A stretch of DNA of 64,000 nt from Asparagopsis taxiformis (taxonomy: Eukaryota; Rhodophyta; Florideophyceae; Bonnemaisoniales; Bonnemaisoniaceae), in assembly GCA_030407315.1 (NCBI GenBank), contig JALQPE010000238.1, positions 1 through 64,000 on the forward strand, written 5' to 3'. The stretch's first letter is position 1. The number at the start of each line of letters is the position of its first letter. Shown here piece by piece: positions 1-64,000 of this stretch. Position numbers and translations under genes: made by a program. The notes beneath the pieces were generated by a model, which saw only the letters and a program-made list of their open reading frames with translations, had not been told where the DNA came from and made no database searches.

Positions 1-4
1 TATG

Positions 5-760
5 CACTACGGTGTTGAAAAGGGGGCTCAACATATACTGCGAGCCAGTGATTTTTACTGTCTGAGACAGTAAAAATCACTATGCGGCAAATGAAAATTA
101 ATGCCACCTTGGAGACAGTGATTTGCAACTGTCTGGCAGACAGTACGAACACTGTCTGCAGACAGTAAAAAACACTGTCTCACAGTACTGTCTGAGGCAG
201 TGAATGGAGACAGTAAAAATTAATGATTTATTCAATAGTTGGATATGATGTAATTTACTGTACTGGGGCAGTGTTGGCGGATAAGTGTTTTGTATTGGCC
301 AAGGCAACATGGCCGGATAGTGAAATACGCTGCCTGGGACAATATGGAACCAAACACGGTGCACTGTCCTGGGCAGTACCTGGAGACAGTGATTTTTCAC
401 TGTCCTGGGCAATACCTGGAGACAGTGATTTTCACTGTCCTGGGCAGTACCTGTAGACAGTACTTTTGCTGCCCTGGGCAGTAACCTGTAGACAGTACTT
501 TGTGCTGCCCTGGGCAGTACCTGTAGACAGTACTTTGTGCTGCCCTGGGCAGTACCTGTAACAGTACTTTGTGCTGCCCTGGGCAGTACCTGTGAGACAG
601 TACTTTGTGCTGCCCTGGGCAGCACCTGTAGACAGTATTTCGTGCTGCCCTGGGCAGCACCTGGAGTGACAGTACTTTGTGCTGCCCTGGGCAGCACCTG
701 GAGACAGTATTTCGTGCTGCCCTGGGCACACACCTGGAGACAGTAAAGTAGTGTCCTGAT
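5..760. repeat. CACTA terminus (end A) with subterminal repeats
   Basis: The stretch starts with the 13-bp terminus CACTACGGTGTTG followed by a G-rich run. About a dozen direct copies of a 35–40 bp unit containing GACAGTACTTTGTGCTGCCC and GGGCAGTACCTGTAGACAGT follow, densest at 440–745. Such arrays are the expected transposase-binding regions of CACTA elements. Open frames on both strands here are translations of the repeat and are not genes. Confidence 0.75.
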
Positions 761-1380
761 ATAGTAAATTCGGTGTCTGGGAGTGGTGGATGAGATGGAG
801 CGTCACGCTGTCGTGGGCATCTTTCCGGGGTTAGGAAGGCAGTTCTAGCGCTATGAGGATGGGGCATGGACGGTATTCATATGGGAATGGACAGAATAGT
901 ACACGGCTAGGAATTTTTATTTCGTAGTGACTATGAGCTAGCGAGAGGTATACGCGGTAGGATAGGTAGCAATCTAAGAGGGTGCGATATGGGAAGCTTC
1001 ACTCTGGATTTGTTTATTTGCGCAGGCTACATTGAGAATAAACAATCCCTATGTTAAAAATGCTACTACAACTACACTATTCCGACGAGTAAAACTAAAA
1101 ACTACTAGAAAAGTCTAGAAATCTATCAACTGATTGAGCTGCATGAATAGCTAGGAAATGAGAAGAAGAAAAAATGATGTAGAGAAAGGAAACAAGTTAG
1201 TGACGTTGAATTTGGAGAGGGAAATTGATGGTGATTAGGAGACTAACGTACCTTAACAAATACCATTGCATCCCAAATTGAGATATGTACTCACAGGCAG
1301 AAAAGAAAAGTAGTGGAGAAGTGGTAAGAGAGAAGATAAATGAAAGTAGAAGTGGAACACTCACCGACTGGAAACCTGAG
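761..1380. other. No gene seen; link between subterminal repeats and end arm
   Basis: AT-rich DNA without a convincing reading frame. It may belong to the end-A region of the element family, but the matching right-hand side lies outside the window. Confidence 0.4.
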
Positions 1381-2427
1381 AAAGAGAAACGAATAGAAAA
1401 CTGGGTTAGTGGCGTGAGTTGTGGAAACGTACCATCATGGTTCATATCCGTCGGAGACAAGCAACTTTGGCCTTGGAAGCCGTATTGATGATCTAAAACT
1501 TACGCTTTGGAAGCAGTTTAGATGATCTATACGGCTTCCACGGCCAGGGTTGTTGCTTTGGTGTTTCCGACGGATATGAAGATGGAAACAGGGATTTTCC
1601 AGAATCTGTTGTTTAAGTAGCACTCTGCGGGCGGAAATGACGTGTAGGAGAACAATAGAGGGATGAATTTGAAACAGAGCGGTGCGATGGGAGGCCCAGA
1701 AAACGATACCTAGGCTGCGAATTACGCTTGGAAGCACATGATCTGGCAGAGGAGGCGCACATTATCGTATCTTCTACCGCCTTTTTTTGTCTAGAATGAC
1801 GTCATCACTAGAAATATAGGAAAAACACTAGCATATGGGCCTACAGGACAGGCGGAGGTGAAGAGTAAGAAAAATGGCGCACTTTCCTGGACGAGGAGTC
1901 CGCCCTTCCAGTGATGATGTGGATGGTATATATCGATAACGTCATTGTATGCTCCGAGTACACTTGGCAGGCAGTCAAAGCGGGCCACGTGGATGGTGGC
2001 GGTTAGGAAACAGCAGTGTCGAAGAATTTTTATAATTTTCATGTTTCAAGCGAGCAGTGAGTCTGCATTGCAATATATAAATGTATCCTAATTTAAGATT
2101 CACACCGAGTACGATTCAACGAGACATCGTGTTTTCACCTTGTGAATAGGGCCGAGAATATGGTAGAGTATACGAGTAGGAACTACGTGCATGAGAAAAT
2201 CAGATTCAGTATTAGTGCTTAGAGCATCACTGCGTAACAAACGGAAGTGGATACGTCTTGGCCAGGCTGGTGTTTAGGGAATGCGATACAAGATAGCAAA
2301 ACGATATTGAGTAGGTCGAGCCCGGATGAAATAGCAATCATTGTGCATAAAGTAATGAGCATGGACAAATCATTGTGGTGAAACAGTTCATTGGATCGAA
2401 TGAAAGCCAGGAAAGGTTTCTTAATGG
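1381..2427 (-). repeat. End-A arm, left copy (inverted copy of 62914–64000)
   Basis: About 1.05 kb is the reverse complement of 62914–64000, with many substitutions and small indels by eye. The match starts at the right edge of the window and runs inward to GGAAAGGTTTC. A third, partial copy is at 25021–25354. In the right copy the transposase gene starts directly inside the arm, and in this copy a ParB–dioxygenase pseudogene does, so the arm probably holds the element's end-proximal promoter region. Confidence 0.75.
1441..1580. repeat. Hairpin inside the end-A arm
   Basis: TTCATATCCGTCGGAGACAA at the left edge is mirrored by TTTCCGACGGATATGAA at the right edge, with further internal inverted repeats (GGAAGC…GCTTCC). 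The right arm holds the same structure at 63802–63942 with better preserved arms. It may be a small MITE that entered the ancestral arm, or a structural part of the element end. Confidence 0.6.
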
Positions 2428-2464
2428 TTGAATTTAGTGGCGGAGAAAATATATTCTGCACTAT

Positions 2465-4800
2465 AGCGGAGAAGTAGCGGAAAAGAGTAAATCTCCTTCA
2501 GCAAGCGAGACATGCATCAATATTGCCCAGTATAGTTCGTCTGAAGTGCAAGTTGAACCTCGCAAAGTGAATATCAGAGGTCGTTGGCTAGTGGTTTGAA
2601 GAAGTCTGCAACGATGGAGCAATTCTTGAAACGGATTTGGCTGCAGAAAACTATTCCGAACAGGCCAGAGTTCGTGCAGTTCTCTTCGACGGAGAATCTG
2701 GCTGGGTGTACGGTGAAATTGTTTGTTCAACGGATCGTTTAGGGGTGCTCCGGACGTCCAAAATTGTGTCACCTCGAGATGACGGCGTACTACACTTGTA
2801 GCGTTTGGTGGGCCGGGCTGAAACCGAACTCGGTTGGTACCATTGGGCAGGAATGGATTGCTGGTTTGTTGGAAATCTTCGGGTACGTGAAGGAGGTGGC
2901 CGAGTATTGGAACGTTTCGGATGTGTTGAGGATGCTGGATGGCTCCATTCCCAGCGTGGGTGACCCGAGCAAGAGCTTCGACATCACACTCACGCGTTGT
3001 CGAAGTTTTTGCGCTGATGGTGCCCAAGAAGGGGTTCTGAGCGGACTTACATCCCAAGGAAGGCCCTCCCAATGGCTCCAAGTTTGAGAAGATCTTTCCC
3101 AATCGGAAGTCTGTGTTTTGAAAGGACGCCAGGAAAATGCTCCTGCGCGTAACTGGCTACCGCGACATGTAAATGCGGAAACAATTTTACGTGGTGGAAC
3201 CCACACATCCCACATGCTGCGCTCCCAGTCACATGTGGTCATGATTCCGCCAACCCTTCCCCTTCCATTTCCATTTCCCTGACCATCCCTTCATCCTCCA
3301 TTCCTTTGCCTTTGAAGAATCCAATTGAGGTAGTACCACCTCAATTAGATTCTTCCAGCTATTCCGAGGCTGCCTCTGTTTTCTGCCACTGCCCCTGCGT
3401 GTCTGCATCGTCCGGAGTGGAAACTTCTGGAAAGTGATGCCCAAAAGGAGTACCTGCCTGAAAGAGAGTCGTTCCGGTCGTGGTGGAACGCGACGGCGGG
3501 TGGTGCGAGCCCTATTCAGGTCGTCGAGCTGGAGAGCGCACCCAAGGATGCGGGTAAAAGCTCCATCCTCGGGAAGCGCAACTGGAAACCGCTTCTGCGA
3601 CGCCCGAGCCCTCTACCAAAAAGAGGAAGCTCAGTGAGACTTCATCAAAGTCGTCGTCAAAGAAATCCAAGTCGGCTTCCAGAGGACGTTCTCGGGAGCC
3701 GATTCTCCAGTTCGACGACGCCCATGAAAATCCTATTCCCGACAGTATCGTCGATGAGAATGTGGCCGCCGTTCTCCCTAACGCAATTGCGTCTGGTAGC
3801 CCGATGAAGTACTACATGGAAATTACGACGGTAGAGACGGTGCGGGCGGAAATAAGGCGGCAGCATTCCTGGCAGCTGCATCGCCAGGTGCTGAGGACTC
3901 GGTGGTGGAATAGTACTTTGCGGTGAAGCGGCGTTGCTGGACAACATGGGGGTGGTTGTTGTGGAAGGCCTCTTGCAGTCGTCCACGGCTGGTAGTGCGA
4001 CGCATGACCTCTTCAGTCACTTTTCTCGGCAGTTCCAGCTGGTTGAGGAGGTTGAAAAGCCACAGAAACCCTCCCAGCAGTCTGATTCTGATTATGAAGA
4101 CAGGAAACCACAGGACGAGCCCCCAGATTTCGCCAAGCCCGGTTTTGATCCTTCGCCGTGGCATTTCATCCACAACGTGGGTGCTGCGAAGGACCGCATA
4201 GATGGTGGTCGTGGGCGACTCCCCTGCCGCGGTGTGAATTGTGCGACAAGCTGGAGGAGGGAATTTGGATATGTACAGGAACAAGTTGGTGGCAGAGCTT
4301 GCTCTTGGTGTTTGTGCGGATTTCTTGAAGTTGGGAATGGAGGGTGAGGATCCTGTCTTTTTCCCGAAGACAGGATTACGGCTGCTTCTTAAAACGATGG
4401 GGCTGCGGACCAGGATGGGCACACGGACTTCTGAGAATCCCAATTTTGAGGAGTCGGACCTACCCAATCCCCATCCTATTTCATGATGTCGAGCGGATCC
4501 GATGGGTTCTTATAGTAGCTGCACCTTATAGTCATGTATGCCTGGTCCATACGGACGCCGACATGTGGAAGGTTCCCGTTAACCACTTTTATGTGCCACC
4601 CTATTCCGTCTTAGTTGATCGCGGTGACCTTTACCATTACGGGGTCGGCTTCAGGTGAGGAGATCTTCCTGTGGGAGCAGAATTTAGTCTATGGTCTGCC
4701 CCGCGCGCGGCCACATCTACTTGAAGACGGAGAAGGACGTCCTCACGGACCACATCCACACCGTCGAATATTAAAAGTATGACAGGAGCAATAGATAGCA
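2465..4800 (+). pseudogene. ParB-like/2OG dioxygenase fusion pseudogene
   Basis: This is a degenerate relative of the genes at 34491–38134 and 39665–42704. The first ~115 bases resemble the N-terminus of the second copy (SPSA…IAQYSSSEVQVEPRKV). From about 2640 it follows the first copy: the ParB C-terminal region (TIGQEWIAGLLEIFGYVKEV), the low-complexity linker, and the dioxygenase domain with FFPKTGLRLLL, PPYSVLVDRGDLYHYGVGF and a final GHIYLK-like segment. Frameshifts, stops and a snap-back insertion at 3316–3358 break it, and the HTD metal motif region is scrambled (about 4420). Its value is the join near 3225–3300, where the ParB frame runs into the dioxygenase linker without a shift. 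That shows the ancestor was one fused gene. Similarity to the 34 kb copy continues past the stop to about 5070. Confidence 0.8.
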
Positions 4801-5089
4801 TACGAGAAGTATTAAAACCTATGCTATTGTTCCCTGCTATGAAGTTCTGTCTTTCTCATCTCAACATTATTCGCTTAGCCCACCTTTCTATTTTCATCTA
4901 TACATCTGACCTTCATGTCATAGTTTAGTGCTACTAAGCCTATTGATTGCTACATTTTTTGTATTAGTCTACAACTTTACATGATTTCACTAGCTAGACC
5001 GTAGGGGGAACTAGTTTTAGACCTTGACAACCCGTGAGGTTCGACTATAAGAGACGTTGCTGAGATAACACATGACACAGAATGCTCCT

Positions 5090-5790
5090 GGAAGCCACTC
5101 ACAGCCGTACAAACGTTCTGCTGAGCCATGTTCCTGACTTCCCAATTCCCTTCCTTGCTCACCCTTCCCTAGGTGGGAGGGGGACGGAACTCTCAGCCCC
5201 TTACAGCGGAAGCCGTTTACCGGGGATTCTTACAGCAAAGTCATCGTTACGATGACTTTGCTGTAAGAAGCGTTTCATTACAGTGGCCAGAATTTTTTCA
5301 CGGGTAAAAAAATCATGGCAGCTGTAATGATTTATTTTCTTACAGCAAAGTCATCGTAACGATGACTTTGCTGTAAGAAACGTTTCCATTGCAGTGGCCA
5401 AGAAATTTTACCGGGTAAAAAATCAGCAAGAATTTTTACCGGGTGAAAAATCGTGGCTGCTGTAATGATTTATTTTCTTACAGCAAAGTCATCGTTACGA
5501 TGACTTTGCTGTAAGAAAGCGTTTCAATTACAGTGGCCAAGAATTTTTTACCGGGTAAAAAATCATGGCTGCTGTAATGATTTATTTTCTTACAGCAAAG
5601 TCATCGTAACGATGACTTTGCTGTAAGCATCCCTGGTAAATTGCTTCCGCTGTAAGCGGCAGGTACTTCCGTCCTTTTCCGACCTAGGGAAGGGTGAGGA
5701 GGGAATTATGAAGTCAGGAAACAGGGTATAGGAATGGTATGGACGGCTGTAGGCGGCAATAGGTAACACATTGTGTTGTTTACACCCGGT
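5090..5790. repeat. Foldback element with nested palindromes
   Basis: The whole stretch is roughly an inverted repeat of itself. Its core holds several copies of a ~37-bp palindrome, TTACAGCAAAGTCATCGTTA then CGATGACTTTGCTGTAA, separated by ACAGTGGCCA/TGGCTGCTGT pairs and the palindrome TTTTTACCGGGTAAAAA. Outer arms carry GTTTACCGGGGAT/ATCCCTGGTAAA and CACCCTTCCCTAGG/CCTAGGGAAGGGTG. No protein is encoded. The design is that of a non-autonomous foldback transposon. Related copies lie at 6550–8510, 9737–10110, 33690–34260, 38350–38890, 39030–39440 and 43500–43800. Confidence 0.75.
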
Positions 5791-5799
5791 TTGAGCTGG

Positions 5800-6487
5800 G
5801 TGTTGTGTGTCTAGTATGGTTGGAGGAGTGTACGAAATTTTCTACCACGTGGTCGGAAATGGTTCAATTTTCTCACGACAGAGATTCTGACTTTCGAAAT
5901 TCAAACTCGTTAAAGTGGGCTGGAGTTGGTGTGAACACCTCCAGGACCTCTGGGAAGGATCTGGTAACACATGTCCTGTGACTGCACGCGGTTATCCTCT
6001 CTGAAATCAACCATAGATTATCGGAGGGCAAAATCTACTCTTGGTGCCGTGTGGCACATTGACTATACAAAACCGTCTGTTTCCAGTTTTATATACTTTA
6101 CTCTCGAGTAGATAGGATTTCAGCTGTCCGAGTAAAGAATGGGCCATATAAATGTTCATTTCAACAACAGCATTGTGCAATTCAACCTCTTCCAGGTCCA
6201 AAAACTTGTCCAGAGTACACTTCCAGGCCATCGCCTGGGAGCGTACTCTGGACAATTTTTTGGACTAAGTGCACTTTCAAGTGCATGCACTTGGAGGCAT
6301 CCAGTCCAAATCTACGTCGTTCCGACAAAGTTGAATTTTGGCCATGGCCGAAATTCATCATATCTGCAGTTGTGAGAATCTGATGACCAAAAATCGATGC
6401 ATTCTGCCAGCCCTAATGCGCAAGCCAGAAGCTTTACGGACAGATAAAACACCTTTCTGTAATCCCCAGAGCCACTCCAGCCTTATA
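5800..6487. repeat. Foldback-flank repeat and one 173-bp satellite unit
   Basis: Bases 5800–6120 match the stretches following the foldback cores at 7080–7460 and 8130–8510. Bases 6140–6487 match the 173-bp satellite at 8870–9640 (CGTTCCGACAAAGTT, ATCTGGTGACCAAAA-type segments). A snap-back insertion at about 6196–6265 is absent from the paralogue near 8884–8930. No gene seen. Confidence 0.6.
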
Positions 6488-6546
6488 CACTACGGTGTTG
6501 AAAAGGGGGCCTCAGACAGTACGGTGAGACAGTGATTTTTACTGCC
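6488..6546 (+). mobile_element. Short CACTA terminus fragment
   Basis: It begins CACTACGGTGTTGAAAAGGG, nearly identical to position 5, and carries about 60 bases of GACAGT-type subterminal repeat before merging into foldback-type sequence. No partner end was found nearby, so it is probably a truncated remnant. Confidence 0.55.
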
Positions 6547-6549
6547 TCA

Positions 6550-8760
6550 CTGTACAATGATCTTCAGGAAGTAGGATATTCTCTAAGCCTAGCACGGGAG
6601 AGAAAGATGGAAGCGTAGGCATGCAGAAGTATAGAGGCAATAGTATGTGTAGACTATGGCAGTGGTAGAAAAGTATTTCATGCACGAAAAGGACTGGTAG
6701 AGTGACACTAGAGAAGTGATGCTTAGCAGGAAGGGATGTGGATGATGAAGGAGGACAACAGACATGAGATCGAGGGTTGAGACCAACGGCTTACAGACGG
6801 AGCAGTTTACCAGGGATGTTTACAGCAAAGTCATCGTTACGATGATGTTTGCTGTAAGAAAACAATTCATTACAGTAGCCATGATTTTTTTACCGGGTAA
6901 AAAATTCCTGGCCACTGTAATGAAAACGTTTTCTTACAGCAAAGTCATCGTAACGATGACTTTGCTGTAAGCATCCCTGGTAAACTGCCTCAGCTGTAAG
7001 CGGCTGGGAGCTTGGTCCCTCCCTCACCTTGGGAAGGGTGAGCAAGGAATTGTGAAGCCGTAAACATGGCAGAGGATGGTTTGGACGGCTGTTAGCGGTG
7101 TTGGGGAGCACTCTGCGTCGTGCTAACCCAGTCTGGGCTGGGTGCCCTGCCTGGTACGGCGGGAGAGAGTGCACAAATTTCAAACCAACATTTCCTCAAG
7201 AGTGAAATTCTGATTGTCGAAACTCAGCCTCCCTAAAATGAACTAGAGCTGGCATGAGCACCTCCAGGACGTCTGGAAAGGTACTGACAGCACGTTTTCG
7301 GAGCATTGGCGCAGCTGTTCTCTCTGAGATCAAGCATAGAGTATCCGTGGCCAGATTCTATTCCTGGCCTGCCGTGTGGCACAGTGACCACACCAAATCG
7401 CCCTTTCAGCAGACTATAGATCTGAGTTACTAGGAATCTAGCTGCCTTCAATACCAACATAGTTGGTAAGTAGGCTAGCCTAGGATTGTAGGAAAATCAG
7501 GAAGGATGGGAGGGTAGGTATGCAGCAACATGAAGGGGATAGTATGAGTAGATTGGCGGTGGTAGAGAAGGATTGCACTCACTGAAGGGTCGGCTGGAGT
7601 GACACCGGAGTCGACATAGAAGGGAGGTTGGGATAGGCTGGGATGAAGGAAGACAAGAGACATGAGAGAGAGGTGAAGCCAGACCGCTTACAGCTGAGGC
7701 AGTTTACCGCGGGTGCTGACAGCAAAGTCATCGTTACGATGACTTTGCTGTAAGAAAAGAAAACATTACAGCAGGCACGTTTTTTTTACCCGGTAAAAAT
7801 TCTTGGTGATTTTTTACCGGTAAAAATTCTTCGCCTACTGTAATGTTTCCTTTTCTTACAGCAAGTCATCGTTACGATGACTTTGCTGTAAGAAAACGTT
7901 TCATTACAGTAGCCACGATTTTTTACCCGGTAAAAAATTCTTGGTGATTTTTTCACCCGTAAAATCCTTCGCCCACTGTAATGTTTTCTTTTCTTACAGC
8001 AAAGTCATCGTAACGATGACTTTGCTGTAAGCATCCCTGGTAAACTGCCTCAGCTGTAAGCGTCTGGTACCTTGGTCCCTCTCTCACTTTGGGAAGGGTG
8101 AGATAGGAATTTTGAAGTCGGGAACATTGTGGAAGGATGGTTTCGACGGCTTCGGGCGGCTTTGAAGAGCAATCTGTGTCTTGTTCACCCGGGCTGAACT
8201 ACCTAAAAAGTTCAGTATTGGGAGAGCAGCACGGTAAATTCCGACCACCATTTTCTCACGACAGAGATTCTGGCGGTCGAAATTCAAACTCGTTAAAATG
8301 GACTAGAGTTGGTGTGAACACCTCCAGGACCTCTGGAAAGGTACTACCTGCACATTTTCCGAGGCTACAAGAAGCCGGTCTCTCCAATATCAAGCATAGA
8401 TTATCGGTGCGCAAAATCTACTCCTGGTGCTGTGTAGCACATTGACTATACAAAACCGTCCGTTTTCCCGTTATAATAAACTATACTCTCAAGTAGGTAG
8501 GAATCTAGATATTCACCTTACATCGATGGTTATGAAGTAGGTTAGCCTAGGACTGAAGGACAGAAGGTAAAGGATAGGATGGTAGGCATGGGGTAAAATG
8601 AAGGTGGTGGTATGAGTAGAATACGGAAGTAGTAGACAGGTATTTAATGCACAGGAGGGGCGTGTGAAGTGACACCAGAGGCGCGGTGCGTCACAGGAAG
8701 GGAGACTGGAATAATGAAGGAGAACTAGAGGCATGAGAGATAGGTTGTTGAGGCATGCTT
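6550..8760. repeat. Tandem foldback elements
   Basis: Two complete units (about 6575–7460 and 7475–8510) and the start of a third (from 8530) follow head to tail. Each has a purine-rich leader (…GGATGATGAAGGAGGACAA…), a palindromic core (6825–6975 and 7717–8032) and a ~450-bp tail ending near ACTATACAAAACCGTC-like sequence. The leader recurs inverted at 38690–38890. The head-to-tail arrangement suggests unequal exchange or repeated insertion into one target. Confidence 0.6.
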
Positions 8761-8869
8761 CTAGCTCTATTATATAACTACATTGCTCCTCTATAGGCTA
8801 CGCAATCCATTCCAGAAGTTCTAGTTAAAAATGGACTATATGAATGTTTCATTTCAATATCAGCATTGT

Positions 8870-9640
8870 GCAGTTGAGCCTCTTCAAGGTCCGAAAACTT
8901 GTCCAGAGTACGCTTCCAGGCCACTTGAAGGCATCCAGAACACTTGCACTTCGTTCTTGCAAAGTTCAATTTTGGCTATCACATCTCCAGTTGTGGGAGT
9001 CTGGTGACCAAAAGTCGATGCATTCTGGAATCCCTACCACGCAATTCAACAGCTTTACGGACACATAAAACACTTTTCCGTACTCCCTAGAGCCACTCCA
9101 GCCCTTACGGATCACTTACACTTCGTTCCGACAAAGTTCAATTTTGGCCATCACATCTCCAGTTGTGAGAATCTGGTGACCAAAAATTAGTGAACTCCGG
9201 AAGCTCTACCTCGCAAGCTACCAGCTTTCAGGGCAAATAAAAACCGTTACAGTACTCCCCAGACCCCACCAACCTTCCCAGACCACTTGCACTTCGTTCC
9301 GACAAAGTTCAATTTTGGCCATCACATGTCCAGTTGTGGGAATCTGGTGACCAAAACTCGATGCATTCTGTCAGCCCTAATGCGCAAGCCAGCAGCTTTA
9401 CGAACTCATAGAACACTTTTCCGTACTCCCTAGACCCACTCCAACCCTTACAGACCACTTGCACATAATTCGGACAAAGTTCCATTTTGACCATCACATC
9501 TCCAGTTGTGAGAATCTGGTGACCGAAAATCGATGAATTCTACCAGCCCTACCACGCAAGCCAGAAGCTTTGAGTGCAATTAGAACACGTTTTAGTGCTT
9601 CCTAGAAACCACCCCAACCCTTCAGACCACACTTACAGCC
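8870..9640. repeat. 173-bp tandem satellite
   Basis: Four to five direct units share ACTTCGTTCCGACAAAGTTC, ATTTTGGCCATCACATCTCC and CCACTCCAACCCTTACAGAC. Anchor positions near 8944, 9117, 9291 and 9463 give a period of about 173 bp. A single unit lies at about 6310–6487. No coding potential seen. Confidence 0.75.
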
Positions 9641-9736
9641 TTTTTCGCGGGGTCCGAAATCGTCTCCTTCTTCTTCCCGAGTGAGAAACATCAGTCCCTC
9701 TCGAATGCTTACAGAGAGGTTGGTTTACTATGGTTT

Positions 9737-10110
9737 CTTACAGCAAAGTCATCGTTAAGATGACTTTGCTGTAATGTTTTGTTTTCTTACAGCAAAGTCA
9801 TCGTAACGATGACTTTGCTGTAATGTTTTTGTTTTTCTTACAGCAAAGTCATCGTAACGATGACTTTGGCTGTAATGTTTTGTTTACTTACAGCAAAGTC
9901 ATCGTAACGATGACTTTTTCTGTAAGCACACCTGGGTAAACTGCCTTTGCTGTAAGAAACTGAATAGCAGTTCCGACAGCTTGTCCTGAGGAGGCAAATC
10001 CGCCTTAACGATGACTTTGCTGTAAGAAAACAGAGAACTTACAGTTTTGACAGCTTGTCCTGAAGAAAAAAATCCGCCTTAACGATGACTTTGCTGTAAG
10101 AAAACAGAGT
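9737..10110. repeat. Array of the ~37-bp foldback palindrome
   Basis: Four successive copies of the TTACAGCAAAGTCATC…GATGACTTTGCTGTAA palindrome are separated by TGTTTTGTTTTC spacers. Half-copies joined to CAGCTTGTCCTGA repeats follow to about 10110. This is the densest run of the motif in the window. Confidence 0.75.
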
Positions 10111-10410
10111 AATTACGGTCTGACAGCTTGTCCTGAAAACCCGTCCTCCGCCCAAGTTTATTCTTCCTACCCTAGAGCTCTACTGACGTTCCCAGTCGCA
10201 AGTATCGTACCACTTGAACACTATCACACAGCTAGAATTGTCACCTGTCCCTCATGGCGACACCAGCGCCGAGCGAAGAGCGAAACAAGGGCCACAAGCA
10301 CAGTCGCAAAAGTTCCATTCTCTCCATTGATCTCCCATATGACGATTCTACATAGGCGACGGTTTCACTCGATGCCGTCTTTCGCAAGCTGCGTCTCTAT
10401 CGTCTGAGAA

Positions 10411-11297
10411 ATGTCGCATCTACGCATCGCATCTGTAGCCATCCTACTTGCGACAGCATTCTCACACGGTCTGCTGTCCGATCCGCCACAACGCGGGCTC
10501 CTCTCCGGCAGCGAACTATCGCCCTCAATATACTTTCATTCGGCGCCGCGTGATCGCTATGCGCATTTTCCTACTGGACTGAAAAGCACCGTTCGAGGTG
10601 CGGATCGCGCTCTCAGGAAGTTGCGGGCGCACATAATTGGACGCTATTCGATCCCATGGCGCAGAGCGATACATGGCGCTCCGGTGTGTGTGGTGACGAG
10701 AAGGGGGCCCCGCAGCATCTTCGTGGTGGTAGGTTTTATTATCGTGGCAGGATTTCGCGCAAGTACACCAAGGGCCAAGTTATTGAAGTCTCGACTGTTG
10801 TCATCGCCAATCATGGTGGATTCATGCAGTTACACTTATGTGATGTGTCCAAGTGCAACGGCGAGATCTCAAAACAGTGTTTCAAACGTGGTACATGTCA
10901 TGAACTGAAGCGTGCTAAATCTGCCTGCGATTAATCGCATAATTATGGTGCGGAGCGGTGTGGTCCGATTGATGAAAAGCATCCTGGGAGATGTATTTAC
11001 CGTGTAAGATTGGGAACGGGCTGGAGAGATTTGGGGAAGCCACGATGAGATTTCGTCTACAGAAAGGTGTTACAAGCCGACATTGCGTGTTACACTGGTA
11101 CTGGGCTAGTGCTCATCAGTGTAGTGCACCGGGCTGTCGGAGTATTTTGAGAGGATGGAAGGTGCTTGGGGCAAATGTAGGGGCCCCTACAGATACTGGT
11201 ATCTCAAGAAAACCATGTGGTGGAGAGGTGTTTCCGCAGGAGTTTCATCAGTGCTCTGATGTGAGAATTGTTGAAAGGAAGCGTCTGCAGAGAGATT
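10411..11297 (+). pseudogene. Secreted lytic polysaccharide monooxygenase (chitin-binding type-4-like), broken
   Basis: The reading frame starts with a signal peptide (SHLRIASVAILLATAFS). Cleavage would expose the N-terminal histidine of HGLLSDPPQRG, the copper ligand of LPMOs. Later segments fit eukaryotic LPMOs of the AA15-like group: SGVCGDEKG, GGRFYYRGRISRKYTKGQ, IVANHGGF with the second His-brace histidine, CDVSKCNGEISKQCF, RCGPIDEKHPGR, CVLHWYWASAHQC and CGGEVFPQEFHQCSDV. Such enzymes cleave polysaccharides such as chitin oxidatively outside the cell. The gene is broken by a one-base loss near 10597 (GGTGCGGATC), an in-frame TAA at about 10932 and a frameshift near 11040. It lies in a captured host segment with the Sel1 and SSB genes. 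Family membership is firm; the exact AA family and substrate are not. Confidence 0.8.
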
Positions 11298-11327
11298 GAT
11301 TACGAATTAGAATTGGGACAAGTTGAT

Positions 11328-11840
11328 TCAAACACTGCCTTGAGGCAGTTTGAGAAATTCGATAGTGCACTTCTCTAGCGATAGATACAGTGGCTGAAAC
11401 TGTAATAGTTTGTCGATCAGGAATGCGATGGCAGCACTCTGAACGGCGACAGTGCCAGAGACCCAGATCAACATCCTTGTAAAAGTTTTCTGACTGCTTC
11501 CACCAGCCAAGTTTGGTAGTTGGCCTAAACAGCAAGCACCAATTCAGCGCATTTCTGTTGCTCGGCATCTAATGAAAAGGTTGAAAACGCTCTATATCTC
11601 AAACGGCATCGTGCACTGCCCAACGGCCAGAATCTCCTGACTAATCCTTCCACCGCATAAACTAAACAACAACGCAATGGTCGGCATCAACCCCGCTTGT
11701 CGCAAATCAACACGATCGGCATTCCAGCACATTGGGTCGAACCATAACACAACAGTGTTAGCCGAGACACTGCGCATGGCCGTGATCGATAAACCACCGA
11801 TACCAAGTTCATAATGCCCGAATCCTCCACTCGGCAGCAT
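11328..11840 (-). pseudogene. Possible membrane-protein remnant
   Basis: On the minus strand two interrupted frames (11840–11592 and 11510–11328) contain hydrophobic stretches (LMPTIALLFSLCGG; TVAVQSAAIAFLID) and little low-complexity sequence. A stop and a frame change lie between them. It could be a decayed membrane-protein gene convergent with the LPMO gene and divergent from the Sel1 gene. No family is recognised, and chance frames are possible. Confidence 0.25.
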
Positions 11841-11973
11841 CACTGGTGATTTCCCGTTGTTTCCGCCATGCCTGTCGACCTTCACCCTCCATGCCACGCA
11901 TTCGACCGGTGAAATAACCGCACCAGCCGGCCATCACGTGCACCATTCCACGACGACCCATCTGCGCAGCAGC

Positions 11974-13633
11974 ATGGCAGGGCTAAGTCTGCCGGAGATG
12001 GTCGAAGTGGGCATGACCGTGGAGGTACTGTGGCCGGTCGTGATCTGGGGCACGCGCAAGAAGGAAAACCCAACAAATTCTTGGTGGAAAGCGTGCGTGC
12101 TCGAGATTTGGTGCAATGGCATTGAAAATTGCGGGCGCATCGAGTACCATGAGAGCTTTGGTCATCCACGCACGATTTGCGTAGTTCGCTTTCTGGAAGG
12201 AAAACTCGTGGATTATGGCTCTCCGTCACGCGACGACTCGGTACAAATGCCGTCTATGAACCTGAAATGGCGCATTGCAAACGCATCAAATCCGACGGAA
12301 GATGTTCAACTATCTTCTGCGTCAGGCAAAACGACACGCGGTGCACGTCACACTGCAGCCGCTGAAAGCTCGCTGCTCGCACAAAAAATTGCAGCTATGA
12401 GTCGCCAGCTCGACGACGTCCAGAGCTTGCTGCGCGAACACACGGATCAATGGGCAGTGATTGTCGATTGTGAATCATCTCGCGTTTCGACAGACGTCGC
12501 GCAGGTACCGCTCATGCGGAATTTGGCACAACTTTATGAAAAGGGCTGCCAGCCGAACAGCGAAGAGGCAAGCGTAAGGTACAAACGCTGCGCATTGGCG
12601 GAAGATATCACGTCCGGACTTCAGCTGGGAAAAAAGTATCGCGATGCGGATGGCAGCGAAAGAGACTATGAACAAGCAGTGGCGCTGTTTCGTCGCGCAG
12701 CAGCCTCGGGATCGCTGGAGGCCAAGGTTCATCTTGTAAACATGTATGAGAATGGACATGAAGTGCAACAGGACTTGAAAAGGGCGTACGCCCTTTTCAA
12801 GTCCTGCTGCAACGTTGCAATTGTATCGGGAGGCAGCGGATGGAGGACTAGCAGTCGGCAGAACGAATATTGCAATCATGTACGAGACGGGACACGGCGT
12901 GGAGATGGACGAGGCGCGTGCAGCACAGTTGTACGAAGAGGGAATTATGGGCGGCGATATCTCGGCAAAGAATGATCTTGGCGTCATGTTTGAGGAGGGA
13001 TGCGGCGTGCAGAAGGACATTGCAGAAGATTTTCGACTGTACAAGTCGGGATCTGATTACGGAGACGCAGATTGTATGAACAATCTCGCGACGCTGTACG
13101 ACAATGGAAATGGTGAAGGGACTGATAAGAAGCGCGCTTTTGAGCTGTATGAGCGGTCAGCGCAGAGTGGGAATGCGTTTGCAATGTACAATTTAGCATG
13201 CATGCTGGAGAACGGCGAGGGCATTCGACGGGATTTGCGACGTGCGGTAACGCTGTATGAATCGGCGGCACGCAAGGGGAATGTCGCAAGTAAGACGAGT
13301 TTAGCAGAGATGTATACATCGATATATCGAGGCGGAAAGGGTATTGATGTGGATTTCGTATAAGCGAGAGCGCTTTATGAGGAGGCGGTCCAGAAGTTTG
13401 ACGTGGACGCGATGTGTAGTCTGGAAAAGATTTAAGAAACTGGGCTGGGTGTCGCGGTGGACTTGAAGAGGGCTTGGCGATTGTACGTTGATGCGCACTT
13501 GCATGGTGCTATTGAGGGAACGTGTGGGATGGAGCGGTTGGATCAGATCAAGGATGGCGTTGAGGTGAAAGAGGAGCGCAAGATGGACGCCGCTGTAGTA
13601 GTAAGTAAGCGGAAACGCAGTGGACGTAGTTAG
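11974..13633 (+). pseudogene. Sel1-repeat (SLR) protein, broken
   Basis: The first ATG that fits is at 11974. The N-terminal ~110 residues (GMTVEVLWPVVIWG…NSWWKACVLEI…LKWR) resemble the N-terminus of the F1b protein at 28074–29435. A coiled-coil-like stretch (LAQKIAAMSRQLDDVQSLL) follows, then about nine Sel1 repeats of ~36 residues (AVALFRRAAASGSLEAKVHL; ARAAQLYEEGIMGGDISAKN; AFELYERSAQSGNAFAMYNL). Sel1 repeats are TPR-like scaffolds for protein partners. The frame is lost at a perfect inverted duplication (12766–12811) inside a repeat and resumes at about 12815. A TAA at about 13372 and a TAA near 13433 interrupt the last repeats. It lies in the captured segment. The partner is unknown. Confidence 0.75.
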
Positions 13634-14266
13634 CAACGTACCATCCATGATCAACACTGAAAATTGAGTTCAATTCTCCGAATTATTTCGTGTAGTCGCC
13701 AAAGTTTTGCTTTCATCCGAAATGTGGAAATACACGAATTCATGTGTGCCTTTGACGAGTATTCCACGTCGCAGTACGACATCGGTTGGGCATGGCGCTG
13801 AAGAGCACAAATGTCCCGATGAACGCCATAGATTTCAGCTCTTTACGACGCGCTGCTTGTGTCATGGGTTACTCACTGCTGTTAACAGTACCACGTGCTG
13901 TTAACAGCACCTACGCCCAATTGGGCGTAGGTACTGCTATTGACCATCTGTGCTTGGAATGTATGGTAGGAAACACCAATTCAACGATGGGAACTGAGTT
14001 TGGACCTTTACCAAGACGGCATCCAAGCGGAGACATGTCTCGTCCGATTCCGGCATTTTTTGAACAAAATAACATTGAGATCTAAGAAAACTAGAAACCA
14101 ACCTCGCCCACCACATCATCCTGATCAACCCGTCGGAAGTCGATCTCGCCCTCATCACAATGCCGCTCAATACAGCATTTCTGCCAGCTACAGCTTGCAT
14201 CTTTTGATCGAATAGAAACAGCGCATTTGTGAAGAGGTTCAAACCAGCCCAGTCAACGCAGATCGT
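13634..14266. other. Spacer without a supportable gene
   Basis: Short frames only. A perfect 30-bp palindrome centred on CCAATTGG lies at 13908–13939. The first exon of the downstream SSB gene may lie here, but no splice junction could be fixed. Confidence 0.4.
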
Positions 14267-14814
14267 GTGCAATTTAGAAGTCGCGTCTGCACGCGACTAT
14301 GCGCTCAGCCGACAGCATGCGCAACATCAGACGCTGGTGACAACAAGCAGGAAGAACGTGATCCGTACGTTCTGAACGAGGAGCTTGCAATTGCTGGTGA
14401 ATTTCCCCCCGAGATCCCCTGGCTGAACAAAGTGGTTTTGACGGGTCGGCTGGAACGCGACCCGGAATTGAAGCAAATGAGGCCAGATTTCAATGTATGC
14501 AAGTTCTCGATGGCGGTGGAGAATACGTGGGATCCTGATTGGGGGCCTGATCAGGAGAGGAATAGTTGGTATGATGTGAAGCTCTGGGCCCAGAGCTCCA
14601 CGTCATACCAACTATTCCTCTGGGTCTCCGGGTGACAGAGCTGCGTCGACAGCGAAGAAGGGGCTCCGAGTTGGTATTTCAGGCGGAATTGGTATCAATT
14701 CATGGACTAGTGCCGATGGTGAAACAAGGACCAATATTGTAGTTACAGCTGAGTCGTTTGAAATTCTGCAGTCGCGGTCGGAGCCGTCCCCTGGCCTCTC
14801 CAATGGTTCTTAGC
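14267..14814 (+). pseudogene. Organelle-type single-stranded DNA-binding protein, broken
   Basis: Residues WLNKVVLTGRLERDPELKQM and FSMAVENTWDPDW…WYDVKLW are the N-terminal OB-fold half of a bacterial/organelle SSB, which coats ssDNA in mitochondria or plastids. The fold resumes at about 14660 with KKGLRVGISGGIGINSW…TNIVVTAESFEIL, then SRSEPSPGLSNGS and a stop. A perfect inverted duplication at 14556–14621, centred on GGGCCC, replaces the central strand and breaks the frame. There is no ATG at the visible 5' end, so an upstream exon with the targeting peptide is missing or unrecognised. It is the last gene of the captured host segment in F1a. Confidence 0.75.
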
Positions 14815-15560
14815 GCAGTAGAAGGGACGCGTACCATCGCAATTACAACGAAAGCCGGGTAGAGCCTGATAACAAGCTAAATGACCTGCAATTCTAACTA
14901 TTTTGTTCCAAGCCAAACCAAAATATAATAAAGCCTATGGAAACTGTCAACCAAGTTAGCTATAGCTAACTTGTTATAACAAAAGTGAATTGATAGAGAC
15001 TGTTTAAACTTTAGTGTTGGACTCGCTCGTAATACAGCAGGTAAGCCTCGCTGTTCAGAACACCATTCCATAGTCTGTTACGCATTGTGATATTGAGTAC
15101 AATTCCTTCACATTCTTTGGCAGCCGTGTATATGTATAACACGCAGCGCGGGGAGAGAAGTGTCCTCAAGACGAGCTGCTGACGTTCGAAAGTGGAATTG
15201 TGTCATTTGTAAACATATCAACGGTCAATGAACCGTTTCTCTGGGCATCTACGAAAGCAGCACAGTGTAGTACTTATGCAAGGTATTTATTGTCTTTATT
15301 CTCATTGAAGTCTTTACAATCGATAGAACTAATACATAAACTCCCCTAAATTAATCTAAGCCTCAAACTGTGGCTGGAACTGACAACGTGCAGCGGCAGT
15401 GATTCATTCAAAATGTTGGAAAGTTGATCCTATCGTGTGAATGTGTGACACAAATCATCGTTCCCATCTGAGTGCGGTCTATCTGCTCTCCTCTAGAACT
15501 TATACTCCCTCGTACTAACTTCCCTGCATCCAACTATCAGTAAAGCTCCCGCACAATTAC
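14815..15560. other. No gene seen
   Basis: AT-rich sequence between the SSB remnant and the right terminus of F1a, with no coherent reading frame. In F1b and F2 the region next to this type of end (end B) carries the ORF1 gene, so F1a has lost it. Confidence 0.4.
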
Positions 15561-16013
15561 TATAGTCGTATACTACACACCATTCCAATATTTATCTTCA
15601 CATTAACACTATGCCCCTTATTTCCTCTCAAGTCCACTCCACCAGACAGTGTTGTGAACCAATGCACGGTACTACCCGCAGACAATACAATTTGCTATCT
15701 ACACTTCTGTCTACAGATTTCCCCAGACAGTGCAGTAATACAATACAATGCACTGCCTCAGACAGTAAAATGTACTGTCTGCACATACTGTCTGGCGGCA
15801 ACACTTCCGGACAGTAAAATTTACTGTTCTGGACAGTAAATTTTACTGTTTTTGGTACTGTCCAGATTTCGTGCCAGTTTATTGCTGCAGCAGTATTCTG
15901 AAATTTCCAGACAGTAAATTTTACTGTCTCCGCGCACTGTCTTGGCCAGACAGTAATTTTTACTGTCTCAGACAGTAAATTTACTGTCTTTTTCCATTCC
16001 CAACACCGTAGTG
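15560..16013. repeat. CACTA terminus (end B) with subterminal repeats, right end of F1a
   Basis: It ends CAACACCGTAGTG and holds many inverted GACAGTAAAATTTACTGTC units. It is a close inverted copy of 25355–25800 over about 430 bp. The two therefore represent the same end of two element copies and differ from end A at position 5. Confidence 0.8.
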
Positions 16014-16014
16014 T

Positions 16015-19000
16015 GGAAAACTACGCTTTTGTGTTGACTATCGGGGTCTTAACGACATCACGATCAATGATGTGTACCCCCTTCCAAGAATGGACGATTG
16101 TATTGAATCCCTCGGAGATGCTCAGGTATTCACTACCTTGGATTGTAACTCTGGTTACTGGCAGATACCCGTTGCACAGGACGACCGTGACAAGATGGCA
16201 TTTACCTCCCACTTGGGAACATACTGTTTCAAACGCCTTCCTTTTGGCTTGAAGAATGCTCCGGCCACGTTCCAACGTGCTATCGATATCATATTGAGCA
16301 GCGTTCGCTGGCAGACTTGTCTGATATACTTAGACGATGTGATCGTATTCTCCCGGGACGAAGCGGAACACCTCCACCACGTGGACCAGGTCCTCTCTCT
16401 CCTACGGAAGGCAGGGGTCACCCTAAAGTTGACAAAGTGTCAATTCTTCGAAAAGAAAGTTGACTACCTTGGTCATGTCGTGATGCCGGGCAAGCTAGCC
16501 GTCGCACAAAATGCCACCGCGGCAATCGCCAATGTGGTCTTTCCCCAAACTCCCACGCAGATGCGCTCCTTCCTAGGAAGTTGCGGAGTCTTCCGCCGAT
16601 TCATTAAAGGATACGCGGCAATTGCCCACCCCTTAAACGAAATGCTGACCAAAGACAACATCCCTAAGTTCGGGAAAGAACCTCCCACTGAGGAGCAACA
16701 ACGCGCGTTCACTGCCCTCAAGGAGGTCATGATCAAGCCACCGATACTGGCACTACCCAAGTTAGGTAAACCTTACACCGTGGACACGGACGCGTCCGCG
16801 TACCAAATAGGATGCGCTCTGCTACAGCAGCAGGAGGAAGGGAATGACCCTAAGCCAATCGGCTATTGGTCGCGAACGCTAACCAAACCTGAAAGAGGAT
16901 ACTCCCCCACGGAACGCGAATGCTTAGCCGTCGTGTGGGCTGTCACTACCCTACGTCCATACTTGGAGCAAACGAAGTTTGTTGCTCGAACGGACCATAA
17001 CGCGCTGCGATGGCTTATGAATATCAATGACCCTTCGGGAAGACTATGCCGTTGGCGCCTCCGACTTGCGGAATTCGATTACCAAATCGTCTACCGACCC
17101 GGTCGGGTTCACCAACTACCAGACGCCTTGTCGCGTGTAGAAACCACCGGCGAGACGCCCATTCCCATCGACGATGAAATACCAACTCTGTTGGCTACGC
17201 GTGCACCACAGGGTGAAACGCACCCCGACGATGACGTCGATGTCTGGTACTATGACCTTTCTCTAGCCAGAGACGTGGAGAAACAATCTACCTCCAAAGG
17301 TTCCCCCTTCCTAACAACTCATCCGCATACGGAAAACTTTAGCCCAATAACTCTCAAGGAGTGGCTCGAGGAGCAACAAGCCGATTTCTGTCAACAGGCC
17401 CTTGCCTCTCAGAAGTCTGACTCGCTCTTCTTCGAGGATGAAGACGGTGTCCTTTGTAGGAAGTCTAAGTTGGACGGATCATTCCAGATTGTAGTACCCA
17501 AAGCCTTGCGGCTACGTCTATTGACAATGTGCCACCATGGCCTATTAGCAGGACACCCTGGTCAGAATCGCATGTACGACACGATGCGCTTATCCTACTA
17601 TTGGCCTGCAATGGCTGCGGACATAACCGGAACAGTCGAACGCTGTTCAGCGTGCGCAAAGAACCGGCTACGGTTGCGCAAACAGGCGAGCACCCTTCAG
17701 CTGTTCCCAGCTACCATTCCTCTGGATGACGTCGCGATTGACCTCCTCGGTCCTCTACCACGTACCAAGGAATGCAATGTGCACCTACTGGTGATATCAC
17801 GCCGCTTTACCAAGCTCACCCAAGTGGTTCCCTTGCGAAGCATCACAGCCTACCATGTGGCAGTGGCCTTCTGTACACACTGGGTGTTCAAGTACGGTCC
17901 CCCACGGACATTATTATCCGACAACGGTCCGCAATTTGCGTCAAAGTTCTTCCAGGCTGTCTGCCTCCAGTTGGGAACGAAGAACGTCTTCACGACGGCA
18001 TACCATCCCCAGACAAATGGGCAAGTCGAACGGTACAACCGTACTATGTTGAACATGCTACGTAATTACGTCAATGATAACCAGGATGACTGGGATGTCT
18101 ACGCACCAGCGTTAACGTATGCGTACGATACGCACGTGCATCGCACAACGGGTACCACACCCTTCGACCTAATCCTAAGCCGACCTCCGCCACCATACGC
18201 GACACACCACTCGGTAAGACGAAGAACAACGCCGGATGCGTTCACGAAGCAAGACTTCTTACGCCGTATCACGGACACCATCGAGCTGGCAGGTAAACGT
18301 CTACACAGCGCACAGGCGCGATACAAACGCAACTTCGACCGGTCGATCCGGAAGTCCAAACGACTCATCACGACCGATGATTATGTGTACCTGGACAACC
18401 CAGAAGTCCGCGAACGGAATAAGCTAACTCCGATAGCCCAAGGTCCCTACAGGGTTATCCGTGCCGGACGGCGTACGGTGTACATTGATCGCGACGGTAT
18501 TACCGAAAAGGTTAGCCTCGACAGAGTCGCACTCGCTCCTCGTCCGGAAGACAATCAAACGCCATCCCTTGCATCACCCCCCGCTAAAGCGCGCGACACA
18601 CCATCAGGTACAGACGCCCTCGCGTCGACTACACAACACCACCAACCGCCGAGCGGACAACAAAGCGCACAAAGCGGACCACCCCCACCAAGTCCTACGC
18701 AGGAACCTCCCACCATGGAGCATACATCGTCTTCGCGACAACCTATAATTAGGATAACAGGAGAAGGTAGTGGTTTGGGACAAACCACCCTTCAGGAGGG
18801 GGCCCCCGACACTATACGCGTAAGCCAAAATTTTCCGCAACCCTCCCGGGACGAGCGCAATAAACCGCCACCCTCGGGTAGTGCACCCACAATCGGGAGC
18901 GAGGCACACGACCTAAGTCGCTCACTTGGGCATCAACAAACCACACCCATGGTATCACCCGAGCCGAGTCGCACGCAATTGCGAAGAAGTCAGCGACGAA

Positions 19001-19560
19001 GACGCCAAGACAACACTGCCGATGTAGATCAACAGCAATGCCCCAACCCTAACCGGGCTCATACACAGCACAAGCGAACGCCGCGCCAAACCACGGCAGG
19101 GGCCGATGCCATCTACCCAACCCGAAGGCGTTCGACCCGCACAAAAGCGACAAAAGGACTACCATTTGGAGCACGCGGACAGACGCCGGACCTCGTGGAA
19201 CCACGGGCAACCACCCCCAATGGGGAACAAGAAGTATCGCTGCGATCAACTCGCCCAAACGGCGAACAATTTGCTTCCCCCGACGAGGCGGTGGAAACCC
19301 CAAGGGGAAGTGACGACGCAATGCACGCACCCTCAGCGGAGGAGTACGCAATAGACGACCTGGTCGACTACGTCACTGACGACGACGGTGAACAATGGTT
19401 CCTGGTAAAATGGTATGGCTACCGCAAGCCAACATGGACGCAACGTACAAACGTCCCACCCGAATGGGCATCGCGGTACTTCCGTCGAATGCAACCCCAC
19501 AAAGGTAGCAAGCCACCGCGCCGAGCGCGCACGCGCACACCCAGAAGTGGGAAGAAGTAG
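16015..19560 (+). CDS. pol: Gypsy Pol: reverse transcriptase, RNase H, integrase, chromodomain (5' truncated)
   Basis: About 1,182 codons are open from the insertion point to the stop. The frame enters at GKLRFCVDYRGLN of reverse transcriptase and passes the catalytic YLDD box (LIYLDDVIVFSRD, about 16323–16360). RNase H follows (YTVDTDASAYQIG; YSPTERECLAVVWA; RTDHNALRWL). Then come the integrase zinc finger (HHGLLAGHPGQNR … CSACAKNR) and the integrase core with GPPRTLLSDNGPQF and HPQTNGQVERYNRT. A long Pro/Ser/Thr/Arg-rich tail ends in a chromodomain-like segment (YAIDDLVDYVTDDDGEQWFL, VKWYGY). Such chromodomains steer integration to marked chromatin. No internal stop is visible, so the element was recently active before interruption. 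CACTA element F1a replaces everything upstream of the FCVDYRG region. Confidence 0.92.
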   Translation, partial: GKLRFCVDYRGLNDITINDVYPLPRMDDCIESLGDAQVFTTLDCNSGYWQIPVAQDDRDKMAFTSHLGTYCFKRLPFGLKNAPATFQRAIDIILSSVRWQTCLIYLDDVIVFSRDEAEHLHHVDQVLSLLRKAGVTLKLTKCQFFEKKVDYLGHVVMPGKLAVAQNATAAIANVVFPQTPTQMRSFLGSCGVFRRFIKGYAAIAHPLNEMLTKDNIPKFGKEPPTEEQQRAFTALKEVMIKPPILALPKLGKPYTVDTDASAYQIGCALLQQQEEGNDPKPIGYWSRTLTKPERGYSPTERECLAVVWAVTTLRPYLEQTKFVARTDHNALRWLMNINDPSGRLCRWRLRLAEFDYQIVYRPGRVHQLPDALSRVETTGETPIPIDDEIPTLLATRAPQGETHPDDDVDVWYYDLSLARDVEKQSTSKGSPFLTTHPHTENFSPITLKEWLEEQQADFCQQALASQKSDSLFFEDEDGVLCRKSKLDGSFQIVVPKALRLRLLTMCHHGLLAGHPGQNRMYDTMRLSYYWPAMAADITGTVERCSACAKNRLRLRKQASTLQLFPATIPLDDVAIDLLGPLPRTKECNVHLLVISRRFTKLTQVVPLRSITAYHVAVAFCTHWVFKYGPPRTLLSDNGPQFASKFFQAVCLQLGTKNVFTTAYHPQTNGQVERYNRTMLNMLRNYVNDNQDDWDVYAPALTYAYDTHVHRTTGTTPFDLILSRPPPPYATHHSVRRRTTPDAFTKQDFLRRITDTIELAGKRLHSAQARYKRNFDRSIRKSKRLITTDDYVYLDNPEVRERNKLTPIAQGPYRVIRAGRRTVYIDRDGITEKVSLDRVALAPRPEDNQTPSLASPPAKARDTPSGTDALASTTQHHQPPSGQQSAQSGPPPPSPTQEPPTMEHTSSSRQPIIRITGEGSGLGQTTLQEGAPDTIRVSQNFPQPSRDERNKPPPSGSAPTIGSEAHDLSRSLGHQQTTPMVSPEPSRTQLRRSQRRRRQDNTADVDQQQCPNPNRAHTQHKRTPRQTTAGADAIYPTRRRSTRTKATKGLPFGARGQTPDLVEPRATTPNGEQEVSLRSTRPNGEQFASPDEAVETPRGSDDAMHAPSAEEYAIDDLVDYVTDDDGEQWFLVKWYGYRKPTWTQRTNVPPEWASRYFRRMQPHKGSKPPRRARTRTPRSGKK

Positions 19561-20188
19561 CATAACCCCGCAGGGACGACAACCTAACAAAAGGGACGAG
19601 TCCACCCTGTGGGTATGCGACGGGTACCGAGGCCTCGGGAGGCTAGGCCGAAAAGGGCGCGCTATATGTCTGCACACCGCCAACCGGAGAAAAATTAAGA
19701 AATTTGGAAAAACAAAAAAAATCCGCTAACAAGGCTTTCAACAAAACAAGTCAACACGTCAACGTGATGATGCATCTTTAGTGTACCTCAAGGGTGCCTC
19801 AGGACCACCTGATGAACAAAGGCGCAACGCAGAAGCGTGTTCAAACTACCCTTAGAGGTTTCGCACGAAGGCAATTGCCTGTCCTCAGCGACGATAGTGG
19901 CTCGAAGGCCGAGCCCGATGGGAAGCAGACGGTGCCGCAGGGGCGGGAGCACGCTCGTTCGTCGAAGGACGAGGATGGCGGGGTGGAACCCTTGCGTAGG
20001 TCGGGTTGCGACGCAAACCACGCTGCGGAACAGCACCAGCACCCCGACGGTGGGCAGGCACAGGGCCATGCGAAGGCGCGAACGCAGGAGCGGCTACCTC
20101 AACCGTGGGAACAGACGCCGAACGCGGAGATAAGTCCGGTGATTCAGGCGACCCTATCCGGGTATCCAATCGCGCGAGCAAAAGGGTA

Positions 20189-22729
20189 TCAGCACCCGCG
20201 GCACCCACGGGGGGAACGAAGACGAGTACGCACGTTGCGTTCCGGAGAACCGTCATCAGGAGAACGAGCACGCCGACGCGAGTAACCAGGCTGAACCGCC
20301 TCCTCGCCACCCCCTCCGGGAACAACGCGCACGGCAGCAGTCGCTTGCTGTAGCTGACGCCGGGCGTCCTCTAATTCATCTTCTAATTCCCCGACCCGGG
20401 CCCGCAACTCCGCCGCATCATGGCGCGCTGCCTCAATCTCCTTATCCGCCACGCGGCGACGTCCACGTTCCTCACGGAGGCGTTCTCGGGCGTCGTTACG
20501 CTGCTCGCGTCCATGCTTGTAGCGATTAGCTAACGTAATACACGACAGCGCAAGCGTATCCAACGCGGAGTTGACAACATAACGCCCATTGGCAGATACA
20601 AAAATAGAAGCGATCGTGCCATCCCCAATTTCCTCGGCCAACTGCCGCACTTGCGGAACCGACATCAACTCGCGACCGGACAATTCCCCACGTAGGATGT
20701 TCACAGCCGGAGGCTGACGCGGAGTACCGTCATCACCATTAATGGATGGCTCCGAGCCCTTGTCAGACGACACGAATGCCTCCACGGCGGGTCCCATCTG
20801 CGAAGGCGGGGCAGCCACGGGCTGAGGGGCTGGCGCGGTAGGCGTAGTGTCCATCGGGACAGGCCTTTCGTACAAGTCAGCGGAACCACCAGGTGGTAAG
20901 GGAGCGACAGGAGCAAAACTCCGCCCTGCGTAGGGAGACCTACCCCCCGGGCCGCCCAGTTCGGCATTCCACCACGGACGCGGTACGAACGCTTCGCCAA
21001 CCGGCTGGTACTTGTAAGACTCGGGGTGCCCATCGGAGTAAGTCTCAGGCTCCAGGCCGTAATATCCATCATCGGTAAATTCACTATCCCTTCGGTAAGG
21101 AGGTAGCTCCGCTGCCGTACCCTCTCGATGGTTCAACACGTTGATACGTAACGCCCTCACCGGCAAGTCACTAGTCGTGAAGATAACCACCTTTTCCGGT
21201 GCGAGCCCAGTAATGTTGGTACTCACCATCTCCTGCGGATAGTCACCGCTCCCACGAGCTACCTCCAACAACCTTCGGACCACCGATGCCGGTAATTACC
21301 GACTATGGGGAACGACCGCCGACTGCGGTACCGACGTGATGTCATGCCAAGTACGGCTTACCTTTTCGATGAGTGTCGTGTCCAACACCGGCACGAAGCC
21401 CCGCGTCTCAGCGATACGAGCCAACTCGATCCCTATCAGGACTTCCCTCTCCAATTCGAGATAAGAAAGGAACCTGTCGCGTTGCCAAGCGGGCGCCTCG
21501 TGAAGAGCAGAATGATGGAAATACACCAGTGACAGTGAGTCGGCAATCGGCAAACACATCGGTGGAGATGACTTTCCACGCATATGATGCTCGTAATGAC
21601 CTGTTTCGGGACGAGGGGGGTACGCGAACCAGCGAGACCGAACTATCGGCATGTCCTTCACCGTTCCTTGATAGGATTCCAACTGGAACAACCGACGGTT
21701 CATACGTTCAACGAAAAGTGCATCCCCGGGATGGAGCAGGAAGGTCCTATCGCTGAATAGCGCGTGAGATACGCCGAAGTGGCGCATCGGGCGACTCGAA
21801 GGGAGACGGGCATACGCCGACCAGCACTCATTCTGTACCTGGTGACTCTGCCCTCGGAGGGAACTCATGAGAAACATGTCGCGACGCAATTCGCTTCTCG
21901 GACGGTCGGTAAATTCCCTACGAGGGAGCCGCGCAAACGGATAATGTTTCCAAGGAGCTACTAACTCACGCCTGAAAGGCAAGACCCTAGAATCGAATAC
22001 CATCAGCTCATCAGCGTTGGTAGGGTAGAACTCCCCGGGGAAACGCCAGTTAGCAGTGGGTTTCGGAACCCTAACGGGAGTGTCGTAGGACGTGGCAGCC
22101 GGTGCTGAGGCAGGCGCAGCAGCGTACGGATCGACCAAGGTTGTGCCCGATGGCCTCTCGCTTAAAGAAGCAGTAACGGGAACTGCACCGGACCCACTCT
22201 GGGTAGCTCCGCCGGCAGAGGTGTATGGGTCCGCAGCCGACCCAACGACCTGAGTACTTGCCTTCTCGGATTCCGCCCGAGCGGCCTCTCTGCGTAACTC
22301 CTCATCCCTACGCTTACGTGCGTCTGCCAGGATCTGCTGGTTGCGGCGACCATATTCCTCATAAGGGTTCGCCGAAGCGCTACGACCCGAGGAGGTACGA
22401 ACCGCTGAGGCGGAGGGCCGGGCCATAGTTGACCGGGAACTCAGCTGATGCCTAACAGACGATTGCCTCGCGGGTTTCGGCGTCGCGCCTCCTTCGGCGA
22501 TAACTTCGACAACGTCGTCGGCATCCGCCGGCATTGCTCCTTGTGGGGACAGACCGGTAATCTTAGCGGGCTCGGTTGCGTGTGACGACGGCGTAGCCGA
22601 TGACTGTTTGGCAGCAGCCACCGGAGTGGAAGGCTTCTGGGAAGCAGGCGAGTCGACTGGGCCGAGGCTGCGCCCTTGCGAACATCTCCCGGTTGGGGTT
22701 GTGGGACAAGAGCTGAAACGGGCGAGCAC
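20189..22729 (-). CDS. Antisense ORF of the gypsy element
   Basis: On the minus strand an open frame of about 847 codons is broken only by one in-frame TAA at 21296. Left of that stop the frame resumes as VVRRLLEVARG. The protein has a disordered Pro/Ala/Ser-rich N-terminus, a folded middle (NWRFPGEFYPTNADELMVF; HFGVSHALFSDRTFLLHPGD) and a C-terminal coiled coil (ARERLREERGRRRVADKEIE; ARVGELEDELEDARRQLQQ). A separate minus-strand frame at 23848–23498 could be its 5' exon. No family is recognised; extra antisense ORFs between pol and the 3' LTR are known in some plant gypsy elements. It could be a gag- or env-like accessory protein, or chance openness of GC-rich DNA, which the coiled coil argues against. 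Confidence 0.45.
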
Positions 22730-23497
22730 TCAATGCATCCGCCAGTAGCTATCGTTTCGAAACCAGCAGTTTCCTTGCGTAATTTGGAAATTTTCGAAAT
22801 TATGTAGAATTGGCGGGCGCACATGCGAGCATGGCGAGCGCCACGTGTAGGGTTATTGGTCGTAGTACACGTATTGCAATACCACCGCGGCCGCCGGCGC
22901 GGCCCGCCCCATTGGGCCCTCGGGACGGACCACTCGGCCCCGGTACGCAATTACAAGTAGTGACCCTTCTCCAATGAGTAAAAGGTAACAAACCCCCTCT
23001 AAGGTACCGATCCAAGTTAACCCTGGAGGTGACGCACCGTTGACGACACTCGTATCAATCGTTTCCGTCTTAGGGATTGTTCCGTTCCGCATCACAGCGT
23101 GGGTGCGTAACGTACCGTGGTCCCCGGGTTACCACGGAATGCCAACACGACGTCTACGCGTGTGAGGCTGATCAAGGTCAACAGTTTCGTCTAAGCGTGA
23201 GTGCTCGGAACCGACATACACCGTGTGTCGCGCCGTCCGTTCTGAGTTGACTAACCGCTAAAACGCCCGCCTGTTTCCGTGATCCGACCTAGCCACCGTT
23301 GGCTCGTGCGTCGCCCTGGTGGATTTTCCTCTAAGGGTGATCAAGATCCTTCCGATTCAAACCGCTCTACCACCTACCGAGTCGAGGCCAGTGGACGGTC
23401 GTCGGCAGTGCGACTACGCTTTACCGCTTCGGGTTAACAAAAGCCAGGAGTGCGAAGCCGCCTCTCCGGCGACTACTCGAGACGTTTGGACGACTAC

Positions 23498-23848
23498 CTA
23501 AGTCATTACGTCTAAGCGCCAGTTAAGTCCTACAGGGGTGGCTGTCTTATCAGAGCGAGCGGGAGTCGCAGTGTCCTTGTCAACCGGCGAAGCCTGAGTG
23601 ATTGGCGCTTTCGAGGAAGTCGAACGAGTCGGAGTAGACGGCTGAGCAGCGGGTTCCGGAGGCGCACTTGTCGCAGGCGCGGAAGACGATTTGGTCGACG
23701 CTGGCGCGACCCCGGTACGGGATGACGAAGCTTGATGACGGGTCGTGGGACGACGCACGCTCGAGCGCGTAGTCGGACGGTTGGGCGAACCCATATCTTC
23801 TTTCTCCTCCTCTGAGGATTCGAATTGAATCGGCGCGCGGGGAGCCAT
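23498..23848 (-). CDS. Possible 5' exon of the antisense ORF
   Basis: It starts MAPRAPIQFESSEEEKEDMG and continues Ser/Thr/Pro-rich, a disordered N-terminus. It ends at NWRLDVMT. A GTAGGA donor lies near 23533 and a CCCGTTTCAG acceptor near 22717, but those two sites do not join in a shared phase, so the link to 22729 is unproven. Confidence 0.3.
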   Translation of the reverse strand: MAPRAPIQFESSEEEKEDMGSPNRPTTRSSVRRPTTRHQASSSRTGVAPASTKSSSAPATSAPPEPAAQPSTPTRSTSSKAPITQASPVDKDTATPARSDKTATPVGLNWRLDVMT

Positions 23849-24324
23849 CTTAAGCCGACGAAAGGCGGTGGAATACGTTGGCGATAAAACCCTGTACGGG
23901 ATAAACCGATGGCCTATTGGCTTAAATCTCCGGCAGAAGAGCTACGGAATTCAACCCTGATGGGGGGGATCGCAAGGCGAGTGGCCGGATAACGAATACA
24001 AGCCTCAAGGCGGCACCACTCACGCGATCACGTGCCTGATTATCTCGCGATTCGATACAAAAACCCTTTGAGGGATGACGGAAGGGACGCAAGTGCAATG
24101 CAATTGAACACCGAAGGGATGAGGCGCGGTACAGCTGATGGATCAATACAACCGATGTTGTCAATTCCAAAGTGGAAACAGTCTGGTGGACCTTCGCAAG
24201 AGTCGGGTGGACAACAAAAATAGCGCACACGCGTCGGGCGCGGGAGAAATTTTGAATGCAGAAATGCAACGGCTATCGCCAAAAATTTGTAATTTTTTAA
24301 TTTTGTCGGGACGACAAATCTCTC

Positions 24325-25020
24325 AGGAGGGGACCATGTCGTACCGCCTGGCGGTCCTCCCAATCTGAGCGTGTCGCTTCCCTATTGGGTACCCACTTAA
24401 GGGATGTGCCAATCACAAGGCACCAGCCAACTGGGCGTGTTTCCTGTAATTGGGACAAGCGCAAGGCTGCAAATACCCCACTCGGGCCTATCGGCCCCGG
24501 CCAAGACCCCACAAGGGGCAAATTTTAACTTAGGCTGATCAGCCATACATTACAATGTAAGCCTATTGGCAATGACCTCGCGGGTAGGCGGGCGCCAGTA
24601 ATTGGGTTCTGGTTGGTCACTAACTGGATATTTATTCCTAACCACTAACCCTAGCTTACAGTAGACTTAATATAAAACTGCCACTGGAATAGCCAGTAGG
24701 CACGGTTTCTAGAGTAACGTAAACTCAAGTGGAATTACGACCCATTGGAACAGTGTTTGCATACCTAGTGTTTAACCCTCTCAGGGACAACCTTAGGGTT
24801 AGCTAACAGCTCGACGGATTACGTCACTCGCTCCATCTATACGCACCTAGCGTGAGCATTCCTATTCGCCTAACCCCTTCCGGGTAGCGATCCCCTTCTC
24901 TCATACGAGACTACCCGCTAGGTATACTATAAGGTTCATCTGCTCTACCACTTTCCTCTACCGGGGCTCGGGACACCTGTCGGGTGGTTTGCCGCTCTAG
25001 CGGATTTTCTACCTGCTACA
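24325..25020 (+). repeat. 3' LTR of the gypsy element with preceding purine tract
   Basis: AGGAGGGGACCA (24325–24336) fits a polypurine tract. The sequence from TGTCGTACCG (24337) to CTGCTACA (25020) has the TG…CA ends of an LTR and is about 684 bp long. Immediately after it the CACTA arm homology begins at GACTCCTCGTCC. The 5' LTR is not in the window, so identity cannot be tested. Confidence 0.6.
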
Positions 25021-25354
25021 GACTCCTCGTCCAGGAAAGTGCGCCATTTTTCCTACTCCTCGCCTCACCTTTTCTGTAGGCCCCATATGCTAGTGTTTTT
25101 CCTATATTTCTGTAGTGATGACGTCATTATAGACTACAGAAGGCGGTAGAAGATACAATAATTTGCGCCTGTTCTGCCAGGTCATGTGCTTCAAAGCGTA
25201 ATTCGCACCCTAGGTATCGTTTTTCTGGGCCTCCCATCGCACCGCTCCGTTTCAAATTCATCCCTCTATTGTTCTCCTACACGTCATTTCCGCCCGCAGA
25301 GTGCTACTTAAACGACAGATTCTGGAAATCCCTGTTTCCATCTTCATATCCGTC
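25021..25354 (+). repeat. End-A arm fragment of a third CACTA copy
   Basis: It matches 63478–63813 closely. The left side is cut by the gypsy LTR and the right side by the terminus of F1b, exactly inside the arm's hairpin after ATATCCGTC. It marks an older CACTA copy that received both insertions. Confidence 0.8.
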
Positions 25355-25830
25355 CACTACGGTGTTGAGAATGAAAAAAGACAGTAAATTTACCGTCTGA
25401 GACAGTAAAAATTACTGTCTGGCCAAGACAGTGCGCGGAGACAGTAAAATTTACTGTCTGGAAATTTCAGAATACTGCTGCAGCAGTAAACTGGCACGAA
25501 ATCTGGACAGTACCAAAAACAGTAAAATTTACTGTCCAGAACAGTAAATTTTACTGTCCGGAAGTGTTGCCGCCAGACAGTATGTGCAGACAGTACAATT
25601 TACTGTCTGAGGCAATGCATTGTATTGTATTACTGCACTGTCTGGGGAAATCTGTAGACAGTAATGTAGATAGCAAATTGTATTGTCTGCGGGTAGTACC
25701 GTGCATTGGTTCACAACACTGTCTGGTGGAGTGGACTTGAGAGGAAATATGGAGCATAGTGTTGGTGTGAAGGTAAATATTGGAATGGTGTGTGGTATAC
25801 GACTATAGTAATTGTGATAGTAATTGTGAT
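25355..25830. repeat. CACTA terminus (end B) with subterminal repeats, left end of F1b
   Basis: CACTACGGTGTTG is followed by inverted GACAGTAAATTT/AAATTTACTGTC units to about 25720. It is the inverse of 15560–16013. Bases 25830–26270 then hold no gene and should contain the ORF1 promoter. Confidence 0.8.
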
Positions 25831-26270
25831 GGTGCTTTACAGATAGTTGGGTGCAGGGAAGCTAGATGTTGAATAGGACGTAGAATGAAAGATTGGGAGA
25901 ACAGAACATATCTGGTTTGTCTCACCGTAAGGAGAGAATGTACAGAGTAGCTATATTATGTTGAGTTTAGCATTTGAAATTATACCCATCTATCTTTGAA
26001 TTGAAAGTGTCGAGTAGGAGACGTCAGTCTGGTAGCGAGGTGTGGTATGTACAGGACGTGGGTGGTGGCAAAGGAAAGAATACGCACCATCCACCACTAA
26101 ATTATGAAAAATAACCGTTACGGAGCACTGGGAAGCATTATTATTATGTAGAGTAGAACAGGATGGATGCATCTACTGGAATGATATTTGCTACAACACT
26201 GCTGTGCTAAGCGTGACATCCTTCCTTCAAAGCAATTCTCCTTTTAGCAAACTCTAATTGCAAGGTCAAG

Positions 26271-27773
26271 ATGAATCCCGAAACCTCCGTAAGCATCGCC
26301 GCATTTTCCGAAATAACGCGTGAGGGCTTTTCGAACATCACTGCAGAGCTGAAAGCCCTAAGTGATAAAATAGATGCCGTCGAGAAGAGCACCATTCAAT
26401 TACGCGAGACTCTCGGAAATGTCGCCAAGACTGTCTCCATGCTAAACACCGATATGCAGGAGGTCAAGAGCATCGTCGATGGGCTTCTGAGCCAGGGACA
26501 AGGACATCTGAAGAAGATCGCCTCCGAGAAGGACAGGGAACGTCTCCGCATTGCGCAGGATGCGGAGAAATCGTTCACGTTCGAAATGTTGTGTGCTGTG
26601 CTGTGTGCTGTTGTTCCAACGTACACGAAGGCAATGGTGGATAAGAGGGATAGGCATTTCAACGGATGCCAGCTAATCAATACGCTGATGTTCGCCAGGC
26701 AGAGCAATGAGCGAAAGGATGTGTTCAATAGGACGCTTGCCGGCCGGAACCACATTGAATTGCGCTGCCGAGTTGTGACCTCTTTAATCAAGAATACTTG
26801 TGAAAACAATTCTTTCAGACAGGGAGGAGACCGTTCCAGCTCCAATGGAACGTCGGAAGGTATCGAACGGTGGAGGGCGCGGGGGTATGTGACTACCGGG
26901 ACCATTGAGGAGACAATTCGCGGAACGGACTCTGCTCGCATGGATGGAATGCATGGGACGTCCGAGGGAAGTGATGGGGCCGCTCGAAAGCAGAAGCGAA
27001 GAAAGGTTGGTGACAATGGGCCGTTGCACAGAAAGGAGGTAGGCATCACTGTGACGAAATCGGCACTCACGGCAGTGACCGGGTTTATGAACAAGTCCAG
27101 AGATCATGTGCGAAACCGGTTCATCCGAGATCTTGGATTCGTTCTATACAGTGGGTTTCAAGGTTCAGTCCGCATGGAGCAGCATCATTTGCACGACGGT
27201 GGGCTGGACATTGAGTCAGTTCCAAGTCTGTACTCGGCGCAGAGGAAAATGAATGCAGCGGAGCGCGCAGCAATGGATGACAAGAATATGAAGATTCTTC
27301 GCGACTTCATTGCGTTGCGAAAAGAAATGGTATTCAAAGTCGAGTACGAAGTTCAAATAATTGGAGAACCGGACAAGAGGTTTTTGACTAGGAGGATCAA
27401 TTTAGTAGAGGTTGCAATGAACTTTGCAGTCGCCTACACGCAATGTTCTGATAAGAACATGTTCCTGCGACGTTCAGAATACTCCTTGCAATTCATCTAC
27501 ATACTTGCATACGGGTTCCGAACGATTTTGAAATTTCAAAGTGGAGCAGAGGTGGAAGGAGCGCAAATCCGGGAAATCAATGAAGCAGTGAAACTGCTTC
27601 TTCCCGGGGAGCGTGTGAGTAGTCGGTTCATGAATGAGGAGGTTTTGACTATATCGCGTGATAGATATGAAGAACTGAATGTAGACGATGGGGGAATCAG
27701 TGCTGGAGGAGAGCTTCAGGTCTATGGAAGAGGACGGAGGAGATGCAGAATATGTGAAGGTATTCGTCGATGA
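26271..27773 (+). CDS. CACTA accessory protein ORF1 (coiled-coil, 500 aa)
   Basis: An intact frame begins with ATG in GTCAAGATGAATCCC. Residues 1–85 are predicted-looking coiled coil (FSNITAELKALSDKIDAVEK). A conserved block follows at about 90–190 (EKDRERLRIAQDAEKSFTFE; MFARQSNERKDVFNRT). A basic patch (RKQKRRKVGDNGPLHRKE, about 235–255) could be a nuclear signal. The C-terminal half is helical with a conserved DDKNMKILRDFIALRKEMV and an acidic, glycine-rich tail. A homologue at 46040–47563 has the same position and direction in F2, next to the same kind of terminus. No database family is recognised. The location suggests a TnpA-like end-binding or regulatory protein, which is inference. Confidence 0.75.
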   Translation: MNPETSVSIAAFSEITREGFSNITAELKALSDKIDAVEKSTIQLRETLGNVAKTVSMLNTDMQEVKSIVDGLLSQGQGHLKKIASEKDRERLRIAQDAEKSFTFEMLCAVLCAVVPTYTKAMVDKRDRHFNGCQLINTLMFARQSNERKDVFNRTLAGRNHIELRCRVVTSLIKNTCENNSFRQGGDRSSSNGTSEGIERWRARGYVTTGTIEETIRGTDSARMDGMHGTSEGSDGAARKQKRRKVGDNGPLHRKEVGITVTKSALTAVTGFMNKSRDHVRNRFIRDLGFVLYSGFQGSVRMEQHHLHDGGLDIESVPSLYSAQRKMNAAERAAMDDKNMKILRDFIALRKEMVFKVEYEVQIIGEPDKRFLTRRINLVEVAMNFAVAYTQCSDKNMFLRRSEYSLQFIYILAYGFRTILKFQSGAEVEGAQIREINEAVKLLLPGERVSSRFMNEEVLTISRDRYEELNVDDGGISAGGELQVYGRGRRRCRICEGIRR

Positions 27774-28073
27774 TGAAATCGAGAATGAAGGGGAGTAGTA
27801 TCGGATGAAACCGGTTTCGGTGTAGTAGACGAAGAATGAAGAAATAAAATTTCTGTTGAGTTGAATTTTGTAATAGATGGAAGTAGATAGATGCGAGACA
27901 TCAGGAAACCAGTCAGACGAAAGTGTCAAGTCGAAGGAAAAGCGCAGAGACAGGTAGTGGAATAGTCGAAGTAGGAAGGGGCGAGGGTATCCGTCTTTAC
28001 TAGAAATTGATGGCCACAGAAGCTCTAGAATGGAATACCCAGGAACAGGATAACTACGGATAGGTGTGCTTTA
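27774..28073. other. Convergent 3' flank of ORF1 and ORF2
   Basis: Short AT-rich stretch with no further gene seen; the two genes point toward each other here. Confidence 0.5.
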
Positions 28074-29435
28074 TCATTTTTGCTCCGGACTGCAGGTGGC
28101 AGGTGAAGGAGAGGGTGGGTGGGTAGTGTCTGAATCCGCATTGAAGCCAAGACGAGAGATAGCCTCATAGCCAATGTCTTCAAGCTCCTGGCATGTAGTA
28201 GTACCACTGAAAATACAGCAAGGTAAGCGTAGATGTAGTGTACCAAACGTCTCTGCGGTTGATAGAAGCTGGAAAGTGCTGTAACAAGCTCGGCGCTGAA
28301 TACGTCTCCACAGTAACGAAAACGTTGCTCCATAGGTAACAGTAGCCTTATCACGTAGGTGGAAAGAGTCCACGATGCTAGACTGTGATAGTTGGCTAAG
28401 ACATAGGGGATGTAAAAATGTATTGTTGACGTGGTCAAACTCGTAGGAGTCTCTGCAAAGAACTGTCATACGTTGGTCTCGGCTGGACAGGACGTAAGCA
28501 GATGAGCCGACGAGAAATGCGGAAGAAGGAGCATCATGAGAGCAATCAACGTCGACTAGATTTCCTAAAATTCGGACAATCGATGAGCTGCCTCCATCGC
28601 GTTCCGCCCTGCTCTTCACCAATATTTTCTGGAACCCGTGTTGCGAGGTACCTATGGAGTCACATAGTGCCTGAAAGGTGGGGAAAATGATGGAAAGATC
28701 CGACTCATTTCCAGAGGGAAAGGTGATGTCCTCAAAGGACGGCTGGAAGAGAACGTCACGATTCTCTTTCGCCTTGCATTGAATGGCAATAGTGCGGAAT
28801 TGAGCAAGGGAGCAGTCAGCCTGTACTCTGATTTCTTCTTGCGATGTTTGTCGCATTCCCCTGGAGTGCTCGGATTTTGTCATCCGGAGGGAGAGGGGCT
28901 TGTCTGTGTACACACCAAGCTTCTGAAACAGAATGCTACATACAGTCAGAGCAGAGGAGGTCATGGAGCTGTTGGAATCGAATGGAGGGGGAAGAGGATG
29001 TTTGGCAGCTGACTCCAGCTTTTCCAATCTTGCCAGCATTTCTGCTATGGTCTTCTTCATTTGATCCGCAGTGCAATCTTGAAGGATGCCGCGGTGGCGG
29101 TGGCGAGTGTGGTCAATGCCGTAGTCCGGGTCTCTCTCTGCTGGGGATGCAGGTGAGTCCATACTGCGAAGCTCACCACTTCGCCACGGGAGAACCCTTC
29201 CGGAATCCTTGTCGACGAGCTCGTTACGATCTGAAATCTTGACTTGAGAAAGGGTAGAGTCGAAACCATATTCAGCTTTGTATTCGAGCAATGCATGGAG
29301 GAATGGGTCTGTTTCAGTCTTGACCTGAGTAATTTCCTTGACGATTGCAGACCACCAGACAATTTTTCGTTTCCTCCCAAACGGCCGAAGTTCCCATTGA
29401 ACTTCTATAACGTCGTTTGGAGCGAGAGGAAGCAT
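28074..29435 (-). CDS. CACTA accessory protein ORF2 (453 aa)
   Basis: An intact minus-strand frame starts at ATG 29435. The first ~90 residues (NDVIEVQWELRPFG…IVWWSAIVKEI…VLPWRSGE) look like a small beta-barrel of the Tudor/Agenet kind. They resemble the N-terminus of the Sel1-repeat protein in F1a (VEVLWP…NSWWKACVLEI…LKWR). A helical segment near 115–130 (MKKTIAEMLARLEKLESA) and an unrecognised C-terminal domain follow (FHLRDKATVTYGATFSLLWR; LRLPCCIFSGTTTCQELEDI). A decayed homologue of the C-terminus lies at 48065–48290 in F2. If the Tudor reading is right it may bind modified histones or DNA; this is inference. Confidence 0.6.
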   Translation of the reverse strand: MLPLAPNDVIEVQWELRPFGRKRKIVWWSAIVKEITQVKTETDPFLHALLEYKAEYGFDSTLSQVKISDRNELVDKDSGRVLPWRSGELRSMDSPASPAERDPDYGIDHTRHRHRGILQDCTADQMKKTIAEMLARLEKLESAAKHPLPPPFDSNSSMTSSALTVCSILFQKLGVYTDKPLSLRMTKSEHSRGMRQTSQEEIRVQADCSLAQFRTIAIQCKAKENRDVLFQPSFEDITFPSGNESDLSIIFPTFQALCDSIGTSQHGFQKILVKSRAERDGGSSSIVRILGNLVDVDCSHDAPSSAFLVGSSAYVLSSRDQRMTVLCRDSYEFDHVNNTFLHPLCLSQLSQSSIVDSFHLRDKATVTYGATFSLLWRRIQRRACYSTFQLLSTAETFGTLHLRLPCCIFSGTTTCQELEDIGYEAISRLGFNADSDTTHPPSPSPATCSPEQK

Positions 29436-29948
29436 GTTGGGATAGCTATGGGATAGAATTGTTGTATTAGTGAAAGCCTAACCGTTACCTTCTGCTAAAG
29501 AGTAGTATATACTAGGAGGATTGGAAAGGTCGAGAAGAGATGTTTAGGTGGTGTAGAAATAGAATGGACAATTGACAAAATTGACACGTCAGTGTGGATG
29601 ATGTCTGCCATGAACTGATTGCAGCATAAAATTTGATGTGAATAATCGTTCTAGAAGTGAATGTCGGATGCATACGATTGGACTACAAAGATACGTTTAG
29701 AGATGTTACGGGGCCCAATAAATTGCATGGAAAAATATTTTGAGTATTACTTTAGTATTACATTGATTATTGAGCTAACAGTCGATATAGTTAACTTGTA
29801 AATGTTCGGACAGGGGTGGAAAGGAAACAGCCACCGAAGTGCTACCACTCGCTGACACTTTGTTTTAAACAACCAACTTCTGCTTTGCGCCACCCTGGTC
29901 AAGCAGCAACCAACTATTCCTTTCTTAAAAACTCTACCTTTGTTCGCC
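29436..29948. promoter_or_regulatory. Divergent intergenic region between ORF2 and the ParB–methyltransferase gene
   Basis: About 510 bp between two divergent starts; AT-rich, no gene seen. It must hold both promoters if both genes are expressed. No specific site is recognised. Confidence 0.4.
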
Positions 29949-32756
29949 ATGGAAGGAACGTTCCACAATCACGGTGAAAAGCACGACGGATGGGTGTTCA
30001 TCGACCCCAATCAAGTCAGCAAATTCGTATCGATTCGCGATGTTGATGCAAGTCATGTGGAAGCGCTCATGGAGAGCATTCGCAACAGCGGTTATGACAC
30101 AGCTCATCCCGTGACTGGCAGGTTTCGAGAAGGCGTTCTGGAGATATTGGATGGAGCGCACCGCTGCATGGCAATTGTACGTGGAATGGAGAAGGGCGTC
30201 TTTCCTCCTGGCGTTACGATTCCTATGCGAGAAGAGTCTATCGTGGCGGACACCAACAGCAGTACTGCTGTTGTGCTGGACCGTGTGAGAGCGACGACAT
30301 CCAACGACATTGCAGGCCTGCAAAGGCGCATGATGTTTGTTGAGTATCTGATGATCGCCGTTGATCTCAGAGACGAGTACTGGGTCCAAAACGGAAAGGA
30401 CAAGTACGCTCACATTTCGTCTGTGAGGATGGCTGATGTGTTGGGCTGGATCAAATCCTGCGATCCAAGCGGCCAAATTGCTTCAAGCCTGAGTGGTAAA
30501 CCGCAGTACAGCTCATGCATGTCTATTCTGGCTGTGCTTCGGCCGTATCACCGAGCAGAAGATTCGAGTGCGATTGATTTGCGTCTGTGGCAAATGTTTT
30601 GTCATGCATGGGGACTCAATGCAGAGATGGGTGATTCTCCGAGGATGGTTGAGTTTCCGAAACAGGTGGGGGTGACTAGTTCTCGTGCCGTCGAAATGTT
30701 TGGCAAGACACCCCGCGGAGAATTGTCCTCTCCACTGAACCGCGAACTGCTTTCGAGCAGGTACTTTCTGGACGGCGCTACATCCGACATGCAAGATTCT
30801 TTGCAGGCTAACCAGAAGCGGTTCAGGAGGCTGATGGTTATGAAGTGCCAGTGTATCTTGGCTATTCGCAGTAAGGAGGTGGGCAGTGTGCCATCTAGGC
30901 GGGCCAGAGCCACATCCGGGGCCATTGGTGGTGGTGGAATGGTTGGAATTGCAACATCCAGTGCGCAATCCAACCAGCTTGGATTTGTTGTCGACCGTGT
31001 GTTAGCTGCGTGGGATACCGGGGCAAGAGTGTTGGGGTATGAGGATGTTGAATCGATGTGCTGGCCGTTCATGGTATTCGATCCTGCGAGCCTTTGCTTC
31101 AGGTCACTCCCGAATCGGTCTGATGGCTGTGCGGTCGAGGAGCATCGGAAAAACCTGACCATTGTCCCGAAAACTGTAGACAGTGAAAACGGGTTCTGTG
31201 CCGACCTTCCAGTGGCTGTGGATGCAAGGCTGCGATCATTGACAAGCGCCTTCCTGCTGTCGATACGCCAATGTGTCACTGAGGTGAATGTTTTCGCCGA
31301 GCGTGGTCAGCTGATGCAGAGACTTCGAGCCTTGCTTTTCGACACTCCTGACAAGTTCGGCTTGAACTCGTTCATGCGAGCCAAGTTGAACACGTCTCAT
31401 GCCCTGGATGGTCAGAGGAGGCTGAAGGCTTGGTTATTGCGAACCCGAGAGCAACGAAAGCTTCCTCTGACCATGGATGAGTTGCACAGTCTTGAGGATA
31501 CGCCCGAGCCTGGCATCCTTGAAGGTGCACCTGCGCAGATGGAAATATCCGCAGCAGTGCCAAACAATGGCAGCGAGGATATAGAAGAGGATAGTCTGGA
31601 GCCACAGAGGAAGAAGGCTAGGCTGGAGCGCGGTGGTGGAGAGGACGATAATGCGGCGGTTGCTAGCGAAACAGCAACAAGAGAAGGTGCGGCCGAGGAT
31701 GACGCTATGGATGACGCTATGGAAGTTGACACTGTATCGCCTACAGAAGCACCGCTCGTTGACGTCGGAAAGGAAACCAAGCCAGAATATGTCACCAAGC
31801 TGGAAGCTGTGATGGGGCGTTACATTCACACTGTGAATTGTGACGCCACTGATGTAGCCAAAGAGGTGGAGGACAAAATTAGTTTCCTGGAAGATGGCGT
31901 GTTGGAGGACAGTGTTCAGCTTGTGCTCACTGATCCTCCATTCAACACGAGGCGGGAAGGCGGCAGAGAAAACTCGGAGTACGATATTCTGGAGCCGGAA
32001 GAGTTGGCGAGTGTTGCGTGTGAAATAGTTCGAGTTCTTCGGCCTGGCGGCCATGCTCTGATCTATTCCAGCGTGCGCCAACTCGTGGCATGGATGGATG
32101 CAATCAGAAATGCCGAGCCTGGCAAGATGATTGTGGACAGTGTTCCAGTCGTGCTATCTCGCCGACCACACAGCTTTACGTCCAATCCATCGACGAAAAC
32201 GTGCACACTGCATAATATGCACGATTTCGTTATCCATGCGTATAAGCGGGGGAAGGGTATGGCTGCGTACGATATGGTGGATTACAGGTTGCACAATCCG
32301 GACATATCGAGGCACCCTGGGTTCACCAACGCGATTGACAACGTTCCGAGGTTGTCGGCTGGTGAAGCTCAATACGATGGGCAGAACAACCGACTGCGCC
32401 ATGAGCAGAAGGCGTTGACCACTCTTCGTGAGCTTCTGGAACGATTTTCGAAGCAGAACGATATCGTGATGGATTTCTTCTCGGGAACGTACAGCACAGC
32501 CATAGCGTGTATGACGTTGAGGGATGGTACGTATCGTCGGTTCATTGGGTGTGAGAAGGAAAAAAGGTGCCACGATGCATCGCAGGAGTGGATACTGCAT
32601 GCTTTCGTCAGTGAGGTGAAAGCCGGGCGATATGGGGGATCTTGCAGCGTGAGGTGGAGAGTATTCTTGGGGACGAGTCGGTACCGGTCACAGGAAAAGC
32701 TCCAAGGCTTCGTCAGAAGCACATCTCAGATGCACCAGAAGGATTCCCTGCTGTGA
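29949..32756 (+). CDS. ParB-like domain fused to DNA amino-methyltransferase
   Basis: The ATG at 29949 (CGCCATGGAAGG) gives 935 codons. Residues ~10–95 form a ParB/sulfiredoxin-like domain with DGAHRCMAIVRG at ~68, shared with the ParB parts at 36–38 and 41–43 kb. A helical region follows, then an acidic linker with a basic patch (RKKARLER). The C-terminal third is a DNA methyltransferase of the beta arrangement: catalytic motif IV LTDPPFNTRR at ~660 precedes the SAM motif DIVMDFFSGTYSTAIA at ~840. DPPF points to N6-adenine, with N4-cytosine possible. ParB–methylase pairs are typical of phages and bacteria, so a bacterial origin is likely. The frame ends just past the catalytic domain. One added G in the run at ~32633–32637 would continue it into the SET frame, suggesting a single ParB–methyltransferase–SET protein. 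Confidence 0.85.
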   Translation: MEGTFHNHGEKHDGWVFIDPNQVSKFVSIRDVDASHVEALMESIRNSGYDTAHPVTGRFREGVLEILDGAHRCMAIVRGMEKGVFPPGVTIPMREESIVADTNSSTAVVLDRVRATTSNDIAGLQRRMMFVEYLMIAVDLRDEYWVQNGKDKYAHISSVRMADVLGWIKSCDPSGQIASSLSGKPQYSSCMSILAVLRPYHRAEDSSAIDLRLWQMFCHAWGLNAEMGDSPRMVEFPKQVGVTSSRAVEMFGKTPRGELSSPLNRELLSSRYFLDGATSDMQDSLQANQKRFRRLMVMKCQCILAIRSKEVGSVPSRRARATSGAIGGGGMVGIATSSAQSNQLGFVVDRVLAAWDTGARVLGYEDVESMCWPFMVFDPASLCFRSLPNRSDGCAVEEHRKNLTIVPKTVDSENGFCADLPVAVDARLRSLTSAFLLSIRQCVTEVNVFAERGQLMQRLRALLFDTPDKFGLNSFMRAKLNTSHALDGQRRLKAWLLRTREQRKLPLTMDELHSLEDTPEPGILEGAPAQMEISAAVPNNGSEDIEEDSLEPQRKKARLERGGGEDDNAAVASETATREGAAEDDAMDDAMEVDTVSPTEAPLVDVGKETKPEYVTKLEAVMGRYIHTVNCDATDVAKEVEDKISFLEDGVLEDSVQLVLTDPPFNTRREGGRENSEYDILEPEELASVACEIVRVLRPGGHALIYSSVRQLVAWMDAIRNAEPGKMIVDSVPVVLSRRPHSFTSNPSTKTCTLHNMHDFVIHAYKRGKGMAAYDMVDYRLHNPDISRHPGFTNAIDNVPRLSAGEAQYDGQNNRLRHEQKALTTLRELLERFSKQNDIVMDFFSGTYSTAIACMTLRDGTYRRFIGCEKEKRCHDASQEWILHAFVSEVKAGRYGGSCSVRWRVFLGTSRYRSQEKLQGFVRSTSQMHQKDSLL

Positions 32757-33427
32757 CAGCATTGCCGAACCATCTGCTTGTGTTCGTTGCGTCAATGAAG
32801 AAGGACGGGTCTATGCTTCACAGATTGAGCGGGGTGCCTATGGACCAGTGGCCGGCCGAGGACATGCACTCGTTTTGGAGCATAGACCCGGACGCGATTC
32901 TGGCTGCCGATGCCGCATTCTACGGTGTCTATGTTTCGCAATCGGAGGTAAGAGGTGGTGGGTTTGGCGTATTCGCGGCGAAGAAACTGAAGAAGGGGAC
33001 GGTCATTGGCTGGTACAACGGGACGATTTTCTATGCGAAGATTCGAGACTCGGAACCGCAGAGATCAGTGATGTACGGCCCGGAAGGATTTGGGTGCACA
33101 GGAGAGAGGTTCCAGGACTACAACATGGAATTGGAAACCACGTACATAGGGAGGGGTGCACCTGTTCGGAAGGTTTGGCTCGTTCCAGCGGTCTATAATT
33201 GTACCAGCTACCTCAATGATTGTCGGGTCATTGACGGAACGGAGAAAGCGACCGAGGTGAGTCGAACACAGTCAGCCGAGTTTCGACAAGGCGATGCCAT
33301 AGACAAACCGGACTTTGCTTCAAATATCAAGAATCCCCATGCTGTCAAGGTCGTTCTGACCAGAGACGTTGAAGCTGATGAGGAGATATTTGCCGACTAT
33401 GGTAGAAAATATTGGCCAGCTAACTGA
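32642..33427 (+). CDS. SET-domain protein methyltransferase (probably C-terminus of the upstream gene)
   Basis: The frame overlaps the methyltransferase end by 115 bases and has no ATG near its start (it opens on TTG). It contains a complete SET fold: RGGGFGVFAAKKLKKGTVIG (the GxG substrate/SAM loop), YNCTSYLNDC, then NIKNPHAVKVVLTRDVEADE and EEIFADYGRKYW at the C-terminus. SET domains transfer methyl groups to lysines, usually of histones. The missing start, and the fact that one base in a poly-G run joins it to the preceding frame, argue that it is the last domain of a ParB–DNA-methyltransferase–SET fusion. The indel may be a sequencing error or true decay. Substrate cannot be told; no post-SET cysteines are visible. 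Confidence 0.8.
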   Translation: MQREVESILGDESVPVTGKAPRLRQKHISDAPEGFPAVTALPNHLLVFVASMKKDGSMLHRLSGVPMDQWPAEDMHSFWSIDPDAILAADAAFYGVYVSQSEVRGGGFGVFAAKKLKKGTVIGWYNGTIFYAKIRDSEPQRSVMYGPEGFGCTGERFQDYNMELETTYIGRGAPVRKVWLVPAVYNCTSYLNDCRVIDGTEKATEVSRTQSAEFRQGDAIDKPDFASNIKNPHAVKVVLTRDVEADEEIFADYGRKYWPAN

Positions 33428-34490
33428 GCTACTTTGATAGATTTGAGTAAACACGCATTGACAGAGACAATAGACTGTGCATCATCTTCCAAGAGCGCTA
33501 GATATTATAGACTACACTACAACAATCGTGACATGACTGCAGGAAGGCATCTGCGGCCTGGAGTGCAAACTATCCACTTTTCTACTGCTATACCTATGGA
33601 TACGAAAAGGAGAGAAACTAGAAAGATGTGAGTGCGAAATTGTGTAGCAACGCAGCATGTAGAACACCAGTAAGAGAGCGATGTAGGAGAAGCAGTCACC
33701 CCATTACAGTGCGGGCCGTTTACCGGGGATGCTGACAGCAAAGTCATCGTTACGATGACTTTGCTGTAAGAAAACAAATCATTACAGCAGCCATGATTTC
33801 TTTACCGGGTAAAAAATTGTGGCCGCTGTAATGAAACGTTTTCTTACAGCAAATCATTACAGCGGCCACAATTTTTTTACCCGGTAAAAATTCTTGCTGA
33901 TTTTTTACCCGGTAAAAAATTCTTTGGCCACTGCAAGGAAACGGTTCCTTACAGCAAAGTCATCGTAACGATGACTTTGCTGTAAGGAACCCTGGTAAAC
34001 GGCTTCGGCTGTAAGAAGCAGGGAGTTTCGTCCTTCTCCCATCTTGGTAAAGGAGAGAAGCGAAGTGTGAAGTCGGGAAAATTGCTCAGCAAAGGTCTGT
34101 ACGGCTGTGAGCAGCTCTCAGGAGTATTTTACCTCACGTGGTCTCTGTTCAGGGTATACCCTGTATATATATAGGTAGCCTAGTGTAGGTGGGAAGATAG
34201 ACGAAAATTCTACCAATAATTTATCACAGTGACGGCTCTCGTAGTCGAAATGTGCGCGTTGTCAAGGGTTGAAACTAGTCTCCCCCTACGGCCTAGCTAG
34301 TAAAATCATACAACGTTGTCGACTAATATTAAAAAGTAGCAAGCAATCTGCTGAGTAGCACTAAACTATGAGATGAAGGACAGATGTATAGATGAAAACC
34401 GAAAAGTGGGCTAAGATAACAATGTTGAGATGAGAAAGACAGAACTTTATAGCAGGGAACAGTAGTATAGGTTTTAATACTTCTGATATG
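33428..34490. repeat. Foldback element between the SET and dioxygenase genes
   Basis: Bases 33690–34260 hold a foldback element: palindromes TTACAGCAAAGTCATCG and TTTTTTACCCGGTAAAAA, and outer arms around CTTGGTAAAGGAGAG. Bases 34240–34490 are the 3' flank of the dioxygenase gene, conserved inverted at 4800–5070. No gene seen. Confidence 0.65.
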
Positions 34491-36437
34491 CTATCTATTG
34501 CTCCTATCGTACTTGTAATATTCGACGGTGTGGATGTGGTCCGTGAGGACGTCCTTCTCCGTCTTCAAGTAGATGTGGCCGCGCGTGGGCAGGCCATAGA
34601 CTAACTTCTCGCCTGCAGGAAGATCTCCTCGGCTGAAGCCGACCCCGTAATGGTAAAGGTCACCGCGACCAACCAATACGGAATAGGGTGGCACCCAAAA
34701 GGTGAGAGGGGGAACCTTCCACATATCGGCGTCCGGATTGACCAGGCATACATGACTATAAGGGGCAACTACTATAAAGAACCCATCGGCTCCGCTCGAC
34801 ATCATGAAATATGATGGAGACTTGGTAGGTCCTGCAACACGACTCGTTGATACCTTGAAGTCCGTGTGCCCATCCTGGTCCGCAGCCCCATCTGCTGTAA
34901 GAAGCAGCCGCAATCCTGTCTTCGGGAAGAAGACAGGATCCTCACCCTCCATTCCCAGCTTGAGAAACTCCGCACAAACACCAAGAGCAAGCTCTGCCAC
35001 CAACTTGTTCTTATACATATCCAAATTTTCCTCCTCCAACTTGTCGCACAACTCACGCCGCGGCAGAGTGAGGCGCCCACGACCACCATCCATGCGGTCC
35101 TTCGCATCACCCACGTTGTGGATGAACTGCCACGGCGAAGGATCGAAGCCGGGCTTTGCGAAAGCTGGCGGCTCGTCCTGTGGCTCCCTGTCGTCATCGT
35201 TAGAATCAGACTGCTGGGAGGGTTTTTCAACCTCCTCAACCAGCGGGAACTGCCTAGCGAAGTGTCCGAACAACTCATGCGTCGCATTACCAGCCGTGGA
35301 CGATGCCAACAGGCCTTCCATAACAATAACCCCCAAGTTTTCCAACAATGCCTTCTTCACCGCAAAGTACCTGTCCACCACCGTATCCTCAGCACCCGGC
35401 GATGCAGCTGCCTGGAATGCTGCCGCCCTCATTTCCGCCCGAACCGTCTCCACCGTCGTACTTTCCATATAGTACTTCATCCGGCTGCCAGACGCAATTG
35501 CGCTGGGGAGAACGGCGGCCACATTCTCATCGACGATACTGTCGGGAATGGGATTCTCCTGGGCGTCGTCGAACTGGAGAACCGGCTCCCGAGAGCGACC
35601 TCGGGAAGCCGACTTGGATTTCTTTGACGACGACTTTGATGAAGTCTCACCGAGCCTTCTCTTTTTGGTAGAAGGCTCGGGCGTCGCAGAAGCGGCTTCC
35701 AAGTTACGCTTCCCGAGGATGGAGTTTTCACCCGCATCCTCGGGGGCGCTCTCCAGCTCGACGACCTCCACAGCACCACCCGCCGTTCCACCACGACCGG
35801 AACGACTCGCTTGCAGGCGGGTACTCCTTCTGGGCATCACTTTCCTCCCAGAAGTTTCCACTCCGGGCGGTGCAGAATCACTGACTTCAATGACATCTTC
35901 GTCAGGATCTGCACCGCCCTTCGCACTGCTGCCCTCGACCACATTCTCGGGAGTAGGGCCCTCCGTCGAAATCCTCGCAACCGTCTTCTGTCCAACCCCA
36001 CCGGATGGTGAAGGGACGAAACTGTCATCGCTGGAGCTTCCCGAACTGCTAGCAGATGCAGAACGGGAAGCTTCGACAGCGGGGGCCGGAGCAGCAGGGT
36101 GCTGCTCGGCAGCCGGAGTCGCAGGCTCAGGCTGCGAAGCCGGTGAGACCTGCTCCTGCGCGGCTTGGACAGGACGGTTGGGGGTACCAGTCCCGGCGTG
36201 GGAAACTGGACCAGACTGTTCACTGCCAGCCTGGGGACCACGCGCAGTCGGCTTGACCGGGGTCACCGCAGGGGAGGATGCAGACACGGCAGGGGTAGTG
36301 AGAGGAAGAGGGGCAGCCTCAGAATCGCTGGAAGATTCCAGTTGAGGTGGTGGGGGCAAAGGAATGGAGGATGAAGGGATGGGCAAGGAATTGGAAGAGG
36401 AAGGGATGGGGGCATCATCACCACATGTGGTCCACAT
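34491..36437 (-). CDS. 2-oxoglutarate/Fe(II) dioxygenase-like domain, copy 1 (C-terminal part of a ParB fusion)
   Basis: The frame is 648 codons. Residues 1–290 are disordered, Pro/Ser/Ala/Glu-rich with basic patches (KKRRLGETSSKSSSKKSKS). From ~315 (SGSRMKYYMES) a folded domain begins. It carries FFPKTGLRLLL, then GHTDF at ~522 (HxD), PPYSVLVGRGDLYHYGVGF with the distal histidine at ~595, and RGHIYLK at ~620. This HxD…H…R order is the signature of double-stranded beta-helix oxygenases, which use iron, O2 and 2-oxoglutarate. It has no close known family; protein, nucleic acid or small-molecule substrates are possible. The upstream ParB frame overlaps by 175 bases. An extra ACATGTGGACC block at ~36420–36445 explains the frame break: the relative at 2465–4800 lacks it and is in frame. 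Confidence 0.75.
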   Translation of the reverse strand: MWTTCGDDAPIPSSSNSLPIPSSSIPLPPPPQLESSSDSEAAPLPLTTPAVSASSPAVTPVKPTARGPQAGSEQSGPVSHAGTGTPNRPVQAAQEQVSPASQPEPATPAAEQHPAAPAPAVEASRSASASSSGSSSDDSFVPSPSGGVGQKTVARISTEGPTPENVVEGSSAKGGADPDEDVIEVSDSAPPGVETSGRKVMPRRSTRLQASRSGRGGTAGGAVEVVELESAPEDAGENSILGKRNLEAASATPEPSTKKRRLGETSSKSSSKKSKSASRGRSREPVLQFDDAQENPIPDSIVDENVAAVLPSAIASGSRMKYYMESTTVETVRAEMRAAAFQAAASPGAEDTVVDRYFAVKKALLENLGVIVMEGLLASSTAGNATHELFGHFARQFPLVEEVEKPSQQSDSNDDDREPQDEPPAFAKPGFDPSPWQFIHNVGDAKDRMDGGRGRLTLPRRELCDKLEEENLDMYKNKLVAELALGVCAEFLKLGMEGEDPVFFPKTGLRLLLTADGAADQDGHTDFKVSTSRVAGPTKSPSYFMMSSGADGFFIVVAPYSHVCLVNPDADMWKVPPLTFWVPPYSVLVGRGDLYHYGVGFSRGDLPAGEKLVYGLPTRGHIYLKTEKDVLTDHIHTVEYYKYDRSNR

Positions 36438-38134
36438 GTGGCTGGGAGCGCAGCATGTGGGATGTCTGGGTACATCGCGTGAAAGCGTTTCCGCATAATC
36501 ATGTCGCGGTACCCAGTGACGCGCAGGAGCATTTTCCTGGCGTCCTTCCCGAAGACAGACTTCTTACGGGGAAAAATGTGTTCGTAACTGTAACCATCGG
36601 GGGGGCCTTCCTTGGGACGGAAGTCTGCCCAACACCCCTTCTTGGGGACCATCTGAGCAAGAACTTCGACAACGCGCGAGCGAATGTCGAAGCTCTTGCT
36701 CGGGTCACCCACGCTGGGAATTGACCCATCCAGCATCCTCATCACATCCGACACGTTCCAGTACTCGGCCACCTCCTTCACGTACCCGAAGATTTCCAAC
36801 AAACCAGCAATCCATTCCTGCCCAATGGTACCAACCGAGTACGGTTTCAGCCCGGCCGACCGACGGCTACAAGTGTAGCGCGCCGTCATCTCCAGGATGA
36901 AACACTTCTGTACATCCGGAGCACTCCTGAACGACCCATTGAACAACAAGTTCACCGTACACCCAGCCAGATCCTCTGTGGAAGAAAATTGAACGAACTC
37001 CGGCCTGTTCGGGATGCTCGACCAGTATTTGAAAGCAGGGCTTTCAATGGTCTTGAACCCTCGCGCGATCGAGACGTAGCGCATGAGCTGTCTCGGACGA
37101 ATCCAGCTCAGCGCTTTCCGTTCTTTAATGTATTGAACGGTCGGCTCGATCTTCTTCTTTCCCAGGCGGTGGATATTGATGAACTCCATCACAGAGCACA
37201 CATTGTCAGCAACTGTTACCTCGCTGACATTGTGGGTGTGGAAGTTCATCAGCCGTGAAAGCGGGAGTACTTCTTCGGAGCAGAAGACATCCCGGCCAAG
37301 CCGAGTCGGTGGGAGGAGAAAGTCGACTGGAATAGTTCCAAAGCGACGGTAGATGTCAGACTTGACAAACTCCTCCCACTCTGGACTGTCCTTCGCAGGA
37401 GCAGGTCCAGCCGCCTCGAGAATGGCCTTCAACGCGGTCACTCGGTGAGATCCATCGACGTATTGCAGTCGGACTTTTGCATTGGAATCAATCACCTCGC
37501 AGACGGACACGCGTGAAGCAATCACGGAAAAATCCCTGAGTGAGAAACGTTTTCTTCAACTCATCAACGCGATGCGGCCTGACCACCCTGGACACGACTG
37601 CCGGAGGAGAAACATCCAGAGGGGAAATGAAGACTGGAATGTTTCGGCAGCTCTCCGGACTTATGTCGTAGTCCACATCCACCGGGATGGGCAATGTGCC
37701 AGGGTAGGCCAGCCTGGTGCTGCAGAGAGGCTTGTTCGGTACGATGTCACGAGCGTTGTGATCATCGACCTTCTCCGCATCCTCTGCCAAGTCGCTGCCG
37801 GACGCGATGATCATGTCCGGAGCAGGCGAGCTAGGCAGAGGAGCACCAGATCCCTCGACGGCTGGCGCCGCTTCGGCAGATTGAGCCGGAAGCGGAGTTG
37901 CGGGAACGCCAGCGTCGATTGTCGGGACAACCGCGGGATCGGAAGCGGAAGGGGGGGAGGGGACGGGCTTAGGTGCTGGGCTGAGCTGGGTCAGCGCTGC
38001 AGCAGCTTCGCAAACGTCCATGGGGACAGGGGGGGCAGAGAAGGAGAAGGAGAGGGAGAAGGAATGGGAGAATCGTTGTCACGGCGGCTGGCAGAGCGCA
38101 CCTGGCGGTCGAAAGCGTTGGGGGATTGTTGAGC
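36263..38134 (-). pseudogene. ParB-like domain protein, copy 1 (N-terminal part of the fusion, frame-shifted)
   Basis: Two minus-strand frames make one gene. The first, with ATG at 38021 or possibly 38134 (MAQQSPNAFDRQ), reaches RVVRPHRVDELKKTFLTQGF. The second (from 37525) continues VIASRVSVCEVIDSN, QYVDGSHRVTALKA, NFHTHNVSEVTVADNVCSV and TIGQEWIAGLLEIFGYVKEV. One extra T in the TTTTT run at ~37546 separates them; without it the sequence aligns with copy 2. DGSHR is the ParB/sulfiredoxin-like core motif, a fold that binds DNA-segregation partners and nucleotides in bacteria. Central repeats of histidine/aspartate and the helical C-terminus are shared with copy 2 and with the methyltransferase gene more weakly. 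The frame then runs on as low-complexity Pro/Leu sequence over the dioxygenase start. Confidence 0.75.
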
Positions 38135-38349
38135 CATTGCTTTGGTGAAGAAATGAGGAAAGAAGAGTGAAAGATTGAGAAAGAGAGAAGAAGATCTGAA
38201 CGACAAGCTGTTTTGCTGCGTAAGCTGAGTAAGATAAGCGAAACTTAGAGAACTGACATATTCCTATTAGTATACACCCTGGTAATGATATTCAGCGGTT
38301 GACCAATCCGAACCTTCCACATCACTTTTCGTTGTACGACAATTACAGC

Positions 38350-39440
38350 TCAGGCAGTTTACCAAGGATCCTTACAGCAAAGCCATCGTTACGATGACTT
38401 TGCTGTAAGGAAAGGTTTCATTACAGAGGCCAGGAATTTTTTTACCCGGTAAAGAAATCATGGCTACTGTAATGTTTTGTTTCCTGACAGCAAAGTCATC
38501 GTTACGATGACTTTGCTGTAAGAAAACGTTTTCATTACAGCGGCCAGGAATTTTTTTACCGGGTAAAGAAATCATGGCCACTGTAATGAAACCTTTCCTT
38601 ACAGCAAAGTCATCGTAACGATGACTTTGCTGTAAGCATCCCTGGTAAACTGCTCCATCTGTAAGCCGTTGGTCTCAACCCTCGCTCTTATTTCTGTTGT
38701 CCTCCTTCATTATCTCCACCTACCTTCCACCTACACACCACCTCTCTACTGTCACTCTGCCCGCCCCTTTGGTGCATGAAATATTTTATTACCACTCTCA
38801 TAGTCTACACATACTGCTGCCTTCATACTTCTGCATGCCTACCCTTCAATCTTTCTTCCATCTTTCTCTACCGTGCTAGGCTTAGACCATGCTCTGTGCA
38901 CATCTGACTTACTTAATATCATTGTATAGTTAGAAACTAGAATAATAATTACATCACTAGAGTACACTGCAAATGTTAGTAACTATGGTTGGTGTGGTAC
39001 ACAACACCCTACCTCCTTCATGAGTAAACTTTGCGCACAGAACCGTTCAATACCAGGTAGTGCAGCCAGCGCAAATCAGGCTTGCACGACGCAGAGTGCT
39101 CCCCAGAGCCGTCAACAGCCGTCCAAACCATCGTTGTACGATGTTCCCGGCTCCACACTTCCCTTCTCACCCTTCCCAGGGTGGGAGACGGACGAAACTC
39201 CTAACCGCTTACAGCCGAAGCCGTTTACCCGGGATGCTTACAGCAAAGTCATCGTTACGATGACTTTGCTGTAAGGAAAGGTTTGATTACAGTGGTGAGA
39301 AAATTTTACCGGGTAAAAAATCAGCAAGAATTTTTTACCTGGTAAAAAATTGTGGCCGCTGTAATAATTTGATTTCTTACAGCAAAGTCATCGTAACGAT
39401 GACTTTGCTGTCAGCACCCTAGCGAAACTGCATCATCTGT
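38350..39440. repeat. Two foldback elements between the ParB copies
   Basis: Cores at 38370–38640 and 39238–39415 carry the TTACAGCAAAGTCATCG palindrome and TTTTTTACCGGGTAAA. Bases 38690–38890 are an inverted copy of the leader seen at 6575–6790, and 39040–39230 match the inverted tail at 7020–7160. No gene seen; 39440–39664 is the 3' flank of dioxygenase copy 2. Confidence 0.7.
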
Positions 39441-39664
39441 AAGCCTTCCTCACCTCAATGTTGCAACCAAAGACGACTGCGATATTACCTTGTTCTATTC
39501 TAGTAGTGCCCGCCATAGTTTCCTCCCCTTCTCATATTAAATTGAGTATTGTATATCTCCTGACCCGTCTACATACGCAAACGTCATGTACTAGCCTAAC
39601 TTTCATCGTTTACTTGAAGGCGGCCTTGATGCCTGCCATAGAATGCTATTAAGAACTAATTTCA

Positions 39665-41401
39665 TCAGATATCTAAACGCTCCCAGTAGTTGACATTGAA
39701 GGGAGGCTGTAGCAACTTCTCCCTGGAAGTTCGCAGTGATAGATGGGACCGGATAGGATGCTGGTACCTCACCGAAGAACGACCCTCCGCGAATCCCATT
39801 CCTCCGTGATACACGTCCGTTCGGCATACAAGCAGGGAATACGGTGGGATGCGCACGTTCGTCACTGGCACGCGGTACTTGTCTTTCGCTGGATGACTTA
39901 GGCACACATGGCTGAACTCGGCGATACGAATGATGAACCCATCCGCACCAGCAGCCATCATGAAATATGATGGCGAGTTGAGAGGACCAGTTCCAGTTCC
40001 CTCACGGACGGGAACATCGGTATGCATAAGTTGCTCCTGACTACCTTCTGCGGTCAAAATCAGACGAAGACCCGTTTCTGGAAAGACCACCGCTTCTTCT
40101 CTTCCAAACCCGAGCTTCAGGTTCTCCGCACAAATCGCCTTACCTAGCTCCAGAATCAGCTTGTTCCTGTACTGCCGCGCGCTTTCTTGCTCAAGGTCAT
40201 CGCAGATGCTTTTCCGGTCCGTCTTGAATACACCAGTGCTGTCTTTCGGTCGAAGTGGTTTCCACGGGTTCTTCTCACTTGCACTTGAGCCACTTGTAGT
40301 ACCTTGGAATGTGCTGGCCATCTGTGTGAATAACTCTTGCGTAGCTGCTCCCACTGTAGTAGAAGAGAAAATGTCTTGCAACACCACGTAGCCAAGCTCG
40401 TCGATCATTCTTCTCTGGTAGCTGAAGTATTGTTGGCTTTCACAAGAACCGAGGGGACAAACCAAAGTAGAGTAGCCTGCAGCTGCTTCCATTATCTCCG
40501 TCCGGATTGTATCAATGTCTTCTTCTGTGATATAATACTTCATTCTCGAGTTGGAAGGAACGCATAAAGGCAGCTTCTCAGGTATCTCCTCTGCGAATGT
40601 GCGGTCTGGAAGGGAGTTTTCTTGCTCGTCAGTGAAGAGTGGTGCTTCTTCTCCAGTCGTTCGTTTTCTTGCATTGACTCTACTCTTCTTTTCCCGGGGA
40701 GGCCCAATCTCAATGTTGTCATCCGGCGTATTGGGCTCAGAAAACTTCGCGCTAGTATCTTCCCTTCTTCGCTTCTTATGCAACCTGGACTCGTTTTCAT
40801 CGCCGCTTCCACCAGAACTCCTGCTTCTTCCCGAATTCTCCTTGTCCACTTCAGCCGGGCTAGTGCTGTTAGTTTCTGGTGTCCTGATTCGAAGTTTCAA
40901 TATCACAGAGCGGTTCTGCGCATCTCCAGCTTGTTGTCCAGGCGTGTCTATGTCCATGCGACCACTATTGTCCAAGTTGATATCAAGACTTTGCGTATCG
41001 CCGCTTTGTTTCCTTCCCTGAGGAAGATCTTCTCTGACAATCCTTCCCGGCGAATTATCCCTGGCACGACTTTCCCGCTCTGCCCTTGAAGCTGAAAGAC
41101 GTTCCTGTTCTTTTTGGAGAACAGCAAGACGTTCTGCTTCCCTCTTCTCAGCTGCTGCAAGACGCGTGGCAGGACGTTCCTGTCCTCCCTCTTTTGCTGC
41201 GGCAGGACGGTCTTCTGCTTCTTTCGGGGTGCTCAGAGGTGCCTCTTCTATTGCTTTCGTCGCGACAGCAGGAATCACTTCTTCAGCCACCACATTTGGA
41301 GGAATTTCCTGTTCTTCCTCCACAACAGCAGAAACTTCCTGCTCTACTTGGGCTTCGGCAGATACTCCTTCTTCTGCTTGAACTGGACCAGGAGTTTCCA
41401 C
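39665..41401 (-). CDS. 2-oxoglutarate/Fe(II) dioxygenase-like domain, copy 2 (C-terminal part of a ParB fusion)
   Basis: 578 codons are open, but the frame opens on GTG and has no ATG for ~150 residues, so it is probably not a separate gene. The N-terminal third is Glu/Ala/Val-rich (EAQVEQEVSAVVEEEQEIPP) and basic in places. The domain starts at SNSRMKYYITEEDID and carries VFPETGLRLILTAEG, LMHTDVP (HxD, ~460), IPPYSLLVCRTDVYHGGMGF (distal histidine ~530) and RSHLSLRT. All ligand positions match copy 1, so the domain is under constraint despite low identity elsewhere. A single shift near 41430 would join it to the upstream ParB frame. The substrate is unknown. Confidence 0.75.
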   Translation of the reverse strand: METPGPVQAEEGVSAEAQVEQEVSAVVEEEQEIPPNVVAEEVIPAVATKAIEEAPLSTPKEAEDRPAAAKEGGQERPATRLAAAEKREAERLAVLQKEQERLSASRAERESRARDNSPGRIVREDLPQGRKQSGDTQSLDINLDNSGRMDIDTPGQQAGDAQNRSVILKLRIRTPETNSTSPAEVDKENSGRSRSSGGSGDENESRLHKKRRREDTSAKFSEPNTPDDNIEIGPPREKKSRVNARKRTTGEEAPLFTDEQENSLPDRTFAEEIPEKLPLCVPSNSRMKYYITEEDIDTIRTEIMEAAAGYSTLVCPLGSCESQQYFSYQRRMIDELGYVVLQDIFSSTTVGAATQELFTQMASTFQGTTSGSSASEKNPWKPLRPKDSTGVFKTDRKSICDDLEQESARQYRNKLILELGKAICAENLKLGFGREEAVVFPETGLRLILTAEGSQEQLMHTDVPVREGTGTGPLNSPSYFMMAAGADGFIIRIAEFSHVCLSHPAKDKYRVPVTNVRIPPYSLLVCRTDVYHGGMGFAEGRSSVRYQHPIRSHLSLRTSREKLLQPPFNVNYWERLDI

Positions 41402-42704
41402 CGTTTCCTTCTCTGTAGAATGTCATGCGATTCCGTTCCCTCTCCTCCTCCGCTTTCGTCTCCTTCATTGCCTTTGTCCCGGTAGCATATTCCAGTTTGT
41501 CGTAAAAACTGTTTGTAAACATCCCGTTCTTGGTTCTCAGACTGCTTCTGTCTACCACGTCGTCATGAAAGTCGACAAGGACGAATACAATGCGCTCTCC
41601 AATGCGATGATCATTATCCCTGACCTCCTTCGCGTTTTCTGCTGCCAAATCCGTTCGCACGAATTCCTCCATCGTTGCAGAGTTCAACCATTTGCGGACG
41701 ACCTCTGCCATATCATAGATGGCCAACAGAGCCAGTAGCCAAGTGCGCATCGTGAACGGGCTTCCGCTTCCGATATTTCTGACAAGTCCTCTCTTCCTCC
41801 TCATCCTTGTCCACGACGCTGTCATCTCGAGCACAAACCACTGGAACCACTCTTTATCGCGCGTCCCGCGTCCGTCCGTGCCATTGCGGAATATTGCGTT
41901 ATTGACAAGGTCGAGCACGCACCCGTACATATCGGCAGAGTCAATTCGAGAAAAGTCCGGATCTCTTCCCTCGGTTCTTGCATCCTCGATTTCTCTGTTC
42001 CTATCCAAAGCATTGTAAACGCTAGGGATAGAGCTCCAGTACACGAAAGCAACGCTGTCTGTGCGATTGAACCCCTTCGCAATGTTGATGTACTGCCTAT
42101 ACGAGTTCTCCGAACGGTTCCTGTCGGACGGCAGAATATAGCTCACTTCTTTCAGAATAGGAATAAGCCGGACAACAGGAAGATCCATCTGGTTGGAAAA
42201 CCTGAGAAACTCTATGACCGCACAGACATTGTCGGCAATGCTCACAGAAGCGACATCGTGAGTTTGTATATTGGCTTCGAGAGACAGTTTCAGAACCTCC
42301 AGCGCATCGAGAATTAGACGCCTGTTCGGCGCAATCAACTGTTGTACCCAAACCAATTCCAAGGAATCCCTGTTCTTTCCTGAGTACTTCTCCAGGCATA
42401 GTTGCAGAGCAGCTATGCGATGAGAGCCATCGATGCAGTAAAACTCGTCTCCTTCGTTATCTTCCATTTTGCAGACTGTAATCATAGTTCCAGTGGTAGA
42501 GAAACCTCTATCCATGAAAATGCTGGCCAGTTCGTTTACACGACCCGGTCGCACCAAACGGGAGGTCACTGTCGGAAACTTCACTTTGCGAGGATCAACT
42601 TGCACTTTAGAAGAGCTGTACTGAGCAATAGTGATGCTTTTCTCTTCAGCAGAAGGAGAATTGCTCTTCTCCGATGTAGTGTTCATGATACTATTGTCTC
42701 CCAT
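41283..42704 (-). CDS. ParB-like domain protein, copy 2 (N-terminal part of the fusion)
   Basis: ATG at 42704 starts MGDNSIMNTTSEKSN. The segment VTSRLVRPGRVNELASIFMD and YCIDGSHRIAALQL mark the ParB-like domain at ~25–115. HDVASVSIADNVCAVIEFL, RQYINIAKGFNRTDSVAFV and YWSSIPS align with copy 1. The last ~60 residues (SWSSSSRRRSICRSPSRAGS) are an out-of-frame reading of the dioxygenase linker, so the real protein should leave this frame near EEERERNRMTFY at ~41430. The gene is otherwise undamaged. No intron with good sites explains the change, so a small indel or sequence error is the simplest reading. Confidence 0.75.
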   Translation of the reverse strand: MGDNSIMNTTSEKSNSPSAEEKSITIAQYSSSKVQVDPRKVKFPTVTSRLVRPGRVNELASIFMDRGFSTTGTMITVCKMEDNEGDEFYCIDGSHRIAALQLCLEKYSGKNRDSLELVWVQQLIAPNRRLILDALEVLKLSLEANIQTHDVASVSIADNVCAVIEFLRFSNQMDLPVVRLIPILKEVSYILPSDRNRSENSYRQYINIAKGFNRTDSVAFVYWSSIPSVYNALDRNREIEDARTEGRDPDFSRIDSADMYGCVLDLVNNAIFRNGTDGRGTRDKEWFQWFVLEMTASWTRMRRKRGLVRNIGSGSPFTMRTWLLALLAIYDMAEVVRKWLNSATMEEFVRTDLAAENAKEVRDNDHRIGERIVFVLVDFHDDVVDRSSLRTKNGMFTNSFYDKLEYATGTKAMKETKAEEERERNRMTFYREGNGGNSWSSSSRRRSICRSPSRAGSFCCCGGRTGNSSKCGG

Positions 42705-43907
42705 TTTAATCCCTGCAATCTCAGTTCGTTCAATCAGTTCTCTGTTCAAATGTTGTGTAGACGATGAAATCCACAATTGTGGTACCTCCGAGTGCGCTTC
42801 CCGTCTCTCAGCTTCCTCTCATATACTGTCCGGACAAGACATCCCCTACCTACCTTCAGTCCTGATGAACCTTACGCTGCACCCGCTCAGCACCTCTGAC
42901 TCTACCTGATCCTGATACCTCCACAAAGCGTTTAGCCCTTTCCATCAATCTACACCTAATAGTATGTACTTCTAGCGCATATAATGCAATCGAACCCGTT
43001 TACCTCACCACGTCAATTATCATTCATATTCCAACAACCTATTTCATTCACACTCTCCACCTCGCTTCTTCTTCCATACCATTGATTCCTATCAATCGAT
43101 TCTACGTGAGTTTTATACATTTACTACGATCCACCTCTCCTACAAGTCTGAAAAATTCAATTCTACACTAACTTTTGCTACTCACAAATAAACGGTTCCC
43201 GTGCAGGCCACTGCTTGAATTTCTTCCTATTGGCGTACTCGGCTGCAAAGGATTCATAGACTATTTAAACGGTGATCATATAGATGGTTTCCAATGTGCT
43301 CCGATGGACAATACACCAATGAACATCAATATGAATTCTTTTCAACTACCTATTCACTACTGCGATTCAGTTTTCTTGCATACCAAACCTCATTGCCTTC
43401 CTACCCTAGTCGATTCAAAATGCTTCCTCCTCGTCAGTTGATCAATATTCCTTGCAACGAGCAGGTCCTCTGGACATCCTAAAGTTGGTTACTTAACCTT
43501 AACTATCGATGAATTTGCTGTAATGAAATGTTTTCTTACAGCAAAGTCATCGTTACGATGACTTTGCTGTAAGAAAAGAAAACATTACAGCAGCCACGAT
43601 TTCTTTACCGGGTAAAATATTGTGGCCGCTGTAATGAAACGTTTTCTTACAGCAAATCATTACAGCGGCCACAACTTTTTACCCGGTAAAAATTCTTGCT
43701 GATTTTTACCCGGTAAAAAATTCTTGGCCACTGTAATGGCAACCTTTTCTTACAGCAAAGTCATCGTAACGATGAATTTGCTGTAAGCATACCTCCCTCC
43801 ATCCTCTCAGATCCTCTCCCCACTACTTCGCACCAATCCACCAACGCCCTAGAGTGTACAATTCATATGTGATGCATCTGGTTATTAATTTTATTCTTCT
43901 CTAAAAA
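42705..43907. repeat. 5' flank of ParB copy 2 and a foldback element
   Basis: 42705–43490 is AT-rich with no supportable gene and must hold the ParB copy 2 promoter. 43500–43800 is a foldback element with the TTACAGCAAAGTCATCG palindromes and TTTTTACCCGGTAAAAA. Confidence 0.6.
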
Positions 43908-45344
43908 TCATGCAGCCCTCGGTGGAAATCCGTCTCGCCTACATAGTGCATATATCTCTCCACCCTCCAGCAGTCCGGGTCCGTGCCTTACGTCCCTCAT
44001 GTTCTCATCATATTCGCATACACTCCCATTGCAATAGTGCATACCAAACACCTCAGTGACTCCCTCACTCATCTCCACAATTACTGTTCGTCGCCTCTCT
44101 TCGACCTTGAACACTCCTTCATCAGTATTTTGCAAACCCAGGCAAACTCCATAAGCTGTACCTTGCTCATCTCTCGCACTCTCGTTCCTCAGGATAAAGA
44201 ACGCTAGAACAATAAAAAACCGCGGTTCATAATTAATTCTTCCCCGCATTATCTCTGATGTGAGACGAGACGCCGGGTACAGAATCGCTTGTGAAGTTGC
44301 ACCATCCTCACATGTCCTCTGTTCAGGGCAAACAGCATGGATGATAGCTCCTGATTCTAGAGAGCCAGACCTCTGCACTGTTTTCCTTCCCCACTCTGTC
44401 CTAGTGCTTCTAGAAACTCTTCTCACCCATTCGGCATACTTTCCACACCCGCTTGTTCCGCTTCCGTACCTTTCGGTAAAGAACCGTTTGAAAACACCTA
44501 CAGCACCCTCTGCTATATCACATTTTCCATTCATGTACTCCTTGACCTCGTCAATAGATATACCACCATGCCCCCTCCACGTCACAATTTCATCATCCGC
44601 CGACAATATCTTTCCTCGACGCTGGGAGAGAAGCTGGAGAACCGGTTCCTGGAAGCAGTTTTTCACTACCTCGTCTTCCACATCTATTTCTCTCCCTAGC
44701 TCCTGTGAAAGAACGTTGACCATTTGAGAGCATTCGGACGAGGACCAATGTTGTGGCTCCATGCCGATTTCGCGCAAAACAATGGCCACTCTCGTCTGCC
44801 AGTCATCCGCAAGAACTAATTCCAGCGCTGAAAGCTGTTCGCTTTGGTGATTGGACATTCTCACACCTTTCTTCAGCGGCTGATGCATCCGTTCGAATAT
44901 AAGCTCCTGCACGTGCTTCACAGAGCCGTAGGCAGGAAGCGTATGAACACAAAACTCGACAAGACGATGAACATTAGGCTTGTCCAAATGTGCTCCTGCT
45001 CCCTTCACTTTCCGACAATACTCATTCAACGTCTCCACGTAGTCTACGGTTCTTCCCAGAATGTATCCATTCCTGCCACCTTCTCCGTCAGCCGTCTCTA
45101 CTTCATGTGGACCGTCTTTCCACCATACGGGCATGAAACTAATACACGAAACCAGCTTCTGAAACATCACTAGTTTGACGGCCCCATCAAATTTTTCACG
45201 ATGACCTTCCCCTTTCCCATCCATCATTCGAGCTGCGTTTTCGAATGCCATAGGTGCTATCAGCAGCACACCGAATATGTCACTCATGTTCATGGAAAGC
45301 AGATTGTTGGTTCCAAATAAACGGTTCTGCCTTCCCATCCTGAA
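43908..45344 (-). pseudogene. CACTA transposase, C-terminal part (separated by F2)
   Basis: About 479 codons run from the F2 insertion (RMGRQNRLFGTNNLL) to a stop at 43908. The segment DKPNVHRLVEFCVHTLPAYG then ELIFERMHQPLKKG resembles the third-acidic-residue region of Plavaka/EnSpm transposases, where a glutamate completes the DDE triad and helices with histidines follow. The rest (DDWQTRVAIVLREIG; CKYAEW-like region) is helical and unassigned. The other half is at 60445–62810. Removing F2 plus one AA duplicate leaves AAG AAG TTC AGG across the junction, so the frame is continuous. No other lesion is evident in either part, so the gene was probably functional until F2 inserted. Confidence 0.8.
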
Positions 45345-45780
45345 CACTACTGAGTTTGAGATCAAAAAATGTAGTAAATTTACTGCCTGAGGCAGTAAAA
45401 ATCACTGCCTGAACAATGTAGTGCCTGAGGCAGTAAAATTACTATTTTAATTTTTTCAGTTCTAGTGCCGCAGGCAGTAAAATACAAAATTTCCTGGCAG
45501 TACGGTATGTAGCAGAATTCAGTACTGTACGATAGCAAATTCTAGTAATTTTTGCTGGTACCACAGGGCAGTAGTGCAATGCAGTGATTTTTGATGATTT
45601 CTGCAATGGAATGTACTGCCGTACAGTACAGCCCTGGCAAATGACCTGGCATTAGAATCAGGCAGTAAAATATACTGGCTCCGGCAGTGAATTGTACTGC
45701 CTGCAAGTACTGCCTTGATAGTAATTGGTGTTTGGTAATATCTGAGACTCAACATTGAAATAGTTGTACAGGATAGGGTC
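45345..45780. repeat. F2 end B with subterminal repeats
   Basis: CACTACTGAGTTTGAGATCA is followed by repeated GCCTGAGGCAGTAAAAAT/ATTTTACTGCC units and GGCAGTAC blocks. It resembles F1 end B more than the opposite F2 end, and, as in F1b, the ORF1 gene follows. Confidence 0.75.
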
Positions 45781-46039
45781 ATTGTGAAATGTGTTTGCAT
45801 ATGAGTTCAAGTAGATAAGAGAGGAAACTATTCTGAAGCTACTAGTAGTGAGAAGTATAGAGGATGCGTGGTCACATGGAGATGACCGTTACAGAAAAGG
45901 TAGGAGAAAATCGGTCGTTTTCCGAGGATATGAGTAGAGTAGTTAGCATTATTTGTTACTATTGCTAGCATTCTCGTTGCAGAAAAAGCACTTGGAGTGA
46001 CACTTTGTGATTGGAACGGGAGGCGAAGTTCGACGGAAG

Positions 46040-47563
46040 ATGGAATCTCAGCGTCGTGAGGAAAATCCAAATGACTGCCTAGCAGGGATTATTCGAGAGG
46101 GATTCAGGACAGTGACTGGGGAAGTTCGTCGTATTGGGGAGAGGATGGATGAAATCGACGATGATCGAACTTCCCATCGCCAGCAAATCGAAAAGCTGAT
46201 GAGTCGCGCCGAATTTATAGTAACGGAACTGCAGGGTGTGAAAGACATCTGTGATGGTTTATTACAGCAGAGTCAGGGCAATTCGAAGAAGGGGATGACT
46301 GACAAGGAGAGGGACCGGTTGCGCATCTCGCAGTCAGCAGAACTATCGTTTTCTTACAATTTTCTGTGTGCAGTATTTGGAACTGTGGTACCTTTGCTGG
46401 TCGACAAGATTGATGCTGGGGCGACAATTTACACCAACCAAGGAATCTACGACCTCCGCGGGTGCCGGTTGCTCTCTGCAATGATGTTTGCGAAGCAGAG
46501 CAATGACAAGAGAGATGTGTTCCAATCCAGCACCGGGAAGAACAACATCGAGCTTCGTTTCCAAGTGGTGATGTCTCTCCTGAGGAATATTCAGAAGGAA
46601 AAGTCGGGTACAGGCCGTACAATGGAAGGCTCGAGCTCTGGACGCGATTCGAATGCGTTCAACATCTGGAAGGAGAACAAGTACATTCCGGACAAAATAA
46701 TCGAAGAAGTTGTGTATGGTGCTACTGGCGATGGCCGAAACCAGCCTGCTGGAAGCATTGACGGAGGGGCTAGGAAGCGGAGGAAAACAGATGGAAATGG
46801 TGGACAATTGAGCAAGCGTGAAATATCTTTGGCTGTTTCAAAAGTTGCGCAGACAAAGGTGCTCGGTTTCCTGAACAAGTCTAGAGAGCAGGTGCGCAAT
46901 CGATTCCTTGTCGAACTGGGGTTCGCTCTAATGTTGGAAAAGGACGCCTCTATCACTTTCGAGTTTCCAACTCACGATATCATTCGAGATATGGACGTTA
47001 TCCCCGATACCCGTGTGACCAACGGAAATCTAAGGCTTGAGGAACGGAAAGTTGTGGATGACAAGAATTCCGAGATCTTGAAACAATTCATCACTGAGCG
47101 GAAAGAGATGGTTGTCATCATTCAGTACGAAGTCGAGATATCGGGATGTATGGCCAAAAGGATGATCCGAAGGAGAATCAATATCCTAGAGGTATCCCTG
47201 AACACTGCAATTGCATTCCTTCAATGTACGAGTAGAATGGTTTTCCTGCGACGTTCCTGCAATTCACTCAGATTTGTCTATGCAATCGCTTCCGGGATTC
47301 TAGGAATTTTCAAGGTACAATCAGGTAATACCTTCGAAGGAAGTGTACAGGACGAGCTCAAACAATTAGGAAAGGCGATGTTGCCGAGTGAGCGAATCTG
47401 CAAGAAGCATCTCTGCGAAGAAGTACTGACAATTACTAACGAGAAATTTGATGAACTACATTTCAACCAGAGGAGTACAGCTTTTGAGGAGGATAGTGCA
47501 CATGGAGATGAAGATGATGGGAATGAAAGCTACGTTGAAGTTTTCCTTGATGAGGAGGATTGA
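46040..47563 (+). CDS. CACTA accessory protein ORF1, F2 copy (507 aa)
   Basis: The first ATG is at 46040 (MESQRREENPNDCLAG). The layout matches the F1b protein at 26271–27773: N-terminal coiled coil (TGEVRRIGERMDEIDDDRTS), conserved block DKERDRLRISQSAELSFSYN with MFAKQSNDKRDVFQSS, basic patch RKRRKTDGNGGQLSKREISL, KVLGFLNKSREQVRNRFLVE, and DDKNSEILKQFITERKEMVV. The C-terminus is acidic (EDDGNESYVEVFLDEED). It is intact although the rest of F2 is degenerate, which suggests selection or a young age for this gene. Function is unknown; position beside the terminus points to element mobility or control. Confidence 0.75.
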   Translation: MESQRREENPNDCLAGIIREGFRTVTGEVRRIGERMDEIDDDRTSHRQQIEKLMSRAEFIVTELQGVKDICDGLLQQSQGNSKKGMTDKERDRLRISQSAELSFSYNFLCAVFGTVVPLLVDKIDAGATIYTNQGIYDLRGCRLLSAMMFAKQSNDKRDVFQSSTGKNNIELRFQVVMSLLRNIQKEKSGTGRTMEGSSSGRDSNAFNIWKENKYIPDKIIEEVVYGATGDGRNQPAGSIDGGARKRRKTDGNGGQLSKREISLAVSKVAQTKVLGFLNKSREQVRNRFLVELGFALMLEKDASITFEFPTHDIIRDMDVIPDTRVTNGNLRLEERKVVDDKNSEILKQFITERKEMVVIIQYEVEISGCMAKRMIRRRINILEVSLNTAIAFLQCTSRMVFLRRSCNSLRFVYAIASGILGIFKVQSGNTFEGSVQDELKQLGKAMLPSERICKKHLCEEVLTITNEKFDELHFNQRSTAFEEDSAHGDEDDGNESYVEVFLDEED

Positions 47564-48064
47564 TTATGGAAGCGGATAAGTAAAGTTTCATAACCTCTGA
47601 AGTAAAATAATTACGACGAGGCAGACTGAGGAGAAATAGAAACCTTTCGATATGAACCTGTCTAGGGCATGAGGGGAAGAATTGCTACGTAAATACCTGG
47701 TGTACTGGAAACAAAAGCTATCGTTCTTATTTTTCCGCTCACACTGCGACTAGAAAGCGTCATATCTACGACGGTTAAGAGTTTTACCCTGTCATTGAGC
47801 ACGCCTGTAATAGCTTCGGGGCCTGTGCAATCCTATCCAATGCCGTAGCTCCACCTGGCAGATTAGTGTGGAAAATAATACCGGGTATTATTTTGAGGAA
47901 TATTTTGCCAAGTGGAGGTCAATCATTGGTACAGAATGTAGACACGCCCTGGTGGAAGAAACAGGCAAGAAAGATATGAATGATGCATTGATCGATACCA
48001 TCGACTTAGTCGAGGTAGACTAATTCTGAACTGTCGTGTAGACCCATCTAGAAAAGATAGACAA
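47564..48064. repeat. Spacer with one palindromic satellite unit
   Basis: 47870–47940 reads CCACCTGGCA…AAAATAATACCGGGTATTATTT…TGCCAAGTGG, an imperfect inverted repeat around the core of the satellites further right. No gene seen elsewhere. Confidence 0.5.
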
Positions 48065-48500
48065 ACGTTCTACTGGGAGGCGAAATCGTGTACGGTAGGA
48101 CGAGGTGCATCTACAGGAGAACTATTCTGTCCAACAATAGCATCATTCCCAATTCTGTCTAGCTCGCTGCAGATGGTATGTCCGCTGAAGATGCTGGCAG
48201 GGAGGTTCAAGTATGCGGTTCCTAAAAGATGTTCCTGGGAACTAGCTCGAGAGTTCCATATGGGAGAGGGCCCTGAACAGGTTTCCATGTGAATGAGAAC
48301 GAGTCCGAATACTTTAAATTGGTTTTGTCCGGCAGCTGAGAGTTCTCCTGCAGTTCTCTACTTTGAGGGACGCAAGTGTCCAGGAGTAAGAATATCTGTG
48401 GTTGATACAGTCTTACTCTTCAGACTCTCGAATCAGAACGATAGTGTTACTCATTCCTCCAGATTTCCTGTATACAGAGGAGCCCACGAGAACAGCATTT
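48065..48500 (-). pseudogene. ORF2 remnant (C-terminal part)
   Basis: Minus-strand reading gives LNLPASIFSGHTICSELDRI and SPVDAPRPTVHDF, which align with LRLPCCIFSGTTTCQELEDI at the end of the 453-aa ORF2 of F1b. Upstream sequence is frame-shifted. It sits downstream of ORF1 and points toward it, as in F1b, so the two-gene module is a family feature. Confidence 0.6.
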
Positions 48501-48659
48501 GTAGATGAAACAGTCTCTTCATGAGCACCGTCTGTTAGAGTTCCCAAAATTATTATGACAGAGGACCCAGAATCGTGTCGTGTTTTCTTCCACTAGAAAA
48601 TGGTATAGTTAGGGAATATAGAAATGGAAGGATCTTGAGTACTTTATAGGTCGTATTAT

Positions 48660-49092
48660 TTTCCAAAGTGGATTGGTAGCTCTTTTCTCACCCAGTTGAA
48701 AGTCTATTCAGAGGATTGTAATGTCATTATGGGCACGCAATAGTCCATTACATATCGATCCATCCAGGATCAAAAGATATGTTGAGATTCGCAAAATCGA
48801 CTGAAAGCTTGTCGACGACATCAACTAGAGTATTCCCGTCTACAGCTATTATGAAATCAACTCTAAAACTGGTCGGTTCATTGAGGGCGAGATAGAGATA
48901 ATGAATGGTGAACATCCTCCAGGAATTGTAATCATACCCATAGCAAATGATGGGCTCCCGGAGGACTATACTGTTCCTATTATTGAGTTGGAGGTCGACA
49001 AGTCTCCAACTACAAATGCATCTTTCCTTCTGGATACTGTAAAAGTTTCGATCCCAGATGAAATGGAATGGTATCCATGCAGGAAAACATAA
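48660..49092 (+). pseudogene. Unrecognised coding remnant
   Basis: A plus-strand frame ends IVIIPIANDGLPEDYTVPII and KVSIPDEMEWYPCRKT. Upstream, in frame, YYEINSKTGRFIEGEIEI continues before stops appear at ~48830. Composition is protein-like, but no family is recognised. Confidence 0.3.
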
Positions 49093-49214
49093 TGCTCTCT
49101 TCGAAAATGCATCTTACTTGAAGATGAACAGGATACTACTGCCAATGACCGTCATGCATCCAAGCTTAATAATTTCGACTTTTCTCAAATACTAGACTGC
49201 ACCTGAAAAAGGCT

Positions 49215-49510
49215 CCAACACAGCCATGGACTATACCCGGTATTATTTTGGGTACGCCAAGTACAGGTGCAGTACTGCTATTGGCTGCCGGTCGGCAGGC
49301 CGCCTGTAGCCAATGGCAGTGCTGCACCTGTCATTTGGTATGGTAAAATAATACCCGGTATTATTTTGGGTATGCCAAGTACAGGTGCAGTACTGCCATT
49401 GGCTGCCGGTCGGCAGGCCGCCTGTAGCCAATGGCAGTGCTGCACCTGGCATTTGGTATGGAAAAACTATACCCGGTATTATTTTGGGTATGCCATGTAC
49501 TCGTGGTACT
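49215..49510. repeat. Palindromic ~115-bp satellite, short array
   Basis: Three cores of the type AAATAATACCCGGTATTATT (the outer two carry TATACCCGGTATTATT) are separated by TGCCAAGTACAGGTGCAGTA, GCTGCCGGTCGGC and CAGTGCTGCACCTG segments. Each unit is itself an inverted repeat (CAGGTGCAGTACTGCCATTGGCT mirrored by GCCAATGGCAGTGCTGCACCTG). Confidence 0.75.
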
Positions 49511-49839
49511 GTGACGAGCATGACTGCTGCCAGATCCGTATGAATCGGCACGTGAGTCTGTGAGTTCCCGGTCGTGCGCTCGGGAGCGTGCTGACTTGAA
49601 TTGCATATCGGTTGAGTGAGTTTAGGGGGTGATTGTGATAAGATTGTGGAGGAAGGAAGGGAACACGAGCGCTGGACTAAGCTGCTGATGTTGAGCGCAA
49701 ATTCTGGTTGATCATCAAGTGGATTCAACAATTCAAGCGCGTGCCAGTCAATTTTTTTTGGCGATATTCTCATGGTTCTTCTTCATTGCATGGAATTTAG
49801 CACCAAAAATAAGCACAACTCCATCATTTCGAAATGCAT

Positions 49840-51000
49840 CCACACCACGTCTCGTCTCGTCGCATCGCACCGTCCGACGCGCCGCAGCGCAGGCAGCGCG
49901 ACACGTGCAATATTTATCATGCGAGTCAGCGACTCGCGTCAGGTGGCTCGAGCAACGGCAGCTATTCCTGGACGCTGGGGCGCGGCGGTCACGTGATACG
50001 GACGCACAGACTCTGCGGAGCAGTGCGGCGCGGCGCATCGAGCGGACGCCGGAGCGGGCGCACAGGGGGAGCGTGCACTCGGTTGCGACGCAAGAGGCAC
50101 ACGACATATGGATGTGATCTACACGCAGCAACGGGCGGCATGACGCAATCGACGTCTCTCGAGTCCCACATGTGGGACGACACGACTGTGCGGCAGCACG
50201 CCACGCGATGGCATGGCATACTGGGAAACGGTCCGGTCGGTACGCGCTTTCCGCGTCGATGATGTGCCGTGCGCGCGCGTGTGCGCAACATCCAACGCTC
50301 CCATGGCGTCAGACTTGTGCGTATACCATTCGTCGCCCTGCAATGCAACGACGTGTCGTCTCACGACAAGTCGCGACATACCCCGGGGCAAGTGGCCACT
50401 TGTCGGCCAACCATCTTGTGTGAAATCAGCGCTTGCATCACGACGACACTCGCTCGCGGGTCCGCTCTCGATCCGTCGACGACAAGTATGCCCAACATGG
50501 CCAGAGGCGATCTCTTGCACACGATTGCCGTCAACGGACAGAAACCGGACGCGTGAGCGAGCGACCCACGGATGAAGCGCATCTGATCCGAGCCGATCTG
50601 AGCCGAGCCTCGCACAACTCGCCGATGGCCATGCGTTGCATCCGATGCGTCGACGCATCGCGAGTGTTTTATACCCGCGAGATTGCGCACCAATGACGTG
50701 ACTCGACATCATATCGAGGCGATCATCGCCTCGATCTCTCGATAGCTTGATTTGTACCCGCGCTAGCACGCGCGTGATTCTACGTCGTGATACGTTGCAT
50801 TCCATCCACTTGCACGCACAATTCATCACTCGCGGGAGATGGACCGCGCGTCGGAAGGTGGATGCAATTGAGGAATACACCGTCTGAATCCATGCAGAGC
50901 GACCTCGCCCACTGTCCCGTCATACACGAGCACACACGCTGTAATCGCCCTCCGAGTAGCCCATCACCGTCCTACCGACCGGACTGAATTGACGAGCGTG
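49840..51000. other. GC- and CpG-rich segment, no gene assigned
   Basis: Base composition changes sharply, with many CG dinucleotides and hexamer-like repeats (CGTCGACG, GATCCG). Long frames exist on both strands, as expected in such DNA, and none has a recognisable domain. It is probably part of the captured host segment beside the glycosyltransferase and ALG12 genes. A short (AC)n run follows at ~51045–51064. Confidence 0.45.
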
Positions 51001-51124
51001 CCGCGACATTTATACTCTGTTTTACATTATAATGTGTGTGTGTTAACTATACACACACACACACGCTCTAGTTAGCCTCTTCCATCCCAGCCCAGCCGTC
51101 ACAATAAGTAGCGCTCCACGACCG

Positions 51125-51462
51125 TTAAATCTCTCGCATATGATTCCTCACCCAGTCCGGAAGCGACTTGCCGCACTCCAGGTGCCATTCGAAGCGGTCG
51201 TCATAGTCCAGCAGCGCACGAAACTTTTCCTCCCTGAACCGGATCGAAAAGTAGCATTTCGAATATTTGCGCGCCCGATGGTGCACAAACACGCTGGCCA
51301 AATACCCGACCTTGAGATGCGCCTTACGCGCGTCGAGGAAAAAAGGTCATATGTTCATTCACCTGTAATTCCTCCCGCCACGCGTGCCGTCGCAGCACAT
51401 CGGTGCGTGCAATAAACGCGTTGTGCACCACGTCCACCGCCTCAATACAAAAGTATGCGGTT
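51125..51462 (-). pseudogene. Glycosyltransferase C-terminal fragment
   Basis: Minus-strand reading gives DVVHNAFIARTDVLRRHAWR, EELQVNEHMTFFLDARKAHL and KVGYLASVFVHHRARKYS, ending SLPDWVRNHMREI and stop. The pattern hNxFxAR…LR…W…L…EHMxFFL is seen in GT-A type transferases such as the beta-1,4-GalNAc-transferase group, but exact assignment is uncertain. One base extra in the TTTTTT run at ~51342–51347 shifts the frame. Only the last ~105 residues are present, and the rest is cut by the ALG12 end. Confidence 0.5.
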
Positions 51463-51473
51463 CTAAACGAATT

Positions 51474-53033
51474 CATCCTCTTCTCAAGTAGATACCCGCG
51501 AAACTCAGTTGCGCATGAATGACGCTGAACCCCTCATGAGATCCTTGTGCTGAAATGAGATGAGTGAAACTTCTCCACTCAATCTTTCCAACATCCTCCT
51601 CTTTGGAATACTTCCATTGCGGACACTTTCTGCCATGGTCATACACAAATTGTGTGATCCCATTCATAGCACTATCCACATCGATGTGAACCCTCGCTTC
51701 CCCACACATACCGCTCTGCGAATACAGCCTCCCCTCTATCTCGTGCATTTTGCGCATCGCAACTCCCGACGGATAATTTGCTCGTGATGCCGACACAGAC
51801 ACAATTGTCTGCAATGTGCTTGCAGCCAAATTTGCCAGAACCAACATAAATACAACTGCATCTCAAATTAACCACCACCTTTGCACCTTCACGATCTCTG
51901 TCTCCCTGCCTCTCCAGTTGGCGAATATCATCTCCATCTGACCCTTCTGTCCTCGATACGCGCTATCCGCCGCAACCGCTGCAGCAACGTTAAGAACGGG
52001 GGGGGAGGGCATAGAAAATAAATCGCAGCTCCTTGTGAGGCAGCACGGAATACATCATGACAAAGCCCACAACGGGCATTACCAATGATAAATGATAACA
52101 AAAGTTGCCGCCGCGAAATCACTGCTAACATGGCCGCTACATACGATCAACCCAATGCTCGCGGAAGAGCATTTGTAAAGTACCAGTGGAAGGGCTCGGT
52201 GCCCCATGCAGAGCTCTTGTTTACTACCATGTTGAAATAAAACACTTCCAATTCCGGATAGCTTGGACGATGCCAGAAGTATGATTCAACCAGTATACTC
52301 AAGATCGCTGTGAGAACAGCAGCATACCCGCCTTTTATAATTGTTGGTATGAATTGAATACTCTTCGTTGCAAGCTCCATTAGCTGTGTCGTGAAAATGT
52401 ATAGACAGAGTTCGGAGCGGAAGAGCGCACACGCAATCGATAATGTATAATAGCATTGTACGCTGCATGGTTGCATGTGGATCGCATACGATAGGCGAAT
52501 GCCAAGTTAGTCAGAACGAGAGCGAAGACGTTTAGTAGAGTTCGACTAGCGTAGAAAAGTAGATGAAATTGGGAGGCTGTGATTAATGTGTAGAAAGTAC
52601 CGGTGGATTGCGTGAAGCGATTTGATAAAGAGTTGCGAATGATGAGCTGTGAGATTGTCGTGAGGATGCCCAGAATTATTCTAATAAGATGTAGAGCTGC
52701 AAATGACGATAAGTGAAAGATAGCCTTTGGAATGTAGGATAATGTGGATATGACTAATGGGTCGATGAAGGTACGCGGCACTACACCAGGGAATTACATA
52801 TGGTCAAATGATGCCATGTTGCGCCATGACTTGTGGAGAAGATCATGGGTTGCCTGCATGTTGAAACTCTCCTCCACCTGTGGACATTTGATTAAATCTG
52901 TGAGAGTGAATGAAGGCTACACAGTTGTTGGGATGGTTTGTTGTTTGCTTACCTTTCAAAACGGAGCTAGAACAACGTACACAATTGTGATTCTAAGCAA
53001 TAAGAAAGCTTCCAAATGAACCCACTTTGTCAT
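51474..53033 (-). pseudogene. ALG12: ALG12 mannosyltransferase, broken
   Basis: ALG12 adds the alpha-1,6 mannose to the dolichol-linked N-glycan precursor in the ER. Exon 1 starts at ATG 53033 (MTKWVHLEAFLLLRITIVYV). An intron with GTAAGC donor (~52952) and CACAG acceptor (~52877) joins APF.K to VEESFNMQATHDLLHK, a hallmark of the family. FPGVVPRTFIDPLVI, FTQSTGTFYTLITASQFHLL, ESYFWHRPSYPE and NKSSAWGTEPFHWYFTNALP follow. The C-terminal part is at 51850–51474 (NYPSGVAMRKMHEIEG; VHIDVDSAMNGITQFV; FTHLIS). Breaks include TGA in exon 1, TAA before FPGVV, a frameshift near 52470 and scrambling at 51880–52147. The TGA would fit a C-to-T change of a CGA codon. It lies divergent to a VMA22-like exon, as part of one captured host segment. 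Confidence 0.85.
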
Positions 53034-53283
53034 CTTGTGTGTTGGTTGTGTTGGGACAGAGAGATTATAAATATGAAGTTGTTTCCCTCGGTCTCCTTCG
53101 ATGATGATCGAAATCGAATCTGAGAATCATAATGCGATAGCGCACATAATTTGAAAGGACTGACGCGCATGCACCGTGGTCAAAGGTTGGAATGTTTGTG
53201 ACAACGCACAGCCTGCAAAACTATCATTGTCGTTCTTTTCCAGTTCCTTGCGGCGTTTGCTTGCAACCAGCTTGTGTTGAACG

Positions 53284-53496
53284 ATGATGGCAGCCGAATC
53301 AAAAGAAATTGAAGAAGATTGTCTAGAAACATTTATGGATGCTGTAGACGCGCGAACAGTACGCCAGCAGCTTCTTCACAGCACCATTTCAAATGGTTTC
53401 ATGTCCTTTGCCAGGGAGCGGTATCGTGACCCGTACTCTATCGAACTTACGTACAATTGTGCCTGCGTGATATTTATCTCGATTGACATGATATAA
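53284..53496 (+). pseudogene. VMA22/CCDC115-like N-terminal exon
   Basis: MMAAESKEIEEDCLETFMDA then QQLLHSTISNGFMSFARERY and RDPYSIELTYN resembles the start of V-ATPase assembly factor VMA22 (…GxxSxAxARY…S…Y). The similarity stops at ~53460 and the frame ends soon after, so only the first exon was captured or retained. It is divergent to ALG12 with 250 bp between, a plausible host gene pair sharing a promoter. The match is short and remains tentative. Confidence 0.4.
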
Positions 53497-53639
53497 CTGA
53501 CGACCAAGCTGTAACTTGCTAAACACAGGCCTAAGTCATCGCGTGCATGACCATCGCAAGGATGTTAAATCTACGTCAGTCTAGTCTCGAATATTAGTAT
53601 ATATACTAGTATATATACTAGACTACACCTAAAAAAAGG

Positions 53640-54610
53640 TCCAGCACAGCCATGGGCCCAGCTTGTGGAGTCAGACTGCAACCACTGGCTGTGTTGCACC
53701 TGGCTTTTGTCTGGCAAAATAATACCCGGTATTATTTTGGGTATGCCAAGTACAGGTGCAGTACTGTCATTGGCCAGAGGCCGCCAGCCGTCCGGCAGCC
53801 ACTGGCAGTGCTGCACCTGTCATTTGGTATGGCAAAATAATACCCGGTATTATTTTGGGTATGCCAAGTACAGGTGCAGCACTGCCATTGGCTACAGGCG
53901 GCCGGCAGCCTGTAGCCAATGGCAGTGCTGCACCTGGCTTTTGTATGGCAAAATAATACCCGGTATTATTTTGGGTCTGCTAAGTACAGGTGCAGTGCTG
54001 CCATTGGCTGCCGGTCGGCCGGCCGCCTGTAGCCAATGGCAGTGCTGCACCTGTCATTTGGTATGGAAAAATAATACCCGGTATTATTTTGGGTATGCCA
54101 AGTACAGGTGCAGTACTGCCATTGGCTGCCGGTCTGCCGGCCGCCTGTAGCCACTGGCAGTGCTGCACCTGTCATTTGATATGGCAAAATAATACCCGGT
54201 ATTATTTTGGGTATGCCAAGTACAGGTGCAGTACTGTCATTGGCTGCCGGTCGGCCGGCCGCCTGTAGCCAATGGCAGTGCTGCACCTGCCATTTGGTAC
54301 GGAAAAATAATACCCGGTATTATTTTGGGTATGCCAAGTACAGGTGCAGTACTGCCATTGGCTGCCGGTCTGCCGGCCGCCTGTAGCCACTGGCAGTGCT
54401 GCACCTGTCATTTGATATGGCAAAATAATACCCGGTATTATTTTGGGTATGCCAAGTACAGGTGCAGTACTGTCATTGGCCAGGGGAGGCCGGCAGCCTG
54501 TAGCCAATGGCAGTGCTGCACCTGGCATTTGGTATGGCAAAATAATACCCGGTATTATTTTGGGTCAGCCAAGTACAGGTGCAGCACGACCATTGGCTAC
54601 CGGTCGACTG
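53640..54610. repeat. Palindromic ~115-bp satellite, main array
   Basis: Eight units, each with the core AAATAATACCCGGTATTATT, alternate with TGCCATTGGCTGCCGGTCGG and GGCAGTGCTGCACCTG segments. Each unit is an inverted repeat able to fold back. Spacer variants (CCGGTCGGCCGGCC, CCGGTCTGCCGGCC, GGCGGCCGGCAGCC) recur in alternation, suggesting two-unit amplification. Confidence 0.85.
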
Positions 54611-54619
54611 AAGCATCGG

Positions 54620-56875
54620 AGAAGTAAGACTCGCTGCGTGAACTCCTGGTAACCAGGTACAAGGATTTTATCAGTGCTGCAGAAAAGGTGTACTCCATGT
54701 GTGAAGCAAGTTCACTTCCTGTCTGCGATTCTCTCCGCAATATGGCCAGATCCGCCTCAGAAATTCGAGAGACGTTTTTATCTGAAGGCTACATAGGTTC
54801 TCCTCTATAGAGGAGAGCAGTTATACCCACAACCGATGATCTTGAGGGCGAGAAAACTGTTCACGCGGTTTGATGCACTCTTAAACAAATTTTTGATACC
54901 CCGGAGGTACTCTATGCAAATTTAGAGGCAGACTATATCTACTGCGTCGCTGAACGATATTCTCTCGCTGCAGATAATTATCGTAAACTCACTAATACAG
55001 AAGTAATTGAATGCATTGCAAGTCTATTTGCAGAATGTAGGTGGAAACAAGTTGAAGTCGTTTTGGCGGCCTCTTCGAATCGCTCACTCGCAAAGTTGGA
55101 TAGCATAGCAGTTGTAAGCGACAAGAGTAGCATTCTAGTGTTTCAATCCTTCGGTTTGTGATAGTTTGCTTTATTCAAATATATTCTACGGGACATTTGC
55201 GCAACATGGTGGGAAGTGGCTCTTGCAATGGTACAGGACAGAGATGCATTCTTGGACAGGGTCGTCCGGAAGCTAATCGATGCCATTCCAGGCAGTGAAC
55301 TGGGAATTCACACTTTAGGAAATCGGCTGCATTCATTCAACTCGATCAATGGCATGATACAATCTGAACTCAAGGCACTACAAAAGGCGCGAATGTGACT
55401 TTCAAACACGTGTTTGAGAGTGTACACTCTTTAGCCTTCCTGGATCTGTTTAACCTTCTGCGGCAGACGTGGTGGAATCAGGTCTTTGTTCAAAGTGCCG
55501 TGAAAATGGTACTGGGCCAACATGCAAACATTACCGTTCTGAATACTGCAGTATCCATGGTTCAGTAACCATGGTTCACCGAAGTGGAAAGGCGAATGCA
55601 TTCATTGAGGGAGAATGAAAATTATGAGATAATTGAGCTAGATGAGAACGGTGAGATTAATGAAAGCGAGGAACGGGAAGAAGAACGGGTCCGCAACATA
55701 ACGCAAGTATACAGTTTCAAGGAGCAGTACAAACGATTTTGCTGCTGCTGGCTTCGATTATTCCCAAGTTTGGAAGTCCAGGTGTCCAAAATGGCATGGA
55801 AGAATGGCTCGCCGACTTCAACCAATTGAAGAAGGAGCACGGTTGTGCCAAGGAGGTGTTTGAAGCCGAGCGTACATTATTGGCTAGAATGGACGAAGTG
55901 AACATGTCTTCGAAGAGAAGTACGCTCCTGGACGGAGACGAAGATACGATGCGCCTGACATAATATGACCTACTACATCATTTCACCCTATCAACCCTAC
56001 CTGCGCGCAATTTCGAGTTCTCCAACGGCAAAGCGGTAGCAGAAGTAGATTTTGGAGCCAAACGAGGAATTCTGGTTTACCTGTGATCACTACAGAAAGC
56101 GGCAAAGGGATCTGAAGGCGAATCGGCCAAAGTGGTGATGAGTGCTGAGATAAGGCATTGTGCTGTTTGTATGGCCGAGTTTAATATGGAACAGATGCGA
56201 ACTACGTTGTTTGTGTGTGGTCATGCATTTTGGTGCGACTGCACATTAATGATGATTAAGAAACAGGAGTTGCGAACGAGAGTACAGAGCATTGCTTGTA
56301 CGACGTGTCGTGTACGTTGCCCTGTAGATGAAATTAGTTTTACTGTTCCTGGTGGACTTGGAAAAAGGAAAGGTCATGGTAGTGGGCTGCCGCCGTCACC
56401 CGGTTCACAAGAAGAGGAAGACATAGACGCTTTGATCTCGCCAAGTCGAAAACGACAAAAGGCGGAGACGACTAGCGGTGAACGGAAGTCAATTTTTTAT
56501 GACAGCAAAGCTGCGGTGCGCGGCTTTGTTGGAGCTAAAGCAAGTCCTATTATCCGATTGCTGCGCGGCATATGGCAAGTGGACGCTACGCGGAAAGTTA
56601 CGGTATTCTCCGAGTGGCAAAGCGTGCTGCAAATGATCTCGACAGCACTCGAAACGAACGGTATCACGCATTTGAATGGGGCGCTTGAGAAAGGTCCTAT
56701 GGTGTTTGCGAAGATGGTGGACAAGTTCAAATCAAGCATAGATTTCAACGTTCTTTTACTACCTCTGCATCGTGCAGGTGCTGGTCTCAATCTTACAGAA
56801 GCGAGTCATGTGGTGTTGGTGGAGCCGAGTATGAATATATCTTTGGAAGCGCAGGCTGGAAGAGACGAGTCTTGC
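54620..56875 (+). pseudogene. SHPRH/IRC20-type RING–SNF2 protein, C-terminal half, broken
   Basis: SHPRH-type proteins are SNF2 ATPases with an inserted RING finger that ubiquitinate PCNA or clear stalled complexes. The most intact frame (56132–56878) carries the RING (CAVCMAEF…CGHAFWCDC…CTTCRVRCPVDE). It is followed by the helicase C-domain (KASPIIRLLRGI; KVTVFSEWQSVLQMISTALE; VLLLPLHRAGAGLNLTEASH; VVLVEPSMNISLEAQAGR). It stops just where the conserved HRIGQ box should come, so the last helicase motif is lost at the join with satellite DNA at ~56880. Upstream, 54620–56130 holds degenerate helical pieces (FLDRVVRKLIDAIPGSELG; INGMIQSELKALQKAR; EEWLADFNQLKKEHG) that fit the region between the two helicase lobes. 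The ATP-binding lobe is absent. Confidence 0.75.
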
Positions 56876-56904
56876 TAGGCATAGTGTAGCTGGGATCGTC
56901 CTGA

Positions 56905-57260
56905 GTCTGGTGAAAATAATACCGGGTATAGTTCCTGGGATCCAATGTCCAGGTGCAATGCACTCATTGGTCGGCAGAGCTGGCTGCTGTGCCGCCAATC
57001 AGTGCACTGCACCTGGTTTGGTGATTTGAAAATAATACCGGGTATAGTTTCTGGGTTTCAATGTCCAGGTGTAGTGCGCTTATTGGCCACACCGCAACCA
57101 TCTCATCCCGCCGATGATTGCAATGCACCTGGTTTGGCTAAGTGAAAGTAACCTAATACCGGGTATAGTTCCTGGGTTCCGATGGACAGGTGCACTGCGC
57201 TCATTGGTATGCTAGGCTGGCTGCTGTGCCGCTAATGAGTGTACTACACCTGATTTGGTG
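56905..57260. repeat. Palindromic satellite, diverged units
   Basis: Three units with AAAATAATACCGGGTATAGT, TCCAGGTGCA…CACTCATTGG and TGCACTGCACCTGGTTTGG. They form a separate subfamily of the same repeat. The first unit marks the point where the SHPRH fragment ends. Confidence 0.7.
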
Positions 57261-59255
57261 TTTGGAGAAGTAATTGTTATTTTTGGGTTCCTATGACTAG
57301 CTGCATACAGCAGGTCATTTGCTGATAGCTGATCTCTTTGTTGTCAAAAAAATCTAAGCGCATGCATGTATGTTCTCGTATTGCGCTTGCGCAGAGTATC
57401 ATCTCCACAGTCGCAGGCAGCACAATACTATGCGGGTAATGAGTCGAAAACCCGTAGAAACGAACAGAGCCAAAGCTATGATCCCATCTCTGTCGGCCAT
57501 GATTATAGGTCTCAAATGAAACGATATTCATTCTGTCGATTTTCTACAAAGATAAAACAGAAGAATTTGTTTTATTTTATCTCTCTTTCGCACCATGGTG
57601 ATTTTGAAACAGCACAGCCTTGCAGTAGTGTCACTGTTTGGTCAGGCCACTAATTTGAAGGAGAGAGCACTTTCTCGCGCTACAATAGCGTTGAGATTCA
57701 TTCTCCAGGGAGTATGAACGCTGCTATTCATCAAAGATGGACAATTTTTCCTCTAAATTCACAACTGTTCTCAATTGCACTTAGTACGCAGTCATCTCAA
57801 AACCGTCACTTCCCGCATTCACAATAGGTCATTTTGGTTTGTTGAACTAATTGCTAGTCTCCAAGGGATCACTAGGCAGACCGCCAAAGCCCACCTCGCA
57901 GCTCCCACCAATAGTGCACGGATTATTGACTATCAGCTACAACTAACTATTACTGTTTTATATCTCTTTAACCTTCAATGACTACAACTGCGCGCAATCC
58001 GACGCACTTTCTCAAATTTCAGCTTCCCCACACGCACTCAAGACTGCCGGACCTTCTTTATAGCTTCCAGCGCTGTTTCCGCAACAAGTTTCGCCGACAC
58101 AACGAGAGTTGAAATTGAGTTACTGTTAAGATTGTTCAATACCTCCCTATAATTCAACCACATTCTGCACGCGGACGGAATCTTTTCGATTCAGTATTGA
58201 ATACACAGTGCGATCAAAATTGCTCAAATTCTGTTTCTTCTTCGGTATACGCCTGGGCATCAGCACCAAGAATTTTAGGTTGGTTTTAAGGGGCCTGATT
58301 TCAATTACTGTTAATTTCCCGCGTCCAGAAAATTTGACAGATCATCCGCTGCCAAATCATCTGCCACATCATCGTCTGCCAAATCATCTGCCTTCCAGTT
58401 ACGACGAGTTCATCATGGGTGGATGAGCTGTCTATTTAAGGCTGTTGATGCGCGACGTATAGGACCATTTCATCATCCGGGTATCATGAAGATGACAGGT
58501 AAGGCTGGTATGTTGTCGTAGAGGTATCTTTCCCCTTCCTCTTTTCTTTCCACATGTTTTCCATGGAAGATAGTGCACTAACCATGAGTATCGTTCTTCG
58601 CTGATCCTATTGTAGTCTATTGATTGGAAATGCTTCTGGCATAGGTATTGCTTGCAGGGTGGAATGACGAAAGCTTGCAAGCTTTCATCATTCCAACCTA
58701 CAACCAATACCTTTGCTTGCAAAAATAGTTCAATGATGGTAAGTTTGTTCATTCCATTCATACTCATGTTCTTCTCATCCTTTACAATACTTTTCTATAT
58801 CCGATTGCTAACCTGTTGCAAATCATCTGTAATGGTGTTTATTTCCATCCTGTCTGAACATCGCATGTAGTTTTGAAACAGCAAGGAACTCGATTTGCTT
58901 GCACAATAGTCCTGGATGTAGAGATAGTAAGATTTTAGATACGATAGTTCGATTTGATGAGTAGTCTAGTCTAATGATAGATCTATCATGCCTGAAGGAA
59001 TGTTTCAGTTCGAACTGAAACATTCCCTCAGGCATCTTTGTCCTTGCTACATAAAAATTCTGACATCCTTTTAGATCACACTTGGTTATCCCTATACATT
59101 TCTATGAAGACCACCGAGAGAGATACTCCATTCTGCCCGACATTTCGTAGCCAGATGCCTGAACATGCGGCTGGAATGGCATTTCCACCTCATTCTATCG
59201 TCCTGAACATCAATTGTAGGCACTAGAAAGTATTACCCTAGGCATCATATTCTAC
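57261..59255. other. Spacer with no assigned gene
   Basis: Mostly AT-rich. A minus-strand stretch at ~58030–58170 reads VVELYREVLNNLNSNSISTL and SAKLVAETALEAIKKVRQS, which looks coding but is unassigned. Snap-back palindromes lie at 58644–58713 and 58990–59033. Confidence 0.35.
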
Positions 59256-60444
59256 TACTTTCCCGTTCTGCCCGAGTCAGTACCGCCAGGCACTACAATT
59301 TACTGGTTCAGTATAGACTTCCCGGCAGTAAATTGTACTGTCTCAAGCACTAGTTCCAGGTAGTGAAATGTACTGCCACAGGTAGCACTTCCAGGTAGTA
59401 CACTGCACTGCCACAGGCAGTAACTGGTACTGTCCTATGCCCCTGTCGAGTACCACACTATCAGACAGTACTTTACGCTGATCTGGACAGCTCTATAATA
59501 CATCAAAATCTACTACTTTTTGTAGTGCTGTGGGGCAGCAATTCACATATCCTGGAGCAGTACAGCGTGGCAGTGATTTACACATACGCAAGTAGTAGAG
59601 CACGGCAGCACTTTCCACCACGGCAAGTAGCACGGTACGGTAGCACTTTTCGTATCATAAAGCAGTACTACCAGGCAGCTTTTCCCAGAGACTATCAGCA
59701 CCTCATTTCATTGCTTTCACACATTTCGTCAGACATCATAATTTACTGTCCCCACTCGCTTCCACAGGCAGTAGAATACACAGCCTCGAAGCATGTCTGC
59801 TGTCATCATATTCCACTGCATTACTCTACTGCCAGAACATAGACTTGTCACTACCTGTAAGTACAAAAAAAGCAGCACCACACAGCAGCAGAAATTACTG
59901 CTTTGTCCAATAATAGAATACAGTACATTTCTCTGCCTCTGCCATGACTTGCAGGCAGTATCATACAGTACATCGGGGCACTACCTAAATATAGCAAAAT
60001 GTGCTGCCGTCATTCGGGCCCGCAGCCAGCACAGCACGCTGCCGGAAACACTAGCTTCTACTGCCACACGGTGCATCCCACGCCACCAAATAGTACTGCC
60101 GTGGGCCATATTCCTGGACAGCATATTTTACTCCCTCCCCGTGCTGCCCAAGTCAGCACAATATACTACTTTATTTTACAGGCCAATGTAGCACAAATCA
60201 CTGCCAGAAAGACAATCTAAATCCAGCAACTATCACTGCCTCCCACCACTGCCTCACGTCATACATCCAGGCAGTACTTTCTACTGCCGTCGGCAGCACA
60301 TGGCCACTGCCTCCGGGCAGTGCACTGTACTGCCGGCAAGTAGGGCATTAATTTATATTTTTACAGTACTAAATTTTACTGCCTCAGGCAGTAAATTTTA
60401 CTGCCGTACAGTACTGCCCCAGCCCGATTTCAGACACAGTAGTG
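59256..60444. repeat. F2 end A with long subterminal repeat array
   Basis: Many short GGCAGTA/TACTGCC, GTACTGCC and CAGGCAGT motifs are scattered over 1.2 kb, ending in TACTGCCCCAGCCCGATTTC and ACACAGTAGTG. The G/C-rich last 30 bases parallel end A of F1. Frames here are repeat translations. Confidence 0.75.
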
Positions 60445-62810
60445 AACTTCTTCAGAGCGCCCAGATTTTGCAATTCAGCTACCTCTCGAATTCGTGGGCT
60501 GGCAGCTGAAATACAAGCGTTCAGTACATCTTGTGCCAGTCCAGACAATAGATGGTCAGGTGCTATCACTGCGGAACGGTACGGGTCAAAAATTGCTGGG
60601 ACAACTGAAACTCCGTTTTCCGTCTTCGGTACTTCTTCCTCCACTGCTTCCAAGGAAGTGCTCAGGACATGAAATGGTAAATCTTCCCCTTCTTCTGCAG
60701 CCAGTCCGAGAGTGCGAAGCTGGGTTTCTGTGGCATCCTTACGTGTCGATGCATTCCGATACTTGCTCCTGGCATGCGTCGATGTTTGCCCGTTCACTAC
60801 CGAAGTGTATGCATTCTTCGTGCCACCAGTACTGCTCAGGTCATATTTGCGGAAACTGCAGATGTGGCACGGAGAGTTTGATGTGTGTCCAAGAACATCC
60901 AGGGTATGTGAAACTGCAGGATAGTCTCCAATGCTCCCCACTGGGTCTAGAAATACCACAACATCTTCTCCCTCTGCATTTTTCGTTGGGAAACCCTCTG
61001 TGCTTCCCCGCACTATATCTTGAACGATATATCGCAATACAAAATTTTTGGACACTCCCGGAGGTGGCAAACCAATCACTCGAACCGCTTGGTAGCTTCC
61101 CCTTTTCCGAGGCGGTAGATTGAGAGGTAACATATAGCATCCACCAAAACTTCCCTTCCTGCTTGTGAATGGTTCAAAGTCATCCGTGTAAAGGATAAAT
61201 CGGTAAACAAAGTAGTTTCGACCATCCTCCAGCTTTCCCCAACATGGTGCATCTTCTCGCGGAGACGCTGGGTGCCATTGCGACCTGTGGTCTCCGAAAC
61301 CATCCGAGAACACCCCTGAAACACGAATTTCTTCATAGTTGGGGCTTCCTAGTCTATCGGGCGGGTTTCTGGCTTCAGCAAAGCTCGCGCCCGGTGAAAA
61401 GCAAAGTAACATGGTGGATGCTTCTCCGACCTGCTCTTTCAAATACCTGTTCACCAATACGACGTGTGGAACAATATCACCCTCTTCCATTCCAATTGGT
61501 AATAGAATGGTTATCACGTCCCCAGCTCGTGTTCCTTTTCCCTTGGCTCCTGCTCCGATTACACATTGCGATATCGCTCGCAGAGCGTGCTGCCTCTCCC
61601 ATTCCAATAGATGTGACATTCGCGGCTGCAGATATTTTTCGACATGCACATCATGCTCACCGTCGTGTCGAGCCTCATAGGTAACTATGGTCCTAGCATG
61701 AAGTTCCCACAACGACGTAACCGCCACTCTTCTCCTCTTCAGTTTCTCACCATCTCTGTCATTCTTCCTGAACCCTTTTGCTCTTTCGATGACGGCAACC
61801 TGACGAGCTCCTGGATGACATCGGATTCGAATTGCTGTTCCATCAGGTACATAAATGTGCTTCAAACCCTTTTTCCCATCGCTGTCAATGGGAACAACTG
61901 CTGTGCGAACGAATGGGTCGCTCAAAACACCCCTCCTGCACTTTGCAATGAACGAATCTTCAATGCTGCACTCTGCGGTTGATTTTTCTCCTTCCGAGCT
62001 TCGATTGTTCGCATCACTGCGGAATGCTTTAAAGATTGGTCGAGTCTGGACATCTTTCAGAGCCCATGTGCTTGGGAGTACAATACGAACTTTCGCCATT
62101 CCTCCACAATTGTCTCTGTCATCTGTTGTTCCTCGGGTTCCTACTGCACCTCGATGCTGTGCAGCTCTTGCTCCGCTCTTTCGAAGGTCTATCGGAAACT
62201 CGATGTCACAGCTCTTTGCATAGCAGTGTTTCCTCAAGAATGGTAGTATCTTCTGTCGCATCACAGAGTCCGACGGGACATGCTCACTTGGATCTCTGCG
62301 GAAATTCATTCCGAACAGGGTACCTTCATAGTGGGCTCTTGTCATTCTTCGAGTTCCACTCAGCTGGAGAGCCCCATACATCGCAGGCCATTGTAGTAAT
62401 GCCTTGAAATCACCACATGCTTCATCCCCAGCATTTCGGTCTATCGGGCCTCCAGTTGAAATGGAATCAGAACCTCGTCCGGTTGCTTCTTCCGATTCCA
62501 TTAGCGTGCTCGATGCTACGTAGATGTCGCTTCCAGCTTCATCGTTGTTGCTGTACACATCAATACAACCTTCTATTGTGTCACCCATAGGGATTGGGGA
62601 CTCCAATAGGTCATCTGTGGTACACTCACGTCGTAGCTCATTACCTCTCGGGATTTCTTTGTTCATGCAGGCTGCATCACTGCTGCGGATTTCTCCCTGC
62701 AGTTTCCCAGGAAGCTGTTTACTAGGACTGGCCACATTGAGTGAATCGAATCTCGCCTTTGTCCTACGACTTGTGGTTTTCTTTCGAATAGGAGTCCGTC
62801 TCGGAGCCAT
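60445..62810 (-). pseudogene. CACTA (Plavaka/EnSpm-type) transposase, N-terminal part (separated by F2)
   Basis: ATG at 62810 starts a basic N-terminus (MAPRRTPIRKKTTSRRTKAR) that suits DNA or nuclear targeting. The RNase H-like core shows LYTDDFEPFTSRKGSFGG at ~542 (first catalytic Asp), LPLNLPPRKRG, VIGLPPPG, VVVFLDPVGSIGDYPAV at ~628 (second Asp in the DxPA position) and the zinc-knuckle-like CHICS at ~648. These match CACTA/Plavaka transposases, which cut element ends and join them to new sites. The native sequence reaches LQNLGALKKF. The last residues of the open frame (TTVSEIGLGQYCTAVKFTA) come from the F2 terminus. The rest of the gene is at 43908–45344, in frame, giving an original protein of about 1,270 residues. 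Confidence 0.85.
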
Positions 62811-62913
62811 CTTGATGTTTTTGTTCTTTTCTTCTTCGCTCAGTTTTGTTGCATAGAATACAACTCTAAACTTCTACGACATGACTACTATCTCAATACA
62901 GTACTACTACTTT
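62811..62913 (-). promoter_or_regulatory. Transposase leader region
   Basis: About 100 AT-rich bases between the transposase ATG and the end-A arm. Transcription must start here or inside the arm; no specific element is recognised. Confidence 0.35.
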
Positions 62914-64000
62914 TAACCGTTACGAAACCTTTCCAGGCTTTCATTCGATCCAATGAACTGGTTCACCACAATGCTTTGCCCTATGCTCATTGCTTTATGC
63001 ACATTGATTGCTATTTCATCCGGACTCAACATCGTTTTGCTATCTTGTATCGCATTCCCTAACCACAAACCCAGCCAAGATGTATCCATTTCCGGAAAAC
63101 GGCCGTTTATTTCGCAGTGATGCTCTAGGCACTATAGTGCCAGAAAATCAGATTCAGTATTATAATACTGAATCTGATTTTCTCATACATGTACTTCCTA
63201 CTCGTATACTCTACCACATTTTCGGCCCTATTTACAATTTGAAAGCACAATCTCTCGTTTAATCGTACTCGGTGTGATATCTGAAATTAGCATAAATTTA
63301 TATATTGCAATGCAGATTCACTGCTCGCTTGCAACATGAAAATTATAAAATTTCTCCCACACTGCTGTTTCCTAGCCGCCCACATCCACGTGGCCCGCTT
63401 TGACTGCCTGCCAAGTGTGCTCAGAGCATGCAATGACGTCATCGATATATACCGTCCAAATCATCACTGGAAGCGCGGACTCCTCGTCCAGGAAAGTGCG
63501 CCATTTTTCCTACTCCTCGCCTCACCCTTTTCTTTAGGCCCCATATGCTAGTGTTTTTCCTATATTTCTGTAGTGATGACGTCATTATAGACTAGAGAAG
63601 GCGATAGAAGATACAATAATTTTGCGCCTGTTCTGCCAGGTCATGTGCTTCAAAGCGTAATTCGCACCCTAGGTATCGTTTTTCTGGGCCTCCCATCGCA
63701 CCGCTCCGTTTCAAATTCATCCCTCTATTGTTCTCCTACACGTCATTTCCGCCCGCAGAGTGCTACTTAAACGACAGATTCTGGAAATCCCTGTTTCCAT
63801 CTTCATATCCGTCGGAGACAAAGCAACAACTTGTGCTGTGGAAGCAGTATAGATCATCTATACTGCTTCCAAAGCGTAAGCTGTAGATCATCAATACTGC
63901 TTCCAAAGCAAAATTTGTTGCTTTGTCTCCGACGGATATGAACCATGATGGTACGTTTCCACAACTCACGCCACTAACCCAGTTTTCTATTTGTTTTCTC
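62914..64000 (+). repeat. End-A arm, right copy (continues past window)
   Basis: Inverted copy of 1381–2427; the match holds to the last base of the window. A snap-back insertion at 63150–63186 (AATCAGATTCAGTATTATAA mirrored) is absent from the left copy. The element terminus is expected further right. Confidence 0.8.
63802..63942. repeat. Hairpin inside the end-A arm, right copy
   Basis: TTCATATCCGTCGGAGACAA plus AGCAACAA is mirrored by TTGTTGCTTTGTCTCC plus GACGGATATGAA, with inner inverted CTTTGGAAGCAGTAT units. It is the better preserved copy of 1441–1580. F1b is inserted in the third copy right after CCGTC. Confidence 0.7.

Follow-up and report, generated by a model that had tools for sequence, protein, structure and literature searches.

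The window, a 64-kb stretch of contig C238 (105,928 bp) in the 141.5-Mb genome of the red alga Asparagopsis taxiformis (Rhodophyta, as given in the DNA heading), contains a copy of a CACTA/EnSpm-type DNA transposon family that was recently amplified and measures about 25 kb per copy. This copy is defective, carrying a nested insert and broken frames. As a whole, we put at roughly 0.5 the probability that the locus is best explained as a defective copy of a family whose enzymes would write and erase marks at places addressed by ParB-like domains and a palindrome. The features are collected in Table 1.

Table 1. Features of the window (strand "." where none applies; contig and window coordinates coincide up to 64000)
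Feature	Position	Strand	Basis
Deletion-derivative element	5..16013	+	A-ends at 5 and 6488, GG-type B-end at 16013
Left flank, piece of a further A-end arm	25021..25354	-	98.5% to 63478-63813
Giant CACTA element	25355-65453 (contig coordinates); 25355..64000 in window	.	Termini and contig tail
B-end terminus and subterminal region, CACTACGGTGTTGAGAATG...	25355..25816	+	Inverted repeat with 15552-16013, 97%
ORF1, about 500 aa, adjoining the B-end in copies examined	26271..27773	+	22/22 copies, 898-916 bp from B-end
453-aa ORF between ORF1 and methyltransferase gene	28074..29435	-	ORF list
Putative ParB-like/N6_N4 DNA methyltransferase/SET gene	29949..33427	+	Pfam; frame change near 32633 here
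Palindrome array, 2 sites, where the SET and dioxygenase-2 ends converge	33733..33985	.	Sequence comparison
Putative ParB-like/dioxygenase-like gene 2, broken here	34491..37900 (5' limit approximate)	-	HxD...H...R motif
Palindrome array, 3 sites	38372..38635	.	Sequence comparison
Palindrome array, 2 sites	39238..39413	.	Sequence comparison
Putative ParB-like/dioxygenase-like gene 1, broken here	39665..42776	-	ORF list, copies, P0002
Palindrome array, 2 sites, before transposase 3' end	43536..43786	.	Sequence comparison
Transposase, C-terminal part, truncated by nested insert	43908..45344	-	Alignment to other copies
Nested element of second CACTA family, foreign to the described element	45345..60444	.	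15,100 bp, TSD AA
Transposase, N-terminal part	60445..62810	-	1288-aa open frame in many other copies
A-end arm, running on to A-end terminus 65453 beyond window	62906..64000	-	86-89% match to 5-2438

The motif CACTACGGTG stands at both ends of the window element, as in CACTA-type inverted termini; it occurs as a terminus four times in the window versus 0.05 expected, and 1018 + 996 times genome-wide versus 107 + 118 for the reversed control. The A-end and B-end are asymmetric, yet CACTACGGTGTTG is common to both, and the motifs ACAGTAAA...TTTACTGT, read from the sequence, are repeated beside the termini. Exact A-ends number 892 in the genome (controls 0) and exact B-end 19-mers 767 (control 0). 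The sequence-only reading had placed a B-end terminus at 25355 and an A-end arm near 62914-64000; both were confirmed, with the start of the arm now set at 62906, and the right terminus, sought beyond 64000 in the contig tail, was located at 65453. The element spans 40,099 bp, or 24,997 bp after subtraction of the nested element and one AA, and four both-ended copies elsewhere in the genome measure 24,495-27,188 bp. Since the nested element inflates the window copy, 40 kb was ruled out as a natural element size, and the 38.6 kb read earlier gave way to about 25 kb in the same manner. CACTA/EnSpm elements are typified by a 3-bp target-site duplication. This was found in 0 of 10 other elements, and a 2-bp duplication in 4 of 10 (P = 0.002), the other six being without a match; across the wider CMCT clade, the part of PMC12730594 available gives 2-5 bp. 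The window copy shows no matching 2- or 3-bp duplication at its two ends and its left flank copies an A-arm, so a clean insertion is not what this locus represents.

The nested insertion interrupts the transposase gene and has an AA target duplication. Its ends, CACTACTGAG/CACTACTGTG, differ from those of the surrounding element, and 444 exact ends of its type occur genome-wide (control 0). The uninterrupted insertion site was read directly in one other copy and is implied by alignments in three more. Two ORFs, one at 46007-47563 (a paralogue of ORF1, 39% identity) and one at 56132 (a RING/helicase-C remnant), were dropped as genes of the described element because both lie in the nested one. 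Compared to open-frame copies, the window copy also bears three lesions: the frame shifts by 1 nt between methyltransferase and SET, 83 nt are missing from ParB-like/dioxygenase-like gene 1, and gene 2 has 11 extra nucleotides.

From the A-end, the gene order is transposase, ParB-like/dioxygenase-like genes 1 and 2, the convergent ParB-like/N6_N4 methyltransferase/SET gene, and then ORF1 near the B-end. All of these had been listed in the sequence-only reading, and the methyltransferase and SET matches, the two ParB-like/dioxygenase-like genes and the transposase-like gene were borne out. Of 49 scored copies of the methyltransferase-SET gene, 33 read through as a single frame of 1185-1187 aa, and Pfam profile searches matched N6_N4_Mtase (PF01555, 1.7e-16, above the cut-off) and SET (PF00856, 3.4e-7, 31.1 bits versus a curated cut-off of 22.4). 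The sole public match to this gene, P0001 (1155 aa, 99% identical), has methyltransferase and SET fused, and the DPPY/F motif is present as DPPF in P0001 and three other methyltransferase copies. P0001 matched phage methyltransferases at 20% coverage only, a search of viral contigs with six of its peptide patterns confirmed no relative, and a PDB sequence search with SET gave nothing usable. The 1288-aa transposase-like frame had no match in Pfam, NCBIfam or PDB; by eye, it contains PCHIC with C-x2-C and, later, an E-x2-H stretch. A family search with the 453-aa ORF found no match, and ORF1 carries no family assignment.

Gene-end spacing strongly supports the view that the modification genes are part of the CACTA element and did not merely ride along in a single copy; the support is weaker for dioxygenase 1. 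In fully listed contigs, ORF1 keeps its distance from the B-end in all copies (n = 22, window copy included), and with the window copy excluded the transposase lies 2504-2714 bp from an A-end in 11 of 12 copies, the methyltransferase 4573-4578 bp from a B-end in 3 of 3, dioxygenase 2 8.6-10.9 kb from a B-end in 14 of 19, and dioxygenase 1 at the expected distance from an end in 10 of 18. The remainder (8, 5 and 1 copies for dioxygenase 1, dioxygenase 2 and transposase, respectively) have no exact end at the expected distance, some of them owing to contig ends. The methyltransferase gene was also present in all three further copies probed. The search for more copies with the same gene order returned fixed gene-end distances in most checkable copies, besides the four both-ended ones. 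Near-identical copies scored numbered at least 49 (methyltransferase), 124 (dioxygenase 1), 113 (dioxygenase 2) and 56 (transposase). CACTA elements often carry host fragments, and the left derivative contains Sel1-repeat ORFs, as would fit captured, Pack-CACTA-like cargo with no function for the element. We rejected this reading as highly improbable on the fixed positions in most checked copies, the long open frames kept in many copies, and low pN/pS for each of the four genes, namely 0.14 for the methyltransferase (20 copies), 0.21 for dioxygenase 1, 0.28 for dioxygenase 2 and 0.31 for the transposase (8 copies each), values in which pN is biased downward because the copies were the top protein-score matches. 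The retention of two diverged dioxygenase paralogues also argues against it.

The dioxygenase-like genes reach open frames of 1078-1087 aa in many copies (gene 1) and up to 1257-1267 aa in other copies (gene 2). HTD, YH and R are conserved between the two, in a pattern HxD...H...R which we take to be the 2-oxoglutarate/Fe(II) dioxygenase motif (double-stranded beta helix). The putative dioxygenase assignment is a purely motif-based one: the domain had no relevant match in Pfam, PDB or NCBIfam, the PDB sequence search returning one line, an unrelated RNA polymerase subunit (E = 1.1), and its predicted structure has a pLDDT of 30. No TET/JBP profile was among the Pfam matches of these proteins, so that membership in TET/JBP was rejected. 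The window ORF had no protein match at E<=0.001 among 7,997 candidates, and the longer frame of gene 1 had a sole public match, P0002 (1086 aa, 99% identical). In these protein searches, which scored only candidates sharing most words with the query, dioxygenase and methyltransferase proteins each gave one 99% public match and no relative from another organism. All three ParB-like genes contain DG(S/A)HR, presumably a ParB/Srx-type motif. The putative ParB-like call is drawn from weak profile matches to phrog_1033 (0.0019 and 0.023; 0.003 with P0001, absent with full-length P0002). The region had no Pfam match, sulfiredoxins scored E = 0.2 against it, and its predicted structure has a pLDDT of 42.

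A 37-bp palindrome stands in arrays within the element spacers, its sites often grouped two to four with 110-140-bp spacing. Exact 33-bp cores of the palindrome occur 8,326 times genome-wide (control 0). The contig holds 22 palindromes, 13 in the left derivative and nine in the giant element; the nested element, the host tail and the retrotransposon have none. Among the matches listed, contigs of known length hold 33 palindromes, of which 28 are found inward of an element end, a region that makes up 18.8% of the sequence; overall, 42 of 49 among the matches listed are so placed, and for the other seven no exact end has them on its inner side within 17 kb. Core identity was 96.6% versus 64.5% for gapped flanks and 48.2% for random pairs over 18 sites, which were picked for <=4 mismatches to the palindrome, so that the core value is raised by construction. 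We propose the palindrome as the candidate address of the ParB-like domains. In the window copy the arrays lie close to gene 3' ends, as expected if they were terminators, hairpin insulators or the remains of small palindromic repeats, unrelated to ParB-like domains, with the enzymes acting without an address. We consider this unlikely, given that the core is conserved above its flanks in the 18 chosen sites, that grouping by two to four at 110-140 bp exceeds what a terminator needs, and that no palindrome lies in the nested CACTA element, in whose ORF list no ParB-type gene was seen (by eye; two ORFs scanned).

ParB binds a palindromic address site, bacterial parS being shorter than 37 bp. 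By analogy, the ParB-like domain common to the three modifying proteins may bind the palindromes as parS-like sites and so load these proteins onto the element. Once there, the methyltransferase would place 6mA or 4mC in the DNA of the element and the SET domain would methylate a chromatin protein, histone or other, while the dioxygenases would remove or alter such a mark. By writing and erasing its own chromatin state, the element could stay expressed and/or time its transposition. We tentatively suggest, from sequence, a transposon with its own addressing: three ParB-like proteins would read the 37-bp palindrome and bring the methyltransferase-SET and two dioxygenases to it, writing and erasing a private DNA and chromatin mark on the element and its deletion derivatives, much as if parS-ParB had become an epigenetic self-label. 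We rate this reading as somewhat less likely than not. In plant CACTA elements, TnpA-type proteins cluster or synapse DNA at the subterminal repeats, and Dam methylation times some bacterial transposons. Palindromes and ParB-like domains may likewise form a transposition or DNA-architecture system that clusters or synapses element DNA, with methylation timing the reaction and silencing uninvolved. The left derivative has kept its palindromes, as for a cis site, despite losing most genes, and its inner A-end 6488 has two palindromes less than 0.5 kb away. In the full element, however, over 6 kb separate the palindromes from each end (nested element subtracted), so that they are not subterminal, and a SET domain is unexpected in purely DNA-level timing; we regard such a system as somewhat unlikely.

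It is quite improbable that the dioxygenases oxidise host-placed 5-methylcytosine that silences the element, as a TET/JBP-like escape would have it. Such an escape has been proposed for fungal EnSpm, Plavaka and KDZ elements, and TET/JBP genes do occur on EnSpm and other fungal transposons, according to the part of PMC12730594 available, but the proteins here lack a TET/JBP profile match. Moreover, the genome search for a C5-cytosine methyltransferase gave 0 candidates, a search that was positive in 10 of 14 control genomes (the positives being prokaryotic) and that an intron-split gene could escape. This makes TET-style removal of 5mC unlikely, and 5mC removal as the purpose of the set was not supported. 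If the palindrome is the ParB-like address, the self-labelling element would represent a sequence-directed write-and-erase system for marks on DNA and chromatin, one of transposon origin, in a host without a C5-cytosine methyltransferase match. The role of transposon-borne modification enzymes would then be open to direct test, since every base of the proposed target site is known and the site is present thousands of times; the system would also supply a targeting domain whose long site is defined.

Several known systems resemble parts of this set. Giant EnSpm elements with several accessory genes have reportedly been described in red algae, in work on Bostrychia moritziana by Petroll et al. 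2025 (as cited in PMC12477816). They share with the present element the superfamily, probably the host group, the large size and the several accessory genes, and that work may already cover much of the present finding. As far as the available part of PMC12477816 goes, red algal transposons have been reported to encode proteins of ParB-methyltransferase-like type, and Sola1-1_Ec32 of Ectocarpus, also a giant algal DNA transposon, encodes a 1104-aa protein in which a ParB-like domain is joined to an N4-N6 methyltransferase. Different from the present element, Sola1-1_Ec32 is from the Sola-1 superfamily and has one such gene, with SET or dioxygenase unmentioned in that part. The fungal EnSpm, Plavaka and KDZ elements carry TET/JBP dioxygenases thought to act on 5mC (PMC12730594, part available), and the likeness is that of a DNA-modifying dioxygenase, here putative, on a CACTA-like transposon. 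Unlike them, the present element has no TET/JBP match, joins a ParB-like domain to the dioxygenase-like protein, and resides in a host without a C5-methyltransferase match. The proteins also resemble bacterial and phage ParB-type methyltransferases, through the weak ParB-like match and a methyltransferase match to phage families. A ParB would bind a palindromic site, which also recalls parS-ParB partition systems. Unlike these, the present system belongs to a eukaryotic transposon, includes a SET fusion and has a palindrome longer than bacterial parS. In the open-licence literature, we found no ParB-dioxygenase or methyltransferase-SET genes described on transposons, and we claim no novelty over Petroll et al. 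2025 or pmid 21507349. The novelty that the sequence-only reading had seen in a ParB-coupled modification set on a CACTA element is partial: the SET fusion, the paired dioxygenases and the palindrome arrays look like a novel variation, whereas giant EnSpm elements of red algae were already reported, as were ParB-methyltransferases carried by algal transposons.

Copies that miss most of the genes do exist, as elements of about 14.6 kb with the same end type, but the example within the window seems to be a deletion derivative. That a deleted copy keeps the A-end arm together with a ParB-dioxygenase remnant was borne out in the 5-6488 copy: the left derivative holds the A-arm, a remnant of dioxygenase 2 and its palindromes. 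Such derivatives, with ends and palindromes, could use the modifying proteins in trans. The B-end of the left derivative abuts a Ty3-type pol gene, and its Sel1-repeat ORFs are a further feature of this copy.

On contig C238 (105,928 bp, in a genome assembly of 141.5 Mb and 3,156 contigs), whose initial 64,000 bases make up the window, the terminal motif CACTACGGTG was found at 5(+), 6488(+), 16013(-), 25355(+) and 65453(-). Two types of terminus were distinguished: transposase-side A-ends, starting CACTACGGTGTTGAAAAGGGGGC, at 5, 6488 and 65453, and ORF1-side B-ends, starting CACTACGGTGTTG(G/A)GAATG, at 16013 and 25355. Since the motifs at 25355 and 65453 are of type B and type A, the element spans 25355-65453 (40,099 bp); the right terminus, expected beyond 64000 by the sequence-only reading, was located when the remaining sequence of C238 was fetched. 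Exact A-ends (460+432) and B-ends (364+403) were abundant genome-wide, and the reversed patterns gave no match. The tail of C238 beyond the window carries one gene of Myb type and one of RNase II type. A profile search for the phycobilisome linker family PF00427 gave 13 matches in the genome, three of them within one 892-aa frame; among the control genomes, it matched in a cyanobacterium only. This points most probably to a red alga, with glaucophytes and cryptophytes as the alternatives among eukaryotes.

Target duplications of 2-5 bp are described for the wider group (PMC12730594). No 2- or 3-bp duplication was found between the two flanks of the window copy, and its left flank (25021-25354) is an A-end arm fragment of 98.5% identity, indicating that this locus is rearranged or was assembled across repeats. 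Five contigs (C4, C64, C116, C300 and C238) start only a few bases from an element end, a sign of assembly breaks at the CACTA repeat. Both flanks were fetched for ten further elements: the 2-bp flanks agree in four (gc on C74, aa on C117, ga on C104 and ag on C19) and differ in six (C44, C168, C221, C21, C101 and C174), and no element shows a 3-bp match; the probability of four or more 2-bp matches among ten by chance is 0.002.

Copies with both ends were found at C74:32666-57929 (25,264 bp; transposase, dioxygenases 1 and 2, methyltransferase probe match), C44:50859-78046 (27,188 bp; dioxygenase 2, ORF1), C168:2748-28895 (26,148 bp; dioxygenase 2, ORF1, methyltransferase probe match) and C221:27563-52057 (24,495 bp; dioxygenases 1 and 2), each checked for part of the gene set. 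The gene order is A-end, transposase, ParB-like/dioxygenase 1, ParB-like/dioxygenase 2, ParB-like/methyltransferase/SET, a 453-aa ORF, ORF1 and B-end, in which the two dioxygenase genes share a strand and the methyltransferase gene faces the opposite way. On contigs whose ends are all listed, an A-end lies 2504-2714 bp upstream of the transposase in 11 of 12 cases, and a B-end lies 898-916 bp from ORF1 in 22/22 (window copy counted), 4573-4578 bp upstream of the methyltransferase in 3/3 and 8579-10911 bp downstream of dioxygenase 2 in 14/19; three of the five misses have less than 9 kb of contig on the B-end side, the C54 copy has room, and the fifth miss is on C316. The sequence-only claim that the modification genes belong to the element and are not passengers of one copy is strongly supported, more weakly for dioxygenase 1, which had an end at the expected distance in 10 of 18 cases (A-end at 9.4-10.1 kb or B-end at 13.7-14.4 kb). 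For the transposase, ORF1 and dioxygenase 2, a single copy would match the spacing by chance with a probability below 1%, the copies being non-independent events. At the predicted methyltransferase site in C74, C116 and C168, the gene was present in all three, with 99.3% identity and an unbroken frame across the 301 bases read.

Counting the best-scoring candidates only, the genome holds at least 49 methyltransferase, 124 dioxygenase 1, 113 dioxygenase 2, 56 transposase and 86 ORF1 copies. The ParB/methyltransferase/SET gene is a single open frame of 1185-1187 aa in 33 of the 49 scored copies, with stops in four; single open frames of ~1078-1087 aa (dioxygenase 1), ~1257-1267 aa (dioxygenase 2) and 1288 aa (transposase) occur in many copies, and fused frames are seen in two public ENA proteins, P0001 (1155 aa) and P0002 (1086 aa). 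The corresponding genes of the window copy are damaged: methyltransferase/SET by a 1-nt frame change, dioxygenase 1 by the loss of 83 nt, dioxygenase 2 by 11 additional nt and the transposase by an interruption. Profile matches strongly support an N6_N4 methyltransferase and a SET domain. The ParB-like assignment is weak: phrog_1033 matched the region at 0.0019 and 0.023 and did not match full-length P0002, while sulfiredoxin, which belongs to the same superfamily as ParB, matched at 0.2. The putative dioxygenases are assigned by motif only, HTD, YH and R being kept in both paralogues (41% identical). The transposase had no match in the profile search; C-x2-C and E-x2-H stretches were spotted by eye.

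Mean pN/pS was 0.14 for the methyltransferase (20 fetched copies, 19 distinct), 0.21 for dioxygenase 1 (8, 5 distinct), 0.28 for dioxygenase 2 (8, all distinct) and 0.31 for the transposase (8, 4 distinct), the window copy included in each, at mean DNA identities of 99.1-99.6%. Copies were picked by protein score rank, which biases pN downward; the figures therefore speak for purifying selection on the four genes without proving it.

A 37-bp palindrome, TTACAGCAAAGTCATCGT-N-ACGATGACTTTGCTGTAA, has 22 sites on C238 at ≤8 mismatches (18 at ≤4): 13 in the left derivative, a deletion-derivative element, and nine in spacers of the 25355-65453 element; the nested element, the retrotransposon and the 40-kb host tail have none. 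Core identity among the 18 sites is 96.6%, versus 64.5% for gapped 40-bp flanks and 48.2% for random pairs, a contrast partly built in by selecting sites for core likeness; repeat families found without such selection show a similar contrast by eye. The core thus appears to be held constant while its surroundings drift, like a protein-binding site. Arrays were present in six fetched loci covering these spacers (C1573, C24, C545 and C325); four fetched transposase loci ending outside the spacer had no palindromes. The inner 33 bp has 8,326 exact genome matches (reversed control, 0). Among the listed sites, 42 of 49 lie inward of an element end, within 17 kb, as do 28 of 33 on contigs of known length, where 18.8% of sequence qualifies. 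A second short palindrome, TTTTTTACC...GGTAAAAAA, occurs among the 37-bp sites.

Repeat arrays and additional reading frames in and near the element (positions on C238)
Feature	Coordinates	Remark
Palindrome arrays in element spacers	33733-33985, 38372-38635, 39238-39413, 43536-43786	mismatch search of C238
Palindrome arrays overall	5230-9924, 33733-43786	often ~110-140-bp spacing
~35-bp tandem repeats	359-745	immediately inside A-end at 5
Matching stretch	64646-65050	inside A-end at 65453
118-bp tandem repeats, nested element	49115-49623, 53604-54610	matches in both orientations
Sel1-repeat ORFs, left derivative	11857-13363	possibly a captured host gene
Ty3-type pol ORF	16014-19560	adjoins B-end at 16013; reverse transcriptase, RNase H, integrase, weak chromodomain match

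Three proteins of one element share the N-terminal ParB-like domain, joined to DNA methyltransferase and SET or to dioxygenase. The palindrome co-occurs with the ParB-like genes, is conserved and abundant, and is absent from the other CACTA element on C238. On the simplest reading, the ParB-like domain would be an address reader and the palindrome its address; we infer that the two bind, as well as which base would be modified, what the SET domain and the dioxygenases would act on, and how the element would benefit. No C5-methyltransferase candidate was found in the genome by a search positive in 10 of 14 control genomes, all positives being prokaryotes; this search reads exons unjoined, and a fragmented eukaryotic gene could escape it. 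Given this lack of a match, an N-methyl mark made by the element itself, or a protein, seems a likelier substrate for the dioxygenases than host 5mC.

A ParB-methyltransferase on a brown-algal Sola-1 element and giant EnSpm elements in red algae are known (PMC12477816), features of the same kinds as those here; fungal EnSpm and other elements carry TET/JBP (PMC12730594), and the part of PMC12695648 covered mentions no red alga, Rhodophyt or ParB. We have not seen the SET fusion, the paired ParB-dioxygenases or the palindrome arrays described in the literature compared, which dealt with transposon-borne ParB, methyltransferase, SET and dioxygenase domains.

The transposase gene, uninterrupted in other copies, is split in the window copy at 45344/60445 by a 15,100-bp insert (45345-60444) that starts CACTACTGAG and finishes CACAGTAGTG. 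It is flanked on both sides by AA, where one uninterrupted copy has a single AA. The end pattern of this second CACTA family has 218+226 = 444 exact genome matches (control, 0); end pairs with the 15.1-kb spacing also occur on C59, C181, C212 and C511, the remaining pairs being spaced otherwise. The family encodes an ORF1 paralogue (39% identity), and the element contains a RING/helicase-C remnant.

The left derivative (5-16013) belongs to a type of ~14.5-16 kb in which two outward ends follow one another in tandem at 6.3-6.5 kb and a single B-end completes the element. This type recurs on C4, C21, C101, C116, C121 and C228, which would fit the amplification, as a unit, of a composite that has alternative ends; on C4, C21, C101 and C116, the inner end has no exact match to the 23-base A-end pattern.
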